64,000 nt of DNA from Microbulbifer salipaludis (GTDB lineage: Bacteria; Pseudomonadota; Gammaproteobacteria; Pseudomonadales; Cellvibrionaceae). Positions 1 through 64,000 of the stretch are shown here, in pieces. Made by a program: the position numbers and the translations under genes. Each line of letters opens with the position of its first letter. The stretch's first letter is position 1. Under the pieces are notes generated by a model that ran no database searches, had not been told where the DNA came from, and was given only the letters and a program-made list of their open reading frames with translations. The stretch spans positions 1,178,001 to 1,242,000 of the forward strand of contig NZ_JAEKJR010000002.1 in the NCBI RefSeq assembly GCF_017303155.1, written 5' to 3'.

Positions 1-825
1 AGCGGCGCCTTCGATTTCTACGATGGTGGTGACCTCGCTGCTGAAGAAACCTACGGTGCGCAGTTCCAGCGCGACCTGGGCGCAGCGGGTATCGCGCAGA
101 TGCGCGCCCTGCCAGCCGCGCAAATACTGGCCCAGGCACAGCAGACCTATCTCGGTGACCACGCGGCGGAAGACCAGCGTAATTTTTATCCGGTGCGCGA
201 CGGGCGCGTGCTGCCGCACCTGCCGCGAGATGCCTACCGCCGGCCGCTGAACGGCCAGGCATTGCTCATCGGCTTCAATCGCGATGAGAGTCTGATGTAT
301 GTGGGGCCGTCTGTCCGCGCCGACGACCTTACCAACTGGTGGCAGCAGTACTTCACCGGCGCGATGCCGCAGATTGGTGCGCTGTCTCCAGCGCGCCCGG
401 CGCGCAACCGCATGGCGGAACTGCAGGATGCGACCTGGCAGGACTGCAGCAGCGCGGCGGTGGGTGAACTCGCCGCCCGCCACAGTGACATGCCTGTGTA
501 CCTGTACCGCTTTGACCAGCTACGTGGCACCATGCAGGATAACCCCATCGGTGTTTATCACGGCGCAGAGCTGCCCTATGTGTTTGCTAGCCATGATGCC
601 TGGCTGCCCACGAGCACAGCGGACCGCCGCACCACGGAAGTGATGCTGGGGTACTGGACGAATTTCGCAAAAACCGGCAATCCCAATGGCGACGGCCTGC
701 CTCACTGGCCGCGCTTCCACGGGGATGGCCCGGCGATGCTGCTCAGTGCTGAACCGGGTGCTGGCTCCTGGGACCCGGACGGGCTGTGCGCCCAGCGTAC
801 CGTCGCGTCTGCCCTGAATAGATAA
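1..825 (+). CDS. Carboxylesterase type B, C-terminal part (cut by window edge)
   Basis: The reading frame is open from base 1, so the start and the nucleophile elbow lie outside the window; about 274 residues remain. The visible part has the family's C-terminal landmarks. These are an LIGFNRDES segment (usually G-x-N-x-D-E), the GVYHGAELPYVF segment carrying the catalytic His, and a helix of the M-x-x-Y-W-x-N-F-A-x-T-G-x-P-N type near the end. Family members hydrolyse carboxylic esters and are usually exported. It lies 22 bp before the BCCT transporter gene on the same strand, so the two may be co-transcribed. It would supply ester cleavage before uptake in the island; the substrate is unknown. 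Confidence 0.9.
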   Translation, partial: SGAFDFYDGGDLAAEETYGAQFQRDLGAAGIAQMRALPAAQILAQAQQTYLGDHAAEDQRNFYPVRDGRVLPHLPRDAYRRPLNGQALLIGFNRDESLMYVGPSVRADDLTNWWQQYFTGAMPQIGALSPARPARNRMAELQDATWQDCSSAAVGELAARHSDMPVYLYRFDQLRGTMQDNPIGVYHGAELPYVFASHDAWLPTSTADRRTTEVMLGYWTNFAKTGNPNGDGLPHWPRFHGDGPAMLLSAEPGAGSWDPDGLCAQRTVASALNR

Positions 826-847
826 CAATAATCATTAGACAGAAGTA

Positions 848-2434
848 ATGGCGATGAAAAAGCACAGTGTTGACAAGCCCACCTTTGCACTCGCGGTCGG
901 GGTCATTTTCCTGGTGTGTATGCCGCTGGTGCTGGCACCGGAAACTGGCGGTGCGACGCTAAAGGCTCTACATCAGTGGATTACCCAGCAGTTGGGGCAG
1001 GTTTATATACTGGCGGCCAATGCGGTGCTTATTTTTCTGGGTTGGCTGGCGTTCGGGCGCTTTGGCCAGGTGAAGCTCGGCGATGCCGAGGACAAGCCTG
1101 ATTACAGTACCTTTACCTGGGTGGGTATGCTGTTTTGCGCGGGCGTCGGCGCGGGGTTGATGTATTGGGCTGCCATCGAATGGGCCTTTTATTACGAGCA
1201 GCCACCGATGGGCGCAGAACCCGGCTCCGCCGCCGCGCTGCGTTGGGCCTCCTCCTACGGCATCTTCCACTGGGGACCGAGTGCCTGGGCCTTCTACTGC
1301 CTGCCGGCGGTGGCCATTGCCTATCCCTACTACGTGAAAAAAGTGCCGCTGTTGCGCTTTAGCACTGGTATGCACCATTTTCTCGGCAAGAACACCAGTG
1401 GTGTTACAGCGCGCGGCATCGACCTGATGTTTATGCTGGCGTTGCTGGGTGGTGCTGGCTCTTCGCTGGGCTTTTCCACGCCGATGATCTCCGCCGGCAT
1501 TGCGCGCCTCACCGGACTCGAGCAGGGCTTTGGCCTTGACGCCGCGGTGGTGGTGCTGAGTATCGCGATCTTCGCCGGCAGTGTGTTCTTCGGGCTGGAG
1601 CGCGGCTTCCGCAAACTCAGTGGCTTCAGCGTGCGCCTCGCCATCGGCCTGTTGCTGTTTATCCTGCTGGCTGGGCCCACGGCATTTATCCTCAAGACCG
1701 GTATCAACGCACTGGGTAATGTGCTGCAGAATTTTGTCAGCATGAGCACCTGGACGGAGCCCTTTGCCGACGGCGGCTTCGTCGAGGACTGGACCATGTT
1801 CTACTGGGCTTGGTGGATCGCCTATGCGCCATTTGTTGGCCTGTTCGTGACTCGTATTTCCCGCGGCCGCACCCTGCGCCAGGTGATCGTCGGTATGCTG
1901 GTGTTCGGCAGCCTGGGCTGTTCGCTGTTTTACATCGTGCTCGGCAACCTGTCGCTGTACCACTTTCTCGAGGGCAATGTGGATGTGGTGGCCATCCTGG
2001 GGCAGGGTGGCGGCAAGGACGTTATTGTCGCGGTGCTCGACCAGCTGCCGCTGGCGGCACTGGTGATCGCGGCATTCTCGCTGGTGAGCATCCTGTTCTC
2101 GGCCACCACCTATGACTCCGCTGCGCTGGCACTGGCCGGTAGCGCCACCCGCGAACTGCCCATTGGCGAGAACCCCGCGCGCTGGCACCGGATCAGCTGG
2201 GCGATGATGCTCGGCGTGCTGCCGATCACTCTGCTGTTTGTCGGTGGCCTTACCAGCTTGCAGACGGTGCTGTTGGTCGTGTCGCTGCCGATCCTGGCAA
2301 TCTGCGTGCTGATGGCGGTGTCGCTGGTGTGCAGCCTACAGGCCGGCGAGACTGCCGCCGCGCACGCAGCCGAACAGCCTGCGGATGGCGCTGCCGGGAG
2401 GATGAACGCTGCGGTAGAAGGCGGCGCGCGCTAA
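848..2434 (+). CDS. BCCT-family transporter
   Basis: A 528-residue polytopic inner-membrane protein of the betaine/carnitine/choline transporter family, which import quaternary ammonium or sulfonium zwitterions, mostly with Na+ or H+. The family motif GxGxGLMYWAAIEW lies near residue 95, followed by FGLERGFRKLSG and the strongly conserved FVGLFVTRISRGRTLR near residue 330. The TM8 aromatic box reads W322-W323-x-x-Y326. From memory this resembles the CaiT pattern (Trp-Trp-x-x-Tyr) more than the all-Trp BetP pattern, so the ligand may not be glycine betaine. No long osmosensing C-terminal extension is seen. A second ATG two codons in (854) is an equally good start. Confidence 0.93.
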   Translation: MAMKKHSVDKPTFALAVGVIFLVCMPLVLAPETGGATLKALHQWITQQLGQVYILAANAVLIFLGWLAFGRFGQVKLGDAEDKPDYSTFTWVGMLFCAGVGAGLMYWAAIEWAFYYEQPPMGAEPGSAAALRWASSYGIFHWGPSAWAFYCLPAVAIAYPYYVKKVPLLRFSTGMHHFLGKNTSGVTARGIDLMFMLALLGGAGSSLGFSTPMISAGIARLTGLEQGFGLDAAVVVLSIAIFAGSVFFGLERGFRKLSGFSVRLAIGLLLFILLAGPTAFILKTGINALGNVLQNFVSMSTWTEPFADGGFVEDWTMFYWAWWIAYAPFVGLFVTRISRGRTLRQVIVGMLVFGSLGCSLFYIVLGNLSLYHFLEGNVDVVAILGQGGGKDVIVAVLDQLPLAALVIAAFSLVSILFSATTYDSAALALAGSATRELPIGENPARWHRISWAMMLGVLPITLLFVGGLTSLQTVLLVVSLPILAICVLMAVSLVCSLQAGETAAAHAAEQPADGAAGRMNAAVEGGAR

Positions 2435-2517
2435 TGGGCGGCCCGCATCATTGAGTTGCCAGCCTTGCTAGTCTGTTAGGACTTGAATCGAGACTTTTGA
2501 CCGGGTGTGATTGCGTA

Positions 2518-2546
2518 TTGACTTCGAATGCAAAAGTCGATTTGAT
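2518..2546 (+). promoter_or_regulatory. Promoter with TTCGAA operator, site 1
   Basis: The 14-mer TGACTTCGAATGCA (2519-2532) is the reverse complement of the site found at 4691 and 8234. It overlaps a -35-like TTGACT at 2518-2523; 17 bp further is TTTGAT (2541-2546), a 4/6 match to a -10. It lies 49 bp before the first SnoaL-like gene and after the BCCT gene. Repression by the LacI protein at 9570 is inferred. Confidence 0.6.
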
Positions 2547-2580
2547 ACACCTTTCATCTGCGATGTAGAGGCATTTAATC

Positions 2581-3588
2581 ATGCATGGTTTTCAAGCCGA
2601 AAAGAGCCTGGTGCTGGAATATTTTGCTGCAATGGAGGCGGCCGGTGCTGAGGAAGCTGGGGCGGTACTCGGCAAGTACATGTCTGAGGACTACCTGTTT
2701 CGCGGTGTCTACCCATTCAATGAGCTGCAGGGGGCGAACACCGTTGCAAGCGATGTGTGGGGGCCACTAAAGACATCGCTCGCGCGGATGCAACGCCGGC
2801 AGGATGTCTTTATGGCGGGTGAGAGCGAAATTGCCGGTGACCACTGGGTGATGAGCATGGGTCACTTTATGGGGCTGTTTGATGCGGACTGGCTGGGTAT
2901 TCGTGCGACACGCAAGATCGGAATGCTGCGCTATGCAGAGTTCCACTGTGTGAGTGAGGACAAGATCACCCAAACGGGCCTGTGGCTGGATATTATTGGC
3001 TTCATGCAGCAGGCGGGAGTTAACCCCTTGCCACCATCGACCGGACAGTATTTTGTCTACCCCGGGCCGCGTTATCACGATGGCATCCTGCTCGATCAGC
3101 AGGCGCCGGAAGAGGCGGCGAAAACACTCGAAGTTCTCAACCTGATGATTGAAGACCTGAGTGGCTTGAATGCCTCGGGTAACGACCGTTGCCCGCCAGA
3201 GTTGCTGGCCAAGCGCTGGACGGAGGATATGGCTTGGTATGGGCCAGCGGGTATTGGTGCCAGCTACACCATTCGCCGGTATCAGGAGCAACACCAGTAT
3301 CCATTCCGCGAGGGCCTGAAAGACAAGGTGTTTAACGGGCACGTGTGCCGTTTTGCCGAGGGCAATTTTGCCTGCTTCTTTGGGTGGCCGAACCTGTCCA
3401 ATACGCCCACGGGCGGTTTCCTTGGTTTGCCTGGTGGTGAACTGCGCGGTGACATGCGCGTGGTCGATGTCTATCGCCGCGAAGGCGACAAGCTGGCAGA
3501 GAACTGGGTGCTGATCGATATTCCCTACTGGTTGAAGCAGCAGGGTCTGGACATCCTCGAGCGCACCCGCGCTATCTGCAATCCCTGA
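2581..3588 (+). CDS. SnoaL/NTF2-like two-domain protein (paralog A)
   Basis: 335 residues with two tandem SnoaL-like (NTF2 fold) units, roughly 10-145 and 180-325. Such cone-shaped domains act as cyclases, isomerases, hydratases or simple ligand binders; typical SnoaL proteins have one domain of about 140 residues, so this is a double form. The second unit carries W-Y-G-P-A-G-I-G near residue 220 and E-N-W-V-L-I-D-I near 312, shared with the proteins at 3663 and 14274. There is no signal peptide, so it should be cytoplasmic. It has its own promoter with operator site 1 and ends at a bidirectional terminator. The reaction is unknown; a role in the island's catabolic route is inferred from regulation and neighbours. 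Confidence 0.8.
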   Translation: MHGFQAEKSLVLEYFAAMEAAGAEEAGAVLGKYMSEDYLFRGVYPFNELQGANTVASDVWGPLKTSLARMQRRQDVFMAGESEIAGDHWVMSMGHFMGLFDADWLGIRATRKIGMLRYAEFHCVSEDKITQTGLWLDIIGFMQQAGVNPLPPSTGQYFVYPGPRYHDGILLDQQAPEEAAKTLEVLNLMIEDLSGLNASGNDRCPPELLAKRWTEDMAWYGPAGIGASYTIRRYQEQHQYPFREGLKDKVFNGHVCRFAEGNFACFFGWPNLSNTPTGGFLGLPGGELRGDMRVVDVYRREGDKLAENWVLIDIPYWLKQQGLDILERTRAICNP

Positions 3589-3613
3589 TCCACCCCTGAT
3601 TAATCCCGCAGGC

Positions 3614-3652
3614 AAACCCAAAAGCCCCGGCAGGTCCGAGGCTTTTGGGTTT
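3614..3652. terminator. Bidirectional terminator between convergent SnoaL-like genes
   Basis: A perfect 13-bp inverted repeat (AAACCCAAAAGCC at 3614-3626, GGCTTTTGGGTTT at 3640-3652) with a 13-nt loop. T-runs or A-runs on either side allow it to serve both converging genes. Confidence 0.85.
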
Positions 3653-3662
3653 CGCTTTTGTT

Positions 3663-4676
3663 TCAGCGCCGGGCCTTGTTGAACTCGCGCAGGCGCGCAA
3701 ACACGTCTACACCGAGCTGGTGGTAAACGTCGAGCAGGTCTACCAACACCCAGTTCTCGCGAATTAAGCCGTCCTCGCAGCGCCAGAAATCGAGGCTGCG
3801 CATAGTGATGTTCTGGCCCGCCGGCGCGATGCCGAGCCAGCCGCCGCCGCTCACACTCATGTGCATGCCCGGCCAGGCGGTGAAGCCCACGTAGTCGCCG
3901 TCGGCAAAGATATGCCCGGCGCCGGCATCGCCGACACGGTCGGGCAGGCCGTTGAGGAACGGAATCTGGTGCCAGTTGCGGAACCCGGCAATGCCGCGCC
4001 CGGTGCCGATACCGGAGGGGCCGTACCAGCTGCAGCGCGGGTGCCAGTAGCGTTCCAGCTGCATCGCCTCGGCACCGCCGGTGGCGTAATTGCCCAGCGA
4101 GTCGCACATGTCGTGCACCAGCTGCTGGCTGCGTGCGGCGCGCTCGCGGTCACTGGAGTCGATGGTGAGGCCGTCCTGCGTGGCCGGCCCCGGCACATGC
4201 CATTCGCGTCCGAGGCTCGGCACCATCGGCCAGGCACCCGCCTGCATCATGACCTCGGGAATGTCCCACAGTGCCTGCATCTCCACCACCTTGCCGCCCT
4301 CGAAGCGATAGAACTCGTGAAAGCGCATAGACACCTGGTGGCCGGTGGCGGGGATGTCCAGCCACGGCTTCTCGAAGGATCCGGTGTAGTAACCGCAGCA
4401 GCCCACCCAGTCGGCCCCTTGCGGTGTGCTGCCGGCCATGACAATGGTATCGCGGCGCTCCAGATCGGGGATTGAATCCGCCAGCGGCGCCAGGGCCTGC
4501 TCGTACAGGGCCGCGGGGCCGTCCAGGGTTTCGAAGGGGTAGGCCAGCTGAACCAGCGCGTCGGCGCGGAACAGCGCTCCGAGCTGACGCTGCACCTCGG
4601 CGGGCTCGTAGTCGTACAGGGCGGCGCGCAGGGGGGCGAGGGCGCGCTTGTGTTGCTCGTGCCGGTTGGCAGACAT
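3663..4676 (-). CDS. SnoaL/NTF2-like two-domain protein (paralog B)
   Basis: 337 residues, clearly homologous along its whole length to the proteins at 2581 and 14274. Shared landmarks are AYPFETLDGP near residue 40, PDLERRD near 70, W-Y-G-P-S-G-I-G in the second half and ENWVLVDLLD near the C-terminus. Two SnoaL-like units are present and there is no signal peptide. A GGAGG ribosome site lies 5 bases before the ATG. Operator site 2 is only 14 bases upstream of that ATG on this strand, so a bound regulator would sit across the untranslated leader. It converges on paralog A, which may reflect an inverted duplication. Reaction not known. Confidence 0.8.
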   Translation of the reverse strand: MSANRHEQHKRALAPLRAALYDYEPAEVQRQLGALFRADALVQLAYPFETLDGPAALYEQALAPLADSIPDLERRDTIVMAGSTPQGADWVGCCGYYTGSFEKPWLDIPATGHQVSMRFHEFYRFEGGKVVEMQALWDIPEVMMQAGAWPMVPSLGREWHVPGPATQDGLTIDSSDRERAARSQQLVHDMCDSLGNYATGGAEAMQLERYWHPRCSWYGPSGIGTGRGIAGFRNWHQIPFLNGLPDRVGDAGAGHIFADGDYVGFTAWPGMHMSVSGGGWLGIAPAGQNITMRSLDFWRCEDGLIRENWVLVDLLDVYHQLGVDVFARLREFNKARR

Positions 4677-4689
4677 GGTAAGCCTCCAA

Positions 4690-4717
4690 TTGCATTCGAA
4701 GTCAAAAGTGCTAGGAT
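4690..4717. promoter_or_regulatory. TTCGAA operator, site 2, in divergent promoter region
   Basis: TGCATTCGAAGTCA at 4691-4704 lies between divergent paralog B (minus) and the alpha/beta hydrolase at 4789 (plus). For the plus strand, TTGCAT (4690-4695) and TAGGAT (4712-4717) with a 16-bp spacer make a plausible promoter, with the operator over the -35 and spacer. For the minus strand the operator lies just before the ribosome site. Confidence 0.6.
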
Positions 4718-4788
4718 CTTACCTCGATAGTAGCGTCGCAGGGAAGCCTGCGGCGTTTCGGCGTTTATCCCGGTGACAGGTACTGCCA

Positions 4789-5712
4789 ATGAATACATGG
4801 AACTGCGCGCAACGCCTGCTGTGTCGCGTTTTGCTGACCCTGATGGCCGCTGTCGGTGTGCTGGCCCAAGCTCAGACACAGGCCCAGACGCAGCCCCAGA
4901 CGCAGCCCCAGACGCAGCCCCAGACGCAGCCCCAGACGCAGGCCAGGTTTGTACTGGGGCCGGTGAGTCGCGACGGGCAGGGGTTGGGGCACCAGCTGGC
5001 GAGCTACCCGGTGGATGGCCTGCAGCAGTTTGCATTGCTGCTGTGGCCGGCGGGTAACCGGCCGGCCGCAGGATGGCCGGTGGTGCTATTTGCCCATGGT
5101 TTTCATCCCGAGCCGCGCAATTACGGCCGGCTGGCCTCTGGCGAGACCTCGCGTCCCGGGGATTACTACCGCGGCCTGGTCACTGCCTACGCGCGCGCCG
5201 GTTTCCTGGTGGTGGCGCCGGACTACCGCGGCCACAACGATTCGGAGGGCGCAGAATACACGCGCCGCCCGCTCGCAGCGCGCTGGTATGCGCGGGATTA
5301 CGCTGCGGCCCTCGACGGGGTCGAGGGGCTCGAGGGCATTGACCGCGCGCGGGTGTTTGCGGTGGGGCATTCCATGGGCGGCAGCGTGATCGCCCACGCG
5401 GCCAGCGCACTGGCCGGGCGGGTACGGGCCGTTTCCCTGTGGTCCACCGCCGCCGTGAGCCGCGCGCTCACGGCCGGGGATGGTGGCCCCGGCGGATTTG
5501 CGGCGCTGGATGCGCCGCTGTTACTGCATCACGGCGTTGCCGACCCGGTGACGCCGTTCGCGAACGCCCAGGATCTTGTGCTGGCGCGCCACGAACAGGG
5601 CACGCCCTACGCCCTGTATCGCTACGATACGGATGCACACCTGCTGGAAGGGGAGGATTTGCGCAAGGCGCTTGAACTTGATTTCGAGGCTTTTTCTACC
5701 TCGGGGCACTAG
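4789..5712 (+). CDS. Exported alpha/beta hydrolase with QTQP repeat linker
   Basis: 307 residues. An N-terminal signal peptide (basic start, hydrophobic 12-26, likely cleavage after VLA) is followed directly by a low-complexity Q-T-Q-P linker coded by the 12-bp repeat at 4873. The catalytic domain follows: oxyanion region FAHGFHPEPRN, nucleophile elbow G-H-S-M-G-G, Asp in HHGVADPVTP and His in TDAHLLEG. The fold and triad match dienelactone-hydrolase or peptidase-S9-like esterases. It should act in the periplasm or outside the cell. Operator site 2 is 85 bp upstream, so it is probably part of the regulon; the ester substrate is unknown. Confidence 0.85.
   Translation: MNTWNCAQRLLCRVLLTLMAAVGVLAQAQTQAQTQPQTQPQTQPQTQPQTQARFVLGPVSRDGQGLGHQLASYPVDGLQQFALLLWPAGNRPAAGWPVVLFAHGFHPEPRNYGRLASGETSRPGDYYRGLVTAYARAGFLVVAPDYRGHNDSEGAEYTRRPLAARWYARDYAAALDGVEGLEGIDRARVFAVGHSMGGSVIAHAASALAGRVRAVSLWSTAAVSRALTAGDGGPGGFAALDAPLLLHHGVADPVTPFANAQDLVLARHEQGTPYALYRYDTDAHLLEGEDLRKALELDFEAFSTSGH
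4873..4944 (+). repeat. 12-bp tandem repeat, six units
   Basis: Six consecutive 12-bp units, the middle four identical (CAGACGCAGCCC), with the first and last variant. The unit length is a multiple of three, so copy-number change would lengthen or shorten the Q-T-Q-P linker without a frameshift. Confidence 0.9.
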
Positions 5713-5722
5713 CCCAAAGTTT

Positions 5723-5746
5723 GCCCGGCAGTCGCCGGGCTTTTTT
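5723..5746 (+). terminator. Rho-independent terminator after exported hydrolase
   Basis: GCCCGGC, loop AGTC, GCCGGGC, then six T, starting 10 bases after the stop codon of the gene at 4789. The next gene converges from the other side. Confidence 0.92.
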
Positions 5747-5762
5747 ATGTCTGCGGTTTGGC

Positions 5763-6521
5763 CTACTGCGCGGTCCAGCCGCCGTCCACCTTGAGGCTGT
5801 CGCCGGTGGTGAGGCTGGCGAGATCGGAGGCCAGGTAGGTCACCGCGTTGGCCACTTCCTGGGTGTTGCCCACGCGCGCCATGGGAATCTTGCTGATGAC
5901 TTCCTCGTAGAACGCCTTGTTTTCAAACATGGGCGCGGTCAGCGGCGTGCTGATAAAAGTCGGGGCCACAGAATTGACGCGCACACCCTGCGGCGCCAGC
6001 TCCACAGCCATGGCCTTGGTCAGCCCTTCGATGGCGTGCTTGGTCATGCAGTAGACGGTGCGGTTGGCGGCGCCGATGTGGCCCATCTGCGAGGTGATGT
6101 TGACGATCGAACCGCTGCCCTTGCGCAGCATGACCTCGGCGGCCGCCTGCGCCGACAGAAACGCAGCGCGCACGTTCAGGTTGAGCATCAGGTCAAGGGT
6201 GTCCTCGCTCACCTCGGTGATGGGCATTGGCTTGTTGGTGCCCACATTGTTGACCAGTACATCCAGCTGCGGCAGCGCGCGAATCCGCGCGGTGAAGTCG
6301 CCGGCGGTGACATCGGTCGCCCAGGTCTCGATCTCGCCGCCGGTCTCGGCGGCCTCTGCCGCGAGTGCGCCGAGGTCATCGGGGTTGCGAGCAACCGCAA
6401 TGACGTGGGCCCCGCAGGCCGCCAGTGACAGGGCGCAGGCCTTGCCGATGCCCTTGCTCGCACCGGTGACGAGGGCCACCTTGCCGGAGAGGTCAAAAGC
6501 GGGACGGTTTGGATTACTCAT
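5763..6521 (-). CDS. Short-chain dehydrogenase/reductase (SDR)
   Basis: 252 residues, a classical SDR. It has the T19-G-A-S-K-G-I-G cofactor loop, NNVG in place of the usual NNAG, a serine in the NITS strand and the Y-x-x-x-K catalytic pair in VYCMTK; the C-terminus ends in LKVDGGWTAQ. The enzyme would oxidise or reduce a secondary alcohol/ketone with NAD(P). The ATG overlaps the stop of the upstream lipoprotein hydrolase by 4 bases (ATGA), so the two are translationally coupled. The frame runs further upstream, but that part is a shadow of the neighbouring gene. It may oxidise a hydroxy acid made by the HisD-like enzyme at 8306; this is inference. Confidence 0.92.
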   Translation of the reverse strand: MSNPNRPAFDLSGKVALVTGASKGIGKACALSLAACGAHVIAVARNPDDLGALAAEAAETGGEIETWATDVTAGDFTARIRALPQLDVLVNNVGTNKPMPITEVSEDTLDLMLNLNVRAAFLSAQAAAEVMLRKGSGSIVNITSQMGHIGAANRTVYCMTKHAIEGLTKAMAVELAPQGVRVNSVAPTFISTPLTAPMFENKAFYEEVISKIPMARVGNTQEVANAVTYLASDLASLTTGDSLKVDGGWTAQ

Positions 6522-8020
6522 TGGTGGGCCTCTTGTTTGGTCTGGGTTTGTTCGCTCTCGGGTTGTCGAGTCTGTGCGGGATTTGCCTGCGCCGGTGCGC
6601 AGCGGAATCCCGCCATGTCCGCACCGGTGAACAGGCGGGTGTCCCGCGCCAGCGCGCAGGGCACCCCGGGCACGGTGCCGGCCGGTGAGAACCAGGCGTG
6701 GCGGCTCACCTTCAGGGAGTGGGTGGTGCCCGGGTATTCGAAGGCGTGGGCTTCGCCGCCGCCGTTGGCAATGGCGCTCTGCAGGGTGCGGTTCCACACG
6801 GGCAGCGAATAGTAATCGCGGTCGGAGAAATGCAGGGCCAGCGGCGTGCGAATATGTTTGGCCTGTGGGTAGGCGCTCACCGCCCGGAGTCCGGCCCGCA
6901 CCCGCGGGTCGTGCTGCACGCTGAGGCGCCCGTCTTCGTCGCGGGTGATGCTGAACGTCGCATCGTCGATACTGAGGCTGTAGCGGTTGATGGTGTCGTA
7001 CATCTGCCGGTACTTGTCGGCGAGCGCTTCCTCGACCGTTGCCACTGGCCAGCTGTCGCGCTGCCAGGTCCACTGCGCGGGGTGTGGCGTGCTGATCCAG
7101 TCTGGTGGAAAGCCAAACACAAAGTCCGCATTGGTGCGGCCGTCCGCGCCGGTGGCGGTGCCGTTCCAGCTGCCGTCCCCGGCGAGAAAGGCCTGCGCGC
7201 TGGCCCCCATGGGGCCAAAGGTATTGGCCTGGGTGAACTTGTCCGGGATGTTGCCGGACCAGATGGAGGCGGCGTGGAAGCGGCCGGTGTTGGGGTTGTC
7301 GCCAGTGATCGCGAGCGCGGTGAGTGCCGCGTCACCGCCCTGGGAGTGGCCGAGCAGGTTGACCCGCTCGAGGTCCAGTTGCGGCGCCGCGAGGTCGTGC
7401 CGGGCCCAGTCCAGTGCGGCGTAACCGGGCAGTGCCGCCAGCAGGTTAACCAGGTCGATGGCGTAGAAGGTCGGCGACAGGTAGCTGCCGTTGTCCCACA
7501 CCTGCATGAATTCGTGGCCTTCGGCGGGGGTTCCGCCCACCGTGCCGTGGCCGCGGAAGCCGGGGCTCAATACCGCGAAGCCGGCGCGGGTCAGCTCGGC
7601 GACGATCTCGCCGTAGAAGGAGTCGCTGTTCAGGCCGAACTGGTAATCGGGTGCGGCCTCGATGCCGACCCAGCCGTGGCTGAAGAGAATTACCGGGAAG
7701 CCGTCGTGCGGCGGCGTTCCTCGCGGAATATCGATGCGCGTGTATACCCTGAGCCCGTCGGAGTCGTAGCGGGCCAGCAGGGTATCGGCGTGGGGCAGGG
7801 GCGCCGGGCTCGGTCGCTCCAGCAGTGCCAATTCGCTCTGGTACTGGCGCGCGCGCAGGTGGTCGATGCCGAGGGCTGCGAGGTCGTCGATACACACTGC
7901 CGGGTTGTTGTGCGGGCACTGATCGTTGGCGCCGTCACTAATAGGGTCGCCGGTAGGGTCGCTGGTGCCGCCGCAACCGACGGCCAGCATAACGATGGCG
8001 CTCAGGAAGGCGTGTTTCAT
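6518..8020 (-). CDS. Alpha/beta hydrolase lipoprotein
   Basis: 500 residues. The start at 8020 is chosen because it gives a signal peptide with lipobox LAVGC (lipidated Cys16); the longer frame upstream lacks such a start and covers the regulatory region. The hydrolase core shows FSHGWVG (oxyanion strand), nucleophile elbow G-H-S-Q-G-G, an Asp in FSDRDYY and His in PGTTHSLKV. After the signal there is a short Ser/Asp/Gly-rich spacer. It should be anchored in a membrane facing the periplasm or outside and cleave an ester. It is first in a two-gene unit with the SDR, read divergently from the HisD-like gene, with operator site 3 at 8144. Confidence 0.88.
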   Translation of the reverse strand: MKHAFLSAIVMLAVGCGGTSDPTGDPISDGANDQCPHNNPAVCIDDLAALGIDHLRARQYQSELALLERPSPAPLPHADTLLARYDSDGLRVYTRIDIPRGTPPHDGFPVILFSHGWVGIEAAPDYQFGLNSDSFYGEIVAELTRAGFAVLSPGFRGHGTVGGTPAEGHEFMQVWDNGSYLSPTFYAIDLVNLLAALPGYAALDWARHDLAAPQLDLERVNLLGHSQGGDAALTALAITGDNPNTGRFHAASIWSGNIPDKFTQANTFGPMGASAQAFLAGDGSWNGTATGADGRTNADFVFGFPPDWISTPHPAQWTWQRDSWPVATVEEALADKYRQMYDTINRYSLSIDDATFSITRDEDGRLSVQHDPRVRAGLRAVSAYPQAKHIRTPLALHFSDRDYYSLPVWNRTLQSAIANGGGEAHAFEYPGTTHSLKVSRHAWFSPAGTVPGVPCALARDTRLFTGADMAGFRCAPAQANPAQTRQPESEQTQTKQEAHQ

Positions 8021-8143
8021 GGTCTGGCCCGTTATTCTCGTTGCTGTTTGATCGTCGGGCTGGCTATCAGGCTCGCGGCGCCCGTGGTCGCTGCCGGGGC
8101 AGCATATCGCAACGCCCGGCGAGCAGGCGACTGTGGCGGATAA

Positions 8144-8157
8144 TGATTTCGAAGTCA
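8144..8157. promoter_or_regulatory. TTCGAA operator, site 3
   Basis: TGATTTCGAAGTCA, 124 bp before the start of the minus-strand lipoprotein hydrolase. On the minus strand it overlaps TTGACT, a good -35-like hexamer. Together with site 4 it flanks the divergent promoter region. Confidence 0.6.
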
Positions 8158-8233
8158 ATTGGTGCTTGGGGCCGCCTGATTAGTCACTGACGGCAAGGGG
8201 GAATCGAGTCGCGATTCTTTTTGCATTGAATAT

Positions 8234-8247
8234 TGCATTCGAAGTCA
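8234..8247. promoter_or_regulatory. TTCGAA operator, site 4
   Basis: TGCATTCGAAGTCA, identical to site 2, 59 bp before the HisD-like gene. Its centre is 90 bp from that of site 3. A pair of LacI-type sites in one divergent region could allow looping, which is inference. Confidence 0.62.
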
Positions 8248-8305
8248 TTGCGGGTTTACCATCCGGTTTTTCCACATAAAAAGCACAATTTCCGAGAGGC
8301 GAGTT

Positions 8306-9595
8306 ATGGCGAAGTACCTGAAACACGGCATGGATGCGGAAACCGTACAGACGAACGACACCAAGGTGCGTGAGATCGTCGAAGGCATCCTGGGTGATAT
8401 CGAAAAACGCGGTGACGCTGCGGTGCGTGACTTTTCTGGTCAATTCGATAAGTGGGTGCCGGAAAGTTTCCGTCTGAGCGAAGCGCAGATCAAGGCGTGT
8501 TACGAGCGCCTGGACGAGTCCGCCATCGAGGACATCCGTTTCGCCCAGGAGCAGGTGCGCAACTTTGCCCAGATCCAGCGCGATTCCATGCTGGACGTGG
8601 AGCAGGAGACCCTGCCGGGTGTGTTCCTCGGTCACAAGCACATTCCGATGAACAGCGTTGGCTGCTACGTGCCCGGTGGCAAGTACCCGCTGGTGGCTTC
8701 CGCGCACATGAGCGTTGCCACCGCCAAGGTTGCCGGCGTGAAGCGCGTGATCGCCGCGGCGCCGCCATTCAACGGCGAGCCGAACCCGGCCATCGTAGTG
8801 GCTATGGACATGGCCGGTGCGGATGAAATTTACTGCTTCGGTGGTGTGCAGGCGATCGGCGCCATGGCGATCGGCACCGAGACCATTGCTCCGGTAGACA
8901 TGCTGGTTGGCCCGGGCAACGCCTTCGTTGCGGAAGCCAAGCGCCAGCTGTTCGGCCGCGTGGGCATCGACCTGTTTGCCGGCCCTACCGAGACTCTGGT
9001 CATCGCCGACGAGACCGTCGACGGTGAGCTGTGTGCTACCGACCTGCTGGGCCAGGCCGAGCACGGCGTCAACTCCCCGGCGGTTCTGCTGACCAACTCC
9101 GAGAAGCTGGCCCAGGACACCCTGGTAGAAATCGAGAAGCAGCTGCAGACTTTGCCCACCGCGGAAGTAGCTGGCAAGGCGTGGGAAGACTACGGCCAGA
9201 TCATCCTGTGTGATTCCTACGAGGAGATGGTGCAGGTGGCTGACGATATCGCCTCCGAGCACGTGCAGGTAATGACCCGCGACCCGAACTACTTCCTCGA
9301 GAACATGACCAACTACGGGGCGCTTTTCCTCGGTGCGGAGACCAACGTCTCCTACGGTGACAAGGTGATCGGCACCAACCACACTTTGCCAACGAAGAAA
9401 GCCGCGCGATATACTGGCGGCCTCTGGGTTGGCAAATTCATCAAGACCTGTACCTACCAGCGCGTAACCCCTGAAGCTTCAGCCATGGTCGGTGAATACT
9501 GCTCCCGCCTGTGTGCCCTTGAAGGGTTTGCTGGTCACAAGGCGCAGGCAGACATTCGTGTTCGCCGTTATGGAAAAAAAGAAATCGCCGAATAA
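8306..9595 (+). CDS. Histidinol-dehydrogenase-like (sulfopropanediol-dehydrogenase type) NAD enzyme
   Basis: 429 residues, full length for the HisD fold. Equivalents of the HisD metal ligands are visible (Gln and His in GQAEHG, Asp in [11 protein letters not shown], His in EGFAGH), as is the catalytic Glu-His pair in ASEHVQV. The substrate end differs from biosynthetic His[23 protein letters not shown] replaces the usual PNHVLPT-type segment. From memory this form is seen in HpsN, which oxidises dihydroxypropanesulfonate to sulfolactate by a four-electron step. It probably oxidises a terminal CH2OH of a 1,2-diol to a carboxylate. No other his gene is near. It is cotranscribed with, and overlaps, the LacI gene; operator site 4 is upstream. 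Confidence 0.88.
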
Positions 9596-10619
9596 AGCCG
9601 CTTCCTCACCGGAAGCAGGAGTGCCGCGTGGGCGCGTGACATCCTATGATGTGGCGGCCCACGCGGGTGTTTCCCAATCGGCGGTTTCCCGCTGTTTCAA
9701 GTCCGGTGCCAGCGTATCGAAAAAGATGCGCGACCGGGTGATGAAGGCAGTGGAGGAGCTCGGCTACCGCCCCAACGCTATTGCGCGCGGCCTGATTACA
9801 CGGCGCTCCAATATGGTGGGGGTGGTGGTTTCCAACCTGAATTTCTACCCGGAAGTCCTGTCCGAACTCAACAAGCGCTTTATTGCCCGCGGCGTGCATG
9901 TGCTGCTGTTCTCTCTCGACCAGGAGAGCGATGTGGGCAGTATCCTCGAGCAGATGTGGCAATACCCCCTCGACGGCGTGATCGCTGCGGCACACCTGGC
10001 GCCGGAGCAGATCGCCATGTTCGATGAGCGCGGTGTACCACTGATTTTTTACAATCGCTCCTATCAGGATATTCCGGTCAGTTCGGTCTGCTGTGACCAG
10101 TCTGAAGGAGAGCGCATGCTGGTGAGCCAGTTGGCCGCCAACAGCGCACACCAGCTGTTTGGCATTGTTGCCGGTCCGAGGGATTCTGTGGTGAGCATGC
10201 AGCGAACCGAGGGCGCCAAGCAGCGGCTGGCGGAACTTGGGATTACCGAAGTGCAGGTGGTGCCCGGTGACTACACCTACGAGTCCGGCCGGCGCGCGAT
10301 ATCGCACCTGGTCGAAGCGTGCGGGCGGGTGCCGGATGCCGTTATCTGCGCAAACGACATGATGGCCATGGGCTGCATGGACGAGTTGCGCTTCAAGCAC
10401 GACCTGGACGTGCCCGGGGATGTTTCGGTGGTCGGCTTCGATGGCGTCAAGGCGGCGAGCTGGGCGAGCTTCAACCTCACCACTGTGGCGCAGCCGGTGG
10501 AGAGTATGGCCGAAGCGGCGGTGACCATGCTGCTGGAGCGGGTGGACAACTCGGAGATGCCACCGGAGAAGCGTACCTTTTCTGGTGTGTTGCGCGCGGG
10601 CGGGTCCATTCGGCGCTGA
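9570..10619 (+). CDS. LacI-family transcriptional regulator
   Basis: 349 residues. The ATG at 9570 is chosen because it leaves a short basic tail before the helix-turn-helix ([19 protein letters not shown], about residues 24-42). A hinge helix RPNAIARGL and a periplasmic-binding-protein-like sensor domain follow. The start lies inside the HisD-like gene (26-base overlap), so production is tied to that gene. LacI hinge helices insert a Leu into a central CG of a palindromic operator; the nine TTCGAA elements in this window have exactly such a centre. It is the only regulator inside the island and probably controls all of it, including itself. The effector is unknown. Confidence 0.93.
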
Positions 10620-10645
10620 CCGGGGCCAATTGGGGTAAAAAATTT

Positions 10646-11404
10646 ATGAACGATTGCATTCGAAGTACGCTTGCGGGAAGCGGCGGATTGCCGGTGGTGC
10701 TGCTGCCGGGCACCCTCTGTGACGGGCGCATGTGGCGGCACCAGCGCGCGGCACTGGGTGCGCAGGCGCCGGTGCTGGTGGGCAGCATGACCGGGGCGGA
10801 TTCCATTCAGGGTCTGGCCAGTGGCCTGCTGGCGGCGCTGCCGCCACGCTTCGCGCTGGCCGGCTTTTCCATGGGCGGCATCGTGGCGCTGGAGATGCTG
10901 CGCCAGGCCCCCGAGCGTATTGCCGGTCTCGCGCTGCTGGATACCAATTATGGGGAAGACCTGCCCGAGCGCGCCGCGGCCCGCGAGGGGCAGGTGGCCG
11001 ACGCACTGGCCGGCGGGCTCACCGGGCTGGTGCGCGGGCAGTTGCTGCCGAATTACTTTGCCGCGGCCAACCGCGACAATCCCGCGCTCGCGCAGGAAGT
11101 GGTCGATATGGCGGAGGCGGTGGGTGAGCTGGCGTTTGTGCATCAGGCGCGTGCGCTTGGCACGCGCACAGAGAGCCTGGGTCTGCTGGGCGAATTTGCC
11201 GCGCCGGCGCTGGTGCTGTGCGGTAAGGAGGATCTCATCTGCCCGGTGGCGATGCACGAGGCGATGGCCGCGGCACTGCCCCAGGCGGAGCTGGTGGTGG
11301 TCCCGGATGCCGGCCACATGGCGCCCATCGAGCAGCCGCAGGCGGTCTCTGATGCCCTGGGCCGCTGGCTGGAACACGTTTTACAAAAAGAGGTGACGCC
11401 GTGA
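10646..11404 (+). CDS. Alpha/beta hydrolase, cytoplasmic
   Basis: 252 residues from the ATG at 10646, which has a GGGG ribosome site 9 bases upstream. Core motifs are VVLLPGTLCDGRMW, nucleophile elbow G-F-S-M-G-G, Asp in CGKEDLICP and His in DAGHMAPIEQP, in the style of 3-oxoadipate enol-lactonase or MhpC-type esterases. There is no signal peptide. Operator site 5 lies inside codons 4-8 of this frame. If that site marks the promoter, as at 13108 and 18124, the true start may instead be TTG at 10688. The gene follows lacI and overlaps the aldolase gene by 4 bases. The bond it cleaves is unknown. Confidence 0.85.
   Translation: MNDCIRSTLAGSGGLPVVLLPGTLCDGRMWRHQRAALGAQAPVLVGSMTGADSIQGLASGLLAALPPRFALAGFSMGGIVALEMLRQAPERIAGLALLDTNYGEDLPERAAAREGQVADALAGGLTGLVRGQLLPNYFAAANRDNPALAQEVVDMAEAVGELAFVHQARALGTRTESLGLLGEFAAPALVLCGKEDLICPVAMHEAMAAALPQAELVVVPDAGHMAPIEQPQAVSDALGRWLEHVLQKEVTP
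10655..10668. promoter_or_regulatory. TTCGAA operator, site 5, within or just before a coding start
   Basis: TGCATTCGAAGTAC, 36 bases after the stop of the LacI gene and 9 bases after the first possible ATG of the hydrolase. Any -35/-10 pair here (TTTATG, TACGCT) is weak, so it could act as a transcription roadblock or belong to an internal promoter. Confidence 0.58.
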
Positions 11405-12162
11405 GCGCGCAACAGACTTTCAAGGAGCAGCTGGCCGGTAAGGCGCTGGTTGTCGGCACTTTTCAGAAAACTCCGTCCTCCATGGTGAGCGAGGTGCTCG
11501 GCCTGACCGACCTGGACGTGGTGTGCCTGGATGCAGAGCACTCGCCCTTTGATCGCATGGCCATTGACCAGTGTGTGTTCGCGCTGCGCGCCGCCGGCAA
11601 ACCGTCGCTGGTGCGGGTGCCGTCGGCACAGCCCGAGCACCTGCTGAACGCGCTCGATTGCGGCGCGACCGGCGTGGTGGTGCCCCATGTGACCTCCGCC
11701 GACATGGCGCGTGAGGTGGCGGCGGCGAGCCACTTCGGTGCCGGCGGCCGCGGCTACGCTGGCTCTACCCGGGCAGCGGGCTACACCACCAAGCCGATGC
11801 CGGCGCACAAGCGCGACAGCGCCGCGCAGACCGTGGTGTTTGCGCAGATCGAGGATATCGAGGCGGTGGAGTGCATCGATGAGATCGCCGCCGTGGACGG
11901 CATCGATTGCCTGTTCGTGGGTCGTATCGATCTGACGGTGGCCTACGGTGCGGCGTCGCCGAAAGAGGGAGTAGTGGTCGACGCGGTGGAGCGCATCTGC
12001 GCCGCCGGCGCCAGGTACGGTCGCCCGGTGGGGATGTTTGTCGGCGACCTGTCGGAAATTCCCCACTGGCGCGAGCGCGGTGCCAGCGTGTTCCTGCTGT
12101 CGTCCGACCACAACTTCATGCTGTCCGGTGCGGCGGCGCTGCGGGAAAAGGTCACCCCGTAA
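11401..12162 (+). CDS. HpcH/HpaI-type 2-oxo acid aldolase
   Basis: 253 residues, GTG start overlapping the preceding stop by 4 bases. Family features are VCLDAEHSPFD (the D-x-E/H region binding metal and base), the repeated barrel strands SLVRVP and GVVVPHV, GRGYAGSTRAAGY, VFAQIED, and CLFVGRIDLTVAYG. Members are metal-dependent class II aldolases that split 2-keto-3-deoxy sugar acids or similar 4-hydroxy-2-oxo acids into pyruvate and an aldehyde. It would be the terminal carbon-carbon cleavage step, feeding central metabolism. The gene ends 11 bases inside the convergent amidohydrolase gene. Confidence 0.9.
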   Translation: MSAQQTFKEQLAGKALVVGTFQKTPSSMVSEVLGLTDLDVVCLDAEHSPFDRMAIDQCVFALRAAGKPSLVRVPSAQPEHLLNALDCGATGVVVPHVTSADMAREVAAASHFGAGGRGYAGSTRAAGYTTKPMPAHKRDSAAQTVVFAQIEDIEAVECIDEIAAVDGIDCLFVGRIDLTVAYGAASPKEGVVVDAVERICAAGARYGRPVGMFVGDLSEIPHWRERGASVFLLSSDHNFMLSGAAALREKVTP

Positions 12163-13042
12163 TTCGGTAAAAGCGCGCGGCGTTGTCGAACAGCATCTGC
12201 CGGCGCGCCGTGTCTCCAGTGCCTTCCAGTAGGCTGAAATACGCCTGCCACAGTTCGCTGTAACCGCGGTACAGTTTGTCCACCGGGAAATTGGAACCGA
12301 ACATTACCCGTGCCTCGCCAAAGCAGTCGATGACGTGATCGGTGATCGGGCGCAAGCCGTCCACCGTCCATTCCGGGTTGAACATGCCCAGCCCCGAAAT
12401 CTTGCAGTGCACATTGGGCAGTTGCGCCAGCGCACGCAGGCCCATCTTCCACGCCTCCCAGCCACTGCCGCTTTGCTCCCAGGGGGAACCCGCGTGGCAC
12501 AGGGCCACCGGCAGTTGCGGCAGGCGGCGCAGTACTCGCAGCAGTGCCGGCATTTGCTGGGGCACCATCTGCAGGTCAAAGCTGAGTCCCATTTCTGCCA
12601 GCGCCCCCAGGTTCTGTTGCCAGTGTGGGCTGCCCAATAACTGCCCGCTGCCGTTGCGGGCATCCTCGGAGGCGTGGCGCCCGACAATCTGGCGGATGCC
12701 GCGCACCCCGGCGAATTGCCGCTGCGCCTCGAGCTGCGCGGGGGCATCAATCGCATCCAGGTCACAGAAGGCGACCAGCGCCGCGGGCCCCTGTGGCAGG
12801 CTGTCGAGCCAGCGGGTTTCCGCTAGGCCGTCGGCCGCGCCCACCTGCACGTGCACCGAGTGGGCAGGGCGGAACTGTGTCGATTCGCCGAGAAAATCCG
12901 CCATCAGGTAGTTTTTCTGGATGGGTGCAGGGTCGCCAAAGAAGCGCCGTTCGCCGCGGGCCATCAGCCAGGGATAGTGCACCGCCTGCAGGTCCCAGAG
13001 GTGGTGGTGGGCGTCGATGAACTTCAGCGTGTCAGCAGTCAC
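12152..13042 (-). CDS. COG3618-type amidohydrolase (lactonase-like TIM barrel)
   Basis: 296 residues. The GTG at 13042 is chosen because GGAGG lies 5 bases upstream and the metal motif FIDAHHHLWDL then starts at residue 8, as is usual for this family. Later landmarks are H-V-Q-V-G (strand 3) and the C-terminal MFGSNFPVD strand with the conserved Asp. COG3618 includes L-fuconolactone and 4-sulfomuconolactone hydrolases, so lactone or ester hydrolysis of a sugar-acid-like intermediate is likely. It is transcribed toward the aldolase, and its promoter region is shared with the cupin gene and operator site 6. Confidence 0.87.
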   Translation of the reverse strand: MTADTLKFIDAHHHLWDLQAVHYPWLMARGERRFFGDPAPIQKNYLMADFLGESTQFRPAHSVHVQVGAADGLAETRWLDSLPQGPAALVAFCDLDAIDAPAQLEAQRQFAGVRGIRQIVGRHASEDARNGSGQLLGSPHWQQNLGALAEMGLSFDLQMVPQQMPALLRVLRRLPQLPVALCHAGSPWEQSGSGWEAWKMGLRALAQLPNVHCKISGLGMFNPEWTVDGLRPITDHVIDCFGEARVMFGSNFPVDKLYRGYSELWQAYFSLLEGTGDTARRQMLFDNAARFYRITG

Positions 13043-13095
13043 AGGACCTCCATTGCAATTCCAGAGGGGGCAGCTTAGCCGATCGCAAAAACATC

Positions 13096-13124
13096 TTGTA
13101 TCAATTTTGCATTCGAAGTACATT
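13096..13124 (+). promoter_or_regulatory. Promoter with TTCGAA operator, site 6
   Basis: TTGTAT (13096-13101), 17-bp spacer, TACATT (13119-13124). The operator TGCATTCGAAGTAC (13108-13121) occupies the spacer and enters the -10. It is 76 bp before the cupin gene and between divergent genes. The arrangement is the same as at 18112 and 24913. Confidence 0.68.
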
Positions 13125-13196
13125 TTCCCCTGACGCAATCATAACTGCGCGGGGACAGGGTTCGCCGCCAGAAAAATAAGATGGAGTGAGCAGACG

Positions 13197-14246
13197 ATGA
13201 GCAACGTTTGGACAGTGGAGAAAATGGCCGCGGAGCGGTTGGTGCGGTACCGAGACCTGAAGCCCTGCCGCAATGCGTTCGTGGATACCTACACTCCGGG
13301 CAGCAACCAGAAAGAGAATTTCACCATCATCGGCCCCGGCGTGGCCGAGCATCCCGACCAGCATGTGCATATTGCCGAGCCGCACGGCTTCAACATCGGT
13401 GGTGCGCGCCAGCCGAACGGTTGTCTGAATTCGCAGCACAGCCACGAAACCGAAGAAGTGTTCATCGTGCACAGCGGTCGCTGGGCATTCCGCTGGGGCG
13501 ACTGCAGCCAGGACGGTGAGGCGGTGCTCGAAGCCGGCGACTGCATCAGTATCCCGCCGCGCGTGTTCCGCGGTTTTGAAAACGTCGGTGATGGCACCGG
13601 TTACCTGTTCGCAGTACTGGGTCGCGACGACCCGGGCCATGTGACCTGGGCGCCGGACGTATTCGAGAAGGCGAAAGACTACGGTCTGGTCCTGCTGGAG
13701 AACGGCAGCCTGGTGGATACCACCAAGGGTGAGACAGTCCCTGCCGGTGTGCAGCCGATGAAGCCCACCGACCAGGAAATCATCGACGCACACCGCCGCA
13801 TGACGCTGGTGGAGATGGCCAGTTGCGTGGTGCCTTACGCGGAGCAGACCCGCTTTGCCGGCTCGGACCTGGCTGCGCAGGGCGAGGGCGTGAGTGAGAG
13901 CCCGCTGATTGGTATGTCCAACCCGGACGAGGGCATTGCCGCGTCCAAGTTGACCTGGCGCCACGGCTTTGCCCTGCGCCGTTTTGATTTTGCCCATGGC
14001 GGCAGTACACCGACCTACAGCCGCGCGGAAGCAGAGGTGATCTACCTGTTCCGCGGTTCCCTGACCTTTGCCTGGGACGGCGGCGAGCTGGTGCTGGAAG
14101 AGGGCGACGTACTGACCGTGCCCAAGGGGCTGGCGCGCTCTCTGGCGAGCCCGGAGGGTGAATCGGTGGTGTATATCGTGCGCGGTGCGGATTACCCCGA
14201 AGCCGCCACGCTCGTGCCGGTTGAAGCCGAGGCCTCCGTGGCCTGA
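13197..14246 (+). CDS. Double-domain cupin protein
   Basis: 349 residues with two cupin folds. The first (about 65-150) has metal-binding residues in NSQHSHETEEVFIVHSG (His, His, Glu) followed by G-D-C-I-S-I-P-P-R and a late FRGFEN segment. The second (about 255-345) keeps the fold (VIYLFRGSLTFAW, LEEGDVLTVPKGLAR) but lacks the His cluster, so it is probably structural. The size and layout recall gentisate-type dioxygenases and isomerases; no specific activity is claimed. It is first in a run with paralog C, the SSS transporter and paralog D, behind an operator-controlled promoter. Confidence 0.85.
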   Translation: MSNVWTVEKMAAERLVRYRDLKPCRNAFVDTYTPGSNQKENFTIIGPGVAEHPDQHVHIAEPHGFNIGGARQPNGCLNSQHSHETEEVFIVHSGRWAFRWGDCSQDGEAVLEAGDCISIPPRVFRGFENVGDGTGYLFAVLGRDDPGHVTWAPDVFEKAKDYGLVLLENGSLVDTTKGETVPAGVQPMKPTDQEIIDAHRRMTLVEMASCVVPYAEQTRFAGSDLAAQGEGVSESPLIGMSNPDEGIAASKLTWRHGFALRRFDFAHGGSTPTYSRAEAEVIYLFRGSLTFAWDGGELVLEEGDVLTVPKGLARSLASPEGESVVYIVRGADYPEAATLVPVEAEASVA

Positions 14247-14273
14247 TCTTATTTCCACCGCGATGTACAGACT

Positions 14274-15269
14274 ATGCACACAATAATAATGCAGATGTAC
14301 GGGGCCGCCGCAGCGGCCCCTTCCAGTAGTGGTGCCGTCGCCAGTGCGATCGCACCGCTGCTGACCGAAGATGTGACCTTTTGCGCCGCTCACCCGATTA
14401 ACGACCTGCAGGGCTCAGCGCAGGTGGCTGAACAGTTCTTTGCGCCGCTGCTGGCGGCTATGCCGGATCTCGAGCGCAAGGAATACATTGCGGTTCCCGG
14501 TGAGTTCCAGGGCAAGCAGTGGGTCAACGGTACCGGCTACCTGATGGGTACTTTTGCCGGGGACCTGTTCGGCATCCCGGCGAGCAACGCGCCGGCCTAC
14601 CTGCGCTATACCGAAATGGTGCGCTTCGAGGGCGAGCGGATCGCCGAGTACTATGTGATCCTCGATTTCCTCGACCTGATGACTCAGGTGGGGGTAAACC
14701 CGCTGCGCCCGGGCCTCGGTTTTCCCGGCCTGGTGCCGCCGCCGTCGGATACCAGCCTGGGGCTGGTGCCGGGCACGGCGGCAGAGGGGCGGGCCAGTAT
14801 CGAGCTGATCGAGGCGATGCTCGACTGCCTCGGTGGCTACGACGGCAAGTCCCTGCACAGCATGGCGCTGGCGGAGTACTGGACGCCGGACTTCATGTGG
14901 TACGGGCCGGCCGGTATCGGCACCACGCGCGGTATCGATGGCTTCCGCCGCCAGCACCAGGGCCCGTTCCTGCGGGCTTTCCCGGATCGCGTGGTCGACC
15001 GCAAGCAGAACCTGGTGGGTTGTGGCAATTACGCGTCCACCGGCGGCTGGCCGCACATGACCGCGACCCACAGTGGCGAGGGCTGGCTCGGCCTGGCACC
15101 CAGTGGGCGCACCATCAAACTGCGCGTGATGGACATCTGGCGCCGCGAGGGAGGCCTGCTCAGGGAAAACTGGGTGGGGATCGATATCATTCACATGCTC
15201 AAGCAGCTGGGACTGGATGTGTTTGAGCAGATGCGCCAGCTGCAGGAGCGGGGTCAGCGCTATGTCTGA
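14274..15269 (+). CDS. SnoaL/NTF2-like two-domain protein (paralog C)
   Basis: 331 residues from the first ATG; ATG codons at 14289 and 14295 are alternatives, and no strong ribosome site distinguishes them. Two SnoaL-like units are present. It shares the motifs of paralogs A and B: AHPINDLQG near residue 40, PDLERKEY near 65, MWYGPAGIGTTRGIDGF near 208, GEGWLGLAPSG near 265 and ENWVGIDI near 305. It starts 27 bases after the cupin stop and overlaps the SSS transporter by 8 bases, so transport and this enzyme are tightly linked. Reaction unknown. Confidence 0.8.
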   Translation: MHTIIMQMYGAAAAAPSSSGAVASAIAPLLTEDVTFCAAHPINDLQGSAQVAEQFFAPLLAAMPDLERKEYIAVPGEFQGKQWVNGTGYLMGTFAGDLFGIPASNAPAYLRYTEMVRFEGERIAEYYVILDFLDLMTQVGVNPLRPGLGFPGLVPPPSDTSLGLVPGTAAEGRASIELIEAMLDCLGGYDGKSLHSMALAEYWTPDFMWYGPAGIGTTRGIDGFRRQHQGPFLRAFPDRVVDRKQNLVGCGNYASTGGWPHMTATHSGEGWLGLAPSGRTIKLRVMDIWRREGGLLRENWVGIDIIHMLKQLGLDVFEQMRQLQERGQRYV

Positions 15270-16872
15270 ATTTGGTTTGCTCAACTGGGTGGTACTCAGC
15301 GCCTACCTTGCAGTCAGCATCGGTATCGGTGCGGCCATGGGGCGCAAGGTGCACTCGTCACAGGATTTTTTCCTCGGTGACCGCAGTATCCCCTGGTGGG
15401 CCATTGGTATTTCCGTGGTCAGCACCTACGTCAGTGCGCTGACGTTCCTCGGTGGGCCGGCCTGGGCCTACACCGACGGCCTGTCGGTGATGGCGATTCA
15501 CCTGAACTATCCGCTGGTTATCTTTCTGGTGGTCAGTTTCTTCCTGCCGTTTTTCTACAACAGCGGCGTGGCCTCCATTTACGAATATCAGGAAAAGCGC
15601 TTCGGCGCGACGTCCCGCTGCGTGATGGCGGGTGTGTTCCTGATTTCGCAGACCCTGACCACGGCGGCGGTGCTTTATGCCACTTCGCTGGTGCTGGAAT
15701 TCATTACCGGGGTGCCGGTGCAAACCTGCATCGCCATTGTCACGGTTGCGGCACTGCTGTACACGATGATGGGCGGTCTTGCGGCCGTGATCTGGACGGA
15801 TGTGGTGCAGGCGGGAATCCTGTTTGCGGGTGCGTTTATTATCGTGTTTCAGCTGCTTGACCAGTTGCCTGTGCCCTTGGCGACGGCGCTGTCCGAACTG
15901 AAAGGGCAGGGCATGACCAATGCCATCGTCACCGATCTGGATTTTTCCAATGTCACCACGGTTTGGTCCGGTGTCATCGCCATGACGTTGTTCCATGTCA
16001 CCATTTACGGTGCCAACCAGATGATGGTGCAGCGTTCGCTTGCGGCAAAGAACATCGGTGACGCCAAGAAATCCATGATGATGATGGGTTACGGCGCGTT
16101 CTTTATTTACTTCCTGTTTATTGCGCTCGGTGTGCTGTTCTATTTTTTCTATCAGGGCAAAGAGTTCGAGAACGGCAACACCATTATCCTGCAGTTTGCG
16201 GCGGAGTACGGGTTCCCCGGTCTGATGGGCCTGATTGCGGCGGCGGTGCTGGCAGCCAGTATGTCGAGCCTGGACTCGGCACTGAATTCCATGTCGACTG
16301 TGTCCACCCTGGATTTCTACAAGCGCTTCTACCGCAGGGATGCCGATGACCGGCACTACCTGGTGGTGTCGCGCCTGTTCACCATTTTCTGGGCGGCGCT
16401 GATCATCATCCCCGCACTGATGTTCGCCTCCAGCACCGGCAGCATCCTCGAGATCCTGAGCAAGCTGGGTTCCTACTTTGTAGGTGCCAAACTTAGCATG
16501 TTCGCGCTGGGGTTCTTCTCCAAGAACACCACCGAGCGCGGCCTGTTGGTCGGCGTGGCCGTGGGCTTTGCGGTGCTGATCTGGGTAGCCAATTACACCG
16601 ATGTGGCCTGGCCCTGGTATGCGGCCATCGGCGGGGTGGTAAATATGGTGGTGTCCTATGTGGCCAGCCGCATCCTCGATGGCACCCAGGCGGAATACTC
16701 CGAGTACACCATTGCCGGGCAGAAGAAACTGTTTGCTGAAACCGGGCGTGCAGAACGGGAGGGCAACTGGTTTGTCGTTCCCGGACGGGTCGACCGCCAG
16801 GCGTATGGCCTGCTGGTCTTCTTTGTCTTGTCCATTGCCTTCCTGGTGGTTTTTAACCTGAGTATTTCCTGA
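15262..16872 (+). CDS. Sodium:solute symporter (SSS family)
   Basis: 536 residues with about 13 hydrophobic segments. The ATG at 15262 overlaps the stop of paralog C; the frame continues upstream only as a shadow. Family features are G-R-K-V-H-S-S-Q-D-F-F-L-G-D-R at residue 23, YTMMGGLAAVIWTDVVQ near 174 and the Na2-site region SMSSLDSALNSMS near 335. It would carry a small polar solute (sugar, sugar acid or amino-acid-like) with Na+ across the inner membrane. It is likely the main inner-membrane importer of this operon, alongside the BCCT protein at 848. Confidence 0.93.
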   Translation: MSEFGLLNWVVLSAYLAVSIGIGAAMGRKVHSSQDFFLGDRSIPWWAIGISVVSTYVSALTFLGGPAWAYTDGLSVMAIHLNYPLVIFLVVSFFLPFFYNSGVASIYEYQEKRFGATSRCVMAGVFLISQTLTTAAVLYATSLVLEFITGVPVQTCIAIVTVAALLYTMMGGLAAVIWTDVVQAGILFAGAFIIVFQLLDQLPVPLATALSELKGQGMTNAIVTDLDFSNVTTVWSGVIAMTLFHVTIYGANQMMVQRSLAAKNIGDAKKSMMMMGYGAFFIYFLFIALGVLFYFFYQGKEFENGNTIILQFAAEYGFPGLMGLIAAAVLAASMSSLDSALNSMSTVSTLDFYKRFYRRDADDRHYLVVSRLFTIFWAALIIIPALMFASSTGSILEILSKLGSYFVGAKLSMFALGFFSKNTTERGLLVGVAVGFAVLIWVANYTDVAWPWYAAIGGVVNMVVSYVASRILDGTQAEYSEYTIAGQKKLFAETGRAEREGNWFVVPGRVDRQAYGLLVFFVLSIAFLVVFNLSIS

Positions 16873-16884
16873 ATTTGATTGTGC

Positions 16885-16913
16885 GGGCGCACCCGATGGT
16901 GCGCCCATTTTTT
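16885..16913 (+). terminator. Terminator inside the cupin-SSS operon, before paralog D
   Basis: GGGCGCACC, loop CGAT, GGTGCGCCC, then A and six T. It begins 12 bases after the SSS stop and only about 20 bases separate it from the ATG of paralog D, so transcription of the last gene probably depends on partial read-through. Confidence 0.88.
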
Positions 16914-16931
16914 GTAGAGTTTGTACAAGCC

Positions 16932-17990
16932 ATGAAAGACTATTTTGACAACGCACCCGCGAAGGGCCCCGAAGGTAACATGCGCGGTTTCGATGCGGAG
17001 TTTACCGATATCGTCGACTATATCCTTCGCATTACCTACCGCATTTGGGAGGGCAAGCAGGTCGGCCTGTGCCACGACTATTACTCCGAGGACTGCCCGG
17101 TGTACACCCTCGGCGGGTATGTGGAGGGGGCCGAGGTGGTGATGCAGAACACCCTCAAGACCCTGTCGGGCTACCCGGACCGCACCCTGCACGCAGACAA
17201 CATTATCTGGGGCGGCGATGACGTGACGGGCTACCACTCCTCGCACCTGATCTGCACCAACATGACCAATCTGGGGCCAAATGAATTCGGCCCGGCGACC
17301 GGCAAGCGCGTGCAGATCCAGGTGATCGCCCACTGTGTGTGCAAGGACAACAAGATTGTCGAAGAGTGGCTGGTGCGCGACAACTATTCACTGGCCGAGC
17401 AGCTCGGCTACGAGCCCCTTGAGGTGGCTACCCAGCTGGCGCAGAAGCCACTGGACCCGGCCAGCACATTCGCCAAGTGGCTCACCAGCGAGCACCAGCG
17501 TGTTTCCGCCAGCGGCCGCGAGCGCACAGCCTATCCGTCCGTGACCGAGGACCGCGCCGGCTTTATCGCGACCGCACTGCACAATATCTGGAACGCACGC
17601 ATGCTGGGTGACTGCAATCTGGTGTACGCCGAAAACGCACGCCTGCACGCCTCGGCTCGCGACGACCTGGAAGGGGTAACCAGCATTTCCCGCTTTTACA
17701 TGGAAATCCTCGGTGCGATGCCGGATGCGAAGATTTCGGCGGACTACAGCTGTGTGAATTCCATGAACGATGCCGACCCGCACGTCGCCGTGCGCTGGGT
17801 CATCGCCGGCCACCACACCGGCAACGGCCGCTGGGGCGAGGCTACTGGCGCGCCGCTTCTGATCCTGGGCGAGAGCCACTACCGCTTCGAGGGCGGCAAG
17901 GTGGTCGAGGAGTGGTTGGTATTCGACGAACTGGCGGTGCTGACTCAGGTGCAGCGCGCGCGCCTGGCGCAGGTGCAAGGCCAGGAGTAA
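16932..17990 (+). CDS. SnoaL/NTF2-like two-domain protein (divergent paralog D)
   Basis: 352 residues; the ATG at 16932 is chosen because the earlier in-frame start would read through the terminator hairpin. It has two SnoaL-like units (about 20-170 and 200-340), each ending in a V-E-E-W-L-V segment (KIVEEWLVRDNY and KVVEEWLVFDEL). It lacks the W-Y-G-P-x-G-I-G and ENWV motifs of A-C, so it is a separate branch of the fold with perhaps another substrate. No signal peptide. It follows a strong terminator by about 20 bases and no operator is seen immediately upstream. Confidence 0.78.
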   Translation: MKDYFDNAPAKGPEGNMRGFDAEFTDIVDYILRITYRIWEGKQVGLCHDYYSEDCPVYTLGGYVEGAEVVMQNTLKTLSGYPDRTLHADNIIWGGDDVTGYHSSHLICTNMTNLGPNEFGPATGKRVQIQVIAHCVCKDNKIVEEWLVRDNYSLAEQLGYEPLEVATQLAQKPLDPASTFAKWLTSEHQRVSASGRERTAYPSVTEDRAGFIATALHNIWNARMLGDCNLVYAENARLHASARDDLEGVTSISRFYMEILGAMPDAKISADYSCVNSMNDADPHVAVRWVIAGHHTGNGRWGEATGAPLLILGESHYRFEGGKVVEEWLVFDELAVLTQVQRARLAQVQGQE

Positions 17991-18111
17991 TTCGCAGGCA
18001 CCCTGGGTGGATGGTGTGCCCGCGTGCTGCAAGGCAGGGAGCCTGCGGCAAAGGTCGACCGGTAGCGGGTCAGGAAGAGACCGGACCGGAAGGTCGCGTT
18101 TGTAAAAAGAT

Positions 18112-18140
18112 TTGACTGCTTTTTGCATCCGAAGTACAAG
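18112..18140 (+). promoter_or_regulatory. Promoter with TTCGAA-type operator, site 7, for the first TonB receptor
   Basis: TTGACT (18112-18117), 17-bp spacer, TACAAG (18135-18140). The operator TGCATCCGAAGTAC (18124-18137) fills the spacer. The gene starts 116 bp after the -10, leaving a long leader. Confidence 0.7.
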
Positions 18141-18256
18141 GTGCATAGGGATCTGGTGGTGATATATTGCACAGCCGCTGAATTCCACGCGACACAGGAT
18201 GGGTTGCGCTTTGCACGCTGGAGTAGACCGTGTTTTAGGTAATAGAGAGCAAAGCT

Positions 18257-20743
18257 ATGTACAACGATAACAACCGCGCTTTTCATCGCAATTTACTGGC
18301 CGCATCCATTGTGGCAGCCGCGGCTGGCAGCCCGGTAGCCTTCGCGCAGGACCAGGAGCAGAGTCGTACCGTCGAAGAAGTGATGGTCACCGCCACCAAG
18401 CGCGAAACCAGCTTGCAGGAAACACCGGTGGCAGTGACCGCGGTATCCGGCGAGATGCTCACGGAGCTGGGCATCCAGAGCAGTGTTGATCTGGTCAAGG
18501 TGGCACCGGGCCTGAAAGTGTCCTGGCAGGGCCCCTGGCCCAGCTTCAAAATGCGCGGCGGCGGCGTGGCCGGCCTGAACGGCGCGGCAGTCCCTCTCTA
18601 CACCAACGGCCTCGCCGGCGGCACCAGCTGGGCCGGCTGGCTCGATGTAGAGCGCGTTGAAGTGATGCGCGGCCCGCAGGGCACTTTGTATGGTGCCAAC
18701 ACCCTGGGTGGCCTGGTGAACATCATCCACAAGAAACCGGATACCGAGGCCTTCGATTATGGCGTATCGGTAACCGCCGGTGACTACGGCCTGTTCAAGC
18801 AGGAAGGTTTTGTTAACCTGCCGTTGTCGGACAAACTGGCCGTGCGCCTGACCGCCAGTAATACCGATCAGGACCCGCTGATTGAGAACAAGGGCAACCC
18901 CGAGGGCGGCCTGCGTGACGAAAACAACCACTACGTGCGCGCCCAGGTATTCTTCGCGCCCACCGACACAGTGGATATGAACCTGTCCTACAGCAAATGG
19001 GACAACGACTCCATGGGTAACGCCAACTACGGCTACCACTATGTGGGCATCCCCATCAATTCTGACACCGGCCGCGCGTCCCCCTTCGGCGATGTGCTGG
19101 ACCCGCGCAAGGGCACCATTGCGGGCAACACGGCTGCCGGTGGCCGCACTTATCACAACGGTAACCCGGGTACCAACCCCACCGGTTACTACGAAGTGAC
19201 GGGTGACTTTGAGAACACCTGGCAGAACGAAACCGAAGCCCTGGAATTTGAACTGAACTGGGACATCGGTTTTGCCGACCTGACCCTGCGCGCGCGCCAC
19301 AGTGAATCCGAGAACCTGAATGTCTGGGATGTGGACCAGAGCGACGCCATTGATCCCGCCCTGTGGGACCCGCGCACCTACGCCGACTCCGGTTGGGTCA
19401 GCGGCCGCCGCTGGACTGGTGTGATCGACGGCAACACCAGCGTAAGCGAAGGCGACCAGGTAGACGTGGTACTGAACTCCAAGTCCGACGGTGCTTTCCG
19501 CTGGGGCCTGGGTTTCTACTGGTCTGACGCCTCCGACCCGGACAAAAACAACGGCACCTACGTCTGGGCTTACAATGACGCCAACGACATGAGTGCCAAC
19601 TACGTGCCGTCCTGGACCTACTGGGACTTCTACGGCAGCAAGTCGCGGGCGATCTACGCGAATGCGGAATACGATATTTCCGACGACCTGACTGTGTCTG
19701 CCGGCATCCGTCGCCAGGAAGACTCCGGCTTTGGTTACCGCAACTACAGCGCTGACCCCAACTGGTGCTGGTGTTACTCCGCACCGGCCTCCTACGTGAA
19801 GCCCGTTTCCGGCTACACCGATGCCAGCTACTACACCGAAACCGCGGAGTGGTCGCGCAACGAGTACAACGATGTCGGTCATACCGACTACAAGCTGGCG
19901 TTCAACTACGTCCTGAACGATGCCATCAACCTGTACGGCAGCTTCTCCACCGGTTACATCCCCGGCGGCGCCTCTGGCACCCAGATTCTGGATCCCAACG
20001 AGCTGGACGCCTTCGAATTCGGTATGAAGTCCGACCTGAGCGACAGCCTGCGTCTGAACGCGGCGCTGTACCACAGCGAGTACACCGGGCTCTCCTACAC
20101 CGTGTACGAGCAGACGGCGAACACCATCCTGGCTCGCCAGGAGTCCGGCGGCAGCCTGAGCTCCCAGGGCCTGGAAGTGGAACTGTTGTGGATGCCCACC
20201 GATGCCCTGACCGTCAATGCGGGCCTGGTGCTGGATGACACTACCCTGGACGAGTACGCGCTGACCGAGTCGCGCTTCTTTGAGGGGCCGTATAACGAGG
20301 AGGGTGGCTACTACCCGGTACGCGTTGGCCGCAGTGGCTGGTTCGCCGACGGTGACACCGATCGCCCGGTCGCGCCGCCGACCTACATCCTCGATGGTAA
20401 AGAGGCCGCGTTTTCACCGAGCTACATCGTGAACCTCGACGTGTCTTATATGCTGGACCTGGGCAACCTGGGTATGCTCATCCCGGGTGTCACTTTCTAT
20501 CACCAGGCGGACTACAAGACCATGAACGAGGAATTCCCGTTCAGCCGCCAGGATGGTTATACCACCATGGACCTGCGCGCCACCTGGGAGACGCCGGTTG
20601 AAAACCTGTCTGTGAAGGCCTATGTCAACAACGCTACCGACGAGTTGTACAAGGTTTCGCAGAACGTGTTCAGTAACGGTCGCATCATGGCGGACTATGG
20701 TCGTCAGCGCACCGCTGGGATCCGTGTAGGCTACAACTTCTAA
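18257..20743 (+). CDS. TonB-dependent outer-membrane receptor 1
   Basis: 828 residues. The signal peptide is cleaved near SPVAFAQ. A TonB-box region (TVEEVMVTATKRE, about residues 37-49) precedes a plug domain with VERVEVMRGPQGTLYGANTLGGLVNI, then a long beta-barrel ending in a terminal Phe (RVGYNF), as barrel insertion requires. The barrel loops are rich in Trp/Tyr/Asp/Gly, typical of receptors for carbohydrates or other organic ligands. It is preceded by operator site 7 and followed by a terminator and a TPR-sulfotransferase gene. It would bring the island's substrate into the periplasm using TonB-ExbBD, which are not in this window. Confidence 0.95.
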   Translation: MYNDNNRAFHRNLLAASIVAAAAGSPVAFAQDQEQSRTVEEVMVTATKRETSLQETPVAVTAVSGEMLTELGIQSSVDLVKVAPGLKVSWQGPWPSFKMRGGGVAGLNGAAVPLYTNGLAGGTSWAGWLDVERVEVMRGPQGTLYGANTLGGLVNIIHKKPDTEAFDYGVSVTAGDYGLFKQEGFVNLPLSDKLAVRLTASNTDQDPLIENKGNPEGGLRDENNHYVRAQVFFAPTDTVDMNLSYSKWDNDSMGNANYGYHYVGIPINSDTGRASPFGDVLDPRKGTIAGNTAAGGRTYHNGNPGTNPTGYYEVTGDFENTWQNETEALEFELNWDIGFADLTLRARHSESENLNVWDVDQSDAIDPALWDPRTYADSGWVSGRRWTGVIDGNTSVSEGDQVDVVLNSKSDGAFRWGLGFYWSDASDPDKNNGTYVWAYNDANDMSANYVPSWTYWDFYGSKSRAIYANAEYDISDDLTVSAGIRRQEDSGFGYRNYSADPNWCWCYSAPASYVKPVSGYTDASYYTETAEWSRNEYNDVGHTDYKLAFNYVLNDAINLYGSFSTGYIPGGASGTQILDPNELDAFEFGMKSDLSDSLRLNAALYHSEYTGLSYTVYEQTANTILARQESGGSLSSQGLEVELLWMPTDALTVNAGLVLDDTTLDEYALTESRFFEGPYNEEGGYYPVRVGRSGWFADGDTDRPVAPPTYILDGKEAAFSPSYIVNLDVSYMLDLGNLGMLIPGVTFYHQADYKTMNEEFPFSRQDGYTTMDLRATWETPVENLSVKAYVNNATDELYKVSQNVFSNGRIMADYGRQRTAGIRVGYNF

Positions 20744-20782
20744 AGGGGCTTTCCCTTTCGGCCAGGGATGGCTGTTACGCTG

Positions 20783-20812
20783 AAAAGCCACGCCTCTGCG
20801 CGTGGCTTTTTT
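20783..20812 (+). terminator. Terminator after TonB receptor 1
   Basis: GCCACGC and GCGTGGC (7-bp stem extended by AAAA/TTTT) with a 6-nt loop and a T-run, 40 bases after the stop. It lies just before the start of the sulfotransferase gene at 20861. Confidence 0.88.
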
Positions 20813-20860
20813 CTTGGCCTGTTTCCCGATTCACTTATTGGCACGCGACGCTCGATCACT

Positions 20861-22726
20861 ATGCAATTTCAAGATTTACTGCAATCCGGACTTTCACTCT
20901 ACCGCCAGGGCCAGCTGGCCGAGGCCGAGCAAAAGTTCCGCGCGGTACTGGCGCAGGATGCCAGTAATGTGGCTGCGCTCAATTTACTCGGCATGCTGTG
21001 CGTGAACAGCGAGCGAGCGGAAGAGGCGGTGACGCTGATTTCCAGCGCGCTGGAAGTCCGGCCGCAGGACCACCAGGCGCTGAGTAACCTCGGCCTCGCC
21101 TACCGCAAAATCGGGCAGCTCGAGCAGGCGGAGAAAAGTCTGCGCAGCGCGCTGAATCTGAACGCCGAAAATCCGCCCGCCTGGAATAATTTGGGCAGCG
21201 TGTTCAAGGACACCGGTCGGTTTCAGGAGGCGGTGAAATGCTTCGATGAGGCGCTGAAAAGGAATCCAAATTTTGCGCTGTGCTGGAGCAACCTGGCGCA
21301 TGCGTTTGTGGAGCTGGACGAGTTGGGCAATGCCAAAAGGGCGGTGGAGCGCGCCCTGCAACTGGATCCGTCCCTGGCCGAGGCGCACTACAACCGCGGC
21401 GAAATCTGCCGCCGCACATCGCACTACGCTGAGGCCGTCAGGGCCTATGAAACCGCCCTGCAGCACAACCCGGATTTTTACGAGGCCCTGCTCGGCCTCG
21501 CCACCGCGCAGCGGGAGGCGGAGGACACGCAGGCGGCGCTGGACACCCTGCGGCAGCTGTTGCGCCGCAAGCCCGACCACGCCCAGGCGCACTGCAGTCT
21601 GGGCATTATTTATGAGCAGACCGGCGACAAGCCCCGCGCCGTGGAATGCTTTAAGGAGGCGATCCGGCTGGCGCCCGACGTGATCACGCCGCATTACCAG
21701 CTGGCACAAATCAAGGGGCGCACCAGTACGCCGGAGGAGCTGGCGCACATGGAAAAGCTGTGCGCGCGGCCGGGTATTGAAAACGACGAAGCCGATGCCG
21801 CCTACCTGTATTTCGGGCTGGGAGAGGCCTACGACAAAAATGGTGAAAGTGAGAAAGCGTTCGCCGCGTGGAGCAAAGCTAACGCCTTCCGCGCCAAGCG
21901 TTTTCCCTACGACGAGCAAAAACGCGCGGCCGATAAAGATGCGCTCCTCACCAATGCCACGCAGTTCAAGACGCGTGCGGAGGCCTTTGCCGTCCCGATT
22001 GCTGCGCCGCGAATGTTGTTTGTTATCGGCATGCCGCGCTCGGGGACCTCTCTGACTGATCAGGTACTGGCTTCGCACTCTGCCATTGGCAGCCTGGGTG
22101 AGGTGAGTTTCGCCTATGACATGACCAACCGCGTGCAGGCGCTCACCGGTACTGCCTATCCCGCTGGCATGTCTGGTTTGACCGAACAACAGCTGGCGCA
22201 GCTCGCGGGCGAGTACCGGCAGCGGATCCCACAGAAGCTGGCGGGTTCGGCGATCGTGCTGGACAAGACGCCGATGAACTATCAGTGCCTGGGCCTGTTG
22301 GCTGAAGTCTTTCCTGACGCTCGGTTTATTCACTGCCAGCGCAACCCCATCGATAACTGCTTCTCGATCTTCAAGTTGCCATTCGCCCACAATCAGGAGT
22401 ACTCCCACAGCCTGGCCGCACTGGCGCACCACTACGGGCTGTACGAAGACATGATGGATTGTTGGAAAACCCTGTATCCCGGCCGGATCCTGGACGTGCG
22501 CTATGAGGACACTGTGGCCGATCTGGAAGCCCAGGCGCGGGGCATGGCGGCGTTTATCGGCGTTGACTTCGAGGAAGCCATGCTGGCGTTCTACGAAGCC
22601 AGGCGGCAGGTGCGCACGCCCAGTGCCAGCCAGGTGCGCCAGCCGATCTACCGGAGTGCGGTTGGGGCCTGGCGCCCCTACGAGCAGCACCTGCAGCCAT
22701 TGATCGAGGCGCTTGCAGAAAAGTAG
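20861..22726 (+). CDS. TPR-repeat sulfotransferase (1)
   Basis: 621 residues; the ATG at 20861 is chosen because the frame upstream runs through the terminator hairpin. Residues 1-310 are tetratricopeptide repeats (units of about 34 residues with G/A-x-x-Y, A-x-x-x-Y/F and P patterns). From about residue 380 a sulfotransferase domain follows: 5'-phosphosulfate loop VIGMPRSGTSLTDQVLASH, 3'-phosphate site near CQRNPIDNCFSIF, and a C-terminal RTPSASQVRQPIY segment. The family transfers sulfate from PAPS to tyrosines or other acceptors; the TPR part would hold the target. It is convergent with a second protein of the same design. Confidence 0.9.
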   Translation: MQFQDLLQSGLSLYRQGQLAEAEQKFRAVLAQDASNVAALNLLGMLCVNSERAEEAVTLISSALEVRPQDHQALSNLGLAYRKIGQLEQAEKSLRSALNLNAENPPAWNNLGSVFKDTGRFQEAVKCFDEALKRNPNFALCWSNLAHAFVELDELGNAKRAVERALQLDPSLAEAHYNRGEICRRTSHYAEAVRAYETALQHNPDFYEALLGLATAQREAEDTQAALDTLRQLLRRKPDHAQAHCSLGIIYEQTGDKPRAVECFKEAIRLAPDVITPHYQLAQIKGRTSTPEELAHMEKLCARPGIENDEADAAYLYFGLGEAYDKNGESEKAFAAWSKANAFRAKRFPYDEQKRAADKDALLTNATQFKTRAEAFAVPIAAPRMLFVIGMPRSGTSLTDQVLASHSAIGSLGEVSFAYDMTNRVQALTGTAYPAGMSGLTEQQLAQLAGEYRQRIPQKLAGSAIVLDKTPMNYQCLGLLAEVFPDARFIHCQRNPIDNCFSIFKLPFAHNQEYSHSLAALAHHYGLYEDMMDCWKTLYPGRILDVRYEDTVADLEAQARGMAAFIGVDFEEAMLAFYEARRQVRTPSASQVRQPIYRSAVGAWRPYEQHLQPLIEALAEK

Positions 22727-22755
22727 CGTCGGACAGCTTGTGCCGGGCGTAGATT

Positions 22756-24714
22756 CTAATCGGGCGTGACATCTAACCGGGGCGCGACTTTTGCAAGCCG
22801 CGCCTGATACACGGCCTCACTGGCCTCGAGCGCCTGCAGCAGCGGCGCCAGTGGCTCCCGGTACTTTCTCCAGCGGCCGCAGGCACTCGTACTCATTGGC
22901 GCGCGCACCTGTGCGGCGCTGGGTGTACGCACCGCGCGCTCTGTTAGGTGCGGGCTCAGGCAGGTGCGATCGAAGGACAGGTCGAGTCCCGCGAGCAGCG
23001 CGCGAATAGTGGGCTCGGGATGGGTCACCAGTGCCTCGTAGGTGAGTCGCTGGCAGCGCCCGGGCAGGGCAGTAAGCCAGTGCGCCTGCAGCCTGTCGAA
23101 TTCCCGCACCCGGTGGGCCAGATGGTCAAGGCGGTGAGCGTAGTCGTGCCGCGCCGATAGCGGGTGCTGCAGGATCGATACGCAGGTATCGAGCGGTGCG
23201 CGTTCACACAGCACAAAGCGCGCCTCCGGCAGTAGCACCGCCAGCATGCCCACCAGGGCGTGGTTGGCGGGGCTGGTTTCCACGATGACCTTTTCGCTCG
23301 TCCTTTCTCTGTCGGCTGCGGTCGTATCGCCGTTCAGAGCGGCCTCCGCGCGACTGCGCAACTGTTCCCGCAACTGCCGCCGCAGTGCCGGTAAAAGCCC
23401 GTCGGGGAGTGCGCCCCAGTCCACCGGGTACTCGCCACCACAAGACTCGCGCAGCGTCGCTTCGATGGAAGTGGCAATGCCGGTCTCGCCCAGTGCACAG
23501 GTGGCCGGGTGACTGGCCAGCACCTGCTCTGCCAGGCTGGTGCCTGAGCGCGGCATCCCGACAATAAACACGACTGTGGGTAGCGTCGTTTCCGATGCGG
23601 CGGGCGCGCCCCCGGTTCGCACTAGCTCAGCCGGGTGACTGGCGACCAGTTGCGCGCCCTGGGCGCTGTCGCGAGCCGGGTCGTAAACGCTGGTCCGTGC
23701 GGCGATACGCCGCCCGGCCAGCACCGTTTCCATCGCTTCTCGCGGTTCACCCAGCTGGTCCTGCACCCGCCCCAGGGCCAGGTGCAGGCGGTAGCGCGCC
23801 AGCTCCGCCAGCCCATCGTCTGCCAATGCGTCCCGCAGCGACTGTGCATCTGCCGCGGCCAGGTCAGCGCTCTTCAGGAACGCCAGGTGAAACAGCGCGT
23901 CTGGCTGGTGCGGATGGCGGTGCAGGGTCTCGCGCAGTTCCCGCTCGGCTTCATCCAGCAGGCCGAGATATTCCAGTTGTACCGCCAAATTGGTGCGCGC
24001 GGCCGCGTGGCTCGGGTCGATCTCCAGCGCACGCCGGTAGGCCGCTGCCGCTTCCGCGGTGCGGTTCTGGCGCACCAGCGCCACACCCAAGCAGTGGTGC
24101 AGTTCCGCGCTGCGGGGAAAGACGTGCAGGGCAGACCGCAATAGCTGCTCGGCTTTCTGCGGCTGGCCCATGCCCAACAGAGCTTCGGCGAGACCGCGAG
24201 CGACACCGGGCGAACGGTTGCCGGCGGCTGCGGCAGCATCGAAATGGGTGCGGGCGCGGGCGGGTATCTTCTCCAGTTCCAGCCAGCCCAGGTTCTCGTG
24301 CAGCCCGGGGTGGCGGGGGGCGATGCTGAGGCCGCGCTCCAGCAACGGGCGCGCCTCATCGGTGCGGCCCAGCAGGCGCAGGCAGTTGCCGGCGGCATTG
24401 AGAAAGTCGGGGTTGCGGGCATCGTGGTGCAGGCACCGCTCGAATTCCAGTAGGGCCGCACCGGACTGGCCCTGCTGGGCCAGCGCCGCGCCCAGGTTGA
24501 AGCGCACGGCCGCATCTTGCGGGGTGAGTGCGGTGGCGCGGCGCAGGAGGGCTTCCGCACGCGGCCACTCGCGGCGGCGCAGCAGAAGCTCCCCGGCGAG
24601 GGCATAGGTCGCCGCCGGCGGGGCGGGCTGCTGCAGCGCCTGCAGGCAGCTGGCGAGGGCGCCGTCGTTGTCGCCGCGTCGGTAGAGTTCGAGGGCTCGG
24701 GGCAGATGCTTCAT
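22756..24714 (-). CDS. TPR-repeat sulfotransferase (2)
   Basis: 652 residues. The ATG at 24714 is preferred to the more upstream 24789, because the extra stretch would be coded by the degenerate operator at 24736 and is not TPR-like. TPR repeats cover about residues 1-330. The sulfotransferase domain starts near 380 with IVGMPRSGTSLAEQVLASHP, has CERAPLDTCVSILQHPL as the 3'-phosphate site and RTPSAAQVRAPM near the end. The architecture equals that of the gene at 20861, and the two converge with 29 bases between stops. It is divergent from TonB receptor 2. Target unknown; an outer-membrane or exported protein is plausible. Confidence 0.9.
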   Translation of the reverse strand: MKHLPRALELYRRGDNDGALASCLQALQQPAPPAATYALAGELLLRRREWPRAEALLRRATALTPQDAAVRFNLGAALAQQGQSGAALLEFERCLHHDARNPDFLNAAGNCLRLLGRTDEARPLLERGLSIAPRHPGLHENLGWLELEKIPARARTHFDAAAAAGNRSPGVARGLAEALLGMGQPQKAEQLLRSALHVFPRSAELHHCLGVALVRQNRTAEAAAAYRRALEIDPSHAAARTNLAVQLEYLGLLDEAERELRETLHRHPHQPDALFHLAFLKSADLAAADAQSLRDALADDGLAELARYRLHLALGRVQDQLGEPREAMETVLAGRRIAARTSVYDPARDSAQGAQLVASHPAELVRTGGAPAASETTLPTVVFIVGMPRSGTSLAEQVLASHPATCALGETGIATSIEATLRESCGGEYPVDWGALPDGLLPALRRQLREQLRSRAEAALNGDTTAADRERTSEKVIVETSPANHALVGMLAVLLPEARFVLCERAPLDTCVSILQHPLSARHDYAHRLDHLAHRVREFDRLQAHWLTALPGRCQRLTYEALVTHPEPTIRALLAGLDLSFDRTCLSPHLTERAVRTPSAAQVRAPMSTSACGRWRKYREPLAPLLQALEASEAVYQARLAKVAPRLDVTPD

Positions 24715-24735
24715 CCCATCGATTACGCCTTCTTG

Positions 24736-24749
24736 TGGTTCCGAAGTCA
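24736..24749. promoter_or_regulatory. Degenerate TTCGAA-type operator, site 8
   Basis: TGGTTCCGAAGTCA keeps 11 of 14 positions of TGCATTCGAAGTCA, including the central CG and the right half. It is 22 bp upstream of the chosen start of the minus-strand sulfotransferase. Confidence 0.4.
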
Positions 24750-24912
24750 ACAAATGGCTAGAAAGCTGCGCAAGAAGAGCTGTTCCCATCCAGTTAGCAT
24801 GCTGCCATTTTCAATGGCTTTAGCGGGGGTTTCTGCATAAAAATTTCAGTTTTTGCCCGTTATATGGCGTTTAACTCTGCAGGTGGTGAGATTGATATCG
24901 ATCAATCGATGT

Positions 24913-24941
24913 TTGACAGCGTTTTGAATTCGAAGTACAAA
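24913..24941 (+). promoter_or_regulatory. Promoter with TTCGAA operator, site 9, for TonB receptor 2
   Basis: A consensus -35 TTGACA (24913-24918), 17-bp spacer and TACAAA (24936-24941). The operator TGAATTCGAAGTAC (24925-24938) occupies the spacer. This is the clearest promoter of the island and shows the same geometry as sites 6 and 7. Confidence 0.75.
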
Positions 24942-25003
24942 AGGCTCGGCTGCCGAGGTTTGTGCAGACATAAAAATAAAAGACCACAACTCAGGAGAGT
25001 GAC

Positions 25004-27298
25004 ATGCAAATGACGAGGAAGGCGCTGTATCTGGGCATCAGCCTGGCGATTTCCGGGGGGGCAATGGCCCAGCAGGACGCCCAGTCCGAGGACAAGGCCA
25101 AGGCCGGCGGCGCCATCGAGGAGCTGACCGTCACCGCCACCAAGCGCGAAGCCAGCGTGCAGGATGTTTCCGTATCCGTGACCGCGCTCGGCGAGGAGGC
25201 CCTGAAGATGGGCGGTATTGAGGATGTATCCCGCCTCGAGAACCTGGTTCCCGGCATGCAGTTCGGTCAGTCCGGTAGCGAAGTGCGCCTGGCCATTCGC
25301 GGTACTCGCACCAACAATGTTGGCTCCGAGGCCGAACAGGTGGTGGGTATCTTCGAGGACGGCGTCTACGTTCCCACCACCACCCAGGCCACCGGCGCCT
25401 ATGTCGATGTGGAGCGCGTTGAAGTTTTGCGCGGCCCACAGGGCACCCTGTACGGCCGCAACACATTCGGCGGCACCATCAATATTCATACCCGCGCCCC
25501 GGACTTCGACTCCGTCAATGGCTATGTGTCCGCGCTGGGGGGCTCCTATGACCGCCACAAGTTTGAGGGCGCGATGAATGTCCCCATCACCGATACCCTG
25601 GCGGTGCGCTTCGCCATGATGGATGAAGCGCATGACGGTTACATTGAGAATACCGTCGTTAACGGCTCTGCCGACGACATGAACGACAAAGACATCAGCT
25701 ACTTCCGCGGCAGCCTGCGCTGGCAGCCGATGGACGAGCTGGATATCACCCTGCGTGCCGGCACCTCTGACCAGGGCGGCAATGGCTCCGCTATCTGGGG
25801 CTACCAGCAGATCGGTGCCTACCGCGACGGCGTCTATGTGGACGGTCACCAGTTCGCACCGGACGACGCTTCCGACAATTTTGACCAGGGCCCGTGGAAG
25901 GTTGCTCGCAATATGGCGTCCAGCGTAGACCTGCAATCCGACTTCGCCACGTTGGCGGTGAAGGCCGATCTGGGCTTTGCATCGCTGCAGTACACCGGCA
26001 ACTACACCCAGTTTGACGGTGAGCAAACTTACGACCCGGATTACACCGATGGCGGTGACGGAGACACCAGTGGTTTCGTCGGCTGGGTTTCCGATCAGAA
26101 CACCCGCTCCCACGAACTGCAGCTGAGCTCCAACGGCGACGGTGCGCTGGAGTGGATGTTGGGCGCTTACTGGTTCGAGCAGGCCAGTGGCTGGAACTGG
26201 CTGGAGCGCTCCAGTGGCACGCCTGAAATTCCGCACTGGGATAACCAGGGCGATTACACCAGTGATTCCGTGGGCTATTTCGGCCACGCTACGCTCCACG
26301 CCACCGAAGACCTGCGTTTCGTCGCTGGTCTGCGCTATGCCGAGGATTCCAAGCAGCAGCGCGACCCGCTCGACTGGAGCACCTGGCGTATCGAGGGTGA
26401 TGATGTGGTGGTGGATGCACTGGAAGGACAGGGCGTACCCGGTGAGTGGGACGACATCCTGTGGAAGGGTGCGGTCGAGTTCGACCTGAACGACGACCAG
26501 ATGGTTTACGGCCAGGTTTCTACCGGTTACCGCGCTGGTGGTATCAATTTCGTGCGGGAAGGGGTTCCTCTGACCTATGACCCGGAGACCGTCAAGGCCT
26601 GGGAAATTGGCTACAAGAGTGCCTGGTTCGACAATGCGCTGGTGTTTAATGCGGCGGCCTACCTGAACCAGTATCGCAATATGCAAGCCCAGTCGTTCGT
26701 GGTGCTGAATGGCACAGCCAGCGAATTCACCGAAAACGGCGGTTCACTGGATTCCACCGGCCTGGAGCTTGAGGCCACCTGGATTCCGGCAGAGAACTGG
26801 CGCATCTCCGCTTCCGCGGCTTTCATGAACGCGGAGTTTGATCGCTACGAGGTTTCCAAGGTTCAGGGGCTGGGCAGCCTGGATGGTCGCCAGGACTTGA
26901 CTGACCCGGATGCACCGCTGCTCGATCTGAAGGGTTACAGCCCCGCACTGTCACCGGATATGACCCTCGGCCTGCAGGTCAGCTACGACTTCCTGCTGAA
27001 CGATGGCAGCCGTATCCGTCCGTACCTGCAGACCTATTACTCCGCTGACTACTATGCCTACGACATCAACGTCGAGGGAGCAAAGCAGGACGCCTACACC
27101 AAGACCGACCTGCGCCTGATCTGGGAGTCCCCGTCTGCATCTACCGAGGTACAGGCCTTTGTGATGAACCTGGAAGACGAGGCAGTGCTGAACCGCGTGG
27201 TGGTCTTCAACCCGAGTGCCGACCCGAGCATCGCTTCCCTGCAGGCCAACTTTGGCAACCCGCGCACCTGGGGCATGAACGTCAGCTACCACTTCTGA
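25004..27298 (+). CDS. TonB-dependent outer-membrane receptor 2
   Basis: 764 residues. The signal peptide ends near AMAQQ, the TonB-box-like region is IEELTVTATKREA (about 32-44), and the plug carries VERVEVLRGPQGTLYGRNTFGGTINI. The beta-barrel ends with NVSYHF, the terminal Phe rule. The sequence is of the general siderophore/organic-ligand receptor type and only distantly like receptor 1, so it may bind a different form of the substrate. A ribosome site AGGAGAG lies upstream of the ATG. The gene is monocistronic, with its own terminator and operator site 9. Confidence 0.95.
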   Translation: MQMTRKALYLGISLAISGGAMAQQDAQSEDKAKAGGAIEELTVTATKREASVQDVSVSVTALGEEALKMGGIEDVSRLENLVPGMQFGQSGSEVRLAIRGTRTNNVGSEAEQVVGIFEDGVYVPTTTQATGAYVDVERVEVLRGPQGTLYGRNTFGGTINIHTRAPDFDSVNGYVSALGGSYDRHKFEGAMNVPITDTLAVRFAMMDEAHDGYIENTVVNGSADDMNDKDISYFRGSLRWQPMDELDITLRAGTSDQGGNGSAIWGYQQIGAYRDGVYVDGHQFAPDDASDNFDQGPWKVARNMASSVDLQSDFATLAVKADLGFASLQYTGNYTQFDGEQTYDPDYTDGGDGDTSGFVGWVSDQNTRSHELQLSSNGDGALEWMLGAYWFEQASGWNWLERSSGTPEIPHWDNQGDYTSDSVGYFGHATLHATEDLRFVAGLRYAEDSKQQRDPLDWSTWRIEGDDVVVDALEGQGVPGEWDDILWKGAVEFDLNDDQMVYGQVSTGYRAGGINFVREGVPLTYDPETVKAWEIGYKSAWFDNALVFNAAAYLNQYRNMQAQSFVVLNGTASEFTENGGSLDSTGLELEATWIPAENWRISASAAFMNAEFDRYEVSKVQGLGSLDGRQDLTDPDAPLLDLKGYSPALSPDMTLGLQVSYDFLLNDGSRIRPYLQTYYSADYYAYDINVEGAKQDAYTKTDLRLIWESPSASTEVQAFVMNLEDEAVLNRVVVFNPSADPSIASLQANFGNPRTWGMNVSYHF

Positions 27299-27330
27299 GT
27301 TTCTCTCTTGTTTGTACCGTGAACAATTTG

Positions 27331-27354
27331 CCCGGCTAGTGCCGGGCTTTTTTG
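27331..27354 (+). terminator. Terminator after TonB receptor 2
   Basis: GCCCGGC, loop TAGT, GCCGGGC and six T, 32 bases after the stop. It marks the right end of the catabolic island. Confidence 0.92.
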
Positions 27355-27565
27355 TTTAAGTTCCAAGGGGGCTTTGGAGACAAAGGTTCTTTCTTTGAAT
27401 GATTTTCAGGGACTTTGCGGTACGTGCAAAGCCTGCATTCATTTCATGAAAAGTATTTTTAGCTGAAAGCTGGGGCAGTTTGAAAACCTTCCCAAGTCTC
27501 CCGGCCATGTCTCAAACAAACACCCAGTGTCAGAATCAGAGGTCTCCTGCTTGCTATGCAGATAA

Positions 27566-27823
27566 ATGCTACTGGAATTGGCACAACAGGGGCTCGCGCT
27601 TGAGCATCTGGCAAACGATGACGGCTATTTTTCACAGGGGTACACCACTCACGAAGGCGATTGGTACGATCAGGACGAAAGCGGGTGGGTTGTGTTGCTC
27701 CAGGAGGCCGGGCGGTCGCTGAAAGCCGGGGACTTCGTCAACATTCCCGCGCATCAGCGCCATCGGGTTATCTGGACGAGCCCCGATGAGGCGACAATCT
27801 GGCTGGCCGTGTTTTATGGATAG
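27566..27823 (+). CDS. Short cupin-fold protein, possibly a degraded copy
   Basis: 85 residues, matching the second half of small single-domain cupins of about 110 residues: an SQGYTTHEGDWYDQDESGWVVLLQ segment and then LKAGDFVNIPAHQRHRVIW. From memory of the family, about a dozen residues seem missing between VVLLQ and the LKAGD turn, and the N-terminal strand is short; a stop codon stands directly before the ATG. The gene may be a remnant after an internal deletion, or a small functional variant. The convergent SRAP gene follows. The 267 bases before it, after TonB receptor 2, hold only that gene's terminator. Confidence 0.45.
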   Translation: MLLELAQQGLALEHLANDDGYFSQGYTTHEGDWYDQDESGWVVLLQEAGRSLKAGDFVNIPAHQRHRVIWTSPDEATIWLAVFYG

Positions 27824-27908
27824 CTATCGTGAGTTCTCTTTAATTATCGTTCGGTAATGACACTCCTGCCCGGTTCCCTGCAGCTGAATTTTTCATCAGC
27901 CCATCTTT

Positions 27909-28556
27909 TTACACTTCCTGCCGCGCTCCCACGTATTCCGTAACGGTGGCTCTGGTTACCGGTTGGACAATGAGCGGCGCTCCAGTGATGGTTTTATCCG
28001 CGCGCAAGTAGGGCTCAAACGGCAGGGTATCTTCGCTCGGGCCAAGCCAGCGCGTAATAAAGTCGTGGTTATCCGGCGCGATCATGGGAAAGCTCTTTTC
28101 ATGGTATTGCGCTGTATCCGGGTGCGCATCCAGAGTAATGATGCTGCAGCTCAAGGTCTCTCCCCAGCTTTTATACAGCCCGCAGAAGAAGAACGGCTGG
28201 TGATCGCCGAAGCTGAATTCCACGGGGTTTTTACCATGTTGGCTTTCCACCCAGGCGGTGGCGGGGATCAGGCAGCGGGATTTCCGGTATTCCGGGCGCT
28301 GGCCCAGTTTTTTCCAGTTGCTGTTGATGGACCAGTATTTTTGGTGAGGCTTCCAGCGATCGCCTTCGCGCTGCAGGTAAAGGTGCCAGATCGCATTTTC
28401 AATCGTCGCGTGGCCGTGGCGGGCGGTGACGATACTGACGTTGGTGGTGGGGCGTCGTCGCCGGCCAAATAGCAGGCGTTGTGGATGGTGAATGCCGTGG
28501 TCTTCGATGAACCGCTCGAGGCCTGCATCGTCGTCTACATCAAAGAGGCTGCACAT
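27909..28556 (-). CDS. SOS-response-associated peptidase (SRAP/HMCES family)
   Basis: 215 residues, normal length. The catalytic Cys is residue 2 after Met removal. RCLIPATAWVE carries the conserved Glu, and the family His lies in QYHEKSFPMIA. SRAP proteins bind abasic sites in single-stranded DNA through a thiazolidine link to Cys2 and protect them during replication. The usual MCGRF start is MCSLF here, so Gly and Arg next to the Cys are replaced. It lies next to the ElaA-type acetyltransferase on the same strand, 21 bases away, and no LexA box is evident in that short gap. Confidence 0.9.
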   Translation of the reverse strand: MCSLFDVDDDAGLERFIEDHGIHHPQRLLFGRRRRPTTNVSIVTARHGHATIENAIWHLYLQREGDRWKPHQKYWSINSNWKKLGQRPEYRKSRCLIPATAWVESQHGKNPVEFSFGDHQPFFFCGLYKSWGETLSCSIITLDAHPDTAQYHEKSFPMIAPDNHDFITRWLGPSEDTLPFEPYLRADKTITGAPLIVQPVTRATVTEYVGARQEV

Positions 28557-28577
28557 ACCCTTACCTTGTTTTTGCGC

Positions 28578-29072
28578 TCAGTCCGACGGGGTATACAGCA
28601 TTTCGATATGCGGAATACCGTCTTCGTCGTAGATTTCTGAGGTTTGGGTGAAGCCGAGTGCTGAATAGAAACGCTTTAAATAGAGCTGCGCCGATATGCG
28701 TATTGGCGCCCCCGGGCATTCCCGCTGGGTGTGCTCAATCCCCAGCCGCATCAATTCCCGACCGATTCCTGTGCCGCGCACGCTCTGGCAGGTCAGCACC
28801 CGTCCGATGGAGGGTTCAGCATATTTTGCTCCCGGCGCTACAACGCGCAGGTAGGCGACCAGGGTTGGATTGTCGGATGCGCCGCTCCAGCCGGTGAGGT
28901 GCCAGGCGTTCTGGTCTTTGCCGTCTGCGTCCTGGTAGACACATGCCTGTTCCACCGCAAACACTTCCTGCCGTGCGCGCAGGATATCGTATAGCTCGCG
29001 GGTTGTAAGCTCGTCGAATGAGGACCAGCGGTAGTAGTGCTCGGGCGTAGGCTGGGGCTGAGTCTTTGGCAT
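28578..29072 (-). CDS. elaA: GNAT acetyltransferase, ElaA family
   Basis: 164 residues. The N-terminal pattern YRWSSFDELTTRELYDILRARQEVFAVEQ-CVYQD is characteristic of ElaA. The GNAT acetyl-CoA loop follows as RVLTCQSVRGTGIGRELM, and LYLKRFYSALGF is the C-terminal signature. It would transfer an acetyl group from acetyl-CoA to an unknown small acceptor. It is probably cotranscribed with truC (54-base gap) upstream and the SRAP gene downstream. Confidence 0.88.
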   Translation of the reverse strand: MPKTQPQPTPEHYYRWSSFDELTTRELYDILRARQEVFAVEQACVYQDADGKDQNAWHLTGWSGASDNPTLVAYLRVVAPGAKYAEPSIGRVLTCQSVRGTGIGRELMRLGIEHTQRECPGAPIRISAQLYLKRFYSALGFTQTSEIYDEDGIPHIEMLYTPSD

Positions 29073-29126
29073 GGCAGTCTGGTCGAGTCTGATTGCTGTG
29101 GTGGCGCGGTGCTGAAAACGTACCCG

Positions 29127-29909
29127 CTAATTGCGTGGTTGCTGGGTATGTTCGGCCAGCGCGACCGCCGGTGAGGTCGGGCTATCCGGCAAGCGCCAGC
29201 CAAACTGTTTCAGCAGCGACCTAAAGCATCCCTTGGGCGGTGCCACGAAAGTCATTTCCTCACCGGTTTCCGGGTGTCGTAAGCACAGCCGGTAGGCATG
29301 CAGCAATAGTCTTGCACAGTGCAGTTGTTCTGCGAAGAAGTGATTGTGGGTGGACTTGCCGTATTTGGGGCAGCCAATCAGCGGGTGCGACAGGTGTTTG
29401 AAGTGGCGGCGGATCTGGTGTCGGCGGCCGGTTTTCAGTTCGACTTCCACCAGTGAGTAGCGGCTGCTGGGGTAGCGGTCCACCGGGTAGGGCAGCTCGA
29501 CGGTGGCGATGCGCCGGTAGAGGGTGATGGCGCTCTGCTTGGGCAGGTCGCTTTTGGGCCGTTTGCGCTGGTGCTTGAAGTCGGCGACGGGGGGCAGCGG
29601 GTGGTCGATGATGCCCTGCTCGGGGCAGTAGCCCCGGCACACCGCCAGGTACTGCTTTACGGCGCTGTCACTGTCGAGCTGTGCCTGCAATTTGGCCGCG
29701 GCCGCGCCGCTCTTGCCGAAAACGATCACGCCGGAGGTGGGTTTGTCGAGCCGGTGCACCGGGTACAGGTGCGCGCCGACAAGATCGCGCAGGTACTGCA
29801 GGAGAATGCGGTCTTCGTACTTGTCGATATCGGAGCGGTGCACCAGCCAGCCTTCGGGCTTGTAGGCGGCGATCAGGTGGTCATCTTCGAAGAGCAGCTC
29901 GGGTGTCAT
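29127..29909 (-). CDS. truC: tRNA pseudouridine(65) synthase TruC
   Basis: 260 residues, RluA-type pseudouridine synthase without an S4 domain, the size expected for TruC. LLFEDDHLIAAYKPEGWLVHRS leads into the catalytic loop HRLDKPTSGV with the essential Asp. TGRRHQIRRHFKHLSHPLIG and the closing CLRHPETGEEMTF segment complete the family pattern. TruC modifies U65 in some tRNAs, including tRNA-Ile and tRNA-Asp in E. coli. The C-terminus carries an extra 20-residue tail rich in Ala/Thr/Pro. Confidence 0.9.
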   Translation of the reverse strand: MTPELLFEDDHLIAAYKPEGWLVHRSDIDKYEDRILLQYLRDLVGAHLYPVHRLDKPTSGVIVFGKSGAAAAKLQAQLDSDSAVKQYLAVCRGYCPEQGIIDHPLPPVADFKHQRKRPKSDLPKQSAITLYRRIATVELPYPVDRYPSSRYSLVEVELKTGRRHQIRRHFKHLSHPLIGCPKYGKSTHNHFFAEQLHCARLLLHAYRLCLRHPETGEEMTFVAPPKGCFRSLLKQFGWRLPDSPTSPAVALAEHTQQPRN

Positions 29910-29960
29910 CGGAGTGGGGTGCCGGTAAAAAGGTTTGGGGACGTCGCAGCAGCGACTGTT

Positions 29961-30830
29961 CTAGCTCAGGCTGAGGCCACTCTGCAAGTGTTCGGCAAGA
30001 CGCAAAGCGGCTTCGCTCGGGCGGCGGTGCTTGAAATGCAGGCCGATGCCGATTTCCCCCAGCTTGGGCAGGCTGCGGGAAGGGCGCAGTACGCGCAGGG
30101 ATTCCGGCACGGTGCTGCGGGTGAGGGCGGTGATGCCGAGCCCGGCTTCCAGGGCCGACTGGATGCCGTTCAGGTCGGGAATGGTAAACACATTGCGCGA
30201 GGCGATACCCGCCGATTGCAGCACCGCTTCGGCGCGCTTGCGGTACATACAGCCATCCGGTGCCAGCACCAGTGGCAGCGGCTTCAGCAGGTGCGCGGAA
30301 TGCTTGTGGCTGGCCACCCACACCAGGTCATCGCGAATCACCAGCTGGCCTTCCGCGCTGTCGGGTTTTTCCTGCAGTGCCAGTATCAGGTCAAAGCGGT
30401 CCCGCTGGCCCTTGGCCAGCAGGTTGCGGCTGAGGTCACTGGTGACTTCCAGGGACACCTCCGGGTAGCTCTGGGAAAACTGGCCGATGATGCGCGGTAG
30501 CAGTACCGAGGCGAATTCACTGGGAATACCCAGGTGCAGCTTGCCGGTTACCGAGGCGCCGCTGAACTCGAACACCAGCTCGTCGTTGAGGACGAGGATT
30601 TTCTTTGCCTGGTCGTACACCCGCAGGCCGCTCTCCGTCAGGTTGAGGGTGCGGCCGGACCGCAACAGCAGCTGCCTGCCCAACCGTTCTTCCAATTCCT
30701 TGATCTGCCGACTGATCGCAGGCTGCGTGCGCGCGAGCAGTTCCCCGGCCTGACTGAATCCCCCGTTGTCGACCACGGTGACCAGCGTGCGCAGCCATTC
30801 GGTGGGGAGGTTCTTGTGAGAAAGCTGCAT
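29961..30830 (-). CDS. LysR-family transcriptional regulator
   Basis: 289 residues. The N-terminal winged helix-turn-helix shows WLRTLVTVVDNGGFSQAGELLARTQPAISRQIKELEERLG, followed by an effector domain with LGIPSEFASVLLPRIIGQF. It is divergent from glyA, with 93 bp between the starts, the usual LysR arrangement, so it most likely controls the glyA-sdaA-gcv unit. A glycine- or serine-related effector is inferred from that position only. Confidence 0.92.
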   Translation of the reverse strand: MQLSHKNLPTEWLRTLVTVVDNGGFSQAGELLARTQPAISRQIKELEERLGRQLLLRSGRTLNLTESGLRVYDQAKKILVLNDELVFEFSGASVTGKLHLGIPSEFASVLLPRIIGQFSQSYPEVSLEVTSDLSRNLLAKGQRDRFDLILALQEKPDSAEGQLVIRDDLVWVASHKHSAHLLKPLPLVLAPDGCMYRKRAEAVLQSAGIASRNVFTIPDLNGIQSALEAGLGITALTRSTVPESLRVLRPSRSLPKLGEIGIGLHFKHRRPSEAALRLAEHLQSGLSLS

Positions 30831-30923
30831 AAGAAAATCTTATAGGAGGATCAGAAGTATAAATTTAACAGATTCTATCCCCGGGGCTAGCATCCCTCAA
30901 TAGATAAGAATCAGGAGCAGTCC

Positions 30924-32219
30924 ATGGACCCGATAGAGACCTACCTCAAGCACGTCGATGGTGACGTGTATGCCGCAATCCAGGCCGAGCGCGCGCGTCA
31001 GGAAGCACACATTGAGCTGATTGCGTCAGAGAACTACACCAGTCAGGCGGTTATGGCCGCCCAAGGCTCGGTACTCACCAACAAGTATGCCGAGGGCTAT
31101 CCGGCCAAGCGCTACTACGGCGGTTGTGAGCATGTGGATGTGGTGGAGCAGTTGGCGATTGACCGCGCCCGGGAGCTGTTTGGTGCCGAGTACGCCAACG
31201 TGCAGCCGCACTCCGGTTCCCAGGCCAATGCGGCGGTGTACATGGCCCTGCTGCAGCCGGGGGATACTTTTCTCGGCCTGTCCCTGGATCACGGTGGGCA
31301 CCTGACCCACGGCGCCAAGCCGAATTTCTCCGGCCGCCTGTATAACGCGGTGCAGTACGGCCTCAACCCCGAGACCGGCGAAGTGGACTACGACGAAGTC
31401 GAGCGACTGGCGCTGGCGCACAAGCCGAAAATGATCGTGGCCGGCTTCTCGGCCTATTCCCAAATCATGGACTGGACCCGCTTCCGTGCCATTGCCGACA
31501 AGGTGGGTGCTTATCTGTTTGTGGATATGGCGCATGTGGCTGGCCTGGTGGCGGCGGGCCTGTATCCCAACCCGGTGCCGGTGGCGGATGTGGTGACCAC
31601 CACAACCCACAAAACTCTGCGCGGGCCCCGCGGCGGCCTGATTCTGTCCCGCGACCCGGAGGGGCTGGGCAAAAAATTCAATTCCCTGATTTTCCCCGGT
31701 ATTCAGGGCGGCCCGCTGATGCACGTGATTGCCGCCAAAGCGGTGGCGTTCAAGGAAGCGCTGGCACCGGAGTTCGTGACCTACCAGCAGCGTGTGATCG
31801 ATAACGCCAAGGCGATGGCGGCGGTATTTATGGGGCGCGGTTTCGACATCGTCTCCGGCGGTACCGAAAACCATCTGTTGCTGATCGACTTGAGCAAGCG
31901 CGGCGTAACCGGCAAGGCCGCAGACGCGGCGCTGGGCGCGGCGCATATCACCGTCAACAAGAACACGGTACCCAATGATCCGCAGTCGCCGTTCGTGACC
32001 AGCGGTGTGCGCATCGGCACGCCGGCGATTACCGCACGCGGCATGGGTACCGCGGAGGCGGAGCAGCTGGCGGACTGGATGTGCGACATCCTGGAACAGC
32101 TTGCGCCGTCAGAAGCGGAAGCACTGGCGGAAGTGCAGGCGCGCGTGCGCGCGAATGTGTCGGCACTGTGTGCACGCTTTCCGGTGTATCCCACGGCCCA
32201 GTCTCACGGAGCCGCGTGA
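30924..32219 (+). CDS. glyA: Serine hydroxymethyltransferase
   Basis: 431 residues, slightly longer than the usual 417. It has [11 protein letters not shown] near the N-terminus, [11 protein letters not shown], and the pyridoxal-phosphate Lys at about residue 230 in [14 protein letters not shown]. The enzyme interconverts glycine plus methylene-tetrahydrofolate with serine. Because it stands first in a unit with serine dehydratase and glycine cleavage genes, this copy probably works in the glycine-to-serine direction for catabolism. The ribosome site is AGGAG before the ATG. The sdaA start follows the stop by 2 bases. Confidence 0.96.
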
Positions 32220-32221
32220 TC

Positions 32222-33622
32222 ATGTCGCTGAGTGTTTTTGACCTGTTCAAGATCGGCATCGGCCCTTCCAGTTCCCACACCGTGGGTCCGATGAAGGCGG
32301 CGGGCCTGTTCCTGCAGTTATTGCGGGACCAGGGCTGCTTTGCGGAGGTGTCGCGCGTGACCGCACATATGTTCGGCTCGCTCGGCGCCACCGGTGTCGG
32401 CCATGGCACCACTAAGGCGGTCATGCTGGGGCTGGAAGGTGAGCAACCGGAATGGGTGGATACCAGTACTGTGGATGAACGTGTGGCCGCGATCGAGCAG
32501 TGCTGCAGCCTGAACCTGGCCGGGGAGCGGGTGATTCCGTTTGATCCGCAGCAGGACCTGCTGCTGATCGGTGAGGAAGAATTGCCGCTGCACGCCAACG
32601 GTATGCGCTTTAGCGCGCTGGATGCGCGCGGGCGGGTGCTGGCGGAAGAGGTGTACTACTCCATTGGCGGTGGCTTTGTGGTGACCGAAGCGGAGGCGCA
32701 GGCAGAAAATGCCCTGGAGCAGGCGCTGGTGGTGCCTTACGAGTTCGACACTGCGGAAGCGCTGCTCGCGATCTGCAAACGCGAAAATCTCAAGATCAGC
32801 GATGTAATGCTGGCCAATGAGGCGGCCTGGCGCAGCGAAGCGGAGACCCGCGCCGGCCTGCTGAAAATCTGGCAGGTAATGCAGGACTGCGTGACCAACG
32901 GCATGCACAACGAGGGCATCCTGCCCGGCGGGCTCAAGGTGAAGCGCCGCGCGGCCAATCTCTACCAGCAACTGCGCAGCCGCCCGGAAGCCTGCCTGTC
33001 TGACCCTTTGTCGGCGCTGGACTGGGTGAGCCTGTATGCGCTGGCGGTGAATGAAGAAAACGCAGCCGGCGGGCGCATCGTGACCGCGCCCACCAACGGT
33101 GCTGCCGGCATTATCCCGGCGGTGCTGCATTACTTTATGCGCTTTTCCCGCAACCCCACGGAAGAAGACGTGATCCGTTTTCTGCTCACCGCTGCCGCCG
33201 TGGGCATTCTGTTCAAGAAAAACGCCTCCATCAGCGGTGCGGAAGTGGGCTGTCAGGGGGAGGTGGGCTCCGCCTGTTCCATGGCCGCGGCCGGGCTGGC
33301 GGAAGTGCTGGACGGGACCCCACAGCAGGTGGAAAACGCGGCGGAAATTGCCATGGAGCACAACTTGGGTCTTACCTGCGATCCGGTCGGCGGCCTGGTA
33401 CAGGTGCCCTGTATCGAACGCAACGCCATGGCTTCCGTGAAAGCGATCAGTGCGGCGCGCATGGCTCTGCGCGGTGATGGCGAACACTTTATCTCCCTCG
33501 ACAAAGTCATTCGCACCATGCGCGACACCGGTCGCGACATGCAGGACAAATACAAAGAAACCGCGCGCGGTGGCCTGGCGGTAAACGCCATCGATTTACC
33601 CGTCAGCGTGATCGAATGTTAA
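32222..33622 (+). CDS. sdaA: L-serine dehydratase, iron-sulfur type, single chain
   Basis: 466 residues; the ATG at 32222 is chosen because the family N-terminus [20 protein letters not shown] begins there, and the upstream part of the frame is a shadow of glyA. The beta-type domain (1-155) is followed by the alpha-type domain (about 185-455). Cysteines for the [4Fe-4S] cluster are seen in [13 protein letters not shown] and in [14 protein letters not shown]. It converts serine to pyruvate and ammonia, the exit of glycine carbon into central metabolism. Confidence 0.95.
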
Positions 33623-33635
33623 GGAAAAGAACACC

Positions 33636-34751
33636 ATGAATAACGAAGTACGCAAGACACCACTGTACGCGCTGCACGAGGAACTCGGCGGCAAGATGGT
33701 GCCGTTTGCCGGTTACGCCATGCCTATCCAGTATCGCGCTGGCATCGTTCAGGAGCATCTGCACACCCGCGAAGCAGTGGGCATGTTTGATGTTTCCCAC
33801 ATGGGGCAGCTGGTGGTGCGCGGCAGCGATGCGGCGAGCGCGCTGGAAAAGCTGTTGCCCATCGACGTACAGGGGCTGGCGATCAACCAGCAGTGCTACG
33901 CGGTGATGACGTCGGAAACCGGCGGCATTCTCGATGACCTGATTATTACCCGCTGGGCGGAGAACGAATTTTTCTTGGTGGTGAATGCGGCAACCGCCGC
34001 GGCGGATATCGCGCATTTGCAGCAGCACCTGCGCGGTTGTGATATCCGCGTGCTCGGCCAGCAGGCTTTGCTGGCGGTTCAGGGCCCCATGGCCGGTGAA
34101 CTGATTGGCGAGCTGGCACCGGCAACCCGCGCGCTGACGTTTATGCACGGTGCGCGTGTCGAGCTGTTTGGCGAAGACTGCTATGTAACCCGTTCCGGTT
34201 ACACCGGTGAAGACGGCTTTGAAATTTCCGTGGCGGCCAGTGCGGTGGAGAGGGTGGCCCGTAACCTGCTCAACGATGGCCGCGTGCAGATGATCGGCCT
34301 CGGTGCCCGCGACACCCTGCGCCTGGAAGCCGGGTTGTGTCTGTATGGTAACGATATGGATCGCGACACAACCCCGGTGGAAGCCAGCCTGCTGTGGAGC
34401 ATTGCCAAGTCGCGCCGCGCCGACGGTGCCAAGGCGGGCGGTTTCCTCGGTGCCGATGTGGTACTGGGGCAGATCGCCGAGGGTGTAGCGCGCAAGCGCG
34501 TGGGTTTCTCGGTGCAGGGCAAGATTCCGGTGCGCGCCGGTGCCGACCTGATCGATGAGGCCGGCAATGTTGTGGGCAAGGTTACCAGCGGCGGCTACGG
34601 CCCCACCCTGGGCGCCGCGGTTGGCATGGCCTATGTGGATCGTGGCTATGAAAAAATCGGCACCAGCCTGCAGGCCCTGGTGCGGGGCAGGAGCATCCCC
34701 ATCGTCGTAGCCAAGACCCCCTTTGTCCCCCAGCGTTATTACCGCGGTTAA
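33636..34751 (+). CDS. gcvT: Glycine cleavage system T protein (aminomethyltransferase)
   Basis: 371 residues, usual length. KTPLYALHEELGGKMVPFAGYAMPIQY opens the folate-binding domain, VGMFDVSHMGQ and GILDDLIITR are family segments, and TRSGYTGEDGFEI and LGARDTLRLEAGLCLYGNDM follow. It passes the methylene group from lipoyl-bound aminomethyl to tetrahydrofolate, releasing ammonia. A GGAAAAGA ribosome site precedes the ATG; only 13 bases separate it from sdaA, leaving no space for a glycine riboswitch. Confidence 0.96.
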   Translation: MNNEVRKTPLYALHEELGGKMVPFAGYAMPIQYRAGIVQEHLHTREAVGMFDVSHMGQLVVRGSDAASALEKLLPIDVQGLAINQQCYAVMTSETGGILDDLIITRWAENEFFLVVNAATAAADIAHLQQHLRGCDIRVLGQQALLAVQGPMAGELIGELAPATRALTFMHGARVELFGEDCYVTRSGYTGEDGFEISVAASAVERVARNLLNDGRVQMIGLGARDTLRLEAGLCLYGNDMDRDTTPVEASLLWSIAKSRRADGAKAGGFLGADVVLGQIAEGVARKRVGFSVQGKIPVRAGADLIDEAGNVVGKVTSGGYGPTLGAAVGMAYVDRGYEKIGTSLQALVRGRSIPIVVAKTPFVPQRYYRG

Positions 34752-34781
34752 GTCGCCCAACTGAATTTTAGGAAAAAGAAC

Positions 34782-35156
34782 ATGAGCAATGTGAAATATA
34801 CCGAAAGCCACGAATGGTTCTCTGTGGAAGGCGACGAAGTGACCGTCGGCATTACCGATTTCGCCCAGTCGCAGCTGGGGGATGTGGTGTTTGTGGAGCT
34901 GCCGGAAGAGGGCGCTGAGCTGGCCGCCGGTGACGAAGTGGCGGTGATCGAGTCAGTAAAAGCGGCGGGTGATATCTCCCTGCCGTTCGCCGCCACGGTG
35001 GTCGCGGTCAACGGTGCACTGCCGGATGAGCCGGAACTGGTCAACAGCGACCCCATGGGCGAGGGCTGGTTTATGCGTGTACGCCCGCAAAACCCGGCGG
35101 AGCTGGAGGCGCTGCTGAGTGCGGATGCCTACGCCGCACTGGTCGACGGCGAATAA
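34782..35156 (+). CDS. gcvH: Glycine cleavage system H protein
   Basis: 124 residues. A lipoyl domain with the modified Lys60 in VIESVKAAGDIS, preceded by GITDFAQSQLGDVVFVELPE and followed by NSDPMGEGW. It carries the aminomethyl group between the P, T and L proteins. It lies between gcvT and gcvP with gaps of 30 and 24 bases, so all three form one operon. Confidence 0.97.
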   Translation: MSNVKYTESHEWFSVEGDEVTVGITDFAQSQLGDVVFVELPEEGAELAAGDEVAVIESVKAAGDISLPFAATVVAVNGALPDEPELVNSDPMGEGWFMRVRPQNPAELEALLSADAYAALVDGE

Positions 35157-35180
35157 TTTTCAGGAGCGGAGACGATTCAA

Positions 35181-38075
35181 ATGCTGCAAGCAAAGCAAAC
35201 CCTGCGCGACCTGGAGCGTCGCGACGAATTTACCCATCGCCATATCGGCCCCTCGCAGGACGATCTCGCGCGGATGCTGGAAGCGCTTGGGCATTCCAGT
35301 ATCGACGCGTTCATCGACGATGTGATTCCCGGTGGCATTCGCATGCCGGCGGCATTGGCGCTGCCCGAGGGCGTGCCCGAGCACGAGGCGTTGGCGGAGT
35401 TGCGTGCGCTGGCAGAGAACAACCAATCGTTCCGCTCCTTTATCGGCCAGGGTTATTACGGCACCCGCACTCCTAATGTAGTGCTGCGCAATATCCTCGA
35501 AAACCCGGCCTGGTACACCGCCTATACCCCGTACCAGCCGGAGATTTCCCAGGGCCGGCTGGAGGCGCTGTTTAACTTTCAGACCATGGTCAGTGACCTG
35601 ACCAGTATGGACCTGGCCAATGCGTCGATGCTGGATGAAGCCACCGCGGCCGCGGAGGCGATGACCCTGTGTCAGCGCATGTCCAAGTCCAAAGCGCGCG
35701 CCTTTTTTGTCGATCGCGATTGCCTGCCACAGACCATTGAGGTACTGCAGACCCGCGCGGAGCCGCTGGGTATTGAGGTGATTGTCGGCGACCCCGCCAA
35801 CGACCTGGATGCGGCTGCCGTGTTTGGTGTGCTGTTGCAGTACCCCGGTGCCAGCGGTGCCGTGCGGGACTACCGCGCAGTGATCGATGCGGTACACGCA
35901 CAGCGCGGCCTGGCGGTGATGGCTGCGGATATCCTGAGCCTGGTCATGCTGACCTCGCCGGGGGAGCTGGGGGCGGATGTGGCGGTCGGCTCCACCCAGC
36001 GTTTCGGTGTGCCTATGGGCTTTGGTGGCCCGCACGCGGCCTATATGGCAACCCGTGCGTCCTTCAAGCGCTCACTGCCGGGGCGTCTGGTCGGCCAGTC
36101 GATCGATGCCAATGGCAAACCCGCGTTCCGGCTGGCCCTGCAGACCCGCGAGCAGCATATCCGTCGGGAAAAGGCCACTTCCAATATCTGTACCGCGCAG
36201 GTGCTGTTGGCGGTCATGGCGTCCATGTATGCGGTGTATCACGGTCCCCAGGGGCTGCGCACCATCGCCGCGCGGGTGCATTACCTCACCAGCGTGCTGG
36301 CCCTTGGCTTGCAGGAGCTGGGCTGCGAGGTGGAGAACGAGACCTGGTTTGACACCCTGAGCATGCGCGTAACCGGCGGTGCCGCCAGGGTGCACGATGC
36401 GGCGAAGCACAAGGGGATAAACCTGCGGGTGATCGACGGCGAACGGGTGGGGATTTCCCTCGACGAAACCGCGACCCGCGACGATGTGGAAGCACTGTGG
36501 TCGCTGTTTGAGGCAGAAAGCCGCTTGAGCTTCGCAAGCATTGAAACCCGTGAAGCGCCGGTATTGCCGGGCAACCTGCTGCGCAGCGATGCGCTGCTCA
36601 GTCACGAGGTGTTCAATCGCTACCATTCCGAGACCGAAATGCTGCGCTACCTGCGCACCCTGGCGGACCGGGACATCGCTCTCGATCGCTCGATGATTCC
36701 ACTGGGCTCCTGCACCATGAAGCTCAACGCCACCGCGGAAATGCTGCCGGTGACCTGGCCGGAATTTGCCAACGTGCACCCGCTGGCACCGGCAGAGCAG
36801 GTGAATGGCTACAGCGGAATGATCGACAGCCTGGAAGCCATGCTGTGCGAAATCACCGGCTACGATGCCATTTCCCTGCAGCCCAATGCGGGTTCTCAGG
36901 GCGAGTACGCCGGGCTGCTGGCAATCCGCGCCTATCACGCCAGCCGCGGTGACGCGGAGCGCGATATCTGCCTGATTCCCAGCTCCGCCCACGGCACCAA
37001 CCCCGCCTCTGCGCAGATGTGCGGTATGCGTGTGGTGGTGGTGAAGTGCGATGAGCACGGGAATGTCAGCCTGGAAGACCTGCGCGCGAAAGCCAGCGAG
37101 CACGCCGAGCGGCTGGCCGCGATCATGGTGACTTATCCTTCTACCCACGGGGTATTCGAGGAAGGCATTCGCGAGATTGCCGAGATCGTGCACCATCACG
37201 GTGGCCAGGTGTATATCGACGGCGCCAACCTCAATGCCATGGTGGGCCTGTGTCAGCCGGGCAAATTTGGCGGGGACGTCTCCCACCTGAACCTGCACAA
37301 AACCTTCTGTATTCCCCACGGCGGCGGGGGCCCCGGTGTGGGGCCAGTGGCGGTGGGTGCGCATCTGGCGGAATTCCTGCCCGGTGCGGTGTCGGCCGGC
37401 AGTAGAGGCATTGCCCAGGCCAATCGCCATGGTGCGCCGGTATCGGCGGCCACGGCCGGCAGCGCCAGTATTCTGCCGATTACCTGGATGTATATCCGCA
37501 TGATGGGCCGCGATGGATTGCGCAAGGCTACCGAGCTGGCCATCGTCAACGCGAACTACATTGCCGCACGCCTACAGGACAGCTATCCGATTCTGTATCG
37601 CGGTAGCAACGGCCGGGTAGCCCACGAGTGCATTGTGGACCTGCGGCCGCTGAAGGAAACCAGCGGTATTTCTGTCGACGACGTGGCCAAGCGCCTGATC
37701 GACTACGGTTTCCACGCGCCCACCATGTCTTTCCCGGTGGCCGGCACCTTGATGATCGAGCCCACGGAAAGTGAATCGATCGAGGAGCTGGACCGTTTCT
37801 GCGATGCGATGATCCAGATTCGCGAGGAGATTGCCCGGGTAGAGCGGGGAGAGTGGCCGCTGGACAGTAATCCGCTGGTCAATGCGCCGCACACGGCGGA
37901 AGTACTGGCGATGGAGCCGTGGAATCACGCCTACAGCCGGGCCGAGGCGGTGTTCCCGCTGGACAGCCTGCGCCAGAGAAAGTACTGGCCGCCGGTAGGC
38001 CGGGTGGACAATGTGTACGGGGATAAAAACCTGATTTGTGCCTGCCCGCCGATGACGGATTACGCAGAAGACTGA
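35181..38075 (+). CDS. gcvP: Glycine dehydrogenase (decarboxylating), P protein
   Basis: 964 residues, the full-length fused homodimeric form with N- and C-terminal aminotransferase-like halves. [17 protein letters not shown] opens the protein, [18 protein letters not shown] is the conserved early segment, and the pyridoxal-phosphate Lys is at about residue 707 in [17 protein letters not shown]. It decarboxylates glycine and loads the H protein. It is the last gene of the glyA-sdaA-gcvTHP unit and is followed by a strong terminator. Confidence 0.97.
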
Positions 38076-38080
38076 ACCAA

Positions 38081-38109
38081 AAAGCGCAGCCTTGAACTGC
38101 GCTTTTTTT
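38081..38109 (+). terminator. Terminator of the glycine catabolic operon
   Basis: AAAGCGCAG, 7-nt loop, CTGCGC and a run of seven T, starting 6 bases after the gcvP stop. Its A-run on the left could also serve ppnN, which converges from the other side. Confidence 0.9.
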
Positions 38110-38131
38110 CGTCTGAGGTTTTGCGAAAAGC

Positions 38132-39505
38132 CTACTCGCCGCTGATGCGATAGCAGGGGGTGTAGGTCTTGCCTGGTAGCTTCATCCGCTGCTGTTTGAC
38201 GAAGGATTCCAGCAGGCTGTCCATGCTCTGCATCAGTGCCGGATCGCCGCATAATTCGTAAGGCCCGTTTTTCTCCACGTTGCGAATGCCTTCATCCTTC
38301 ACATTGCCGGAAACAATGCCGGAAAACGCCCGGCGCAGGTTGGCCGCTAGGAGGTAGGGTTCCTGATTCTGGTGCAGCGCGAGCCCGCGCATATTTTCAT
38401 GGGTGGGCGCAAAGGGCCGCTGGAACTCGGTGGAGACTCTCAACTGCCAGTTGTAGTAATAGGCATCGCCGGTTTCCTTACGGTACTGGCGCACCTGCTG
38501 GATACCGGCAGCCATTTGCCGGGCCACTTCCTGCTGGTCATCGATGATGATCTGGTAGCGCGAGCGGGCGGCTTCGCCCAGGGTGGAACCGATGAACTGG
38601 TCAATGCGGATGAAATAGTCGGCGGCGCTGGCCGGGCCGGTAAAGATCACCGGGAAGGGCTGCTCGCGATTTTCTTCGTGGAGCAGGATGCCCAGCAGAT
38701 ACAGAATCTCTTCCGCCGTGCCGGCGCCCCCCGGGAACACGATAATTCCGTGGCCGGTGCGCACGAAGGCTTCGAGTCGCTTTTCGATATCCGGCATGAT
38801 CACCAGTTCGTTGACGATCGGGTTGGGGGCTTCCGCGGCAATGATGCCCGGCTCGGTGATGCCGAGATATTGCCCGTGGCGGTAGCGTTGCTTGGCGTGG
38901 CCGATGGTGGCGCCCTTCATCGGCCCCTTCATGGCACCGGGGCCGCAGCCGGTACAGATGTCCAGGTGGCGCAGCGCCAGCTCGTAACCCACGCGCTTGG
39001 TGTAGTCGTACTCTTCCTGGGAAATCGAGTGGCCGCCCCAGCACACCACCAGCCTGGGGGTGCGGTCGCCATCAAAAGTGCCGGCATTGCGCAGGATATG
39101 GAATACCGCATCGGTTACCCCCTGGGCCGATACCAGGTCGTAGCGCGGGTTTCCGGTAATTTCGCTGTTCACGTAAATGATGTCACGCAGCACCGCAAAC
39201 AGGTGCTCGGCGATGCCCTGGATCATCTTGCCGTCGACAAACGCCGAGGCCGGGGCATTTTTCACTTCAAGTTTGACGCTGCGCTCGGTGGGCACCACGG
39301 CGATATCGAAATCCCGGTATTTCTCCAGCAGTTCTTTACCGTCGTCCATGTAGTTTCCGCAGTTGAGAACTGCCAGGGCGCAGTTGCGGAACATTTGATA
39401 GTGGGGGCCATGGCTGTGGCGGGCCAGCTTGTTAATTTCGTATTTGGACAGAATGTCAAACTGTCCGGTAGGGGATACCTGTGCATCAACGAGATCGGTA
39501 GACAT
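38132..39505 (-). CDS. ppnN: Pyrimidine/purine-nucleotide 5'-monophosphate nucleosidase
   Basis: 457 residues; the ATG at 39505 is chosen over the one 27 bases upstream because it matches the length of E. coli PpnN. There is near-continuous similarity to that protein as I recall it: YQMFRNCALAVLNCG, VVCWGGHSISQEEYDYTKRVG, CTGCGPGAMKGPMKGA and the LOG-family nucleotide loop FPGGAGTAEEILYLLG, ending RMKLPGKTYTPCYRIS. It cleaves nucleoside monophosphates to base and ribose 5-phosphate and in E. coli responds to (p)ppGpp. A direct repeat of ATTCGAATCTGC lies 38 bases upstream. Confidence 0.95.
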   Translation of the reverse strand: MSTDLVDAQVSPTGQFDILSKYEINKLARHSHGPHYQMFRNCALAVLNCGNYMDDGKELLEKYRDFDIAVVPTERSVKLEVKNAPASAFVDGKMIQGIAEHLFAVLRDIIYVNSEITGNPRYDLVSAQGVTDAVFHILRNAGTFDGDRTPRLVVCWGGHSISQEEYDYTKRVGYELALRHLDICTGCGPGAMKGPMKGATIGHAKQRYRHGQYLGITEPGIIAAEAPNPIVNELVIMPDIEKRLEAFVRTGHGIIVFPGGAGTAEEILYLLGILLHEENREQPFPVIFTGPASAADYFIRIDQFIGSTLGEAARSRYQIIIDDQQEVARQMAAGIQQVRQYRKETGDAYYYNWQLRVSTEFQRPFAPTHENMRGLALHQNQEPYLLAANLRRAFSGIVSGNVKDEGIRNVEKNGPYELCGDPALMQSMDSLLESFVKQQRMKLPGKTYTPCYRISGE

Positions 39506-39542
39506 ACAACCCTCAAGCAATACTGCCGGCACTCACCTTGCG

Positions 39543-39567
39543 ATTCGAATCTGCCATTCGAATCTGC
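39543..39567. repeat. Direct repeat upstream of ppnN
   Basis: Two perfect copies of ATTCGAATCTGC (39543-39554 and 39556-39567) with a 13-bp period, each containing the palindrome ATTCGAAT. Placed 38-62 bp before the ppnN start, it may be a regulator binding site. It differs from the island operator, which continues as GAAGT. Confidence 0.6.
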
Positions 39568-39696
39568 AATGCACCGTGCAGTTGTTATCGATAAATCAAA
39601 ATTATTGATTGCTCTGGTCTTACATTATGGCACTGGCGGAATTACGCACGACGATGTGGCTAATAATGGCACGAAAATCCTTATCTATCGGAAGCT

Positions 39697-40110
39697 TCAG
39701 CTTGCGCCGATTGATGGCCACTTGTCCAGTGGTTCCACATAGACCCAGCGTTTTTTGTGCAGCTTGAACAGGGAGATTTCGTGCAGCGCACGCTCGGTGT
39801 CGCCATCGGTAAACCAGGCTCGAAACTCGACAATGGACTTCTTCAGCCCCTGTTTGCTTTTTACCACTTCGAGCCGTTGCCACCGGGTGGTCAAATCGTC
39901 GCTGTTGAGCTCGGGGCAGGTGTCCGGGTGCCAGGTTTTTGTCAGGTAGGGCAGGTTGCCGGTCACAAACGCACTGTAACGGCTGCGCATCAGTGCCTCG
40001 GCAGTATTGGGGTAGGCTTGGCCGCTCAGGTAAATCCCGCAACACTGCGCGAGTGGCTTGCCGGAGCAACAGTGGCAGGGCGGGGACGCAGACGTGGCGG
40101 GCGTTGACAT
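39697..40110 (-). CDS. YchJ-type SEC-C protein (UPF0225)
   Basis: 137 residues. The ATG at 40110 places the zinc-type SEC-C motif C-x-C-x-S-G-x-x-x-x-x-C-C at residues 11-24, typical of YchJ. The family segment TAEALMRSRYSAFVTGNLPYLTKTWHP follows, and W-V-Y-V-E-P-L closes the protein. The upstream part of the frame is non-coding. Function is not established; the C-terminal part has an NTF2-like fold in known members. Confidence 0.88.
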   Translation of the reverse strand: MSTPATSASPPCHCCSGKPLAQCCGIYLSGQAYPNTAEALMRSRYSAFVTGNLPYLTKTWHPDTCPELNSDDLTTRWQRLEVVKSKQGLKKSIVEFRAWFTDGDTERALHEISLFKLHKKRWVYVEPLDKWPSIGAS

Positions 40111-40270
40111 GATGGATACAGGCTCCGGTGTTTGGTGATCTCTGGCATGTGCCGGATATGATATCAGGCAGGCGCAAAACTGACCGGTCGGGTCTTGAGA
40201 GGAAATAGGCGCAGTACCTGCTAGGCTCAAAGTAGTAACGGGCGCCGTTTTGGCGAAAGGCAGGTATGAG

Positions 40271-40582
40271 ATGATGCGCTGGGTTGTGTCTACAGGCGTT
40301 TTATTGGCCGTGATGGCGTTGGTGACCAGCGCACAAACGGAAGACCCCGGCCAGCCGCAGCTGGGCGGAGGGCAGAGCCCCAACCTGAGCTTTTGCCAGG
40401 AGCGCTTCTACGATGAGGATGACGGGTTGATCCGCTGCAACTGGGCGGTGAACTTTAACTTCGCCTGCTTTGTTTCCTACCCCAGTAACAAGATTATCCA
40501 GGCGGGCTCAAAGCTCTCTGAACCGGAAGTGGTGGGCGAGTGTGATAATGGCGAGCGGATTATCAAGCTGCTGCATTATTAA
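40271..40582 (+). CDS. Small exported protein with four cysteines, not recognised
   Basis: 103 residues. A signal peptide (MMRWVVSTGVLLAVMALVTSAQ) is followed by an acidic, Pro/Gly-rich stretch. The mature part has four cysteines in SFCQERF, IRCNW, FACF and GECDNG, which could form two disulfides after export. Nothing in the sequence suggests an enzyme. It is alone on its strand between the YchJ-type gene and the amidohydrolase pair. The roughly 280 bases after it (to 40862) show no clear gene. Confidence 0.65.
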   Translation: MMRWVVSTGVLLAVMALVTSAQTEDPGQPQLGGGQSPNLSFCQERFYDEDDGLIRCNWAVNFNFACFVSYPSNKIIQAGSKLSEPEVVGECDNGERIIKLLHY

Positions 40583-40862
40583 CCGCCGCACTGGGGCTGC
40601 GCCCGGGCGTTACTTCAATTCCCGGTGTAACCCTCTACGTCAATTCTCTTCATCAACTCCCTGGATTAATTTCCTGTTTGTCCCCCTGCAGAAACCTCCT
40701 GCACCTATCTCCACAGAAACTTCCTGCGTTGACTGTCTCGATTGGCCAAAGCATCTGGTCGGCCGCGTCATGTGCGGTGCTGGCGGATTCCTGAATTGCT
40801 GCTAGCATGGGCGCTGATTTTCAATCTGATTTTCTATAACAACAGCAGTGGTAGGAGGGGCA

Positions 40863-42305
40863 ATGCGGCCAACTCTGGGTTCGAATAATGTGCGGCAACG
40901 TCTGTTTGCCGTGGCCGGCAGTACGGTACTGGCCATGGCGCTCAGTGCGTGCGGCGGGGATAAACAGGACAAGTCAGACGGGGCCGATTTCGCGCGCCAG
41001 GGCGCATTCCCGTCGACCTATAAAGCCGACGAGGCCGCGCCGGTTCTGATTCGCGGAGCGACCGTGTTAACGGGCACCGGTGAGCAACTGAACAATACGG
41101 ATGTATTGCTGAAAGACGGCAAGATCGCAGCGGTCGGTGAAGACCTGAAAGCCCCCAAGAAGGGCATGGTGGTGGAAGGGGCCGGCAAATGGGTGACCCC
41201 GGGCATTATCGATGTCCACTCCCACCTTGGCGACTACCCCGCACCGGCGATTGAATCCTCTCAGGACGGCAACGAAATGACCTCGCCGAACACCGCCGAG
41301 GTGTGGGCCGAGCACTCCGTGTGGACACAGGATCCGCAGTTTGCGCTGGCCCTGGCGGGCGGCGTGACCACGCTGCAGATTCTGCCTGGCTCGGCCAACC
41401 TGTTCGGCGGCCGCGGCGTCACCCTGAAAAACGTACCCGGCCGCAGTGTGCAGGACATGAAATTCCCCGGCGCGCCTTATGGCCTGAAAATGGCCTGTGG
41501 CGAGAACCCCAAGCGGGTCTATGGCGGCAAGGGCAGTGCGCCCTCAACGCGCATGGGCAACGTGGCCGGTTATCGCCAGGCCTGGATTGAAGCCTCCGCG
41601 TATCGCGACAAGTGGGATAACTACGAGAAAAATGGCGGGGAGGAGCCGGACCGCAACCTGCAGATGGAGACCCTGGCAGGGGTGCTGAACGGCGATATCC
41701 TGGTACACAACCACTGCTACCGCGGTGAAGAAATGGCCATCATGATGGATGTGGCGGAGGAGTTCGGGTTTCAGATTTCCACCTTCCACCACGCGGTAGA
41801 GGCGTACAAGGTTGCTGACTTGCTGGCAGAGAACAACGTCTGTGCAGCCATGTGGGCGGACTGGTGGGGCTTCAAGCACGAAGCGTTTGATATGACCGAA
41901 GCCAATATTGCCATTGTTGACCAGGCCAAGGCCTGCGCATTGATCCATTCGGATTCTGCGGTGGGTATCCAGCACCTCAACGAGGAAACTGCCAAGGCGA
42001 TGGTGGCAGGCCAGCGCGCCGGTTTCCATATCGAACCGCGCCACGCCGCAGTCTGGATGACCCTGAACCCGGCCAAGTCCCTCGGTATTGATGACGTCAC
42101 CGGCAGCCTGGAAAAAGGCAAGATGGCAGATGTGGTGGTGTGGTCTGGCAACCCGTTCAGCGTGTACAGCAAAGCCGAAAAAGTCTTTATTGATGGCAAT
42201 TTGATGTACGACCGCGATAACCCCGAGCGACAGCCGCACAGTGACTTTGAGTTGGGGATTCTGGATGCCGAGGGTGAGCGTCTGCCGGAAGGAGGAGAGC
42301 GCTAA
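40863..42305 (+). CDS. Amidohydrolase lipoprotein (COG1228 type), metal site present
   Basis: 480 residues; the ATG at 40863 follows a GGAGGGG ribosome site. The lipobox is LSAC (Cys30), so the protein is membrane-anchored. The beta-sandwich start VLIRGATVLTGTGEQLNNTDVLLKDGKI and the metal motif GIIDVHSHLGDYP are typical of the imidazolonepropionase/dipeptidase branch. Further ligand His residues appear in HNHCYRGEE and FHHAVE, and HSDSAVGIQHL supplies the Asp region. It probably cleaves an amide or peptide bond in the periplasm. The stop overlaps the next ATG by one base (TAATG). Confidence 0.9.
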   Translation: MRPTLGSNNVRQRLFAVAGSTVLAMALSACGGDKQDKSDGADFARQGAFPSTYKADEAAPVLIRGATVLTGTGEQLNNTDVLLKDGKIAAVGEDLKAPKKGMVVEGAGKWVTPGIIDVHSHLGDYPAPAIESSQDGNEMTSPNTAEVWAEHSVWTQDPQFALALAGGVTTLQILPGSANLFGGRGVTLKNVPGRSVQDMKFPGAPYGLKMACGENPKRVYGGKGSAPSTRMGNVAGYRQAWIEASAYRDKWDNYEKNGGEEPDRNLQMETLAGVLNGDILVHNHCYRGEEMAIMMDVAEEFGFQISTFHHAVEAYKVADLLAENNVCAAMWADWWGFKHEAFDMTEANIAIVDQAKACALIHSDSAVGIQHLNEETAKAMVAGQRAGFHIEPRHAAVWMTLNPAKSLGIDDVTGSLEKGKMADVVVWSGNPFSVYSKAEKVFIDGNLMYDRDNPERQPHSDFELGILDAEGERLPEGGER

Positions 42306-43591
42306 TGAAAATGAAACAGTTGCTGAAGATGGGTGTGCTGGCCTCTGTATTTTTCACGGCGCCAGTGGCGTTGGCGGAAACACTGCTGATCAAGGGCGCA
42401 AAGGTCATCACTTTGAGCGATCAGGGCACCCTGCAAATCGGGGATGTACTGGTCAAAGACGGCCGCATCGCGCAGATCGCGGATGATCTTGGCACTATGA
42501 CGGCGGACCTGGTGATCGACGGCCGCGGCAAAGTGGTCACTCCGGGCCTTATCGCACCGAATAGTGAACTGGGGCTTACGGAAATCGGGGCGGCGGCGTC
42601 GACCAATGACGGCGCGATTGAAGACAGCTCTATCGGTGCCGGTTTCAATCCGGTAGTCGCCTTCAACCCGCACTCCACGTTAATTCCGTTCAACCGCGCC
42701 GGTGGCGTTACGCGCGCCGTGGTGGTGCCCAATAGCCAGCAGAAGATTTTTGCCGGGCAGGGTTTTGGCATAAAGCTCACCGGGGATTTCGACAGCGTGA
42801 CGGATCGGGCACTGCTGCAAAAAATCTATTTTGGTGAATACGGCGCTTCTCTGGCCGGCGGCAGCCGGGCACGTGCCTACGCGCAGATTCAGGCCGCGCT
42901 GGGGCAGGCGAAGGAATACGCGGACAACCGTGATGCCGTTCGCCGCGGTGAGTGGCGAGATCTCGATTTCTCCATTGCCGACCTGGAGTCCCTGCAGCCG
43001 CTGCTCAGCGGCGAGCAATCTCTGCTGGTCAATGCCGACCGGGCCAGCGATATCCTGCAATTGCTGGCGCTGGCGAAGCAGTTCGATCTGAAGCTGATTA
43101 TTGAGGGCGCTTCGGAAGGCTGGATGGTCGCGGAGCAGCTGGCCGCCGCGCGGGTTCCGGTGGTTATCGACGCAATGAGCAATACGCCCACCGCGTTTGA
43201 GAAGCTCGGCGCGCGCCTGGATAACGCCGCACTGTTGCACAAGGCGGGCGTGACCGTGGTGATCGGCGGCCCCGGCTATGCCGGTACCCACAACAGCTAC
43301 CTCTCGCGCCAGGGCGCCGGCAATGCCGTGGCGTACGGGCTGCCTTTTGAAGAGGGCGTGCGCACCATCACGGCAAATGTTGCCCAGGTGTTTGGCCTTG
43401 AAGGTGGTGTGCTGGTGCCGGGTGGCGCGGCGGAGTTGGTGCTGTGGAGCGGTGATCCGCTGGAAGTGACCAGTTTTGCAGAGCTTGTTGTGATCGACGG
43501 GAAGCCACAATCCCTGGAGAACCGTTCAACGCGCTTGCGCGATCGTTACCTGCACCCTGGTGCTGGTACCGGTCATGGCTACAAGAAGTAA
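42305..43591 (+). CDS. Amidohydrolase-like partner lacking the metal HxH motif
   Basis: 428 residues with a signal peptide ending VALAE. The fold is the same as that of its upstream neighbour (TLLIKGAKVITLSDQGTLQIGDVLVKDGRIAQI), but the metal motif position reads GLIAPNSELGLTEI instead of G-x-x-D-x-H-x-H, and no compensating His pair is seen. In this superfamily such loss usually means no classical metal hydrolysis. The protein may be a non-catalytic subunit of the enzyme coded upstream, with which it is translationally coupled, or bind a metal otherwise. Confidence 0.85.
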   Translation: MKMKQLLKMGVLASVFFTAPVALAETLLIKGAKVITLSDQGTLQIGDVLVKDGRIAQIADDLGTMTADLVIDGRGKVVTPGLIAPNSELGLTEIGAAASTNDGAIEDSSIGAGFNPVVAFNPHSTLIPFNRAGGVTRAVVVPNSQQKIFAGQGFGIKLTGDFDSVTDRALLQKIYFGEYGASLAGGSRARAYAQIQAALGQAKEYADNRDAVRRGEWRDLDFSIADLESLQPLLSGEQSLLVNADRASDILQLLALAKQFDLKLIIEGASEGWMVAEQLAAARVPVVIDAMSNTPTAFEKLGARLDNAALLHKAGVTVVIGGPGYAGTHNSYLSRQGAGNAVAYGLPFEEGVRTITANVAQVFGLEGGVLVPGGAAELVLWSGDPLEVTSFAELVVIDGKPQSLENRSTRLRDRYLHPGAGTGHGYKK

Positions 43592-43622
43592 TCAAAACTA
43601 ACGGATGGGAGTAACCCCTGAG

Positions 43623-44015
43623 ATGATGAGTTTACAAGTGACTGCGCTCTATGCGGGCCTGTGCGCGCTGCTGGTGATCGCCCTGGCATTCAAGGTAGTG
43701 GCCTTTCGCCGCGGCAAGAAAGTAGGGCTGGGTACCGCTGGAGATAAACAAGGGCAGGTCGCTGTGCGCACCCATGCCAATGCGATTGAATACATTCCGC
43801 TGGCACTGATTCTGATGCTGATTGCGGAAATCAACGGCCTGTCACACCTGTGGCTGCACTGCCTGGGTGGGGCCCTGGTGCTGGGGCGTCTCCTGCATGC
43901 GATCGGTTTGGTTGCGGGGCAGGGCGGTTATCATCCCGGTCGTTTTCTTGGCACCTTGCTGACCTGGGTGGTGATCATCATTCTGGCGGTAATCAATATC
44001 GCCGCTGCGTTCTAA
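43623..44015 (+). CDS. MAPEG-family membrane protein
   Basis: About 130 residues with four hydrophobic helices. The family pattern is in KVGLGTAGDKQGQVAVRTHANAIEYIPLALILMLIAEINGL (R-x-H-x-N-x-x-E-x-x-P) and in GRLLHAIGL. Such proteins are microsomal-GST-like trimers acting on hydrophobic electrophiles with glutathione. Starts at 43605, 43623 and 43626 are all possible; 43623 is used because the earlier codons look non-native. It lies about 30 bases after the amidohydrolase pair and may be cotranscribed. Confidence 0.88.
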   Translation: MMSLQVTALYAGLCALLVIALAFKVVAFRRGKKVGLGTAGDKQGQVAVRTHANAIEYIPLALILMLIAEINGLSHLWLHCLGGALVLGRLLHAIGLVAGQGGYHPGRFLGTLLTWVVIIILAVINIAAAF

Positions 44016-44027
44016 CCACTCCGCCAT

Positions 44028-44050
44028 AAAAAAAGCCCGGCAAGCCGGGC
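44028..44050 (-). terminator. Terminator of yebG (minus strand)
   Basis: On the minus strand, a GCCCGGC/GCCGGGC hairpin (6-bp stem, 4-nt loop) is followed by seven T. On the plus strand the T-run is absent, so it serves mainly the minus-strand gene at 44153. Confidence 0.8.
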
Positions 44051-44086
44051 AGAGTACAGGGGTGGAAAAGAGTACAGGGGTGGAAA
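44051..44086. repeat. 18-bp perfect tandem duplication
   Basis: AGAGTACAGGGGTGGAAA occurs twice in direct succession (44051-44068 and 44069-44086) in the non-coding gap between the MAPEG gene and yebG. No function is evident. Confidence 0.85.
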
Positions 44087-44152
44087 CCTGGGGCTCGTTC
44101 CGCGCAGCCGGGTGGGGAATCCAGCTGCGCGGGCGGCCATAGCTTGTTTACA

Positions 44153-44449
44153 TTACTGGTTGGCTGCCAGCGGGGTAACGTTTTCGCTGTCTGCTTGCTC
44201 GTCCGATTGCTCTTCTTCCAGCAACGCTTCCGGTTTGCCTTTGCAGGCCTTCGCCAGTACGTCCCGGCGCTTGGCCAGCATCAGGCCGATTTCTTCACAG
44301 GCTTCTTCGGAAACGCCTTCAACATTGCGCTCGATCAGCGCGGTAATGTTGGCGGCCAGTTCCAGCATCTTGTCGTGTTCTTCGGCGTCTTTCTTGTTGT
44401 CGAACATGGCTCCGTCTCTATCACATTTCCAAACCGCTACTACCGCCAT
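44153..44449 (-). CDS. yebG: DNA-damage-inducible protein YebG
   Basis: 98 residues. The start MAVVAVWKCDRDGAMFDNKKDAEEHDKMLELA and the helical middle EEIGLMLAKRRDVLAKA match YebG, with the usual acidic tail. In E. coli YebG is an SOS-induced protein of uncertain role. An AGGAGG site lies 5 bases before the ATG. Two overlapping-type LexA boxes are found about 70-105 bases upstream, so SOS control is well supported here. Confidence 0.92.
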   Translation of the reverse strand: MAVVAVWKCDRDGAMFDNKKDAEEHDKMLELAANITALIERNVEGVSEEACEEIGLMLAKRRDVLAKACKGKPEALLEEEQSDEQADSENVTPLAANQ

Positions 44450-44517
44450 AAGGGCCTCCTGTTGTCTTTTACAGTGATTCCGGACTGATGCCGGGCAATA
44501 ACCGTGTGTTGTTTAAC

Positions 44518-44554
44518 TTGGATGAATATACAGTATCTGTATGGGTATCCAGTG
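44518..44554 (-). promoter_or_regulatory. Two LexA (SOS) boxes upstream of yebG
   Basis: CTG-N10-CAG at 44537-44552 (CTGTATGGGTATCCAG) is a full SOS core. TTG-N10-CAG at 44518-44533 is a one-mismatch second box. Their centres are 19 bp apart. The DUF924 gene beyond (start 45261) reads toward this region, so the boxes belong to yebG. Confidence 0.8.
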
Positions 44555-44586
44555 TCAACCGCTCAATGCGGTCATCCACTGATGTG

Positions 44587-45261
44587 TTAAAACCCGCCAC
44601 CATTATCCAGCCATTCCTGTTCTTGTGCAGAGTTTTTCCGGCCGAGCGCCGCATTTCGATGGGGATAGCGCCCAAATTGGTCAATTACCCGCCGGTGTGC
44701 CACGGCAAAACGGTAGTAATCTTCGGCCGCATTTGCCGCTTCCGGGCTTACTCCGGGTCCGTTTACGGGGAAGTCGTGCCGCAACTGGTCGAAGTAGGCC
44801 ACCGACTGGGCCTGCACCTCGTCCAGCTCGGAATGCTCCAGGGGCATCCCCACAAAGGCGCGTTGGTGCAGCCCTAATTGGCGCTGCTGGTTGCTGCGAA
44901 TCATGTTCTGGCAGATCTCCAGCGCCAAAGGGTCGCCGGCAAACGCCCTGGCGGAGCCGCGAAACACATTGCGGGTGAACTGGTCGCACAGGAGGATCAG
45001 TGCCAGCCGGCCGTCGATGGATTCGGTCCAGTGCCCGAGTTCGCCCGCCAGCGCGGCATCAATGGCACGGTCAAACCGGTTGAGGATTTCGGCGTCGAAT
45101 TCGTCACTACGTTGGAACCAGTGCGCGCGCTGGTGTGCTGCTGGGTCGCGCTGCAGGTCGTCACTGCCAAACCAGAACGCAAGGACCGAGGTGGGTGTGG
45201 CAGTGGTACTGGGGAGAGGCGTAGTGGCTGGGGTGGTAGTGGCTGGGGTGTGTGAAGTCAT
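44587..45261 (-). CDS. DUF924-family protein
   Basis: 224 residues. The family core VLAFWFGSDDLQRDPAAHQRAHWFQRSDEFD, LALILLCDQFTRNVFRGSARAFAGDP and DQFGRYPHRNAALGR are clear; the DQF-x-R-N and FGR-x-P-x-R-N repeats resemble TPR-type helices. The first 24 residues are an odd Thr/Pro-rich stretch coded by GTGGCTGGGG-like repeats, so the true start could be nearer the core. Function unknown. Confidence 0.88.
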   Translation of the reverse strand: MTSHTPATTTPATTPLPSTTATPTSVLAFWFGSDDLQRDPAAHQRAHWFQRSDEFDAEILNRFDRAIDAALAGELGHWTESIDGRLALILLCDQFTRNVFRGSARAFAGDPLALEICQNMIRSNQQRQLGLHQRAFVGMPLEHSELDEVQAQSVAYFDQLRHDFPVNGPGVSPEAANAAEDYYRFAVAHRRVIDQFGRYPHRNAALGRKNSAQEQEWLDNGGGF

Positions 45262-45548
45262 AGGTATCCCGTTTGCGTGATAAAGTGGCTGCGTGGGGTT
45301 ACAAGACCGTTTCCCTGATTATTTTTGCATCTGCTTTGCATCCAAAGCGGATCGCCGCTGCGTCCATCAGGAGAAGGGTAAAGCCCGGCCGTGTGACAGC
45401 AGTGCGGCAGGCCTGTCTGGTAGAAGGTACTGCAGATGGCCGCCCGGATACAGGGTGGCCAAATTATGTACAAGTTGCTGTCGCACAGACCCTGGGCCCG
45501 CGGTGGGCCTTTTCAGCCGGTCAGATTAGTAAGAGCGAGATAACATCA

Positions 45549-46430
45549 ATGAGAGCGAATGAATTAACTACGCGTAACCGACAGCCTCGCTGGGCGTGCG
45601 CCTTTGTGGCGGCCCTGGCAATGGGTGTCTCCGGCAGCTTGCTGGCACAGGACGATGAGACGGTAGCCCCGCAGCCGCCGCAACCCCCGGCAGCGGTGGT
45701 CGCACCGGAGGCGCCGGCGAAGTCGGCAGAAAACAAGGTGTCGAAACAGGTGCGGATCTTGCGCCAGGAAGACGGCAGCCTGCGGATTCACGCCCGCGAT
45801 GAAAATGGCGAGAGCGCTGACGTGCAGATCGACCTCGGCGAGGAGTTTGGTGGCGCGGTCACCCGCCGTATCTACGAGAAGCTCGAAGAGAAAGGGATTC
45901 TCGATGAGAAGGGGCTGGTGGTCGAGGAGGCGCTTGATTCGGTGCCGCGCAATATCAGTATCGGCATCAATGCCGATATGGAGCGCGCCGAGCGCATCCG
46001 CGCCGAAGTGGAGCGCGCCCGGGCCGAGCACGGTGAATATCGGGAGCATTATGCAGAGCGTCGTCGTGGCCCGGATATGGAGTGGTTGATCGGTGTAGTC
46101 GCGATCCTCGCGGTCTTTGGCACCCCGATCATGATTGTGTGGTTGGTGACCCGCAACAGCTATCGCAAGAAGCAGCTGCTGATGGACAACATCAATCGCA
46201 TGGTCGCTGAAGGGCGTGATATTCCGCCGGAGCTGCTGGACGCAATGGAAGGCGAGCGCGCTGGTAGTACGAAAGACCGCGGTTTCACGCTGATGGCGGT
46301 AGGTGCGGCCATCTTCATCTGGTTGACGGCCGCTTCGGGTATTGGGGCTGGCAGCCTGGGTCTGATACCACTGTTTATCGGGGTAGCCCGGTATTGGAAC
46401 TGGAAACTCGATCACCAGCAGGCCGGTTAA
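45549..46430 (+). CDS. Membrane protein with C-terminal DUF6249-like domain
   Basis: 293 residues. The signal peptide is cleaved near SLLAQ; a Pro/Ala-rich linker and a charged, partly coiled-coil region (about 60-165, ERAERIRAEVERARAEHGEYREHYAERR) follow. Two C-terminal transmembrane segments flank a short basic/acidic loop (NSYRKKQLLMDNINRMVAEGRDIPPELL), which is the DUF6249 pattern. It precedes the ECF sigma gene by 12 bases and is likely the first gene of that operon, perhaps a sensor. The frame upstream to 45273 is not coding-like; the 287 bases before the ATG hold no clear gene. Confidence 0.8.
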   Translation: MRANELTTRNRQPRWACAFVAALAMGVSGSLLAQDDETVAPQPPQPPAAVVAPEAPAKSAENKVSKQVRILRQEDGSLRIHARDENGESADVQIDLGEEFGGAVTRRIYEKLEEKGILDEKGLVVEEALDSVPRNISIGINADMERAERIRAEVERARAEHGEYREHYAERRRGPDMEWLIGVVAILAVFGTPIMIVWLVTRNSYRKKQLLMDNINRMVAEGRDIPPELLDAMEGERAGSTKDRGFTLMAVGAAIFIWLTAASGIGAGSLGLIPLFIGVARYWNWKLDHQQAG

Positions 46431-46442
46431 GGATTACCACCC

Positions 46443-46997
46443 ATGGACCTCAATGATGAGGATCTGATCAAGCGTGTCGTCGAAGACGGGGACCAGCGGG
46501 CTTACGCCCAGCTGGTTCGTCGCTATCAGTCACAGCTGCGATTCTCGCTCCGCCAGCTGTGCAATGGCGATCAGGGTCTTGCCGACGACATGGCGCAGGA
46601 GGCCTTTATCAAAGCCTACAAGGCGCTGCCGGCATTTCGTGGGGATGCGCGCTTCAGCACGTGGCTGTACCGCATCGCCTACAATCTGGTCATGAGCCAC
46701 AAGCGAAAGAATACACCCGAGGTGGATCAGGAGGCGGTTGACCGCGCCCAGGCCCAGGAAAGTGTCGAAGAAGCACAGCAACTGGGCATGGCCAGAGACC
46801 TGAATTCGGCGATGGGGGAATTGAGTGACGCCCAGAGACAGGCGGTGCATCTATGTATGCAGCGCGGCTTTTCCCACGAGGAAGCGGCCACAATTATGAA
46901 ATTGCCGCTGGGCACGGTAAAATCCCACGTTAATCGCGCAAGGGCCAAGTTGCAGTCGTTACTGCAGGCCTGGCGGGAGGAGGTAGCCAGTGGCTGA
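46443..46997 (+). CDS. ECF-type RNA polymerase sigma factor
   Basis: 184 residues. Region 2 shows LVRRYQSQLRFSLRQLCNGDQGLADDMAQEAFIKAYKALPAFRGDARFSTWLYRIAYN and region 4 is DAQRQAVHLCMQRGFSHEEAATIMKLPLGTVKSHVNRARAKL. There is no extra domain. It is flanked by a membrane protein and a small single-span protein in an overlapping operon, the usual sigma/anti-sigma setting. The signal is unknown. Confidence 0.93.
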   Translation: MDLNDEDLIKRVVEDGDQRAYAQLVRRYQSQLRFSLRQLCNGDQGLADDMAQEAFIKAYKALPAFRGDARFSTWLYRIAYNLVMSHKRKNTPEVDQEAVDRAQAQESVEEAQQLGMARDLNSAMGELSDAQRQAVHLCMQRGFSHEEAATIMKLPLGTVKSHVNRARAKLQSLLQAWREEVASG

Positions 46998-47403
46998 TTC
47001 AAGAAATTCCACAAGTGATACAGCAGGTATTCCAGGTATGGTAATCAAAGGCGGTGTTGTGCACTCTGAATCCGGTGTTATCGGCGGTGACTCGCCAGAT
47101 TTCGACACCTGGCTTTCTCAGCAACTGCAGTTCAACGAGCCTCACCTGGACGATGATGGCTTTTGTGAGCGGGTAATGGCGGATCTGCCACCCGCGCCTG
47201 CGAAGCGGTCCGAGCGTCGCGCCACGCGCTACCAGTATGCGGCGGTGATCGCGGCATCCGCCATCGTTTGCTGGCAGTTCCCGTTGCAGGAGGCGCTGGC
47301 AGCCATGGCCGAACAGAGCATTAGCCTGTATAGCCTGGTGGGGCTGGGTATTCTCAGCTCCGTAGTGGCCATGACCGGCGGTATTGTTGCCGCGCGTCGA
47401 TAG
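46990..47403 (+). CDS. Putative anti-sigma factor, single membrane span
   Basis: 137 residues from a GTG overlapping the sigma stop by 8 bases. A soluble N-terminal part (1-75, with FDTWLSQQL and DDDGFCERVMADLPP) is followed by one or two hydrophobic segments (about 80-135). No zinc anti-sigma HxxxCxxC motif is present. Position and layout suggest that it holds the sigma factor at the membrane; this is inferred from context. An alternative ATG at 47038 would remove the first 16 residues. Confidence 0.65.
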   Translation: MADSRNSTSDTAGIPGMVIKGGVVHSESGVIGGDSPDFDTWLSQQLQFNEPHLDDDGFCERVMADLPPAPAKRSERRATRYQYAAVIAASAIVCWQFPLQEALAAMAEQSISLYSLVGLGILSSVVAMTGGIVAARR

Positions 47404-47433
47404 TCTCGCCGCCTTTTGAGCCTTTCCTGACCC

Positions 47434-47462
47434 GGCTGGGTTGGCATTTCGCCGACCCAGCC
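47434..47462. terminator. Hairpin between convergent genes, no T-run
   Basis: GGCTGGGTTGGC and GCCGACCCAGCC pair over 12 bp with one G-T wobble around a 5-nt loop. It lies between the anti-sigma gene and the LEA-type gene, but no T-run follows on either strand, so termination is uncertain. Confidence 0.45.
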
Positions 47463-47522
47463 CGCGTCCCTTCCCTGACCGTCTTCTTTCCCAGCCCGCC
47501 GTGCCGCTCTCTTGGCGCGGTA

Positions 47523-48029
47523 TCAGCGCTGGTATTGCCCCAGTCTAATCTCTCCCCGCTTGGATACCCGAATCGCGGGTAGCAGCGACGCCTTCAACCC
47601 CAGTTTGGCCTCCAGTTCATAGGGCACGGTATTGCCCTGCATCCGGATCAGCTCCGCCGCCGCCATGAATGACCCCATCAGGTTTGCAGACGCATCCACG
47701 GTGATGGCCTGCTGTCCGTACGCCGGCACTACCGGCAGGGTATTGGAGGTGCCGGTCACGACCTTGTGCCCGGCCAGCTTGAGCGTGTAGTAGAGGCCAG
47801 ACAGGGCCAGGTCTGTGTTGTTGGGGTTGAATACACGCAGGTGGATACGAAAGCGCAGGTTGCCGCTGCGATCACCGGGCAGGGGTTCCAGTGCGGTAAG
47901 TTGCACATCTGGCTTTTCAAAGTCCGGCGACAGAGTGGCGCAGCCAGTCAATGTCAGGAGGGGGGCCAGGAAAGAGATCAGGAGCGCGCAGAGCGCGTAG
48001 CGGCGGAGTGAGCGGATCAAGCGGGTCAC
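47523..48029 (-). CDS. LEA type 2 lipoprotein
   Basis: 168 residues. The signal peptide has lipobox LTGC (Cys30). The mature part has the water-stress/LEA-2 pattern: PDVQLTALEPLPGDRSGNLRFRIHLRVFNPNNTDLALSGLYYTLKLAGHKVVTGTS, with the conserved N-P-N turn. Such proteins form a beta-sandwich on the cell envelope; role unknown. It stands alone, converging on the sigma operon. The 267 bases upstream, to the P4H gene, contain no clear gene. Confidence 0.88.
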   Translation of the reverse strand: MTRLIRSLRRYALCALLISFLAPLLTLTGCATLSPDFEKPDVQLTALEPLPGDRSGNLRFRIHLRVFNPNNTDLALSGLYYTLKLAGHKVVTGTSNTLPVVPAYGQQAITVDASANLMGSFMAAAELIRMQGNTVPYELEAKLGLKASLLPAIRVSKRGEIRLGQYQR

Positions 48030-48296
48030 CTTGTTCAGCGGTAATCGAGAGCCGTTTTGGCGTGTCGTTAAATGGCAAGTCTAGCGGAATCGTATTCTGG
48101 TGCTACCGGTTCGTGGCGATATGGTTTTTCGGGCCCAGGTAGTGGGGTAGACCCCGGTAGCGGCGGTGGGTTCAACCCAGGGATGGGGTGCTCAGCGGTA
48201 GCGCCCGGGTAGGGCGATGGGGCAGAGGGGGCGGACTATACTCAGTGCGCGAGTTGGCCCCGCGGCATGGGCCGGGCGAGAGCAAAGGAGTGTCTT

Positions 48297-49220
48297 GTGG
48301 AATTTACAGAACTTCAGCCGGACTTGAAGCAGTGGATGCAGGAGGCTGTGGAGCGCGGCCAGTGTCAGGCGAATGTGATGGATGCGCTGCTGAAGGCCGG
48401 GTATCAACCTTCCATCGAGCGTGCCGTTGAGCAATGTATTGCGGCCTATTCCACCGGCGATAGTGTGGCGGCGCGATCGGGTGTCCAGCCCAATACGGGC
48501 CTCGCCGCAGATACCTCAGCTCAGGCAGCGGCAGAGGAGGAGTACGACGGCAGTCGCTTTCGCTTGTTCTACCCGGAAAAGAACCTGTATGACCTCGGGG
48601 ACCAGCAGGTGGAAGTCCTGCTGGCGATGCAGCGACCGAATGTGGTGCTGTTTGGCAATTTACTGTCTGAGAGTGAGTGCGACGCGCTGGTTGAACTGGC
48701 ACGCCCGAGGCTCAAGCGCTCGCGGGTGGTGAACGCAGAAAGTGGCACCTTTGATCTTGGCGATGTGAGAACCAGCTCTGGTACCTACTTCGAGTCGCAT
48801 GCAACCCCCTTGATCGCCAGTATCGAGGCCCGCATCGAGCGTTTACTGGGCGTGCCGGAGAGTCGCGGCGAGCCAATACAGGTGCTGCACTACCAGGAGG
48901 GCGCGGAGTATCAGCCCCATTTCGATTTCTTTAATCCCGAGAAGCCCGGCAATCAGAAAGTGCTTGCGCGCGGCGGCCAGCGTGTGGGTACGCTGGTGAT
49001 GTACCTGAACAACGTGGAGGCCGGTGGTTCTACGGTGTTCCCCAAAGTATCCCTGGATGTAATGCCTAAAAAAGGCTGCGGCCTGTTCTTTTCGTTTGCC
49101 AATGGTGAAGGTGAACTTGACCGCCTGACATTGCATGGCGGTAGCCCGGTGGTTGCGGGGGAGAAATGGATCGCCACCCGGTGGCTGCGCCTCCACGATT
49201 ACCGGGTAAGCGATGCCTAG
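48297..49220 (+). CDS. Prolyl-4-hydroxylase-like 2-oxoglutarate/Fe(II) oxygenase
   Basis: 307 residues. GTG at 48297 is chosen because AAAGGAG lies 6 bases upstream. Residues 1-90 are helical and without a known domain; the P4Hc domain fills 105-305. Iron ligands are visible as His208 and Asp210 in YQPHFDFFNP and His280 in LTLHGGSPV, with Lys290 (GEKWIATRW) for 2-oxoglutarate. It hydroxylates a side chain, most likely proline in a protein or peptide. The last 8 bases overlap the MscS gene, so the two are cotranscribed, an uncommon pairing. Confidence 0.9.
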   Translation: MEFTELQPDLKQWMQEAVERGQCQANVMDALLKAGYQPSIERAVEQCIAAYSTGDSVAARSGVQPNTGLAADTSAQAAAEEEYDGSRFRLFYPEKNLYDLGDQQVEVLLAMQRPNVVLFGNLLSESECDALVELARPRLKRSRVVNAESGTFDLGDVRTSSGTYFESHATPLIASIEARIERLLGVPESRGEPIQVLHYQEGAEYQPHFDFFNPEKPGNQKVLARGGQRVGTLVMYLNNVEAGGSTVFPKVSLDVMPKKGCGLFFSFANGEGELDRLTLHGGSPVVAGEKWIATRWLRLHDYRVSDA

Positions 49221-50211
49221 CTGGCAGCTGCAAACGAATCCGCCTGGCCAGAATAATCAGGATGGCGCGGATAAGGCCAAGGAGCTTGCCGATGCCCTGG
49301 AGCTGGCCAAGGTAGAACCTTCCTCTCTGTCCAACGTGGTCGATACGGTGATGGCCTCCCTTGATGGCATCTGGGAAGGCTTCCTTGCCCACATCCCTTT
49401 TTTCATCGCCAGTGTTTTGATGCTGGTGCTGACATGGATTATCGCCACCATCGTGGGAAAGGCCGCCCGTCGTTTCGCGCGGAAAACCACCCGCAAACCG
49501 TCGCTTCAGGATTTGCTGGTTCGTCTGACACGCATCTTTATCTGGGTGCTGGGCATGCTGATTACCGCCATGGTTTTGTTTCCCGGTCTTACGCCGGCCA
49601 AGGCCCTCGGTGGGCTCGGGTTGCTGTCGGTGGCGGTGGGGTTTGCCTTCAAGGATATTTTCGAGAACTTCTTCGCCGGGATTCTGATTCTGTGGCGGTT
49701 TCCCTTTGAGGCCGGTGATGTTATCAAGTGTGAGGGTGTAGAGGGCAGGGTAGAAGCGGTAGAGGTGCGCAACACCGCTATTCGCCGAACCACCGGAGAG
49801 CTGGTGATCGTGCCCAATCTTTTTTTGTTTAAAAACCCCTGTGAGATTCTCACCGACCGGAATAAGCGGCGTATTACCATCATTGCCGGTATCGCCTACG
49901 GTGAGGATGTCACCGCTGCGGTGGATGTGATCAAGGCCGCCGTGGGCGAGTGTGAGACCGTCAAAGAGGATGAGCCGATACAGATATTCCCCCAGGGGTT
50001 CGGCGACAGCAGTATTGATATCGAGGTCACCTGGTGGGCCGGGTCTACCCCCTTCGAAGAGCGTCACTCACGAGGGGAAGTGGTAACGGCCGTGAAGCGC
50101 GCCCTGGATGAGGCGGGTATTGAGATTCCATTCCCCTACCGGACACTGACCTTCAAGGAGCCCCTGCCGCTGTCGGGCGAGGTGCCAGGGGTGCCCGAGC
50201 GCGAGCGGTAG
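49213..50211 (+). CDS. Small-conductance mechanosensitive channel (MscS family)
   Basis: 332 residues. After a short soluble start, three membrane segments follow (about 55-80, 105-125 and 130-155), the last being the pore helix with LGGLGLLSVAVGFAFKDIFENFFAGI. The beta domain follows with RFPFEAGDVIKCEGVEGRVEAVEVRNTAIRRTTGELVIVPN. It opens at high membrane tension and releases solutes on osmotic downshift. The C-terminal tail is rich in Pro/Glu. Confidence 0.93.
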   Translation: MPSWQLQTNPPGQNNQDGADKAKELADALELAKVEPSSLSNVVDTVMASLDGIWEGFLAHIPFFIASVLMLVLTWIIATIVGKAARRFARKTTRKPSLQDLLVRLTRIFIWVLGMLITAMVLFPGLTPAKALGGLGLLSVAVGFAFKDIFENFFAGILILWRFPFEAGDVIKCEGVEGRVEAVEVRNTAIRRTTGELVIVPNLFLFKNPCEILTDRNKRRITIIAGIAYGEDVTAAVDVIKAAVGECETVKEDEPIQIFPQGFGDSSIDIEVTWWAGSTPFEERHSRGEVVTAVKRALDEAGIEIPFPYRTLTFKEPLPLSGEVPGVPERER

Positions 50212-50234
50212 AGGCGGATGCTGCGGTGGCGCTG

Positions 50235-50870
50235 TTAGACCGTACTGTCCGGCTGATTTTCCGGACGTGCCTGCTCAAATGCCGGTAGCGTGGCGCAGGC
50301 ATCGGCAATTTTTGCAATGCGCGGGTATTTGTCCAGCGTCACCCCAAACCGCTCGGCGTTGTAAATCTGCGGAATCAGGCAGCATTCGAACAGGCCCGGT
50401 GCATCGCCGTTGGCAAAGGTGCCTCCCTGCCCATTCAGCTGTGTTTCCAGTGCCGTGAAGCCACCATCGATCCAGTGGCGAATCCACATTACCTTCTGTT
50501 CATCGCTGGCCCCCAGTTCGGACTGGAGGTATTTCAGTACGCGCAGGTTTTGTATGGGTTGGATATCGCAGGCCACGTTATAAGCCAGCGCCCGTACCCG
50601 GGCGCGCGCCAGTGGATCACTGGGCAGCAGGGCGGGCTGGGGGTGTTGCTCGTCGAGCCACTCCATAATTGCCAGGGACTGGGTCAGCACGTGTTCGCCG
50701 TCGACTAGTGCGGGTACCAGCCCCTGTGGGTTCAGTGTGCGGTGTTGGGGTTCTTTTTGCTCTCCCTTGAGCAGGTTTACCGGATGGTAATCGTATTCCA
50801 GCCCCTTCAGGTTGAGCGCAATGCGCACGCGATAGCTGGCGGAAGAGCGAAAATAACCATGGAGTTCCAT
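50235..50870 (-). CDS. maiA: Maleylacetoacetate isomerase
   Basis: 211 residues, zeta-class GST fold. The glutathione-site motif RSSASYRVRIALNLKGL stands at residues 8-24, with NPQGLVPALV and QSLAIMEWLDE following, and the C-terminal half has LRVLKYLQSELG. It isomerises maleylacetoacetate to fumarylacetoacetate in tyrosine/homogentisate breakdown. The companion genes hmgA and fahA are not in this window, although a tyrosine-type aminotransferase lies 1 kb away. Confidence 0.9.
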   Translation of the reverse strand: MELHGYFRSSASYRVRIALNLKGLEYDYHPVNLLKGEQKEPQHRTLNPQGLVPALVDGEHVLTQSLAIMEWLDEQHPQPALLPSDPLARARVRALAYNVACDIQPIQNLRVLKYLQSELGASDEQKVMWIRHWIDGGFTALETQLNGQGGTFANGDAPGLFECCLIPQIYNAERFGVTLDKYPRIAKIADACATLPAFEQARPENQPDSTV

Positions 50871-51209
50871 ATTTGTTGCATCCTGTGCGGTTCGGGGCGC
50901 AAATTGTTTGCGTCAGTGGTCGCGCGGCCTGACAAAATCGACGTCAGGCACCGTATAATGTGCTGCCAATTTTTGGGGTGAGTGACCAGCTTGCTCAGGC
51001 TGGTTCGATGCGTGGTCACTGGAGTTTTTCATACCGACCTTCATTTCTGGAGGCTGCGACCCGGCCATCGTGCTGGCAAAAAATCCTGCGGCAGTGGTTA
51101 CATTTGAAACCAATTTTAGTTACATTTAAAAACTGGTACAACCCATTCCCAGCCCAGTGCAGCGAGTGCAAAGAAGGCAGGCGAATGAAAAGCAGGCAAC
51201 AAAACCGCG
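50871..51209. promoter_or_regulatory. Intergenic region with paired GTTACATTT elements before the MarR gene
   Basis: The 339 bases between divergent maiA and the MarR-type gene hold no gene. They contain GGTTACATTTGAAACC (51096-51111), an imperfect palindrome, and AGTTACATTTAAAAAC (51118-51133), whose start is 22 bp further, about two helical turns. A regulator dimer pair could bind here; MarR autoregulation is a guess from position. Confidence 0.4.
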
Positions 51210-51731
51210 ATGACAATTGATAACACCACTAGCGACAAGACTGAGCTTTCCGACCCTATGGATGCGGTGCGCCCGGATGATCTGCGTCTGGAGAAGTTCC
51301 TGCCTTATCGCCTTTCTGTCTTGTCCAACCGGGTAAGCAACGCGATTGCGGATGCCTATAGCGCGCGTTTCGACCTCACCATTCCCGCCTGGCGTGTGAT
51401 GGCTATTCTTGGCCGTTTTCCGAACTTGTCCGCAGCGGACTTAGTCGAGCAAACGGCGATGGACAAGGTGGCGATCAGCCGCGCGGTGTCGATCCTGATC
51501 CGGAACGACTACATCACCCGCAGCGAAGACCTCGCCGATCGCCGTCGCCAGGTGCTCAATCTTTCGGACCTGGGCCGGGATGTGTACGAACGTATTGTGC
51601 CGCTGGCACAGCAGTATGAGAACGACCTGATGGGCTCGCTGTCGGCCGACGAGCGCAACCAGCTCGACAGTATTATTGAAAAGCTGATGGCGCGCGCGCA
51701 GGACTGGGCCAATCGCGGCCTGATCGACTGA
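51210..51731 (+). CDS. MarR-family transcriptional regulator
   Basis: 173 residues. The winged helix region is visible as ARFDLTIPAWRVMAILGRFPNLSAADLVEQTAMDKVAISRAVSILIRNDYITRSEDLADRRRQVLNLSDLG, with the D-R-R wing. It lies upstream of, and on the same strand as, the aminotransferase gene (98-base gap). Its position beside maiA and the aminotransferase suggests control of aromatic amino acid turnover, which is inference. Confidence 0.92.
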   Translation: MTIDNTTSDKTELSDPMDAVRPDDLRLEKFLPYRLSVLSNRVSNAIADAYSARFDLTIPAWRVMAILGRFPNLSAADLVEQTAMDKVAISRAVSILIRNDYITRSEDLADRRRQVLNLSDLGRDVYERIVPLAQQYENDLMGSLSADERNQLDSIIEKLMARAQDWANRGLID

Positions 51732-51829
51732 TTTCCGGTTCATCTGCCATTCTTATCCCATCTTTCTGACTTGACCATTCACTGCTCGATGCGCTGTGAG
51801 CGCATCGGCGCGAATTACCAGGAGTTTCC

Positions 51830-53029
51830 ATGTTTGACCACCTGAAGAGCCTGCCCGCCGACCCCATTCTGGGGCTTCTCGCCACCTACCGTGCGGACGA
51901 TAACCCCAACAAAATCGACCTGGGGGTGGGTGTTTATAAAGATGAGGCGGGGCATACCCCGGTTCTGCAGGCCGTCAAGGAAGCGGAAACCCGCCTGTTG
52001 CGCAGCGAAGAAACCAAGGCGTATGTTGGCCCGGCTGGAACCCCCGGGTTCAACAATGCGATGCAGGAACTGGTACTGGGTGCCGGCCACCCTGCGCTGG
52101 TTGGCAACCGCGTGCGCTCCGCGCAGACGCCGGGGGGCTGTGGCGCCCTGCGTGTTCTGGCTGAATTTTCCGATCGTGCCAAAACGGGCGCCACCATCTG
52201 GGTGAGCGACCCCACCTGGGCCAATCACGTGCCCCTGCTGGGCAACGCCGGCCTGGAAATCAAAAGCTATCCCTATTACGACCGCGCCACCAGCAGCCTG
52301 CAGTTCGACGCGATGGTGGAAACCCTGAAGCAGGTCGGCGAAGGTGATCTGGTGCTGTTCCACGCCTGCTGTCACAACCCCTGTGGGGCCGACCTGACTC
52401 GCGAACAGTGGCAGGTGCTGGCGGAAATGGCGCAGAAGCAGGGTTTCACCCCCTTCATTGATATGGCCTACCAGGGCTTCGGTGACAGCCTGGAAGCCGA
52501 TGCTTACGGCTTGCGCCTGATGGCAGAATCGGTGCCAGAGATGCTGGTCGCTGCATCCTGCTCGAAAAACTTCGGTCTCTACCGCGAGCGCGTCGGGCTG
52601 GCCATGGTCATTTATAGCGACGCAGCCGCTGCCGATCGCGGCCAGAGCCAGCTGCTGAATGTGGTGCGCGGCAACTATTCCATGCCACCCAATCACGGTG
52701 GCGCCATTGTTGAGTCCATCCTCACCGACGCGGGCCTGCGTGCCAACTGGGAAGCGGAACTCACCGAGATGCGCGAGCGCATCAATAGCCTGCGCAGTGG
52801 TGTCGTGGAAAGTTTGCGGGATGCCGGCGCCGCGGGCGACTTCAGTTTTATCGAAAAGCAGAAAGGTATGTTCTCGTTCCTGGGAATTACCCCGGAACAG
52901 GTGCATAAACTGCAGCAGGATTATTCCATTTATATGGTAGATTCCAGCCGTATCAGTATTGCTGGCCTGAGCCAGAGCAATATGGCGTATTTCTGCAAGT
53001 CGGTTGCGGAAGTTCTGGACGCCGGATAA
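51830..53029 (+). CDS. Aromatic/aspartate aminotransferase (class I)
   Basis: 399 residues, class I fold of the AspC/TyrB branch: PADPILGLLATYRADDNPNKIDLGVGVYKDEAG at the start, HACCHNPCGADLT in the middle, pyridoxal-phosphate Lys246 in SCSKNFGLYRERVG, and YSMPPNHGGAIVESIL after it. It moves amino groups between aspartate, tyrosine or phenylalanine and 2-oxoglutarate; the sequence alone does not tell tyrB from aspC. AGGAG precedes the ATG. It is followed by the DAHP synthase gene. Confidence 0.93.
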   Translation: MFDHLKSLPADPILGLLATYRADDNPNKIDLGVGVYKDEAGHTPVLQAVKEAETRLLRSEETKAYVGPAGTPGFNNAMQELVLGAGHPALVGNRVRSAQTPGGCGALRVLAEFSDRAKTGATIWVSDPTWANHVPLLGNAGLEIKSYPYYDRATSSLQFDAMVETLKQVGEGDLVLFHACCHNPCGADLTREQWQVLAEMAQKQGFTPFIDMAYQGFGDSLEADAYGLRLMAESVPEMLVAASCSKNFGLYRERVGLAMVIYSDAAAADRGQSQLLNVVRGNYSMPPNHGGAIVESILTDAGLRANWEAELTEMRERINSLRSGVVESLRDAGAAGDFSFIEKQKGMFSFLGITPEQVHKLQQDYSIYMVDSSRISIAGLSQSNMAYFCKSVAEVLDAG

Positions 53030-53146
53030 CGGCGCTCTGCATTCCCGATGCTGAACGGCGGTCCTGGGGCCGCTGGTGAAATTGCCCCCAGACACTGTGC
53101 CGCCACAATGGCGGCACAGACTGTTGAATCTGATTTCGAGCCGCAT

Positions 53147-54580
53147 ATGGAAGTTGAGGTAAAAGTCCCCGTGTCCCATTCCACCAAGCCGTCCCAAGAG
53201 CCTGAACCCCTGGTAAAACCCTGGGACCCATCCAGCTGGCGAAAACTGCAGGCGCACCAGCAGCCCCGTTATCCGTCCCTCGACGACGTGGAATCCGTTG
53301 AGCAGCAGCTTGCCGATTACCCGCCGCTGGTGTTTGCAGAGGAGGCGAGGGAGCTGCGCCGCCAGCTGGCGGAAGTGGCGCAGGGCAAGGCATTTTTATT
53401 GCAGGGTGGCGACTGTGCGGAATCCTTCGCCGACTTCAATGCCAACCGTATTCGCGACACCTTCAAAGTGTTGCTGCAGATGGCGGTGGTGCTCACGTTT
53501 GCCGGCAATCTGCCAGTGGTGAAGGTGGCGCGTATGGCCGGGCAATACGCCAAGCCGCGCTCGGCCGACATGGAGACCGTGGATGGCCTGGAGCTGCCGA
53601 GCTATCGGGGCGATATCATCAATGGTATCGACTTCTCTGCGGAAGCCCGTGTGCCTGACCCCAAACGCATGCTCACGGCCTACAACCAGTCCGCGGCCAC
53701 CCTCAACCTGCTGCGTGCCTTTGCCCAGGGTGGGTTGGCCGACCTGCATCAGGTGCATGCCTGGAACCTGAGTTACCTGGAAAACAACCCGCAGCGAGAC
53801 CGCTATGCCCAGCTGGCAGAGCGTCTGCAGGATGCGTTGGAATTTATGGCGGTGTGTGGCGTCAACTCCGCCAATACACCGGCCATTCGCGAGACAACAC
53901 TGTTTACTTCCCACGAAGCGTTGCTGTTGAACTACGAGCAGGCGCTGACCCGCACCGATAGCCTGACGGGCAAATGGTACGACTGCTCCGCTCATATGTT
54001 GTGGATCGGTGAGCGCACTCGCCAGCTGGATGCCGCGCATATCGAATTCCTTGCCGGAGTCTGGAATCCCATCGGAGTCAAAGTGGGGCCGGGTATGGCG
54101 ACCGATGAGTTGATCCGGCTGATCGATCGTTTGAACCCGAACAATGAGCCCGGCCGTTTGACCCTGATTACCCGGATGGGTGCCGATACGCTGGGCGATA
54201 AACTGCCCGCACTGGTGCGTGCGGTGGAAAGGGAAGGGCGCTCTATCGTGTGGAGCACCGACCCCATGCACGGCAACACCGAGAAAGCATCCAGCGGCTT
54301 CAAGACCCGCAATTTCGACAATATTTTGCGGGAAATCCGGGATTTCTTTGCGGTGCACCGTGCCGAGGGCACACACCCTGGTGGTATTCACCTGGAAATG
54401 ACCGGGCAGCACGTCACCGAGTGTACCGGCGGTGCCTGGAAAATTTCCGACGAAGATCTCGCCAGTTGCTACCGCACCCAGTGCGACCCGCGACTCAACG
54501 CAGACCAGGTGCTGGAGCTCGCCTTCTGTATTTCTGAAATGCTGCGTGACGGCCGAAATGGAGCCGGCGGCAAGGCGTAA
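53147..54580 (+). CDS. 3-deoxy-7-phosphoheptulonate (DAHP) synthase, class II
   Basis: About 477 residues from this ATG; the frame is open to 53048, and GTG 53171 or ATG 53108 are other possible starts. The family core begins at [23 protein letters not shown], with [47 protein letters not shown]-like [14 protein letters not shown] and a C-terminal STDPMHGNT. This plant-like class joins phosphoenolpyruvate and erythrose 4-phosphate, the first step of the shikimate route; some members serve phenazine or other secondary pathways. Only general aromatic synthesis is claimed. Confidence 0.92.
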
Positions 54581-54626
54581 ACCGCCTAACGCCAAGCACG
54601 CCTTCAATTAGGATAGGGAGAGCAGG

Positions 54627-55307
54627 ATGTATCAACTGTTTATCGGCAACAAAAACTATTCGTCCTGGTCGCTGCGCCCCTGGCTGCTGGCCACTGAGCT
54701 GGAAATTCCTTTCGAGGAGCAGCTGGTGCCCTTCGACGAGGGTGGCAGCTGGAATAAATTCCGCAAGTTTTCCCCCACTGGTCTGGTGCCGTGCCTGGTC
54801 GACGGCGATACCACCGTGTGGGAATCCCTTGCCATCACCGAATACCTGTACGAATCGCATCCCCGTGTCTGGCCGGCGGACAAGCAGGCGAGGGCCTGGG
54901 CCCGCTGCGCCGCCTCGGAAATGCACGCAGGTTTTTTTGCCCTGCGTAACCAGTGCAGCATGAACTGTGGTGTAACGGTATCGCTCCACCGCATCGACGA
55001 GGCCCTGCAAAAAGACCTGAAGCGTATCGACGAGCTGTGGCAGCAGGGGCTTTCCCGATTCGGCGGGCCATTCCTGGCGGGGCAGGAATTCACAGCCGTA
55101 GATGCGTTCTTCGCACCGGTCGTGCTGCGCCTGAAAGGCTACCAGCTTTCCCTCGGCCAACAAGCGATGGGCTACTGCGAGCGCATTCTGGCGCTGCCCG
55201 GTATGCAAAGCTGGGTCGAGGCCGGAATCAATGAGCCCTGGCGAGAAGTGACTCACGATGAGGAGCTGCTGGCGGTGGGCGATATCGTGGAAGACCGGCG
55301 CGTTTGA
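54627..55307 (+). CDS. Glutathione S-transferase family protein
   Basis: 226 residues. A thioredoxin-like N-terminal half, YQLFIGNKNYSSWSLRPWLLATELEIPFEEQLV with the catalytic Ser region, then FSPTGLVPCLVDGDTTVWESLAITEYLYE. An all-alpha C-terminal half has GPFLAGQEFTAVDAFFAPVVLRL. The NKNYSSWSLRPW motif is typical of a bacterial group near YfcF/maleylacetoacetate-isomerase-like GSTs. It stands 46 bases after the DAHP synthase gene with a GGATAGGGAG ribosome region. Substrate unknown. Confidence 0.9.
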   Translation: MYQLFIGNKNYSSWSLRPWLLATELEIPFEEQLVPFDEGGSWNKFRKFSPTGLVPCLVDGDTTVWESLAITEYLYESHPRVWPADKQARAWARCAASEMHAGFFALRNQCSMNCGVTVSLHRIDEALQKDLKRIDELWQQGLSRFGGPFLAGQEFTAVDAFFAPVVLRLKGYQLSLGQQAMGYCERILALPGMQSWVEAGINEPWREVTHDEELLAVGDIVEDRRV

Positions 55308-55334
55308 TCTCACCGGTGCAATGAATCCTTTGTC

Positions 55335-55367
55335 GCGCTGGTGGCGGTGCGACAACGCCACCAGCGC
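55335..55367. other. Perfect 12-bp hairpin after the GST gene
   Basis: GCGCTGGTGGCG (55335-55346) and CGCCACCAGCGC (55356-55367) pair perfectly around a 9-nt loop. No T-run follows, so it may be an mRNA-end structure or a protein site rather than an intrinsic terminator. The rest of the 299 bases between the GST and peptidase genes shows nothing else. Confidence 0.5.
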
Positions 55368-55606
55368 TATGTGTCCAGCAGTCTAAAACTACCCACTTAA
55401 TAAGCCGTTATCAAATGGCGCTAAAAAGCTGCCCCCACAAAATGCTCTGCAAAGTTAATCAGTGCAGGGGGAATATGCTGCAAGGCCTGCGGTTGACCGA
55501 TAAAGCTGCGGCCTTACTCCCGCATCGTAGCGATCTCGCTTGTCGCTGGGGTACACTCCGGGCAGCTAAAAATTTAATAATTTCATGTCACGAGAGGATC
55601 TACTTC

Positions 55607-57823
55607 ATGCGTCAAACATTGATCGCAATGTCCATCGCCGCAGCACTGGCTACCGTGGGCGGTTGCAGTAAAGAAGCGGAAAACGTACAGGCGGCGAAGC
55701 CGGCAGAGCAAGTGGTGGCTTCTGCTGAAGTTGTCGCGGATGTCGTAAAAAATAATGCGCTGCTGGCCGAGTGGAAGGGCCCTTACGGTGGTGTGCCTGC
55801 ATTCGACAAGATGAAGGTGGAAGATCTGAAGCCGGCGCTGGAGTACGGCATGGCGCAGAACCTGGCAGAAATCGACGAGATTGCCAACAACCCGGCGCCG
55901 CCGACCTTTTCCAACACCATTGAAGAGATGGAGCGCAGCGGCAAGGCACTGAGCCAGGTGTTCACCTACTGGGGTATCTGGAGTGGCAACATGTCGACCC
56001 CGGAATTCCGTGCCGTGCAGGCGGAAATGGCACCGAAGCTGGCAGCGTTCAGCTCCAAGATCATTCAGAACGACAAACTGTTCCAGCGTGTGAAGGCCGT
56101 TTTTGAGGCTCGCAACAGCTCTGACCTGACCGCGGAGCAGAAGCGTGTGGTTGAGCTGGTGTACGATGAGTTCGCCACGAATGGTGCAACGCTTTCCGGT
56201 GAAGACAAGAAACGCTATGCCGAAATCAATAACCGTTTGGCTGAGCTGCACACCAAGTTTGCCAACAACGTGCTGGCCGACGAAGAAGGCTACGATATTT
56301 TCCTGACTGAAGACCAGCTGGCGGGTCTGCCGGAGTCCTTCGTCAAAGCCGCTGCCTCTATGGCGGAAGAAAAAGGCCAGAAGGGCAAGTACGCAATCAA
56401 GAACACCCGCTCTTCCATGGATCCGTTCCTGACGTACTCCGAAGACCGCGCGCTGCGCGAGAAGGTGTGGACCAACTACTACAGCCGTGGCGACAACGGT
56501 GGTGAGCACGACAACAACGCGATCATTGCCGAAATTCTGCAGTTGCGTGATGAGCGTGTTGCACTGCTTGGCTTCGATAATTACGCCCAGTGGCGCCTGC
56601 AGAACCGCATGGCGAAAAATCCGGAAAATGCCATTGCGCTGATGGAAGCGGTATGGCCGGCGGCGGTTGCTCGTGTGCACGAGGAAGTCGCTGATATGCA
56701 GGCAGTGGCCGATGCCGAGAATGCGGGCATCAAAATTGAGCCGTGGGACTACCGTTTCTACGCCGAGAAAGTGCGCAAGGCGAAGTACGACCTCAATTCC
56801 GATGAAGTAAAACAGTACCTGCAACTCGACAAGCTGCGTGAAGGCATGTTCTACGTTGCCGGTGAGCTGTTTAACTTCAACTTCAGCCCGGTGGAAGAGG
56901 GCAGCGTGCCGGTTTTCCACGAAGACGTGAACGTCTGGGAAGTGACGGACAAGACCAGCGGTGAGCACATCGGCCTGTGGTACCTGGACCCGTTCGCCCG
57001 CTCCGGCAAGCGCTCCGGTGCCTGGGCAAGCATGTACCGCGATCACACCACCTTCGATGGTAAGGAAACCGTACTGGCTTCCAATAACTCCAACTTCATC
57101 AAGGGTGCACCTGGTGAGCCGGTACTGGTGAGCTGGGACGATGCGGAAACCTTCTTCCACGAGTTCGGTCACGCGCTGCACTTCCTGGCGTCCAACGTGA
57201 GCTACCCGACCCTCAACGGCGGTGTGCGCGATTACACCGAGTTCCAGTCCCAGTTGCTGGAGCGCTGGTTGAGCACCGATCCGATCATCGACAACTATCT
57301 GGTGCACGCCAAGACCGGCGAGCCGATTCCTGCGGAGCTGGTAGCGAAGATCAAGAAAGCAGCCAACTTCAACCAGGGCTTTGCCACCACCGAGTATCTG
57401 GCGTCCGCGCTGGTGGATATGAAACTGCACACTACCGATCCGAAGGGTATCGACCCGGATAAGTTCGAGCGTGAAACCCTGAATGCACTGGGTATGCCGT
57501 CCGAGCTGGTGATGCGTCATCGTACGCCGCACTTCGGACACATTTTCTCCGGTGAAGGTTACTCCGCAGGTTACTACGGTTACATGTGGGCCGACGTTCT
57601 GACTTCCGATGCGTCTGAAGCTTTCGCGGAAGCGGAAGGTGGTTTCTACGATAAGGAAGTGGCCGCTAAGCTGGTTAAGTACCTGTTCGCACCGCGCAAC
57701 GCCATTGACCCGGCAGAAGCCTACCGTCTGTTCCGTGGTCGCGATGCGGGTATCGAGCCGCTGATGCGTGACCGTGGTTTCCCGGTGCCGGGAGAAGAGG
57801 GTACTGCCTCCGCGGGTGAGTAA
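55607..57823 (+). CDS. M3-family metallopeptidase lipoprotein (peptidyl-dipeptidase Dcp type)
   Basis: 738 residues; the ATG at 55607 follows a GAGAGG ribosome site and gives a signal peptide with lipobox-like VGGC (Cys20). The long helical M3 body holds the zinc motif H518-E-F-G-H522 in TFFHEFGHALH, with YTEFQSQLLERWL giving the third ligand. FGHIFSGEGYSAGYYGYMWADVL closes the fold. Dcp enzymes remove C-terminal dipeptides; this one is predicted to be anchored in the envelope rather than cytoplasmic. It is a single gene with its own terminator. Confidence 0.94.
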   Translation: MRQTLIAMSIAAALATVGGCSKEAENVQAAKPAEQVVASAEVVADVVKNNALLAEWKGPYGGVPAFDKMKVEDLKPALEYGMAQNLAEIDEIANNPAPPTFSNTIEEMERSGKALSQVFTYWGIWSGNMSTPEFRAVQAEMAPKLAAFSSKIIQNDKLFQRVKAVFEARNSSDLTAEQKRVVELVYDEFATNGATLSGEDKKRYAEINNRLAELHTKFANNVLADEEGYDIFLTEDQLAGLPESFVKAAASMAEEKGQKGKYAIKNTRSSMDPFLTYSEDRALREKVWTNYYSRGDNGGEHDNNAIIAEILQLRDERVALLGFDNYAQWRLQNRMAKNPENAIALMEAVWPAAVARVHEEVADMQAVADAENAGIKIEPWDYRFYAEKVRKAKYDLNSDEVKQYLQLDKLREGMFYVAGELFNFNFSPVEEGSVPVFHEDVNVWEVTDKTSGEHIGLWYLDPFARSGKRSGAWASMYRDHTTFDGKETVLASNNSNFIKGAPGEPVLVSWDDAETFFHEFGHALHFLASNVSYPTLNGGVRDYTEFQSQLLERWLSTDPIIDNYLVHAKTGEPIPAELVAKIKKAANFNQGFATTEYLASALVDMKLHTTDPKGIDPDKFERETLNALGMPSELVMRHRTPHFGHIFSGEGYSAGYYGYMWADVLTSDASEAFAEAEGGFYDKEVAAKLVKYLFAPRNAIDPAEAYRLFRGRDAGIEPLMRDRGFPVPGEEGTASAGE

Positions 57824-57858
57824 ACGGTAGCCCGGTACCGAAAGTGCCCAGGGCTCCA

Positions 57859-57897
57859 CAAAAAAAGCCGCGTCCCGAATGGGGCGCGGCTTTTTTT
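57859..57897. terminator. Bidirectional terminator between peptidase and amidohydrolase genes
   Basis: A 10-bp stem GCCGCGTCCC/GGGGCGCGGC with loop GAAT, flanked by an A-run and a run of seven T, so it can end transcription from both sides. Confidence 0.92.
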
Positions 57898-57942
57898 ATG
57901 GGTATGGGATGGTTGCGTGATAGGTGTTGCACACCTTATCGA

Positions 57943-59595
57943 TTATTCGCTACGCGCAAATACCCGTTCACCCTCTACCCAGGTTTCCAGCACATTGGCT
58001 TGCCAGATTTCCTGTGGATCTATGGTGAAGATGTTGCGATCGAGTAGGATGAAGTCGGCAAACTTGCCGGGCTCCAGGCTGCCGATGAATTTCTCTTGGT
58101 GGCTGGCGTAGGCCGCATCCAGGGTAAAAGCGCGCAACGCTTCTTCCAGTGTCATGGCTTCTTCCGCCAGCCAGCCCTTTTCCGGGGCCCCCTGGCGATC
58201 GCGCCGGGTGACCGCGGCGTGCAGGCCGAAGAGCGGGTTAACCGGCTCTACCGGGAAGTCAGAACCCGCGGCGAGTTTGGTGCCCTGGTTGAGAAATTTT
58301 CGCCAGGCATAGGCACCTTCGAGGCGTCGTTCACCGAGGCGGTCGCCGGCCATATTCTTGTCGCTGGTTGCATGCACCGGTTGCATCGAGGCGATCAGGT
58401 TTAGCGAGGGAAAGCGCTCGATGTCGTCGAGCGTCAGTACTTGCGCATGCTCGATACGGTGGCGGAATGGTTTCTGATCCTGCTGTTTGTCGAGGGACTG
58501 TAGGATCTCCAGAACAATGTGATTGGCGCGGTCGCCAATCGCGTGCACGTTTACCTGAAAGTCGTTGTCCGTCGCCAGCTGCATCTGTTGGCTTAACTCA
58601 CTTTGTGAGTAAATCAGCAAACCCTTTTCCTTTGGGCGATCATGGTAGGGCTCCAGCAGTGCGGCCCCGCGGCTGCCGAGCGCGCCATCGGCATACACCT
58701 TGATGCTGCGTACGTAGAGTTTTTCATTCGGGGCACCTACATGACCGGCACCGAGCAGTGCGGGTAACTTCGGGTCGTCGGAGGAAATCATCGGATACAC
58801 GCGCAACGGTATAGCGCCTTCGGCGGCAAGCGCGCGGTAGGCCTTCAGGGTCTGTTCGCTCACGCCGGCGTCGTGCACCCCGGTGAGCCCAAGGGACAGC
58901 GCCAGTTCGAACGCCGTGGAGAGCGCCGCCTTTTCCTCCTGCAGGGTGGGTTGCGGGACGACACCCTGGATAAGCCCCATGGCGTTATCAATCAGTACAC
59001 CAGTGGGTTTACCGTGCTCGTCGCGAATGATCTCGCCACCGTCGGGGGCCGGCGTATCCGCGGTGATGCCGGCCAGTTTCATGGCGGCGCTATTGGCCCA
59101 GCCTGCGTGCCCGTCCACGCGCTGCAGCCAGATTGGCTGGTCGATATCCAGGGCGTCCAGCTGCGCGCTCGTCGGGAATTGTTTGCCCTGCCAGAGTACC
59201 TGGTTCCAGCCGCGCCCGATGAGCCATTCGTCGGCTTGCTGTTTGCGCGAAAACTGCTTGATGGCATGGAGCGTTTGCGGCAAGTCGAGATCCCGCAGGT
59301 CCAGCTGTTGCTGCAGCCTGCCCAGCCCAAGCACATGGCCGTGGGCGTCAATCAGGCCAGGAAGCAGTAGCTTGCCGTCGGCGTCGATGGTTGCCGCCTC
59401 AGGGTATTGCTTGCGCAGTTGGGCAAAATCGCCGGTGGCCAGGACCTTGCCCTCATCGAAGACCAGCGTATTGAACTGCTCCAGGCGGTGTTCGCTGGCC
59501 TGGTAGCCGTCGAAGTTGTGCATCAGGGTTGTGGCCCCAAGTTGCCATGAGGCAAGCAGGGTGCCCAAACCAGCGAGCGTGGGTAAGAGGCGCAT
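57943..59595 (-). CDS. YtcJ-type exported amidohydrolase
   Basis: 550 residues; the ATG at 59595 gives a signal peptide (MRLLPTLAGLGTLLASWQLGA). The metal motif is GLIDAHGHVLGLG (His-x-His). Family segments are GWNQVLWQGKQFPTSAQLDALDIDQPIWLQRVDGHAGWANSAA, VHAIGDRANHIVL and RIEHAQVL, and SDFPVEPVNPLFGLHAAVTR carries the Asp. Such enzymes hydrolyse amides or similar bonds on unknown substrates and act in the periplasm. It is a single gene. Confidence 0.93.
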   Translation of the reverse strand: MRLLPTLAGLGTLLASWQLGATTLMHNFDGYQASEHRLEQFNTLVFDEGKVLATGDFAQLRKQYPEAATIDADGKLLLPGLIDAHGHVLGLGRLQQQLDLRDLDLPQTLHAIKQFSRKQQADEWLIGRGWNQVLWQGKQFPTSAQLDALDIDQPIWLQRVDGHAGWANSAAMKLAGITADTPAPDGGEIIRDEHGKPTGVLIDNAMGLIQGVVPQPTLQEEKAALSTAFELALSLGLTGVHDAGVSEQTLKAYRALAAEGAIPLRVYPMISSDDPKLPALLGAGHVGAPNEKLYVRSIKVYADGALGSRGAALLEPYHDRPKEKGLLIYSQSELSQQMQLATDNDFQVNVHAIGDRANHIVLEILQSLDKQQDQKPFRHRIEHAQVLTLDDIERFPSLNLIASMQPVHATSDKNMAGDRLGERRLEGAYAWRKFLNQGTKLAAGSDFPVEPVNPLFGLHAAVTRRDRQGAPEKGWLAEEAMTLEEALRAFTLDAAYASHQEKFIGSLEPGKFADFILLDRNIFTIDPQEIWQANVLETWVEGERVFARSE

Positions 59596-59760
59596 AATTA
59601 TTAGCCTTGTATCAGCGTCTATCAAAGGGTCGCTTCGATGGTAACAGTGGAGCCAGCGGCTGCCAATTTAGCCGTTGCCTAGCGGAACGCGGGATGCGGG
59701 TTACACTGCAAGACCTACAGAAATGTTCTGGCGCTGACAGGTGCCGGGAGGAGGGTGGCG

Positions 59761-59967
59761 ATGGGGCGTTGGTTGATCGTGGCTGGCTGTGTGCTGATCG
59801 TGGTGGGGTTGGCGCTGAACTATGCACCGTGGCTGGTGAACTGGTTTGGGCGGCTGCCCGGCGATATTCGGATTGAGACCGAGCGCAGCCGCGTCTATTT
59901 CCCCATTGTTTCCATGATCATTGTCAGCGTGGTGCTGAGCCTTATCCTGAGCTGGTTTCGTCGCTAG
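59761..59967 (+). CDS. Small DUF2905 membrane protein
   Basis: 68 residues. Two hydrophobic segments flank the conserved loop WFGRLPGDIRIETERSRVYFPIVSMI, the DUF2905 signature. The ATG at 59761 lies 6 bases after a GGAGGAGGG ribosome site; GTG at 59755 would be too close to it. Function unknown. It stands between the divergent amidohydrolase gene and the convergent Lrp gene. Confidence 0.9.
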   Translation: MGRWLIVAGCVLIVVGLALNYAPWLVNWFGRLPGDIRIETERSRVYFPIVSMIIVSVVLSLILSWFRR

Positions 59968-59973
59968 CGCGTA

Positions 59974-60456
59974 TCATTTTTCCAGCAGTTGATCGAGGGG
60001 CAGTTCCGTGCGGTAACGCACCTGCTTCAGGGAGAAGCTGCTTTTGATATGGTCGATACCGGGCAGCTCGGTGAGCTTTTTATCCAGAAACTCTTGATAG
60101 GCATGCAGGTTGGGCACCACCACCCGCAACAGGTAGTCGAAGTCCCCGGTCATCAGGTAGCACTCCATCACTTCCGGCCACTGGCCGATGGTGGACTCAA
60201 AGTGCTGCAGCTCTTTCTTCACCTGGTGGTTGAGGGTCACCTGGATAAACACGCTCACGGGCAGGCCGACTTTGTCCGGCTCCAGCAGGGTGACCGCGCG
60301 CTTGATAAACCCCTGTTCGTGCAGGTTTTTGACGCGACGGGAGCAGGGCGACGGCGACAGGTGGACTTTTTCTGCCAGCTCGATGTTGGGAATGGTCGCG
60401 TCTTCCTGAAGAATTTCCAGAATGTGCTTGTCGATGGCGTCCAGTAGATAGGCCAT
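59974..60456 (-). CDS. Lrp/AsnC-family transcriptional regulator
   Basis: 160 residues. The N-terminal helix-turn-helix is LDAIDKHILEILQEDATIPNIELAEKVHLSPSPCSRRVKNLHEQGFI; the C-terminal RAM domain shows VMECYLMTGDFDYLLRVVVPNLHAY. It is divergent from the indolepyruvate oxidoreductase gene, so it probably controls it in response to an aromatic or branched amino acid, as is common for this family. It ends 6 bases from the DUF2905 stop. Confidence 0.93.
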   Translation of the reverse strand: MAYLLDAIDKHILEILQEDATIPNIELAEKVHLSPSPCSRRVKNLHEQGFIKRAVTLLEPDKVGLPVSVFIQVTLNHQVKKELQHFESTIGQWPEVMECYLMTGDFDYLLRVVVPNLHAYQEFLDKKLTELPGIDHIKSSFSLKQVRYRTELPLDQLLEK

Positions 60457-60872
60457 AGGGTTACCCGGTGTTCCTGATTTTCTTGTTCACAATGGCGAGC
60501 CGTGCAGGCAGCGTGCTGCTGGTCAGGTGCATGGGGCTGCCGATTACCGAAGCTAGGAGGATAACGGATGTGACCAGTTAATAGCACTGGTTCACAAGAC
60601 TTTTCGCAGCCATTTCTGCCGTATGGTTATCCCGCCACGATTTGATAAATATTCTCAACTAATCGCTTTCAGTTTCTAATTATTGCAGAAACCCGCCTTG
60701 ATGTGGTGGATTCTTTCTGTGTTTCGCCAATTTCATGGTGAATTTGGTATGACCTGCTTGGTGCGCCGGTGATAGTTTACCGGCAACAACAAAATAACAC
60801 CGGAGGCGGTTGCCGGGGCTGTGGTCCACCGCAGCCAACTGTGCTCCGCACTGAGCGAGAAGGTCCTTATTT
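60457..60872. promoter_or_regulatory. Divergent control region between Lrp and indolepyruvate oxidoreductase genes
   Basis: 416 bases without a gene. An AT-rich stretch (about 60635-60690) contains TTTCTAATTATTGCAGAAA (60673-60691), whose ends TTTCT/AGAAA are inverted repeats, in the style of Lrp/AsnC sites. GTGACCAG/CTGGTTCAC at 60568-60593 is a second, imperfect inverted repeat. Binding is inferred from position. Confidence 0.45.
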
Positions 60873-63800
60873 ATGGCGATGGTCGAATCGGATCAGGAAC
60901 TGGGTTTTGACCGGGAGTACTCCCTCAAGGCCGCATTCACCCGGGATACCGGACGGGTTTTCCTCACCGGCATTGATGCACTGGTGCGTCTTCCGCTGAT
61001 GCAAAAACAGCTGGATGAACAGGCTGGGTTGAACACTGCGGGCTTCATTTCCGGTTACCGGGGCTCTCCTCTGGGGGGCTATGACCAGACCTTGTGGCGG
61101 CACAAGAAGCTGCTGGCGGAACGGGACATCCATTTCGAGCCGGGCATCAACGAAGACCTGGGAGCGACTAACATCTGGGGCACCCAGCTGCTGGATCACT
61201 ACCGCCAGCAGGCCACACGGGATGGGGTCTTTTCCATCTGGTACGGCAAGGGGCATGGTGTAGACCGCAGTGCCGATGTATTCCGCCAGGCCAATATCCA
61301 GGGCACCTCGAAGCTCGGTGGCGTGCTGGCCCTGTGCGGCGACGACCACACCGCTGAATCCTCCATGTTTTCCCATAACACCGATCAGATTTTCGAATCG
61401 GTGATGATGCCGCTGCTGTTCCCGGCCACCATTGACGAATACCTGACGCTCGGCCTCGCCGGTATTGCGCTGTCGCGCTTCTCCGGGCTGTGGGTCGGGT
61501 TCAAGACCATCACCGAAACCGTCGAATCCGGTGCGTCCATTGTGGTGCCGCCACCGCCGAATTTTGTTTTACCGGAGTCTTTCCCTGTTCCGGCCCATGG
61601 CCTCAATTACGACCCGCATCTCAACTGGCCGGCAGAGCGTATGGAATACGAGCGCCGCATGTTGGAGGAGCGCCTGCCGGCGGCAAAAGCCTTTGCTTAC
61701 GCGAACGGGCTCGACAAAACCATTGTGGATGCGCCACACAAGCGGTTTGGCATTGTCACCGTGGGCAAGGCACACGGGGACCTGCTGGAGGCACTGAAGC
61801 TTCTGGACTTGAGTGAGCAGGATCTGCTTGATGCCGGTATCTCCATCCATAAGGTCGCCATGAGCTGGCCGCTGGAACCCCGCGGTATGGGCGAGTTCGC
61901 CCGCGGTATGGAGCGTATCCTGGTGGTGGAAGAGAAGCGTCCGCTGGTAGAAGACCAGATGAAAAACCTGTTCTACAGTTGGGCCGACAGCGACCGCCCG
62001 AAAGTAGTAGGCAAGAAAGACCTGGAAGGCAATGACCTGCTGCCGGCAATCTGGGGCTTTGGCCCCGACCAGGTGGCGAAGGCCATCGCGCGCTGGCTGG
62101 CGGACACCGAGCTCGCGGCAAAGCTTGTACCCCTGGCGGAAAAACTCGGCAGTGATGTGCTGTCAAAAGCTACTGGTCTGCTTGCCCGGGAGCCGATTTT
62201 CTGCGCCGGCTGCCCGCATAACAGCTCCACCAAGTTGCCAGAAGGCAGTACCGGCAGTGCCGGCATCGGCTGTCATATCATGGCGCTGGGTAAAGGGCTG
62301 CGCACCGATACCTACTCGCATATGGGCGGCGAGGGTGCGCACTGGGTGGGGTTGCACCGGTTTTCCAGTGACAAGCATATTTTCCAGAACATGGGAGATG
62401 GCACCTACAACCACTCCGGCCTGCTGGCGATTCGCCAGGCAGTGGCAAGCAGCATCAATATCACCTACAAGATCCTGCTGAATGACGCGGTTGCCATGAC
62501 CGGCGGCCAGCCGGCAGACGGTGAAGTGACGGTGCCCACCCTGTCTCGGCAACTGCTGGCCGAGGGTGTAGGGCAGGTGTGCCTGGTCAGCGAAAACCCG
62601 GACCACTGGCAAGACAATCGCACTCTGCTGCCTGCGGAACTGCAGATTTTCCACCGCGATGCCCTGGACGAAGTGCAGCGCAAATTGCGCGATACCGCCG
62701 GTGTTACCGCCATTATTTATGAGCAGGTGTGCGCGGCAGAAAAGCGCCGCCGTCGCAAGAAAGGGCAGATGGTTGACCCCGCCCGTCGCCTGCTGATCAA
62801 TCATCGCGTGTGCGAGGGTTGTGGCGATTGCAGCGTGCAGTCCAGCTGTATCGCCGTGGAGCCGCTGGAGACCGAATTCGGCCGCAAACGGCAGGTGAAT
62901 CAGTCCAGCTGTAACAAAGACATGCGCTGCGCCGATGGCTTTTGCCCGAGCTTTGTCAGTGTCGAAGGCGGTGAGCTGAAAAAGCCCGCATTGAAATCGC
63001 TTGCGGAATCCATTGATGAAGCGAGCCACGGCCTGGCGGATGCGCCCAAGCCACAACTGGATCAGCCGTTGAGTATTCTGGTCGCCGGTATTGGTGGCAG
63101 TGGTGTGCTGACCGTTGCGGCGTTGCTGGGCATGGCCGCACACCTGGAAGAGAAGGGTAGTACCACGCTGTATTTTACTGGCCTCTCGCAAAAGAACGGT
63201 GCCGTGGTGGCGCATGTGAAAGTGGGCAATGCACCACAGGACATTACCACCGCGCGCATTCGCGACGGGGCCGCCGACCTGTTGCTCGGGTGCGATATGG
63301 TGACGGCCGCAGCGCAGCGCGCCAAGTTTGCCAGTGGCAAAATGAAGGCACTGGTCAACACCGCAGAAGTGCCTGTTGCAGCCTTTGTGCGCAATAACGA
63401 GCTGGCCTTTCCCGCGGAGGAAACTACGCAGAGTATCGAGAGCGTGGCCGCAGAGTATTTTGCCTTGGATGCGAACCGCTATGCGGAAGCCTTGTTCGGC
63501 GATACAGTGGCCGCCAATCTGATGATGCTGGGGTATGCCTGTCAGCAGGGGCTGCTGCCGGTGTCCCAGGGCGCGATTGAGCGTGCGGTGGAGCTCAACG
63601 GTGTCGCGGTGGAAAACAACCTGCGCGCCTTCCGGGCTGGCCGCTTGTTAGTGGAGAACCCGCAGGCGATCAACCAGCTGCTGAGCCCGTCCCAGGTGGT
63701 GAAGTTGGTGGAGCCGCAAGAGAGCACCGAGCAGTTGGTGGCACGGCTGGCGAAGGAGCTGAGCGAATACCAGAGCCCGGCGTATGCGCGCCTTTTTACC

Positions 63801-64000
63801 CGCGCGATCGAAAAACTGACCCGTGCAGAGCGCAGGCTGCCACACGCGGGGGATTCCCTTACGCGCACCGCTGCTCACAGCCTGTTCAAGGCGATGGCCT
63901 ACAAGGACGAGTATGAGGTGGCGCGCCTGTACAGTGGTGCGGCGTTCCAGCGCCAGCTGCGTGAAACCTTCACGGGGGATTACAAGCTCCAGTTTTTAAT
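60873..64000 (+). CDS. Indolepyruvate ferredoxin oxidoreductase, fused alpha-gamma form (cut at window end)
   Basis: The frame from the ATG at 60873 stays open to the last base: 1,042 residues, with the C-terminus missing (usual length about 1,150). The N-terminal part (1-420) is the pyruvate-oxidoreductase alpha-type domain (FISGYRGSPLGGYD, LGGVLALCGDDHTAESSM). The TPP-binding part follows (FCAGCPHNSSTKLP, GMGGEGAHWVG-like segment, NDAVAMTGGQPADG). Ferredoxin-like cysteines are seen in VCEGCGDCSVQSSC and the gamma domain starts with VAGIGGSGVLTVAALLG. It oxidatively decarboxylates aryl pyruvates from aromatic amino acids to acyl-CoA. Control by the adjacent Lrp protein is likely. Confidence 0.94.
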   Translation, partial: MAMVESDQELGFDREYSLKAAFTRDTGRVFLTGIDALVRLPLMQKQLDEQAGLNTAGFISGYRGSPLGGYDQTLWRHKKLLAERDIHFEPGINEDLGATNIWGTQLLDHYRQQATRDGVFSIWYGKGHGVDRSADVFRQANIQGTSKLGGVLALCGDDHTAESSMFSHNTDQIFESVMMPLLFPATIDEYLTLGLAGIALSRFSGLWVGFKTITETVESGASIVVPPPPNFVLPESFPVPAHGLNYDPHLNWPAERMEYERRMLEERLPAAKAFAYANGLDKTIVDAPHKRFGIVTVGKAHGDLLEALKLLDLSEQDLLDAGISIHKVAMSWPLEPRGMGEFARGMERILVVEEKRPLVEDQMKNLFYSWADSDRPKVVGKKDLEGNDLLPAIWGFGPDQVAKAIARWLADTELAAKLVPLAEKLGSDVLSKATGLLAREPIFCAGCPHNSSTKLPEGSTGSAGIGCHIMALGKGLRTDTYSHMGGEGAHWVGLHRFSSDKHIFQNMGDGTYNHSGLLAIRQAVASSINITYKILLNDAVAMTGGQPADGEVTVPTLSRQLLAEGVGQVCLVSENPDHWQDNRTLLPAELQIFHRDALDEVQRKLRDTAGVTAIIYEQVCAAEKRRRRKKGQMVDPARRLLINHRVCEGCGDCSVQSSCIAVEPLETEFGRKRQVNQSSCNKDMRCADGFCPSFVSVEGGELKKPALKSLAESIDEASHGLADAPKPQLDQPLSILVAGIGGSGVLTVAALLGMAAHLEEKGSTTLYFTGLSQKNGAVVAHVKVGNAPQDITTARIRDGAADLLLGCDMVTAAAQRAKFASGKMKALVNTAEVPVAAFVRNNELAFPAEETTQSIESVAAEYFALDANRYAEALFGDTVAANLMMLGYACQQGLLPVSQGAIERAVELNGVAVENNLRAFRAGRLLVENPQAINQLLSPSQVVKLVEPQESTEQLVARLAKELSEYQSPAYARLFTRAIEKLTRAERRLPHAGDSLTRTAAHSLFKAMAYKDEYEVARLYSGAAFQRQLRETFTGDYKLQFL

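What the first reader, a model, noticed from the sequence alone, without database searches (positions are those of the whole stretch)
1..27354. Undescribed catabolic island: receptors, esterases, diol-type dehydrogenase, lactonase, aldolase and four SnoaL-like proteins
The gene set gives a coherent route: outer-membrane import (two TonB receptors), ester cleavage outside or in the periplasm (three hydrolases), inner-membrane import (SSS, BCCT), oxidation (HisD-like, SDR), lactone hydrolysis (COG3618) and aldol cleavage (HpcH/HpaI). I do not recognise this combination with four double SnoaL proteins and a double cupin as a described pathway. A plausible substrate class is a polyhydroxylated or sugar-acid-like compound carrying an ester, perhaps an algal or microbial natural product.
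Basis: inference. Interest (0 to 1): 0.85.

Follow-up and report, generated by a model that had tools for sequence, protein, structure and literature searches.

The report
LacI-controlled catabolic island, substrate unknown
A marine bacterium carries a cluster of genes, apparently switched by one repressor and found in reshuffled form in many other bacteria, that very probably lets it eat one particular kind of natural compound whose identity is not yet known.

Summary
The gene set is real and more than a chance neighbourhood. The host is a Microbulbifer. A 16-bp LacI-type operator, TTGCATTCGAAGTCAA, occurs 8 times (up to 3 mismatches), all between 2,518 and 24,939; 0.36 expected. The genome's four best copies are here. 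It marks a regulon from SnoaA (2,581) to TBDT2 (27,298). The esterase and BCCT at 1-2,434 have no operator and are missing from relatives, so the left border was wrong. Two TPR-sulfotransferases (20,768-24,789) were not listed.

Of 71 related loci of at least 12 kb, 52 have the operator. HpcH, cupin, alpha/beta hydrolase, SnoaL and SSS genes occur in 21-43 of these 52 and in 0 of 19 without it. The HisD-like enzyme is nearest to DHPS dehydrogenase HpsN, but the sulfonate-binding His is absent in it and in 71 of 71 close relatives.

Best reading: a catabolic regulon in which the HisD-like enzyme turns -C(OH)-CH2OH into -C(OH)-COOH and an aldolase then releases pyruvate. Expression, reactions and substrate are unproven. 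Mycosporine-like amino acids are the boldest reading left open. No published description was found in the searches made.

The parts
2518..2533 (-). LacI-type operator, 0 mismatches, before SnoaA
2581..3588 (+). SnoaA, SnoaL-type protein (two-domain by alignment)
3663..4676 (-). SnoaB, double SnoaL protein
4690..4705 (+). operator, 0 mismatches, between SnoaB and hyd1
4789..5712 (+). hyd1, alpha/beta hydrolase with signal-like N-terminus; optional in relatives
5763..6521 (-). SDR family oxidoreductase
   Evidence: start by reading of the frame
6518..8020 (-). hyd2, alpha/beta hydrolase-like, lipoprotein-like N-terminus by reading; no NCBIfam match; optional in relatives
8143..8158 (+). operator, 3 mismatches, between hyd2 and HisDL
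8233..8248 (+). operator, 1 mismatch, before HisDL
8306..9595 (+). HisDL, histidinol-dehydrogenase-fold enzyme, nearest to HpsN but with GKYPL in place of GRY(A/S)H
9570..10619 (+). LacI-family regulator, presumed repressor of the island
   Evidence: start by reading of the frame
10654..10669 (+). operator, 3 mismatches, overlapping the start of abh
10658..11404 (+). abh, alpha/beta hydrolase (PcaD-like); start uncertain
11401..12162 (+). HpcH/HpaI-family aldolase
12152..13042 (-). COG3618-type amidohydrolase (lactonase-like); optional in relatives
   Evidence: start by reading of the frame
13107..13122 (+). operator, 2 mismatches, between COG3618 and cupin
13197..14246 (+). double cupin, distant relative of quercetinases
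14274..15269 (+). SnoaC, double SnoaL protein
15262..16872 (+). SSS sodium/solute symporter
16875..17990 (+). SnoaD, double SnoaL protein; start uncertain
18123..18138 (+). operator, 3 mismatches, before TBDT1
18257..20743 (+). TBDT1, TonB-dependent receptor
20768..22726 (+). TPR-sulfotransferase 1
22756..24789 (-). TPR-sulfotransferase 2
24924..24939 (+). operator, 3 mismatches, before TBDT2
25004..27298 (+). TBDT2, TonB-dependent receptor; right end of the island

Best explanation
Window 2,518 to about 27,354 is an accessory, LacI-controlled catabolic regulon for one class of compound. The repressor (9,570-10,619) sits on operators TTGCATTCGAAGTCAA before the transcription units and lets go when the substrate or an early product binds. 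Import is by TBDT1/TBDT2 across the outer membrane and SSS across the inner one; TRAP, MFS or ABC systems are found in its stead in relatives. The core enzymes are HisDL, SDR, double cupin, a cytoplasmic alpha/beta hydrolase and the HpcH aldolase. Proposed chemistry: the cupin opens an enediol or diketone with oxygen, the hydrolase finishes the cut, HisDL oxidises -C(OH)-CH2OH in four electrons to -C(OH)-COOH, and the aldolase splits the resulting 4-hydroxy-2-oxo acid to pyruvate and a second oxo acid. The SnoaL proteins remove or rearrange substituents. Shown by sequence: gene content, operator, conservation, absence of the HpsN histidine. Inferred: that this LacI binds this operator, every reaction, their order, and the substrate.
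For: Operator: 8 sites in the window, 0.36 expected, 0 of 100 shuffles reach 8; best four of the genome are in the island; 172 positions against 9 for the reversed pattern in 80 related loci, 59 of 80 with at least one. Content follows the operator: HpcH 43, cupin 40, abh 39, SnoaC 33, SnoaB 31, SnoaD 31, SSS 30, SnoaA 21 of 52 operator loci, each 0 of 19 others. LacI helix VSQS(A/T)VSR seen in 49 of 50 clustered homologues. Smallest annotated set is LacI | HisDL-SDR-MFS-hydrolase-aldolase-cupin on a Klebsiella plasmid. HisDL keeps the catalytic and metal-binding motifs and is nearest to HpsN, which makes R-DHPS into R-sulfolactate (PMC11382572, passages). The aldolase is in the HpcH/HpaI family; in three alphaproteobacterial plasmid clusters an RraA-family gene is listed instead.
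Against: No expression or binding data. The LacI helix is common in the family by recall, and L045 has it without an operator. The clusters on Roseibium, Martelella, Ruegeria and Sinorhizobium plasmids show no convincing operator (0-1 weak sites each). The cupin's match to quercetinase covers one domain and plant storage proteins rank among the hits; its usual fourth metal ligand is not in place, so it may not be a dioxygenase. SDR is not enriched with the operator (38 of 52 against 12 of 19). Many HisDL genes lie in quite other catabolic contexts.
Confidence: 0.55

Rival explanations
1. Sugar-acid pathway: the substrate is an aldonate or a sugar lactone. Lactonases open it, HisDL oxidises the terminal CH2OH to an aldarate-type acid, SnoaL or cupin proteins dehydrate or isomerise it, and the GarL-like aldolase gives pyruvate and tartronate semialdehyde or glyoxylate.
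For: LacI regulator; carbohydrate-type ABC transporters in relatives; the aldolase scores best with GarL in NCBIfam, though below its cut-off (133 against 407 bits); COG3618 scores best with L-fucono-1,5-lactonase, also below cut-off (92 against 400).
Against: No classical sugar-acid dehydratase was recognised in the island. It does not explain the serine lyase and MetE-like genes in relatives.
Confidence: 0.3
2. Mycosporine-like amino acid or gadusol breakdown: SnoaL proteins release serine and glycine, the bicupin cuts the demethylated ring, HisDL makes the hydroxymethyl into a carboxylate, and the aldolase yields pyruvate plus oxaloacetate.
For: L-serine ammonia-lyase (TIGR00720, 621 bits against cut-off 345) stands directly behind the operator in L048, L074, L081 and L183 and behind a regulated receptor in L085; a glycine-transporter-family gene follows it in L048, with a homologue in L181; MetE-like gene in 23 of 59 operator loci and 0 of 21 others. 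Review: Vibrio harveyi suggested to hydrolyse shinorine and porphyra-334 (PMC3083659, passages).
Against: The serine lyase is in only 4 of 59 operator loci, too few to differ from 0 of 21. No MetE-like hit in the window's genome (an empty answer without a positive control). An amidase and soil hosts such as Sinorhizobium in relatives are not predicted.
Confidence: 0.18
3. Aromatic or flavonoid-like compound: the bicupin is a quercetinase-like ring-cleaving enzyme.
For: Cupin profile nearest to bacterial quercetin 2,3-dioxygenase; HisDL also lies in aromatic-type clusters of Hymenobacter and sphingomonads.
Against: No ring hydroxylase or protocatechuate gene was recognised in the island; those other clusters have single cupins or none and no operator.
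Confidence: 0.08
4. DHPS (2,3-dihydroxypropanesulfonate) breakdown by an HpsN.
For: HpsN structures are the best PDB match of HisDL (400.6 bits against 284.1 for the best histidinol dehydrogenase).
Against: His126 and the GRY(A/S)H motif are absent in the window protein and in 71 of 71 relatives above 60% identity. HpsO, HpsP and sulfolyase genes were not searched for.
Confidence: 0.04
5. Chance neighbourhood without a common function.
For: Gene order is reshuffled between lineages.
Against: Operator, partition of content, co-occurrence and synteny.
Confidence: 0.02

Closest known systems
HpsN, sulfopropanediol (DHPS) 3-dehydrogenase, and the hps clusters
   Same: Fold, catalytic and metal motifs, NAD-type four-electron oxidation expected; often beside SDR genes and a local regulator
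   Different: GKYPL/GKYPM/GRYPM instead of GRY(A/S)H; accompanied here by cupin, SnoaL doubles and an HpcH aldolase
Histidinol dehydrogenase (HisD)
   Same: Same superfamily; Leu at the position of HpsN His126 is also reported as usual for HisD (PMC11382572, passages)
   Different: Weaker match; a second HisD-like gene elsewhere in the genome, 37% identical, is the likely biosynthetic one; no other his genes recognised in the island
HpcH/HpaI aldolases such as GarL and HpaI
   Same: Family and length; expected product pyruvate
   Different: All curated equivalog cut-offs missed, so substrate not assignable
Bacterial quercetin 2,3-dioxygenase and other bicupins
   Same: Two cupin domains; nearest solved relatives by profile
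   Different: Weak match over one domain; fourth metal ligand not in place
LacI-controlled sugar catabolic regulons
   Same: Local LacI regulator with repeated palindrome-like operators, transporters plus enzymes
   Different: Gene content with SnoaL doubles, HisDL and bicupin; no paper on it in the searches made

Membership tests
HpsN (DHPS 3-dehydrogenase) | Closest in sequence to HpsN among solved HisD-fold enzymes | tested here: met
HpsN (DHPS 3-dehydrogenase) | GRY(A/S)H motif with sulfonate-binding His126 | tested here: not met
   window GKYPL; 57 GKYPL, 12 GKYPM, 2 GRYPM of 71 relatives (motif)
HpsN (DHPS 3-dehydrogenase) | Asp352-Lys353 and Glu318-His319 equivalents | tested here: met
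   GDK in 71 of 71; the window has GDK and ASEH
HpsN (DHPS 3-dehydrogenase) | Company of sulfolyase genes (suyAB, xsc or cuyA) | not tested
   none was recognised in the island; the genome was not searched for them
Biosynthetic HisD | Sole or his-operon histidinol dehydrogenase of the genome | tested here: not met
   second HisD-like gene at G000:C2:516,968; no other his gene recognised in the island
HpcH/HpaI aldolase | Family profile above the curated cut-off | tested here: met
   PF03328, 87 bits against 25
GarL (2-dehydro-3-deoxyglucarate aldolase) | Equivalog cut-off | tested here: not met
   133 against 407 bits
L-fucono-1,5-lactonase | Equivalog cut-off | tested here: not met
   92 against 400 bits
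Quercetinase-type cupin dioxygenase | Four-residue metal site HxH, E, H | tested here: inconclusive
   H81, H83, E87 invariant in 27 of 27; fourth His not in place by reading
LacI-type regulon | Repeated operator before several units beside a lacI gene | tested here: met
LacI-type regulon | Binding and derepression | not testable with these tools
   needs gel shift and a lacI deletion
MAA catabolic pathway (hypothetical) | Serine-, glycine- and methyl-handling genes under the same operator | tested here: inconclusive
   present in some relatives, not among the operator-bearing units of the window

The most novel reading that the evidence does not exclude
This regulon is a bacterial pathway for breaking down mycosporine-like amino acids, the sunscreens of algae and cyanobacteria: SnoaL proteins strip serine and glycine, the bicupin cuts the demethylated reductone ring, the HisD-like enzyme turns the ring's hydroxymethyl group into a carboxylate, giving 4-carboxy-4-hydroxy-2-oxoadipate, and an HpcH or RraA aldolase yields pyruvate plus oxaloacetate. 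I know of no described genes for this (literature searches, listings and one review's passages).
Probability: 0.18. Interest if true: 0.92.

Novelty: new variant of a known kind. Interest (0 to 1): 0.6.

Why it matters
It defines, by a shared operator rather than by eye, a catabolic regulon present in bacteria of several classes and habitats, whose key dehydrogenase is often annotated histidinol dehydrogenase in public records. It sets a subgroup of HisD-fold dehydrogenases apart from HpsN by a testable residue, gives several double-SnoaL families a pathway context, and makes the substrate findable with one reporter strain. If the substrate is a mycosporine-like amino acid, it would open the fate of a major class of aquatic sunscreens to genetics.

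Tried and rejected
DHPS breakdown was the first idea after and was dropped on the missing His126. A glycine-betaine link through BCCT was dropped because BCCT has no operator and is absent from relatives. I first read the M. flavimaris island as lying at another chromosomal place because its SRAP gene is on another contig; this was corrected, as both islands adjoin the LysR-SHMT-gcv locus. Off-locus operator matches next to isocitrate dehydrogenase and a tRNA synthetase in G009, DUF3604/TetR in G241, and inside a gene in G265 look unrelated; off-locus matches before receptor/TPR-sulfotransferase pairs and SnoaB/hyd1 pairs in G042 and G079 fit the regulon. The 38 kb left of the window hold one weak site (13.9 bits), inside or at the start of a TPR-sulfotransferase gene; I do not count it.

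Insertion point: in congener G320 SRAP and GNAT adjoin LysR-SHMT-gcv without an island, while the pseudouridine synthase gene lies at the other end; the next 6.5 kb of that genome has no match in ours, so the exact site is not known.

Literature searches. Of PMC11382572 I saw the outline with abstract and passages, of PMC11131964 and PMC3083659 passages; all other papers only as listings.

Rows dropped and limits: 9 of 80 loci shorter than 12 kb are left out of the 71-locus counts. One search used identity of at least 35% and coverage above 40%; one search had no identity limit, so its counts differ. SnoaA, SnoaB and SnoaC cross-match, so their counts overlap. One search keeps the best 80 of 579 relatives. 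One search counts palindromic sites on both strands (210 against 10); one search merges them (172 against 9). The matrix leaves out the two Microbulbifer loci, but its sites were picked with the window's pattern. The 36 proteins scanned together were chosen from 106 candidates. Plasmid gene tables are incomplete, so absence of a gene there is weak.
Full report
What is there. The window lies at G000:C2:1,178,001-1,242,000. The closest public relative of its HisD-like protein (HisDL) is in Microbulbifer flavimaris, 98% identical, and that genome is in the same genus as ours, so the host is a Microbulbifer. They add two TPR-sulfotransferases (20,768-24,789) and show the esterase at 1-825 to be the end of a 550-aa carboxylesterase that starts outside the window.

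A shared operator. Intergenic stretches were scanned for palindromes and one 16-mer kept appearing. TTGCATTCGAAGTCAA has 8 matches at up to 3 mismatches in 64 kb; dinucleotide shuffles give 0.36 on average and at most 4. Seven lie before SnoaA, between SnoaB and hyd1, between hyd2 and HisDL (two), between COG3618 and cupin, and before TBDT1 and TBDT2; one overlaps the start of abh. The whole genome has 29 matches against 21 for the backwards pattern, so most 3-mismatch sites elsewhere are noise, but the four with 0-2 mismatches are all in the island. There is none in the 18.9 kb ending at window position 900. With a matrix from 160 sites of 57 other loci the eight sites score 18.6-30.5 bits, and the best position elsewhere in the window 10.2; those 160 sites were picked with the window's pattern, so this is not an independent test.

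The same operator elsewhere. In the 80 related loci kept from the species-genome collection (best 80 of 579 relatives) there are 172 operator positions against 9 for the reversed control; 59 of 80 loci have at least one and 45 at least two. Record titles include Microbulbifer, Pseudohalioglobus, Kineobactrum, Pseudoalteromonas, Colwellia, Vibrio, Photobacterium, Hyphomonadaceae, Erythrobacter and Sphingopyxis. An operator stands within 400 nt upstream of HisDL in 41 of 71 loci with the gene, of receptors nearest to TBDT2 in 19 of 23, SnoaA 14 of 19, cupin 17 of 41, SSS 12 of 30, the MetE-like gene 5 of 21, TRAP DctP 4 of 4. The LacI homologues show the helix VSQS(A/T)VSR in 49 of 50 clustered proteins; in L106 it was not seen in the part printed, and L045 has it without an operator. 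Klebsiella, Salmonella and Novosphingobium EMRT-2 plasmid loci carry close variants; the clusters on Roseibium, Martelella, Ruegeria and Sinorhizobium plasmids have 0-1 weak sites each, so their regulators may read another site.

Content follows the operator. Of 71 loci of at least 12 kb, 52 have an operator and 19 none. HpcH 43, cupin 40, abh 39, SnoaC 33, SnoaB 31, SnoaD 31, SSS 30, SnoaA 21 and COG3618 12 of 52, each 0 of 19. LacI is 41 of 52 against 4 of 19. SDR, 38 of 52 against 12 of 19, does not differ. Receptors at 35% identity or more to TBDT1 and TBDT2 are in 3 and 6 of 52, TPR-sulfotransferase 1 in 3, hyd1 in 3, hyd2 in 6, none of these significant. BCCT and the carboxylesterase are 0 of 52. 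In 293 genomes of the order HisDL occurs in 33, SnoaD in 21 and the cupin in 21; SnoaD and HisDL share 20, cupin and HisDL 20, SnoaD and cupin 19.

An accessory island. Of 48 Microbulbifer genomes, 2 have HisDL; strain NKW57 from the other collection is a third carrier. The M. flavimaris copy aligns, in pieces of at least 250 bases, from window 2,686 to 22,734 and from 24,910 to 27,354 at 75-85%, with nothing further left. There the LysR-SHMT-serine dehydratase-gcvTHP operon lies between the two TPR-sulfotransferases; in the window it lies right of the island, behind SRAP, GNAT and a pseudouridine synthase gene. Congener G320, which has no HisDL, keeps that operon, so it is older in the genus than the island and its place inside the M. 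flavimaris island may be chance.

The HisD-like enzyme. Its best solved matches are DHPS 3-dehydrogenases, 400.6 bits, ahead of histidinol dehydrogenases, 284.1. A structure paper names G-R-Y-A/S-H, whose final His126 recognises the sulfonate, as the mark of HpsN (PMC11382572, passages). The window protein reads GKYPL. Of 71 relatives above 60% identity 57 read GKYPL, 12 GKYPM and 2 GRYPM; all 71 keep GDK. By its motifs it should work like HisD and HpsN, but it is not filed as an HpsN. The plasmid collection has 183 records with a match, and many of the 60 listed are annotated hisD; their neighbourhoods vary widely. HisDL is thus a tool of several pathways, and the cupin-aldolase-SnoaL set marks this one.

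The other steps. The cupin profile's best solved match is bacterial quercetin 2,3-dioxygenase (E 9.4e-10, second domain); cupins of unknown function and plant storage proteins follow, then acireductone dioxygenase (9e-4) and gentisate dioxygenase (7e-3), so a dioxygenase is only suggested. H81, H83 and E87 are invariant in 27 of 27. The aldolase is an HpcH/HpaI protein. In Roseibium, Martelella and Sinorhizobium clusters an RraA-family gene is listed and no aldolase/citrate-lyase gene; Hellea L044 has an RraA-like gene and no HpcH in the 15 kb held. By recall, members of both families cleave 4-hydroxy-2-oxo acids to pyruvate, which points to such an intermediate. The smallest annotated set, on a Klebsiella plasmid, has LacI, HisDL, SDR, MFS, hydrolase, aldolase and cupin and no listed SnoaL protein, so the SnoaL proteins are probably for decorated substrates.

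What the substrate may be. Related clusters add a MetE-like gene (PF01717; 23 of 59 operator loci, 0 of 21 others; also annotated beside the cupin in a coral Ruegeria). Some add L-serine ammonia-lyase (TIGR00720; 4 of 59 against 0 of 21, too few to test, plus L183). The operator stands directly before that gene in L048, L074, L081 and L183; in L085 the gene follows a receptor that has the operator. A gene of the glycine-transporter family follows it in L048, with a 39% homologue behind SnoaB in L181. Serine, perhaps glycine, a methyl group and a C(OH)-CH2OH group together fit mycosporine-like amino acids, whose structures I recall; oxidation of a cleaved ring would give 4-carboxy-4-hydroxy-2-oxoadipate. 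A review says that Vibrio harveyi was suggested to hydrolyse shinorine and porphyra-334 (PMC3083659, passages). Against this stand the rarity of the serine lyase, no MetE-like hit in the window's genome, and soil hosts and amidase genes among relatives. I give it 0.18. A sugar-acid reading explains the regulator, transporters, lactonase and aldolase type but not the serine and methyl genes; I give it 0.3.

Verdict. The regulon is well supported by sequence, the chemistry is inferred, and the substrate is open. No description of this gene set was found in searches.

Noticed in passing
30924-38075, with LysR at 29961-30830: SHMT, L-serine dehydratase and gcvT-gcvH-gcvP in one run. In M. flavimaris this operon sits inside the island, between the two TPR-sulfotransferases (L186).
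   Followed up: partly
L118 (G000:C2:1160001-1178900): Left of the window: GH2 beta-galactosidase, two TonB receptors, a CE2-type esterase, two SDRs, an SMP-30 gluconolactonase, a TPR-sulfotransferase, a zinc-type dehydrogenase and the carboxylesterase; no operator at up to 3 mismatches, so a second unit.
   Followed up: partly
20768-24789; L174, L176, L177: TPR-sulfotransferases stand beside TonB receptors here and at separate operator-bearing places in other genomes; why a sulfotransferase travels with a receptor is unexplained.
   Followed up: partly
L100:19330-20697, L110:15580-16887: A second HisDL subgroup, 45% identical, reading GRFPL and SDK at the two motifs, lies in the same clusters; further hisD genes with GGRYPLLS or GGRFPLLS are in L187, L188 and L191.
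   Followed up: partly
L122, L114, L115: HisDL with SDR, FAH-family and FAD-monooxygenase or VOC genes in aromatic-type clusters of Hymenobacter, Novosphingobium and Blastomonas; no operator there.
   Followed up: no
L113, L192: Salmonella and Klebsiella plasmids carry LacI and HisDL divergently with the TTGCATTCGAATGCAA-type operator between them.
   Followed up: partly
L053:17872-18768 and seven other loci (cluster c13): A family of about 285 aa follows SnoaD in 8 of 59 operator loci and 0 of 21 others; the member scanned (L075) has no Pfam match.
   Followed up: no
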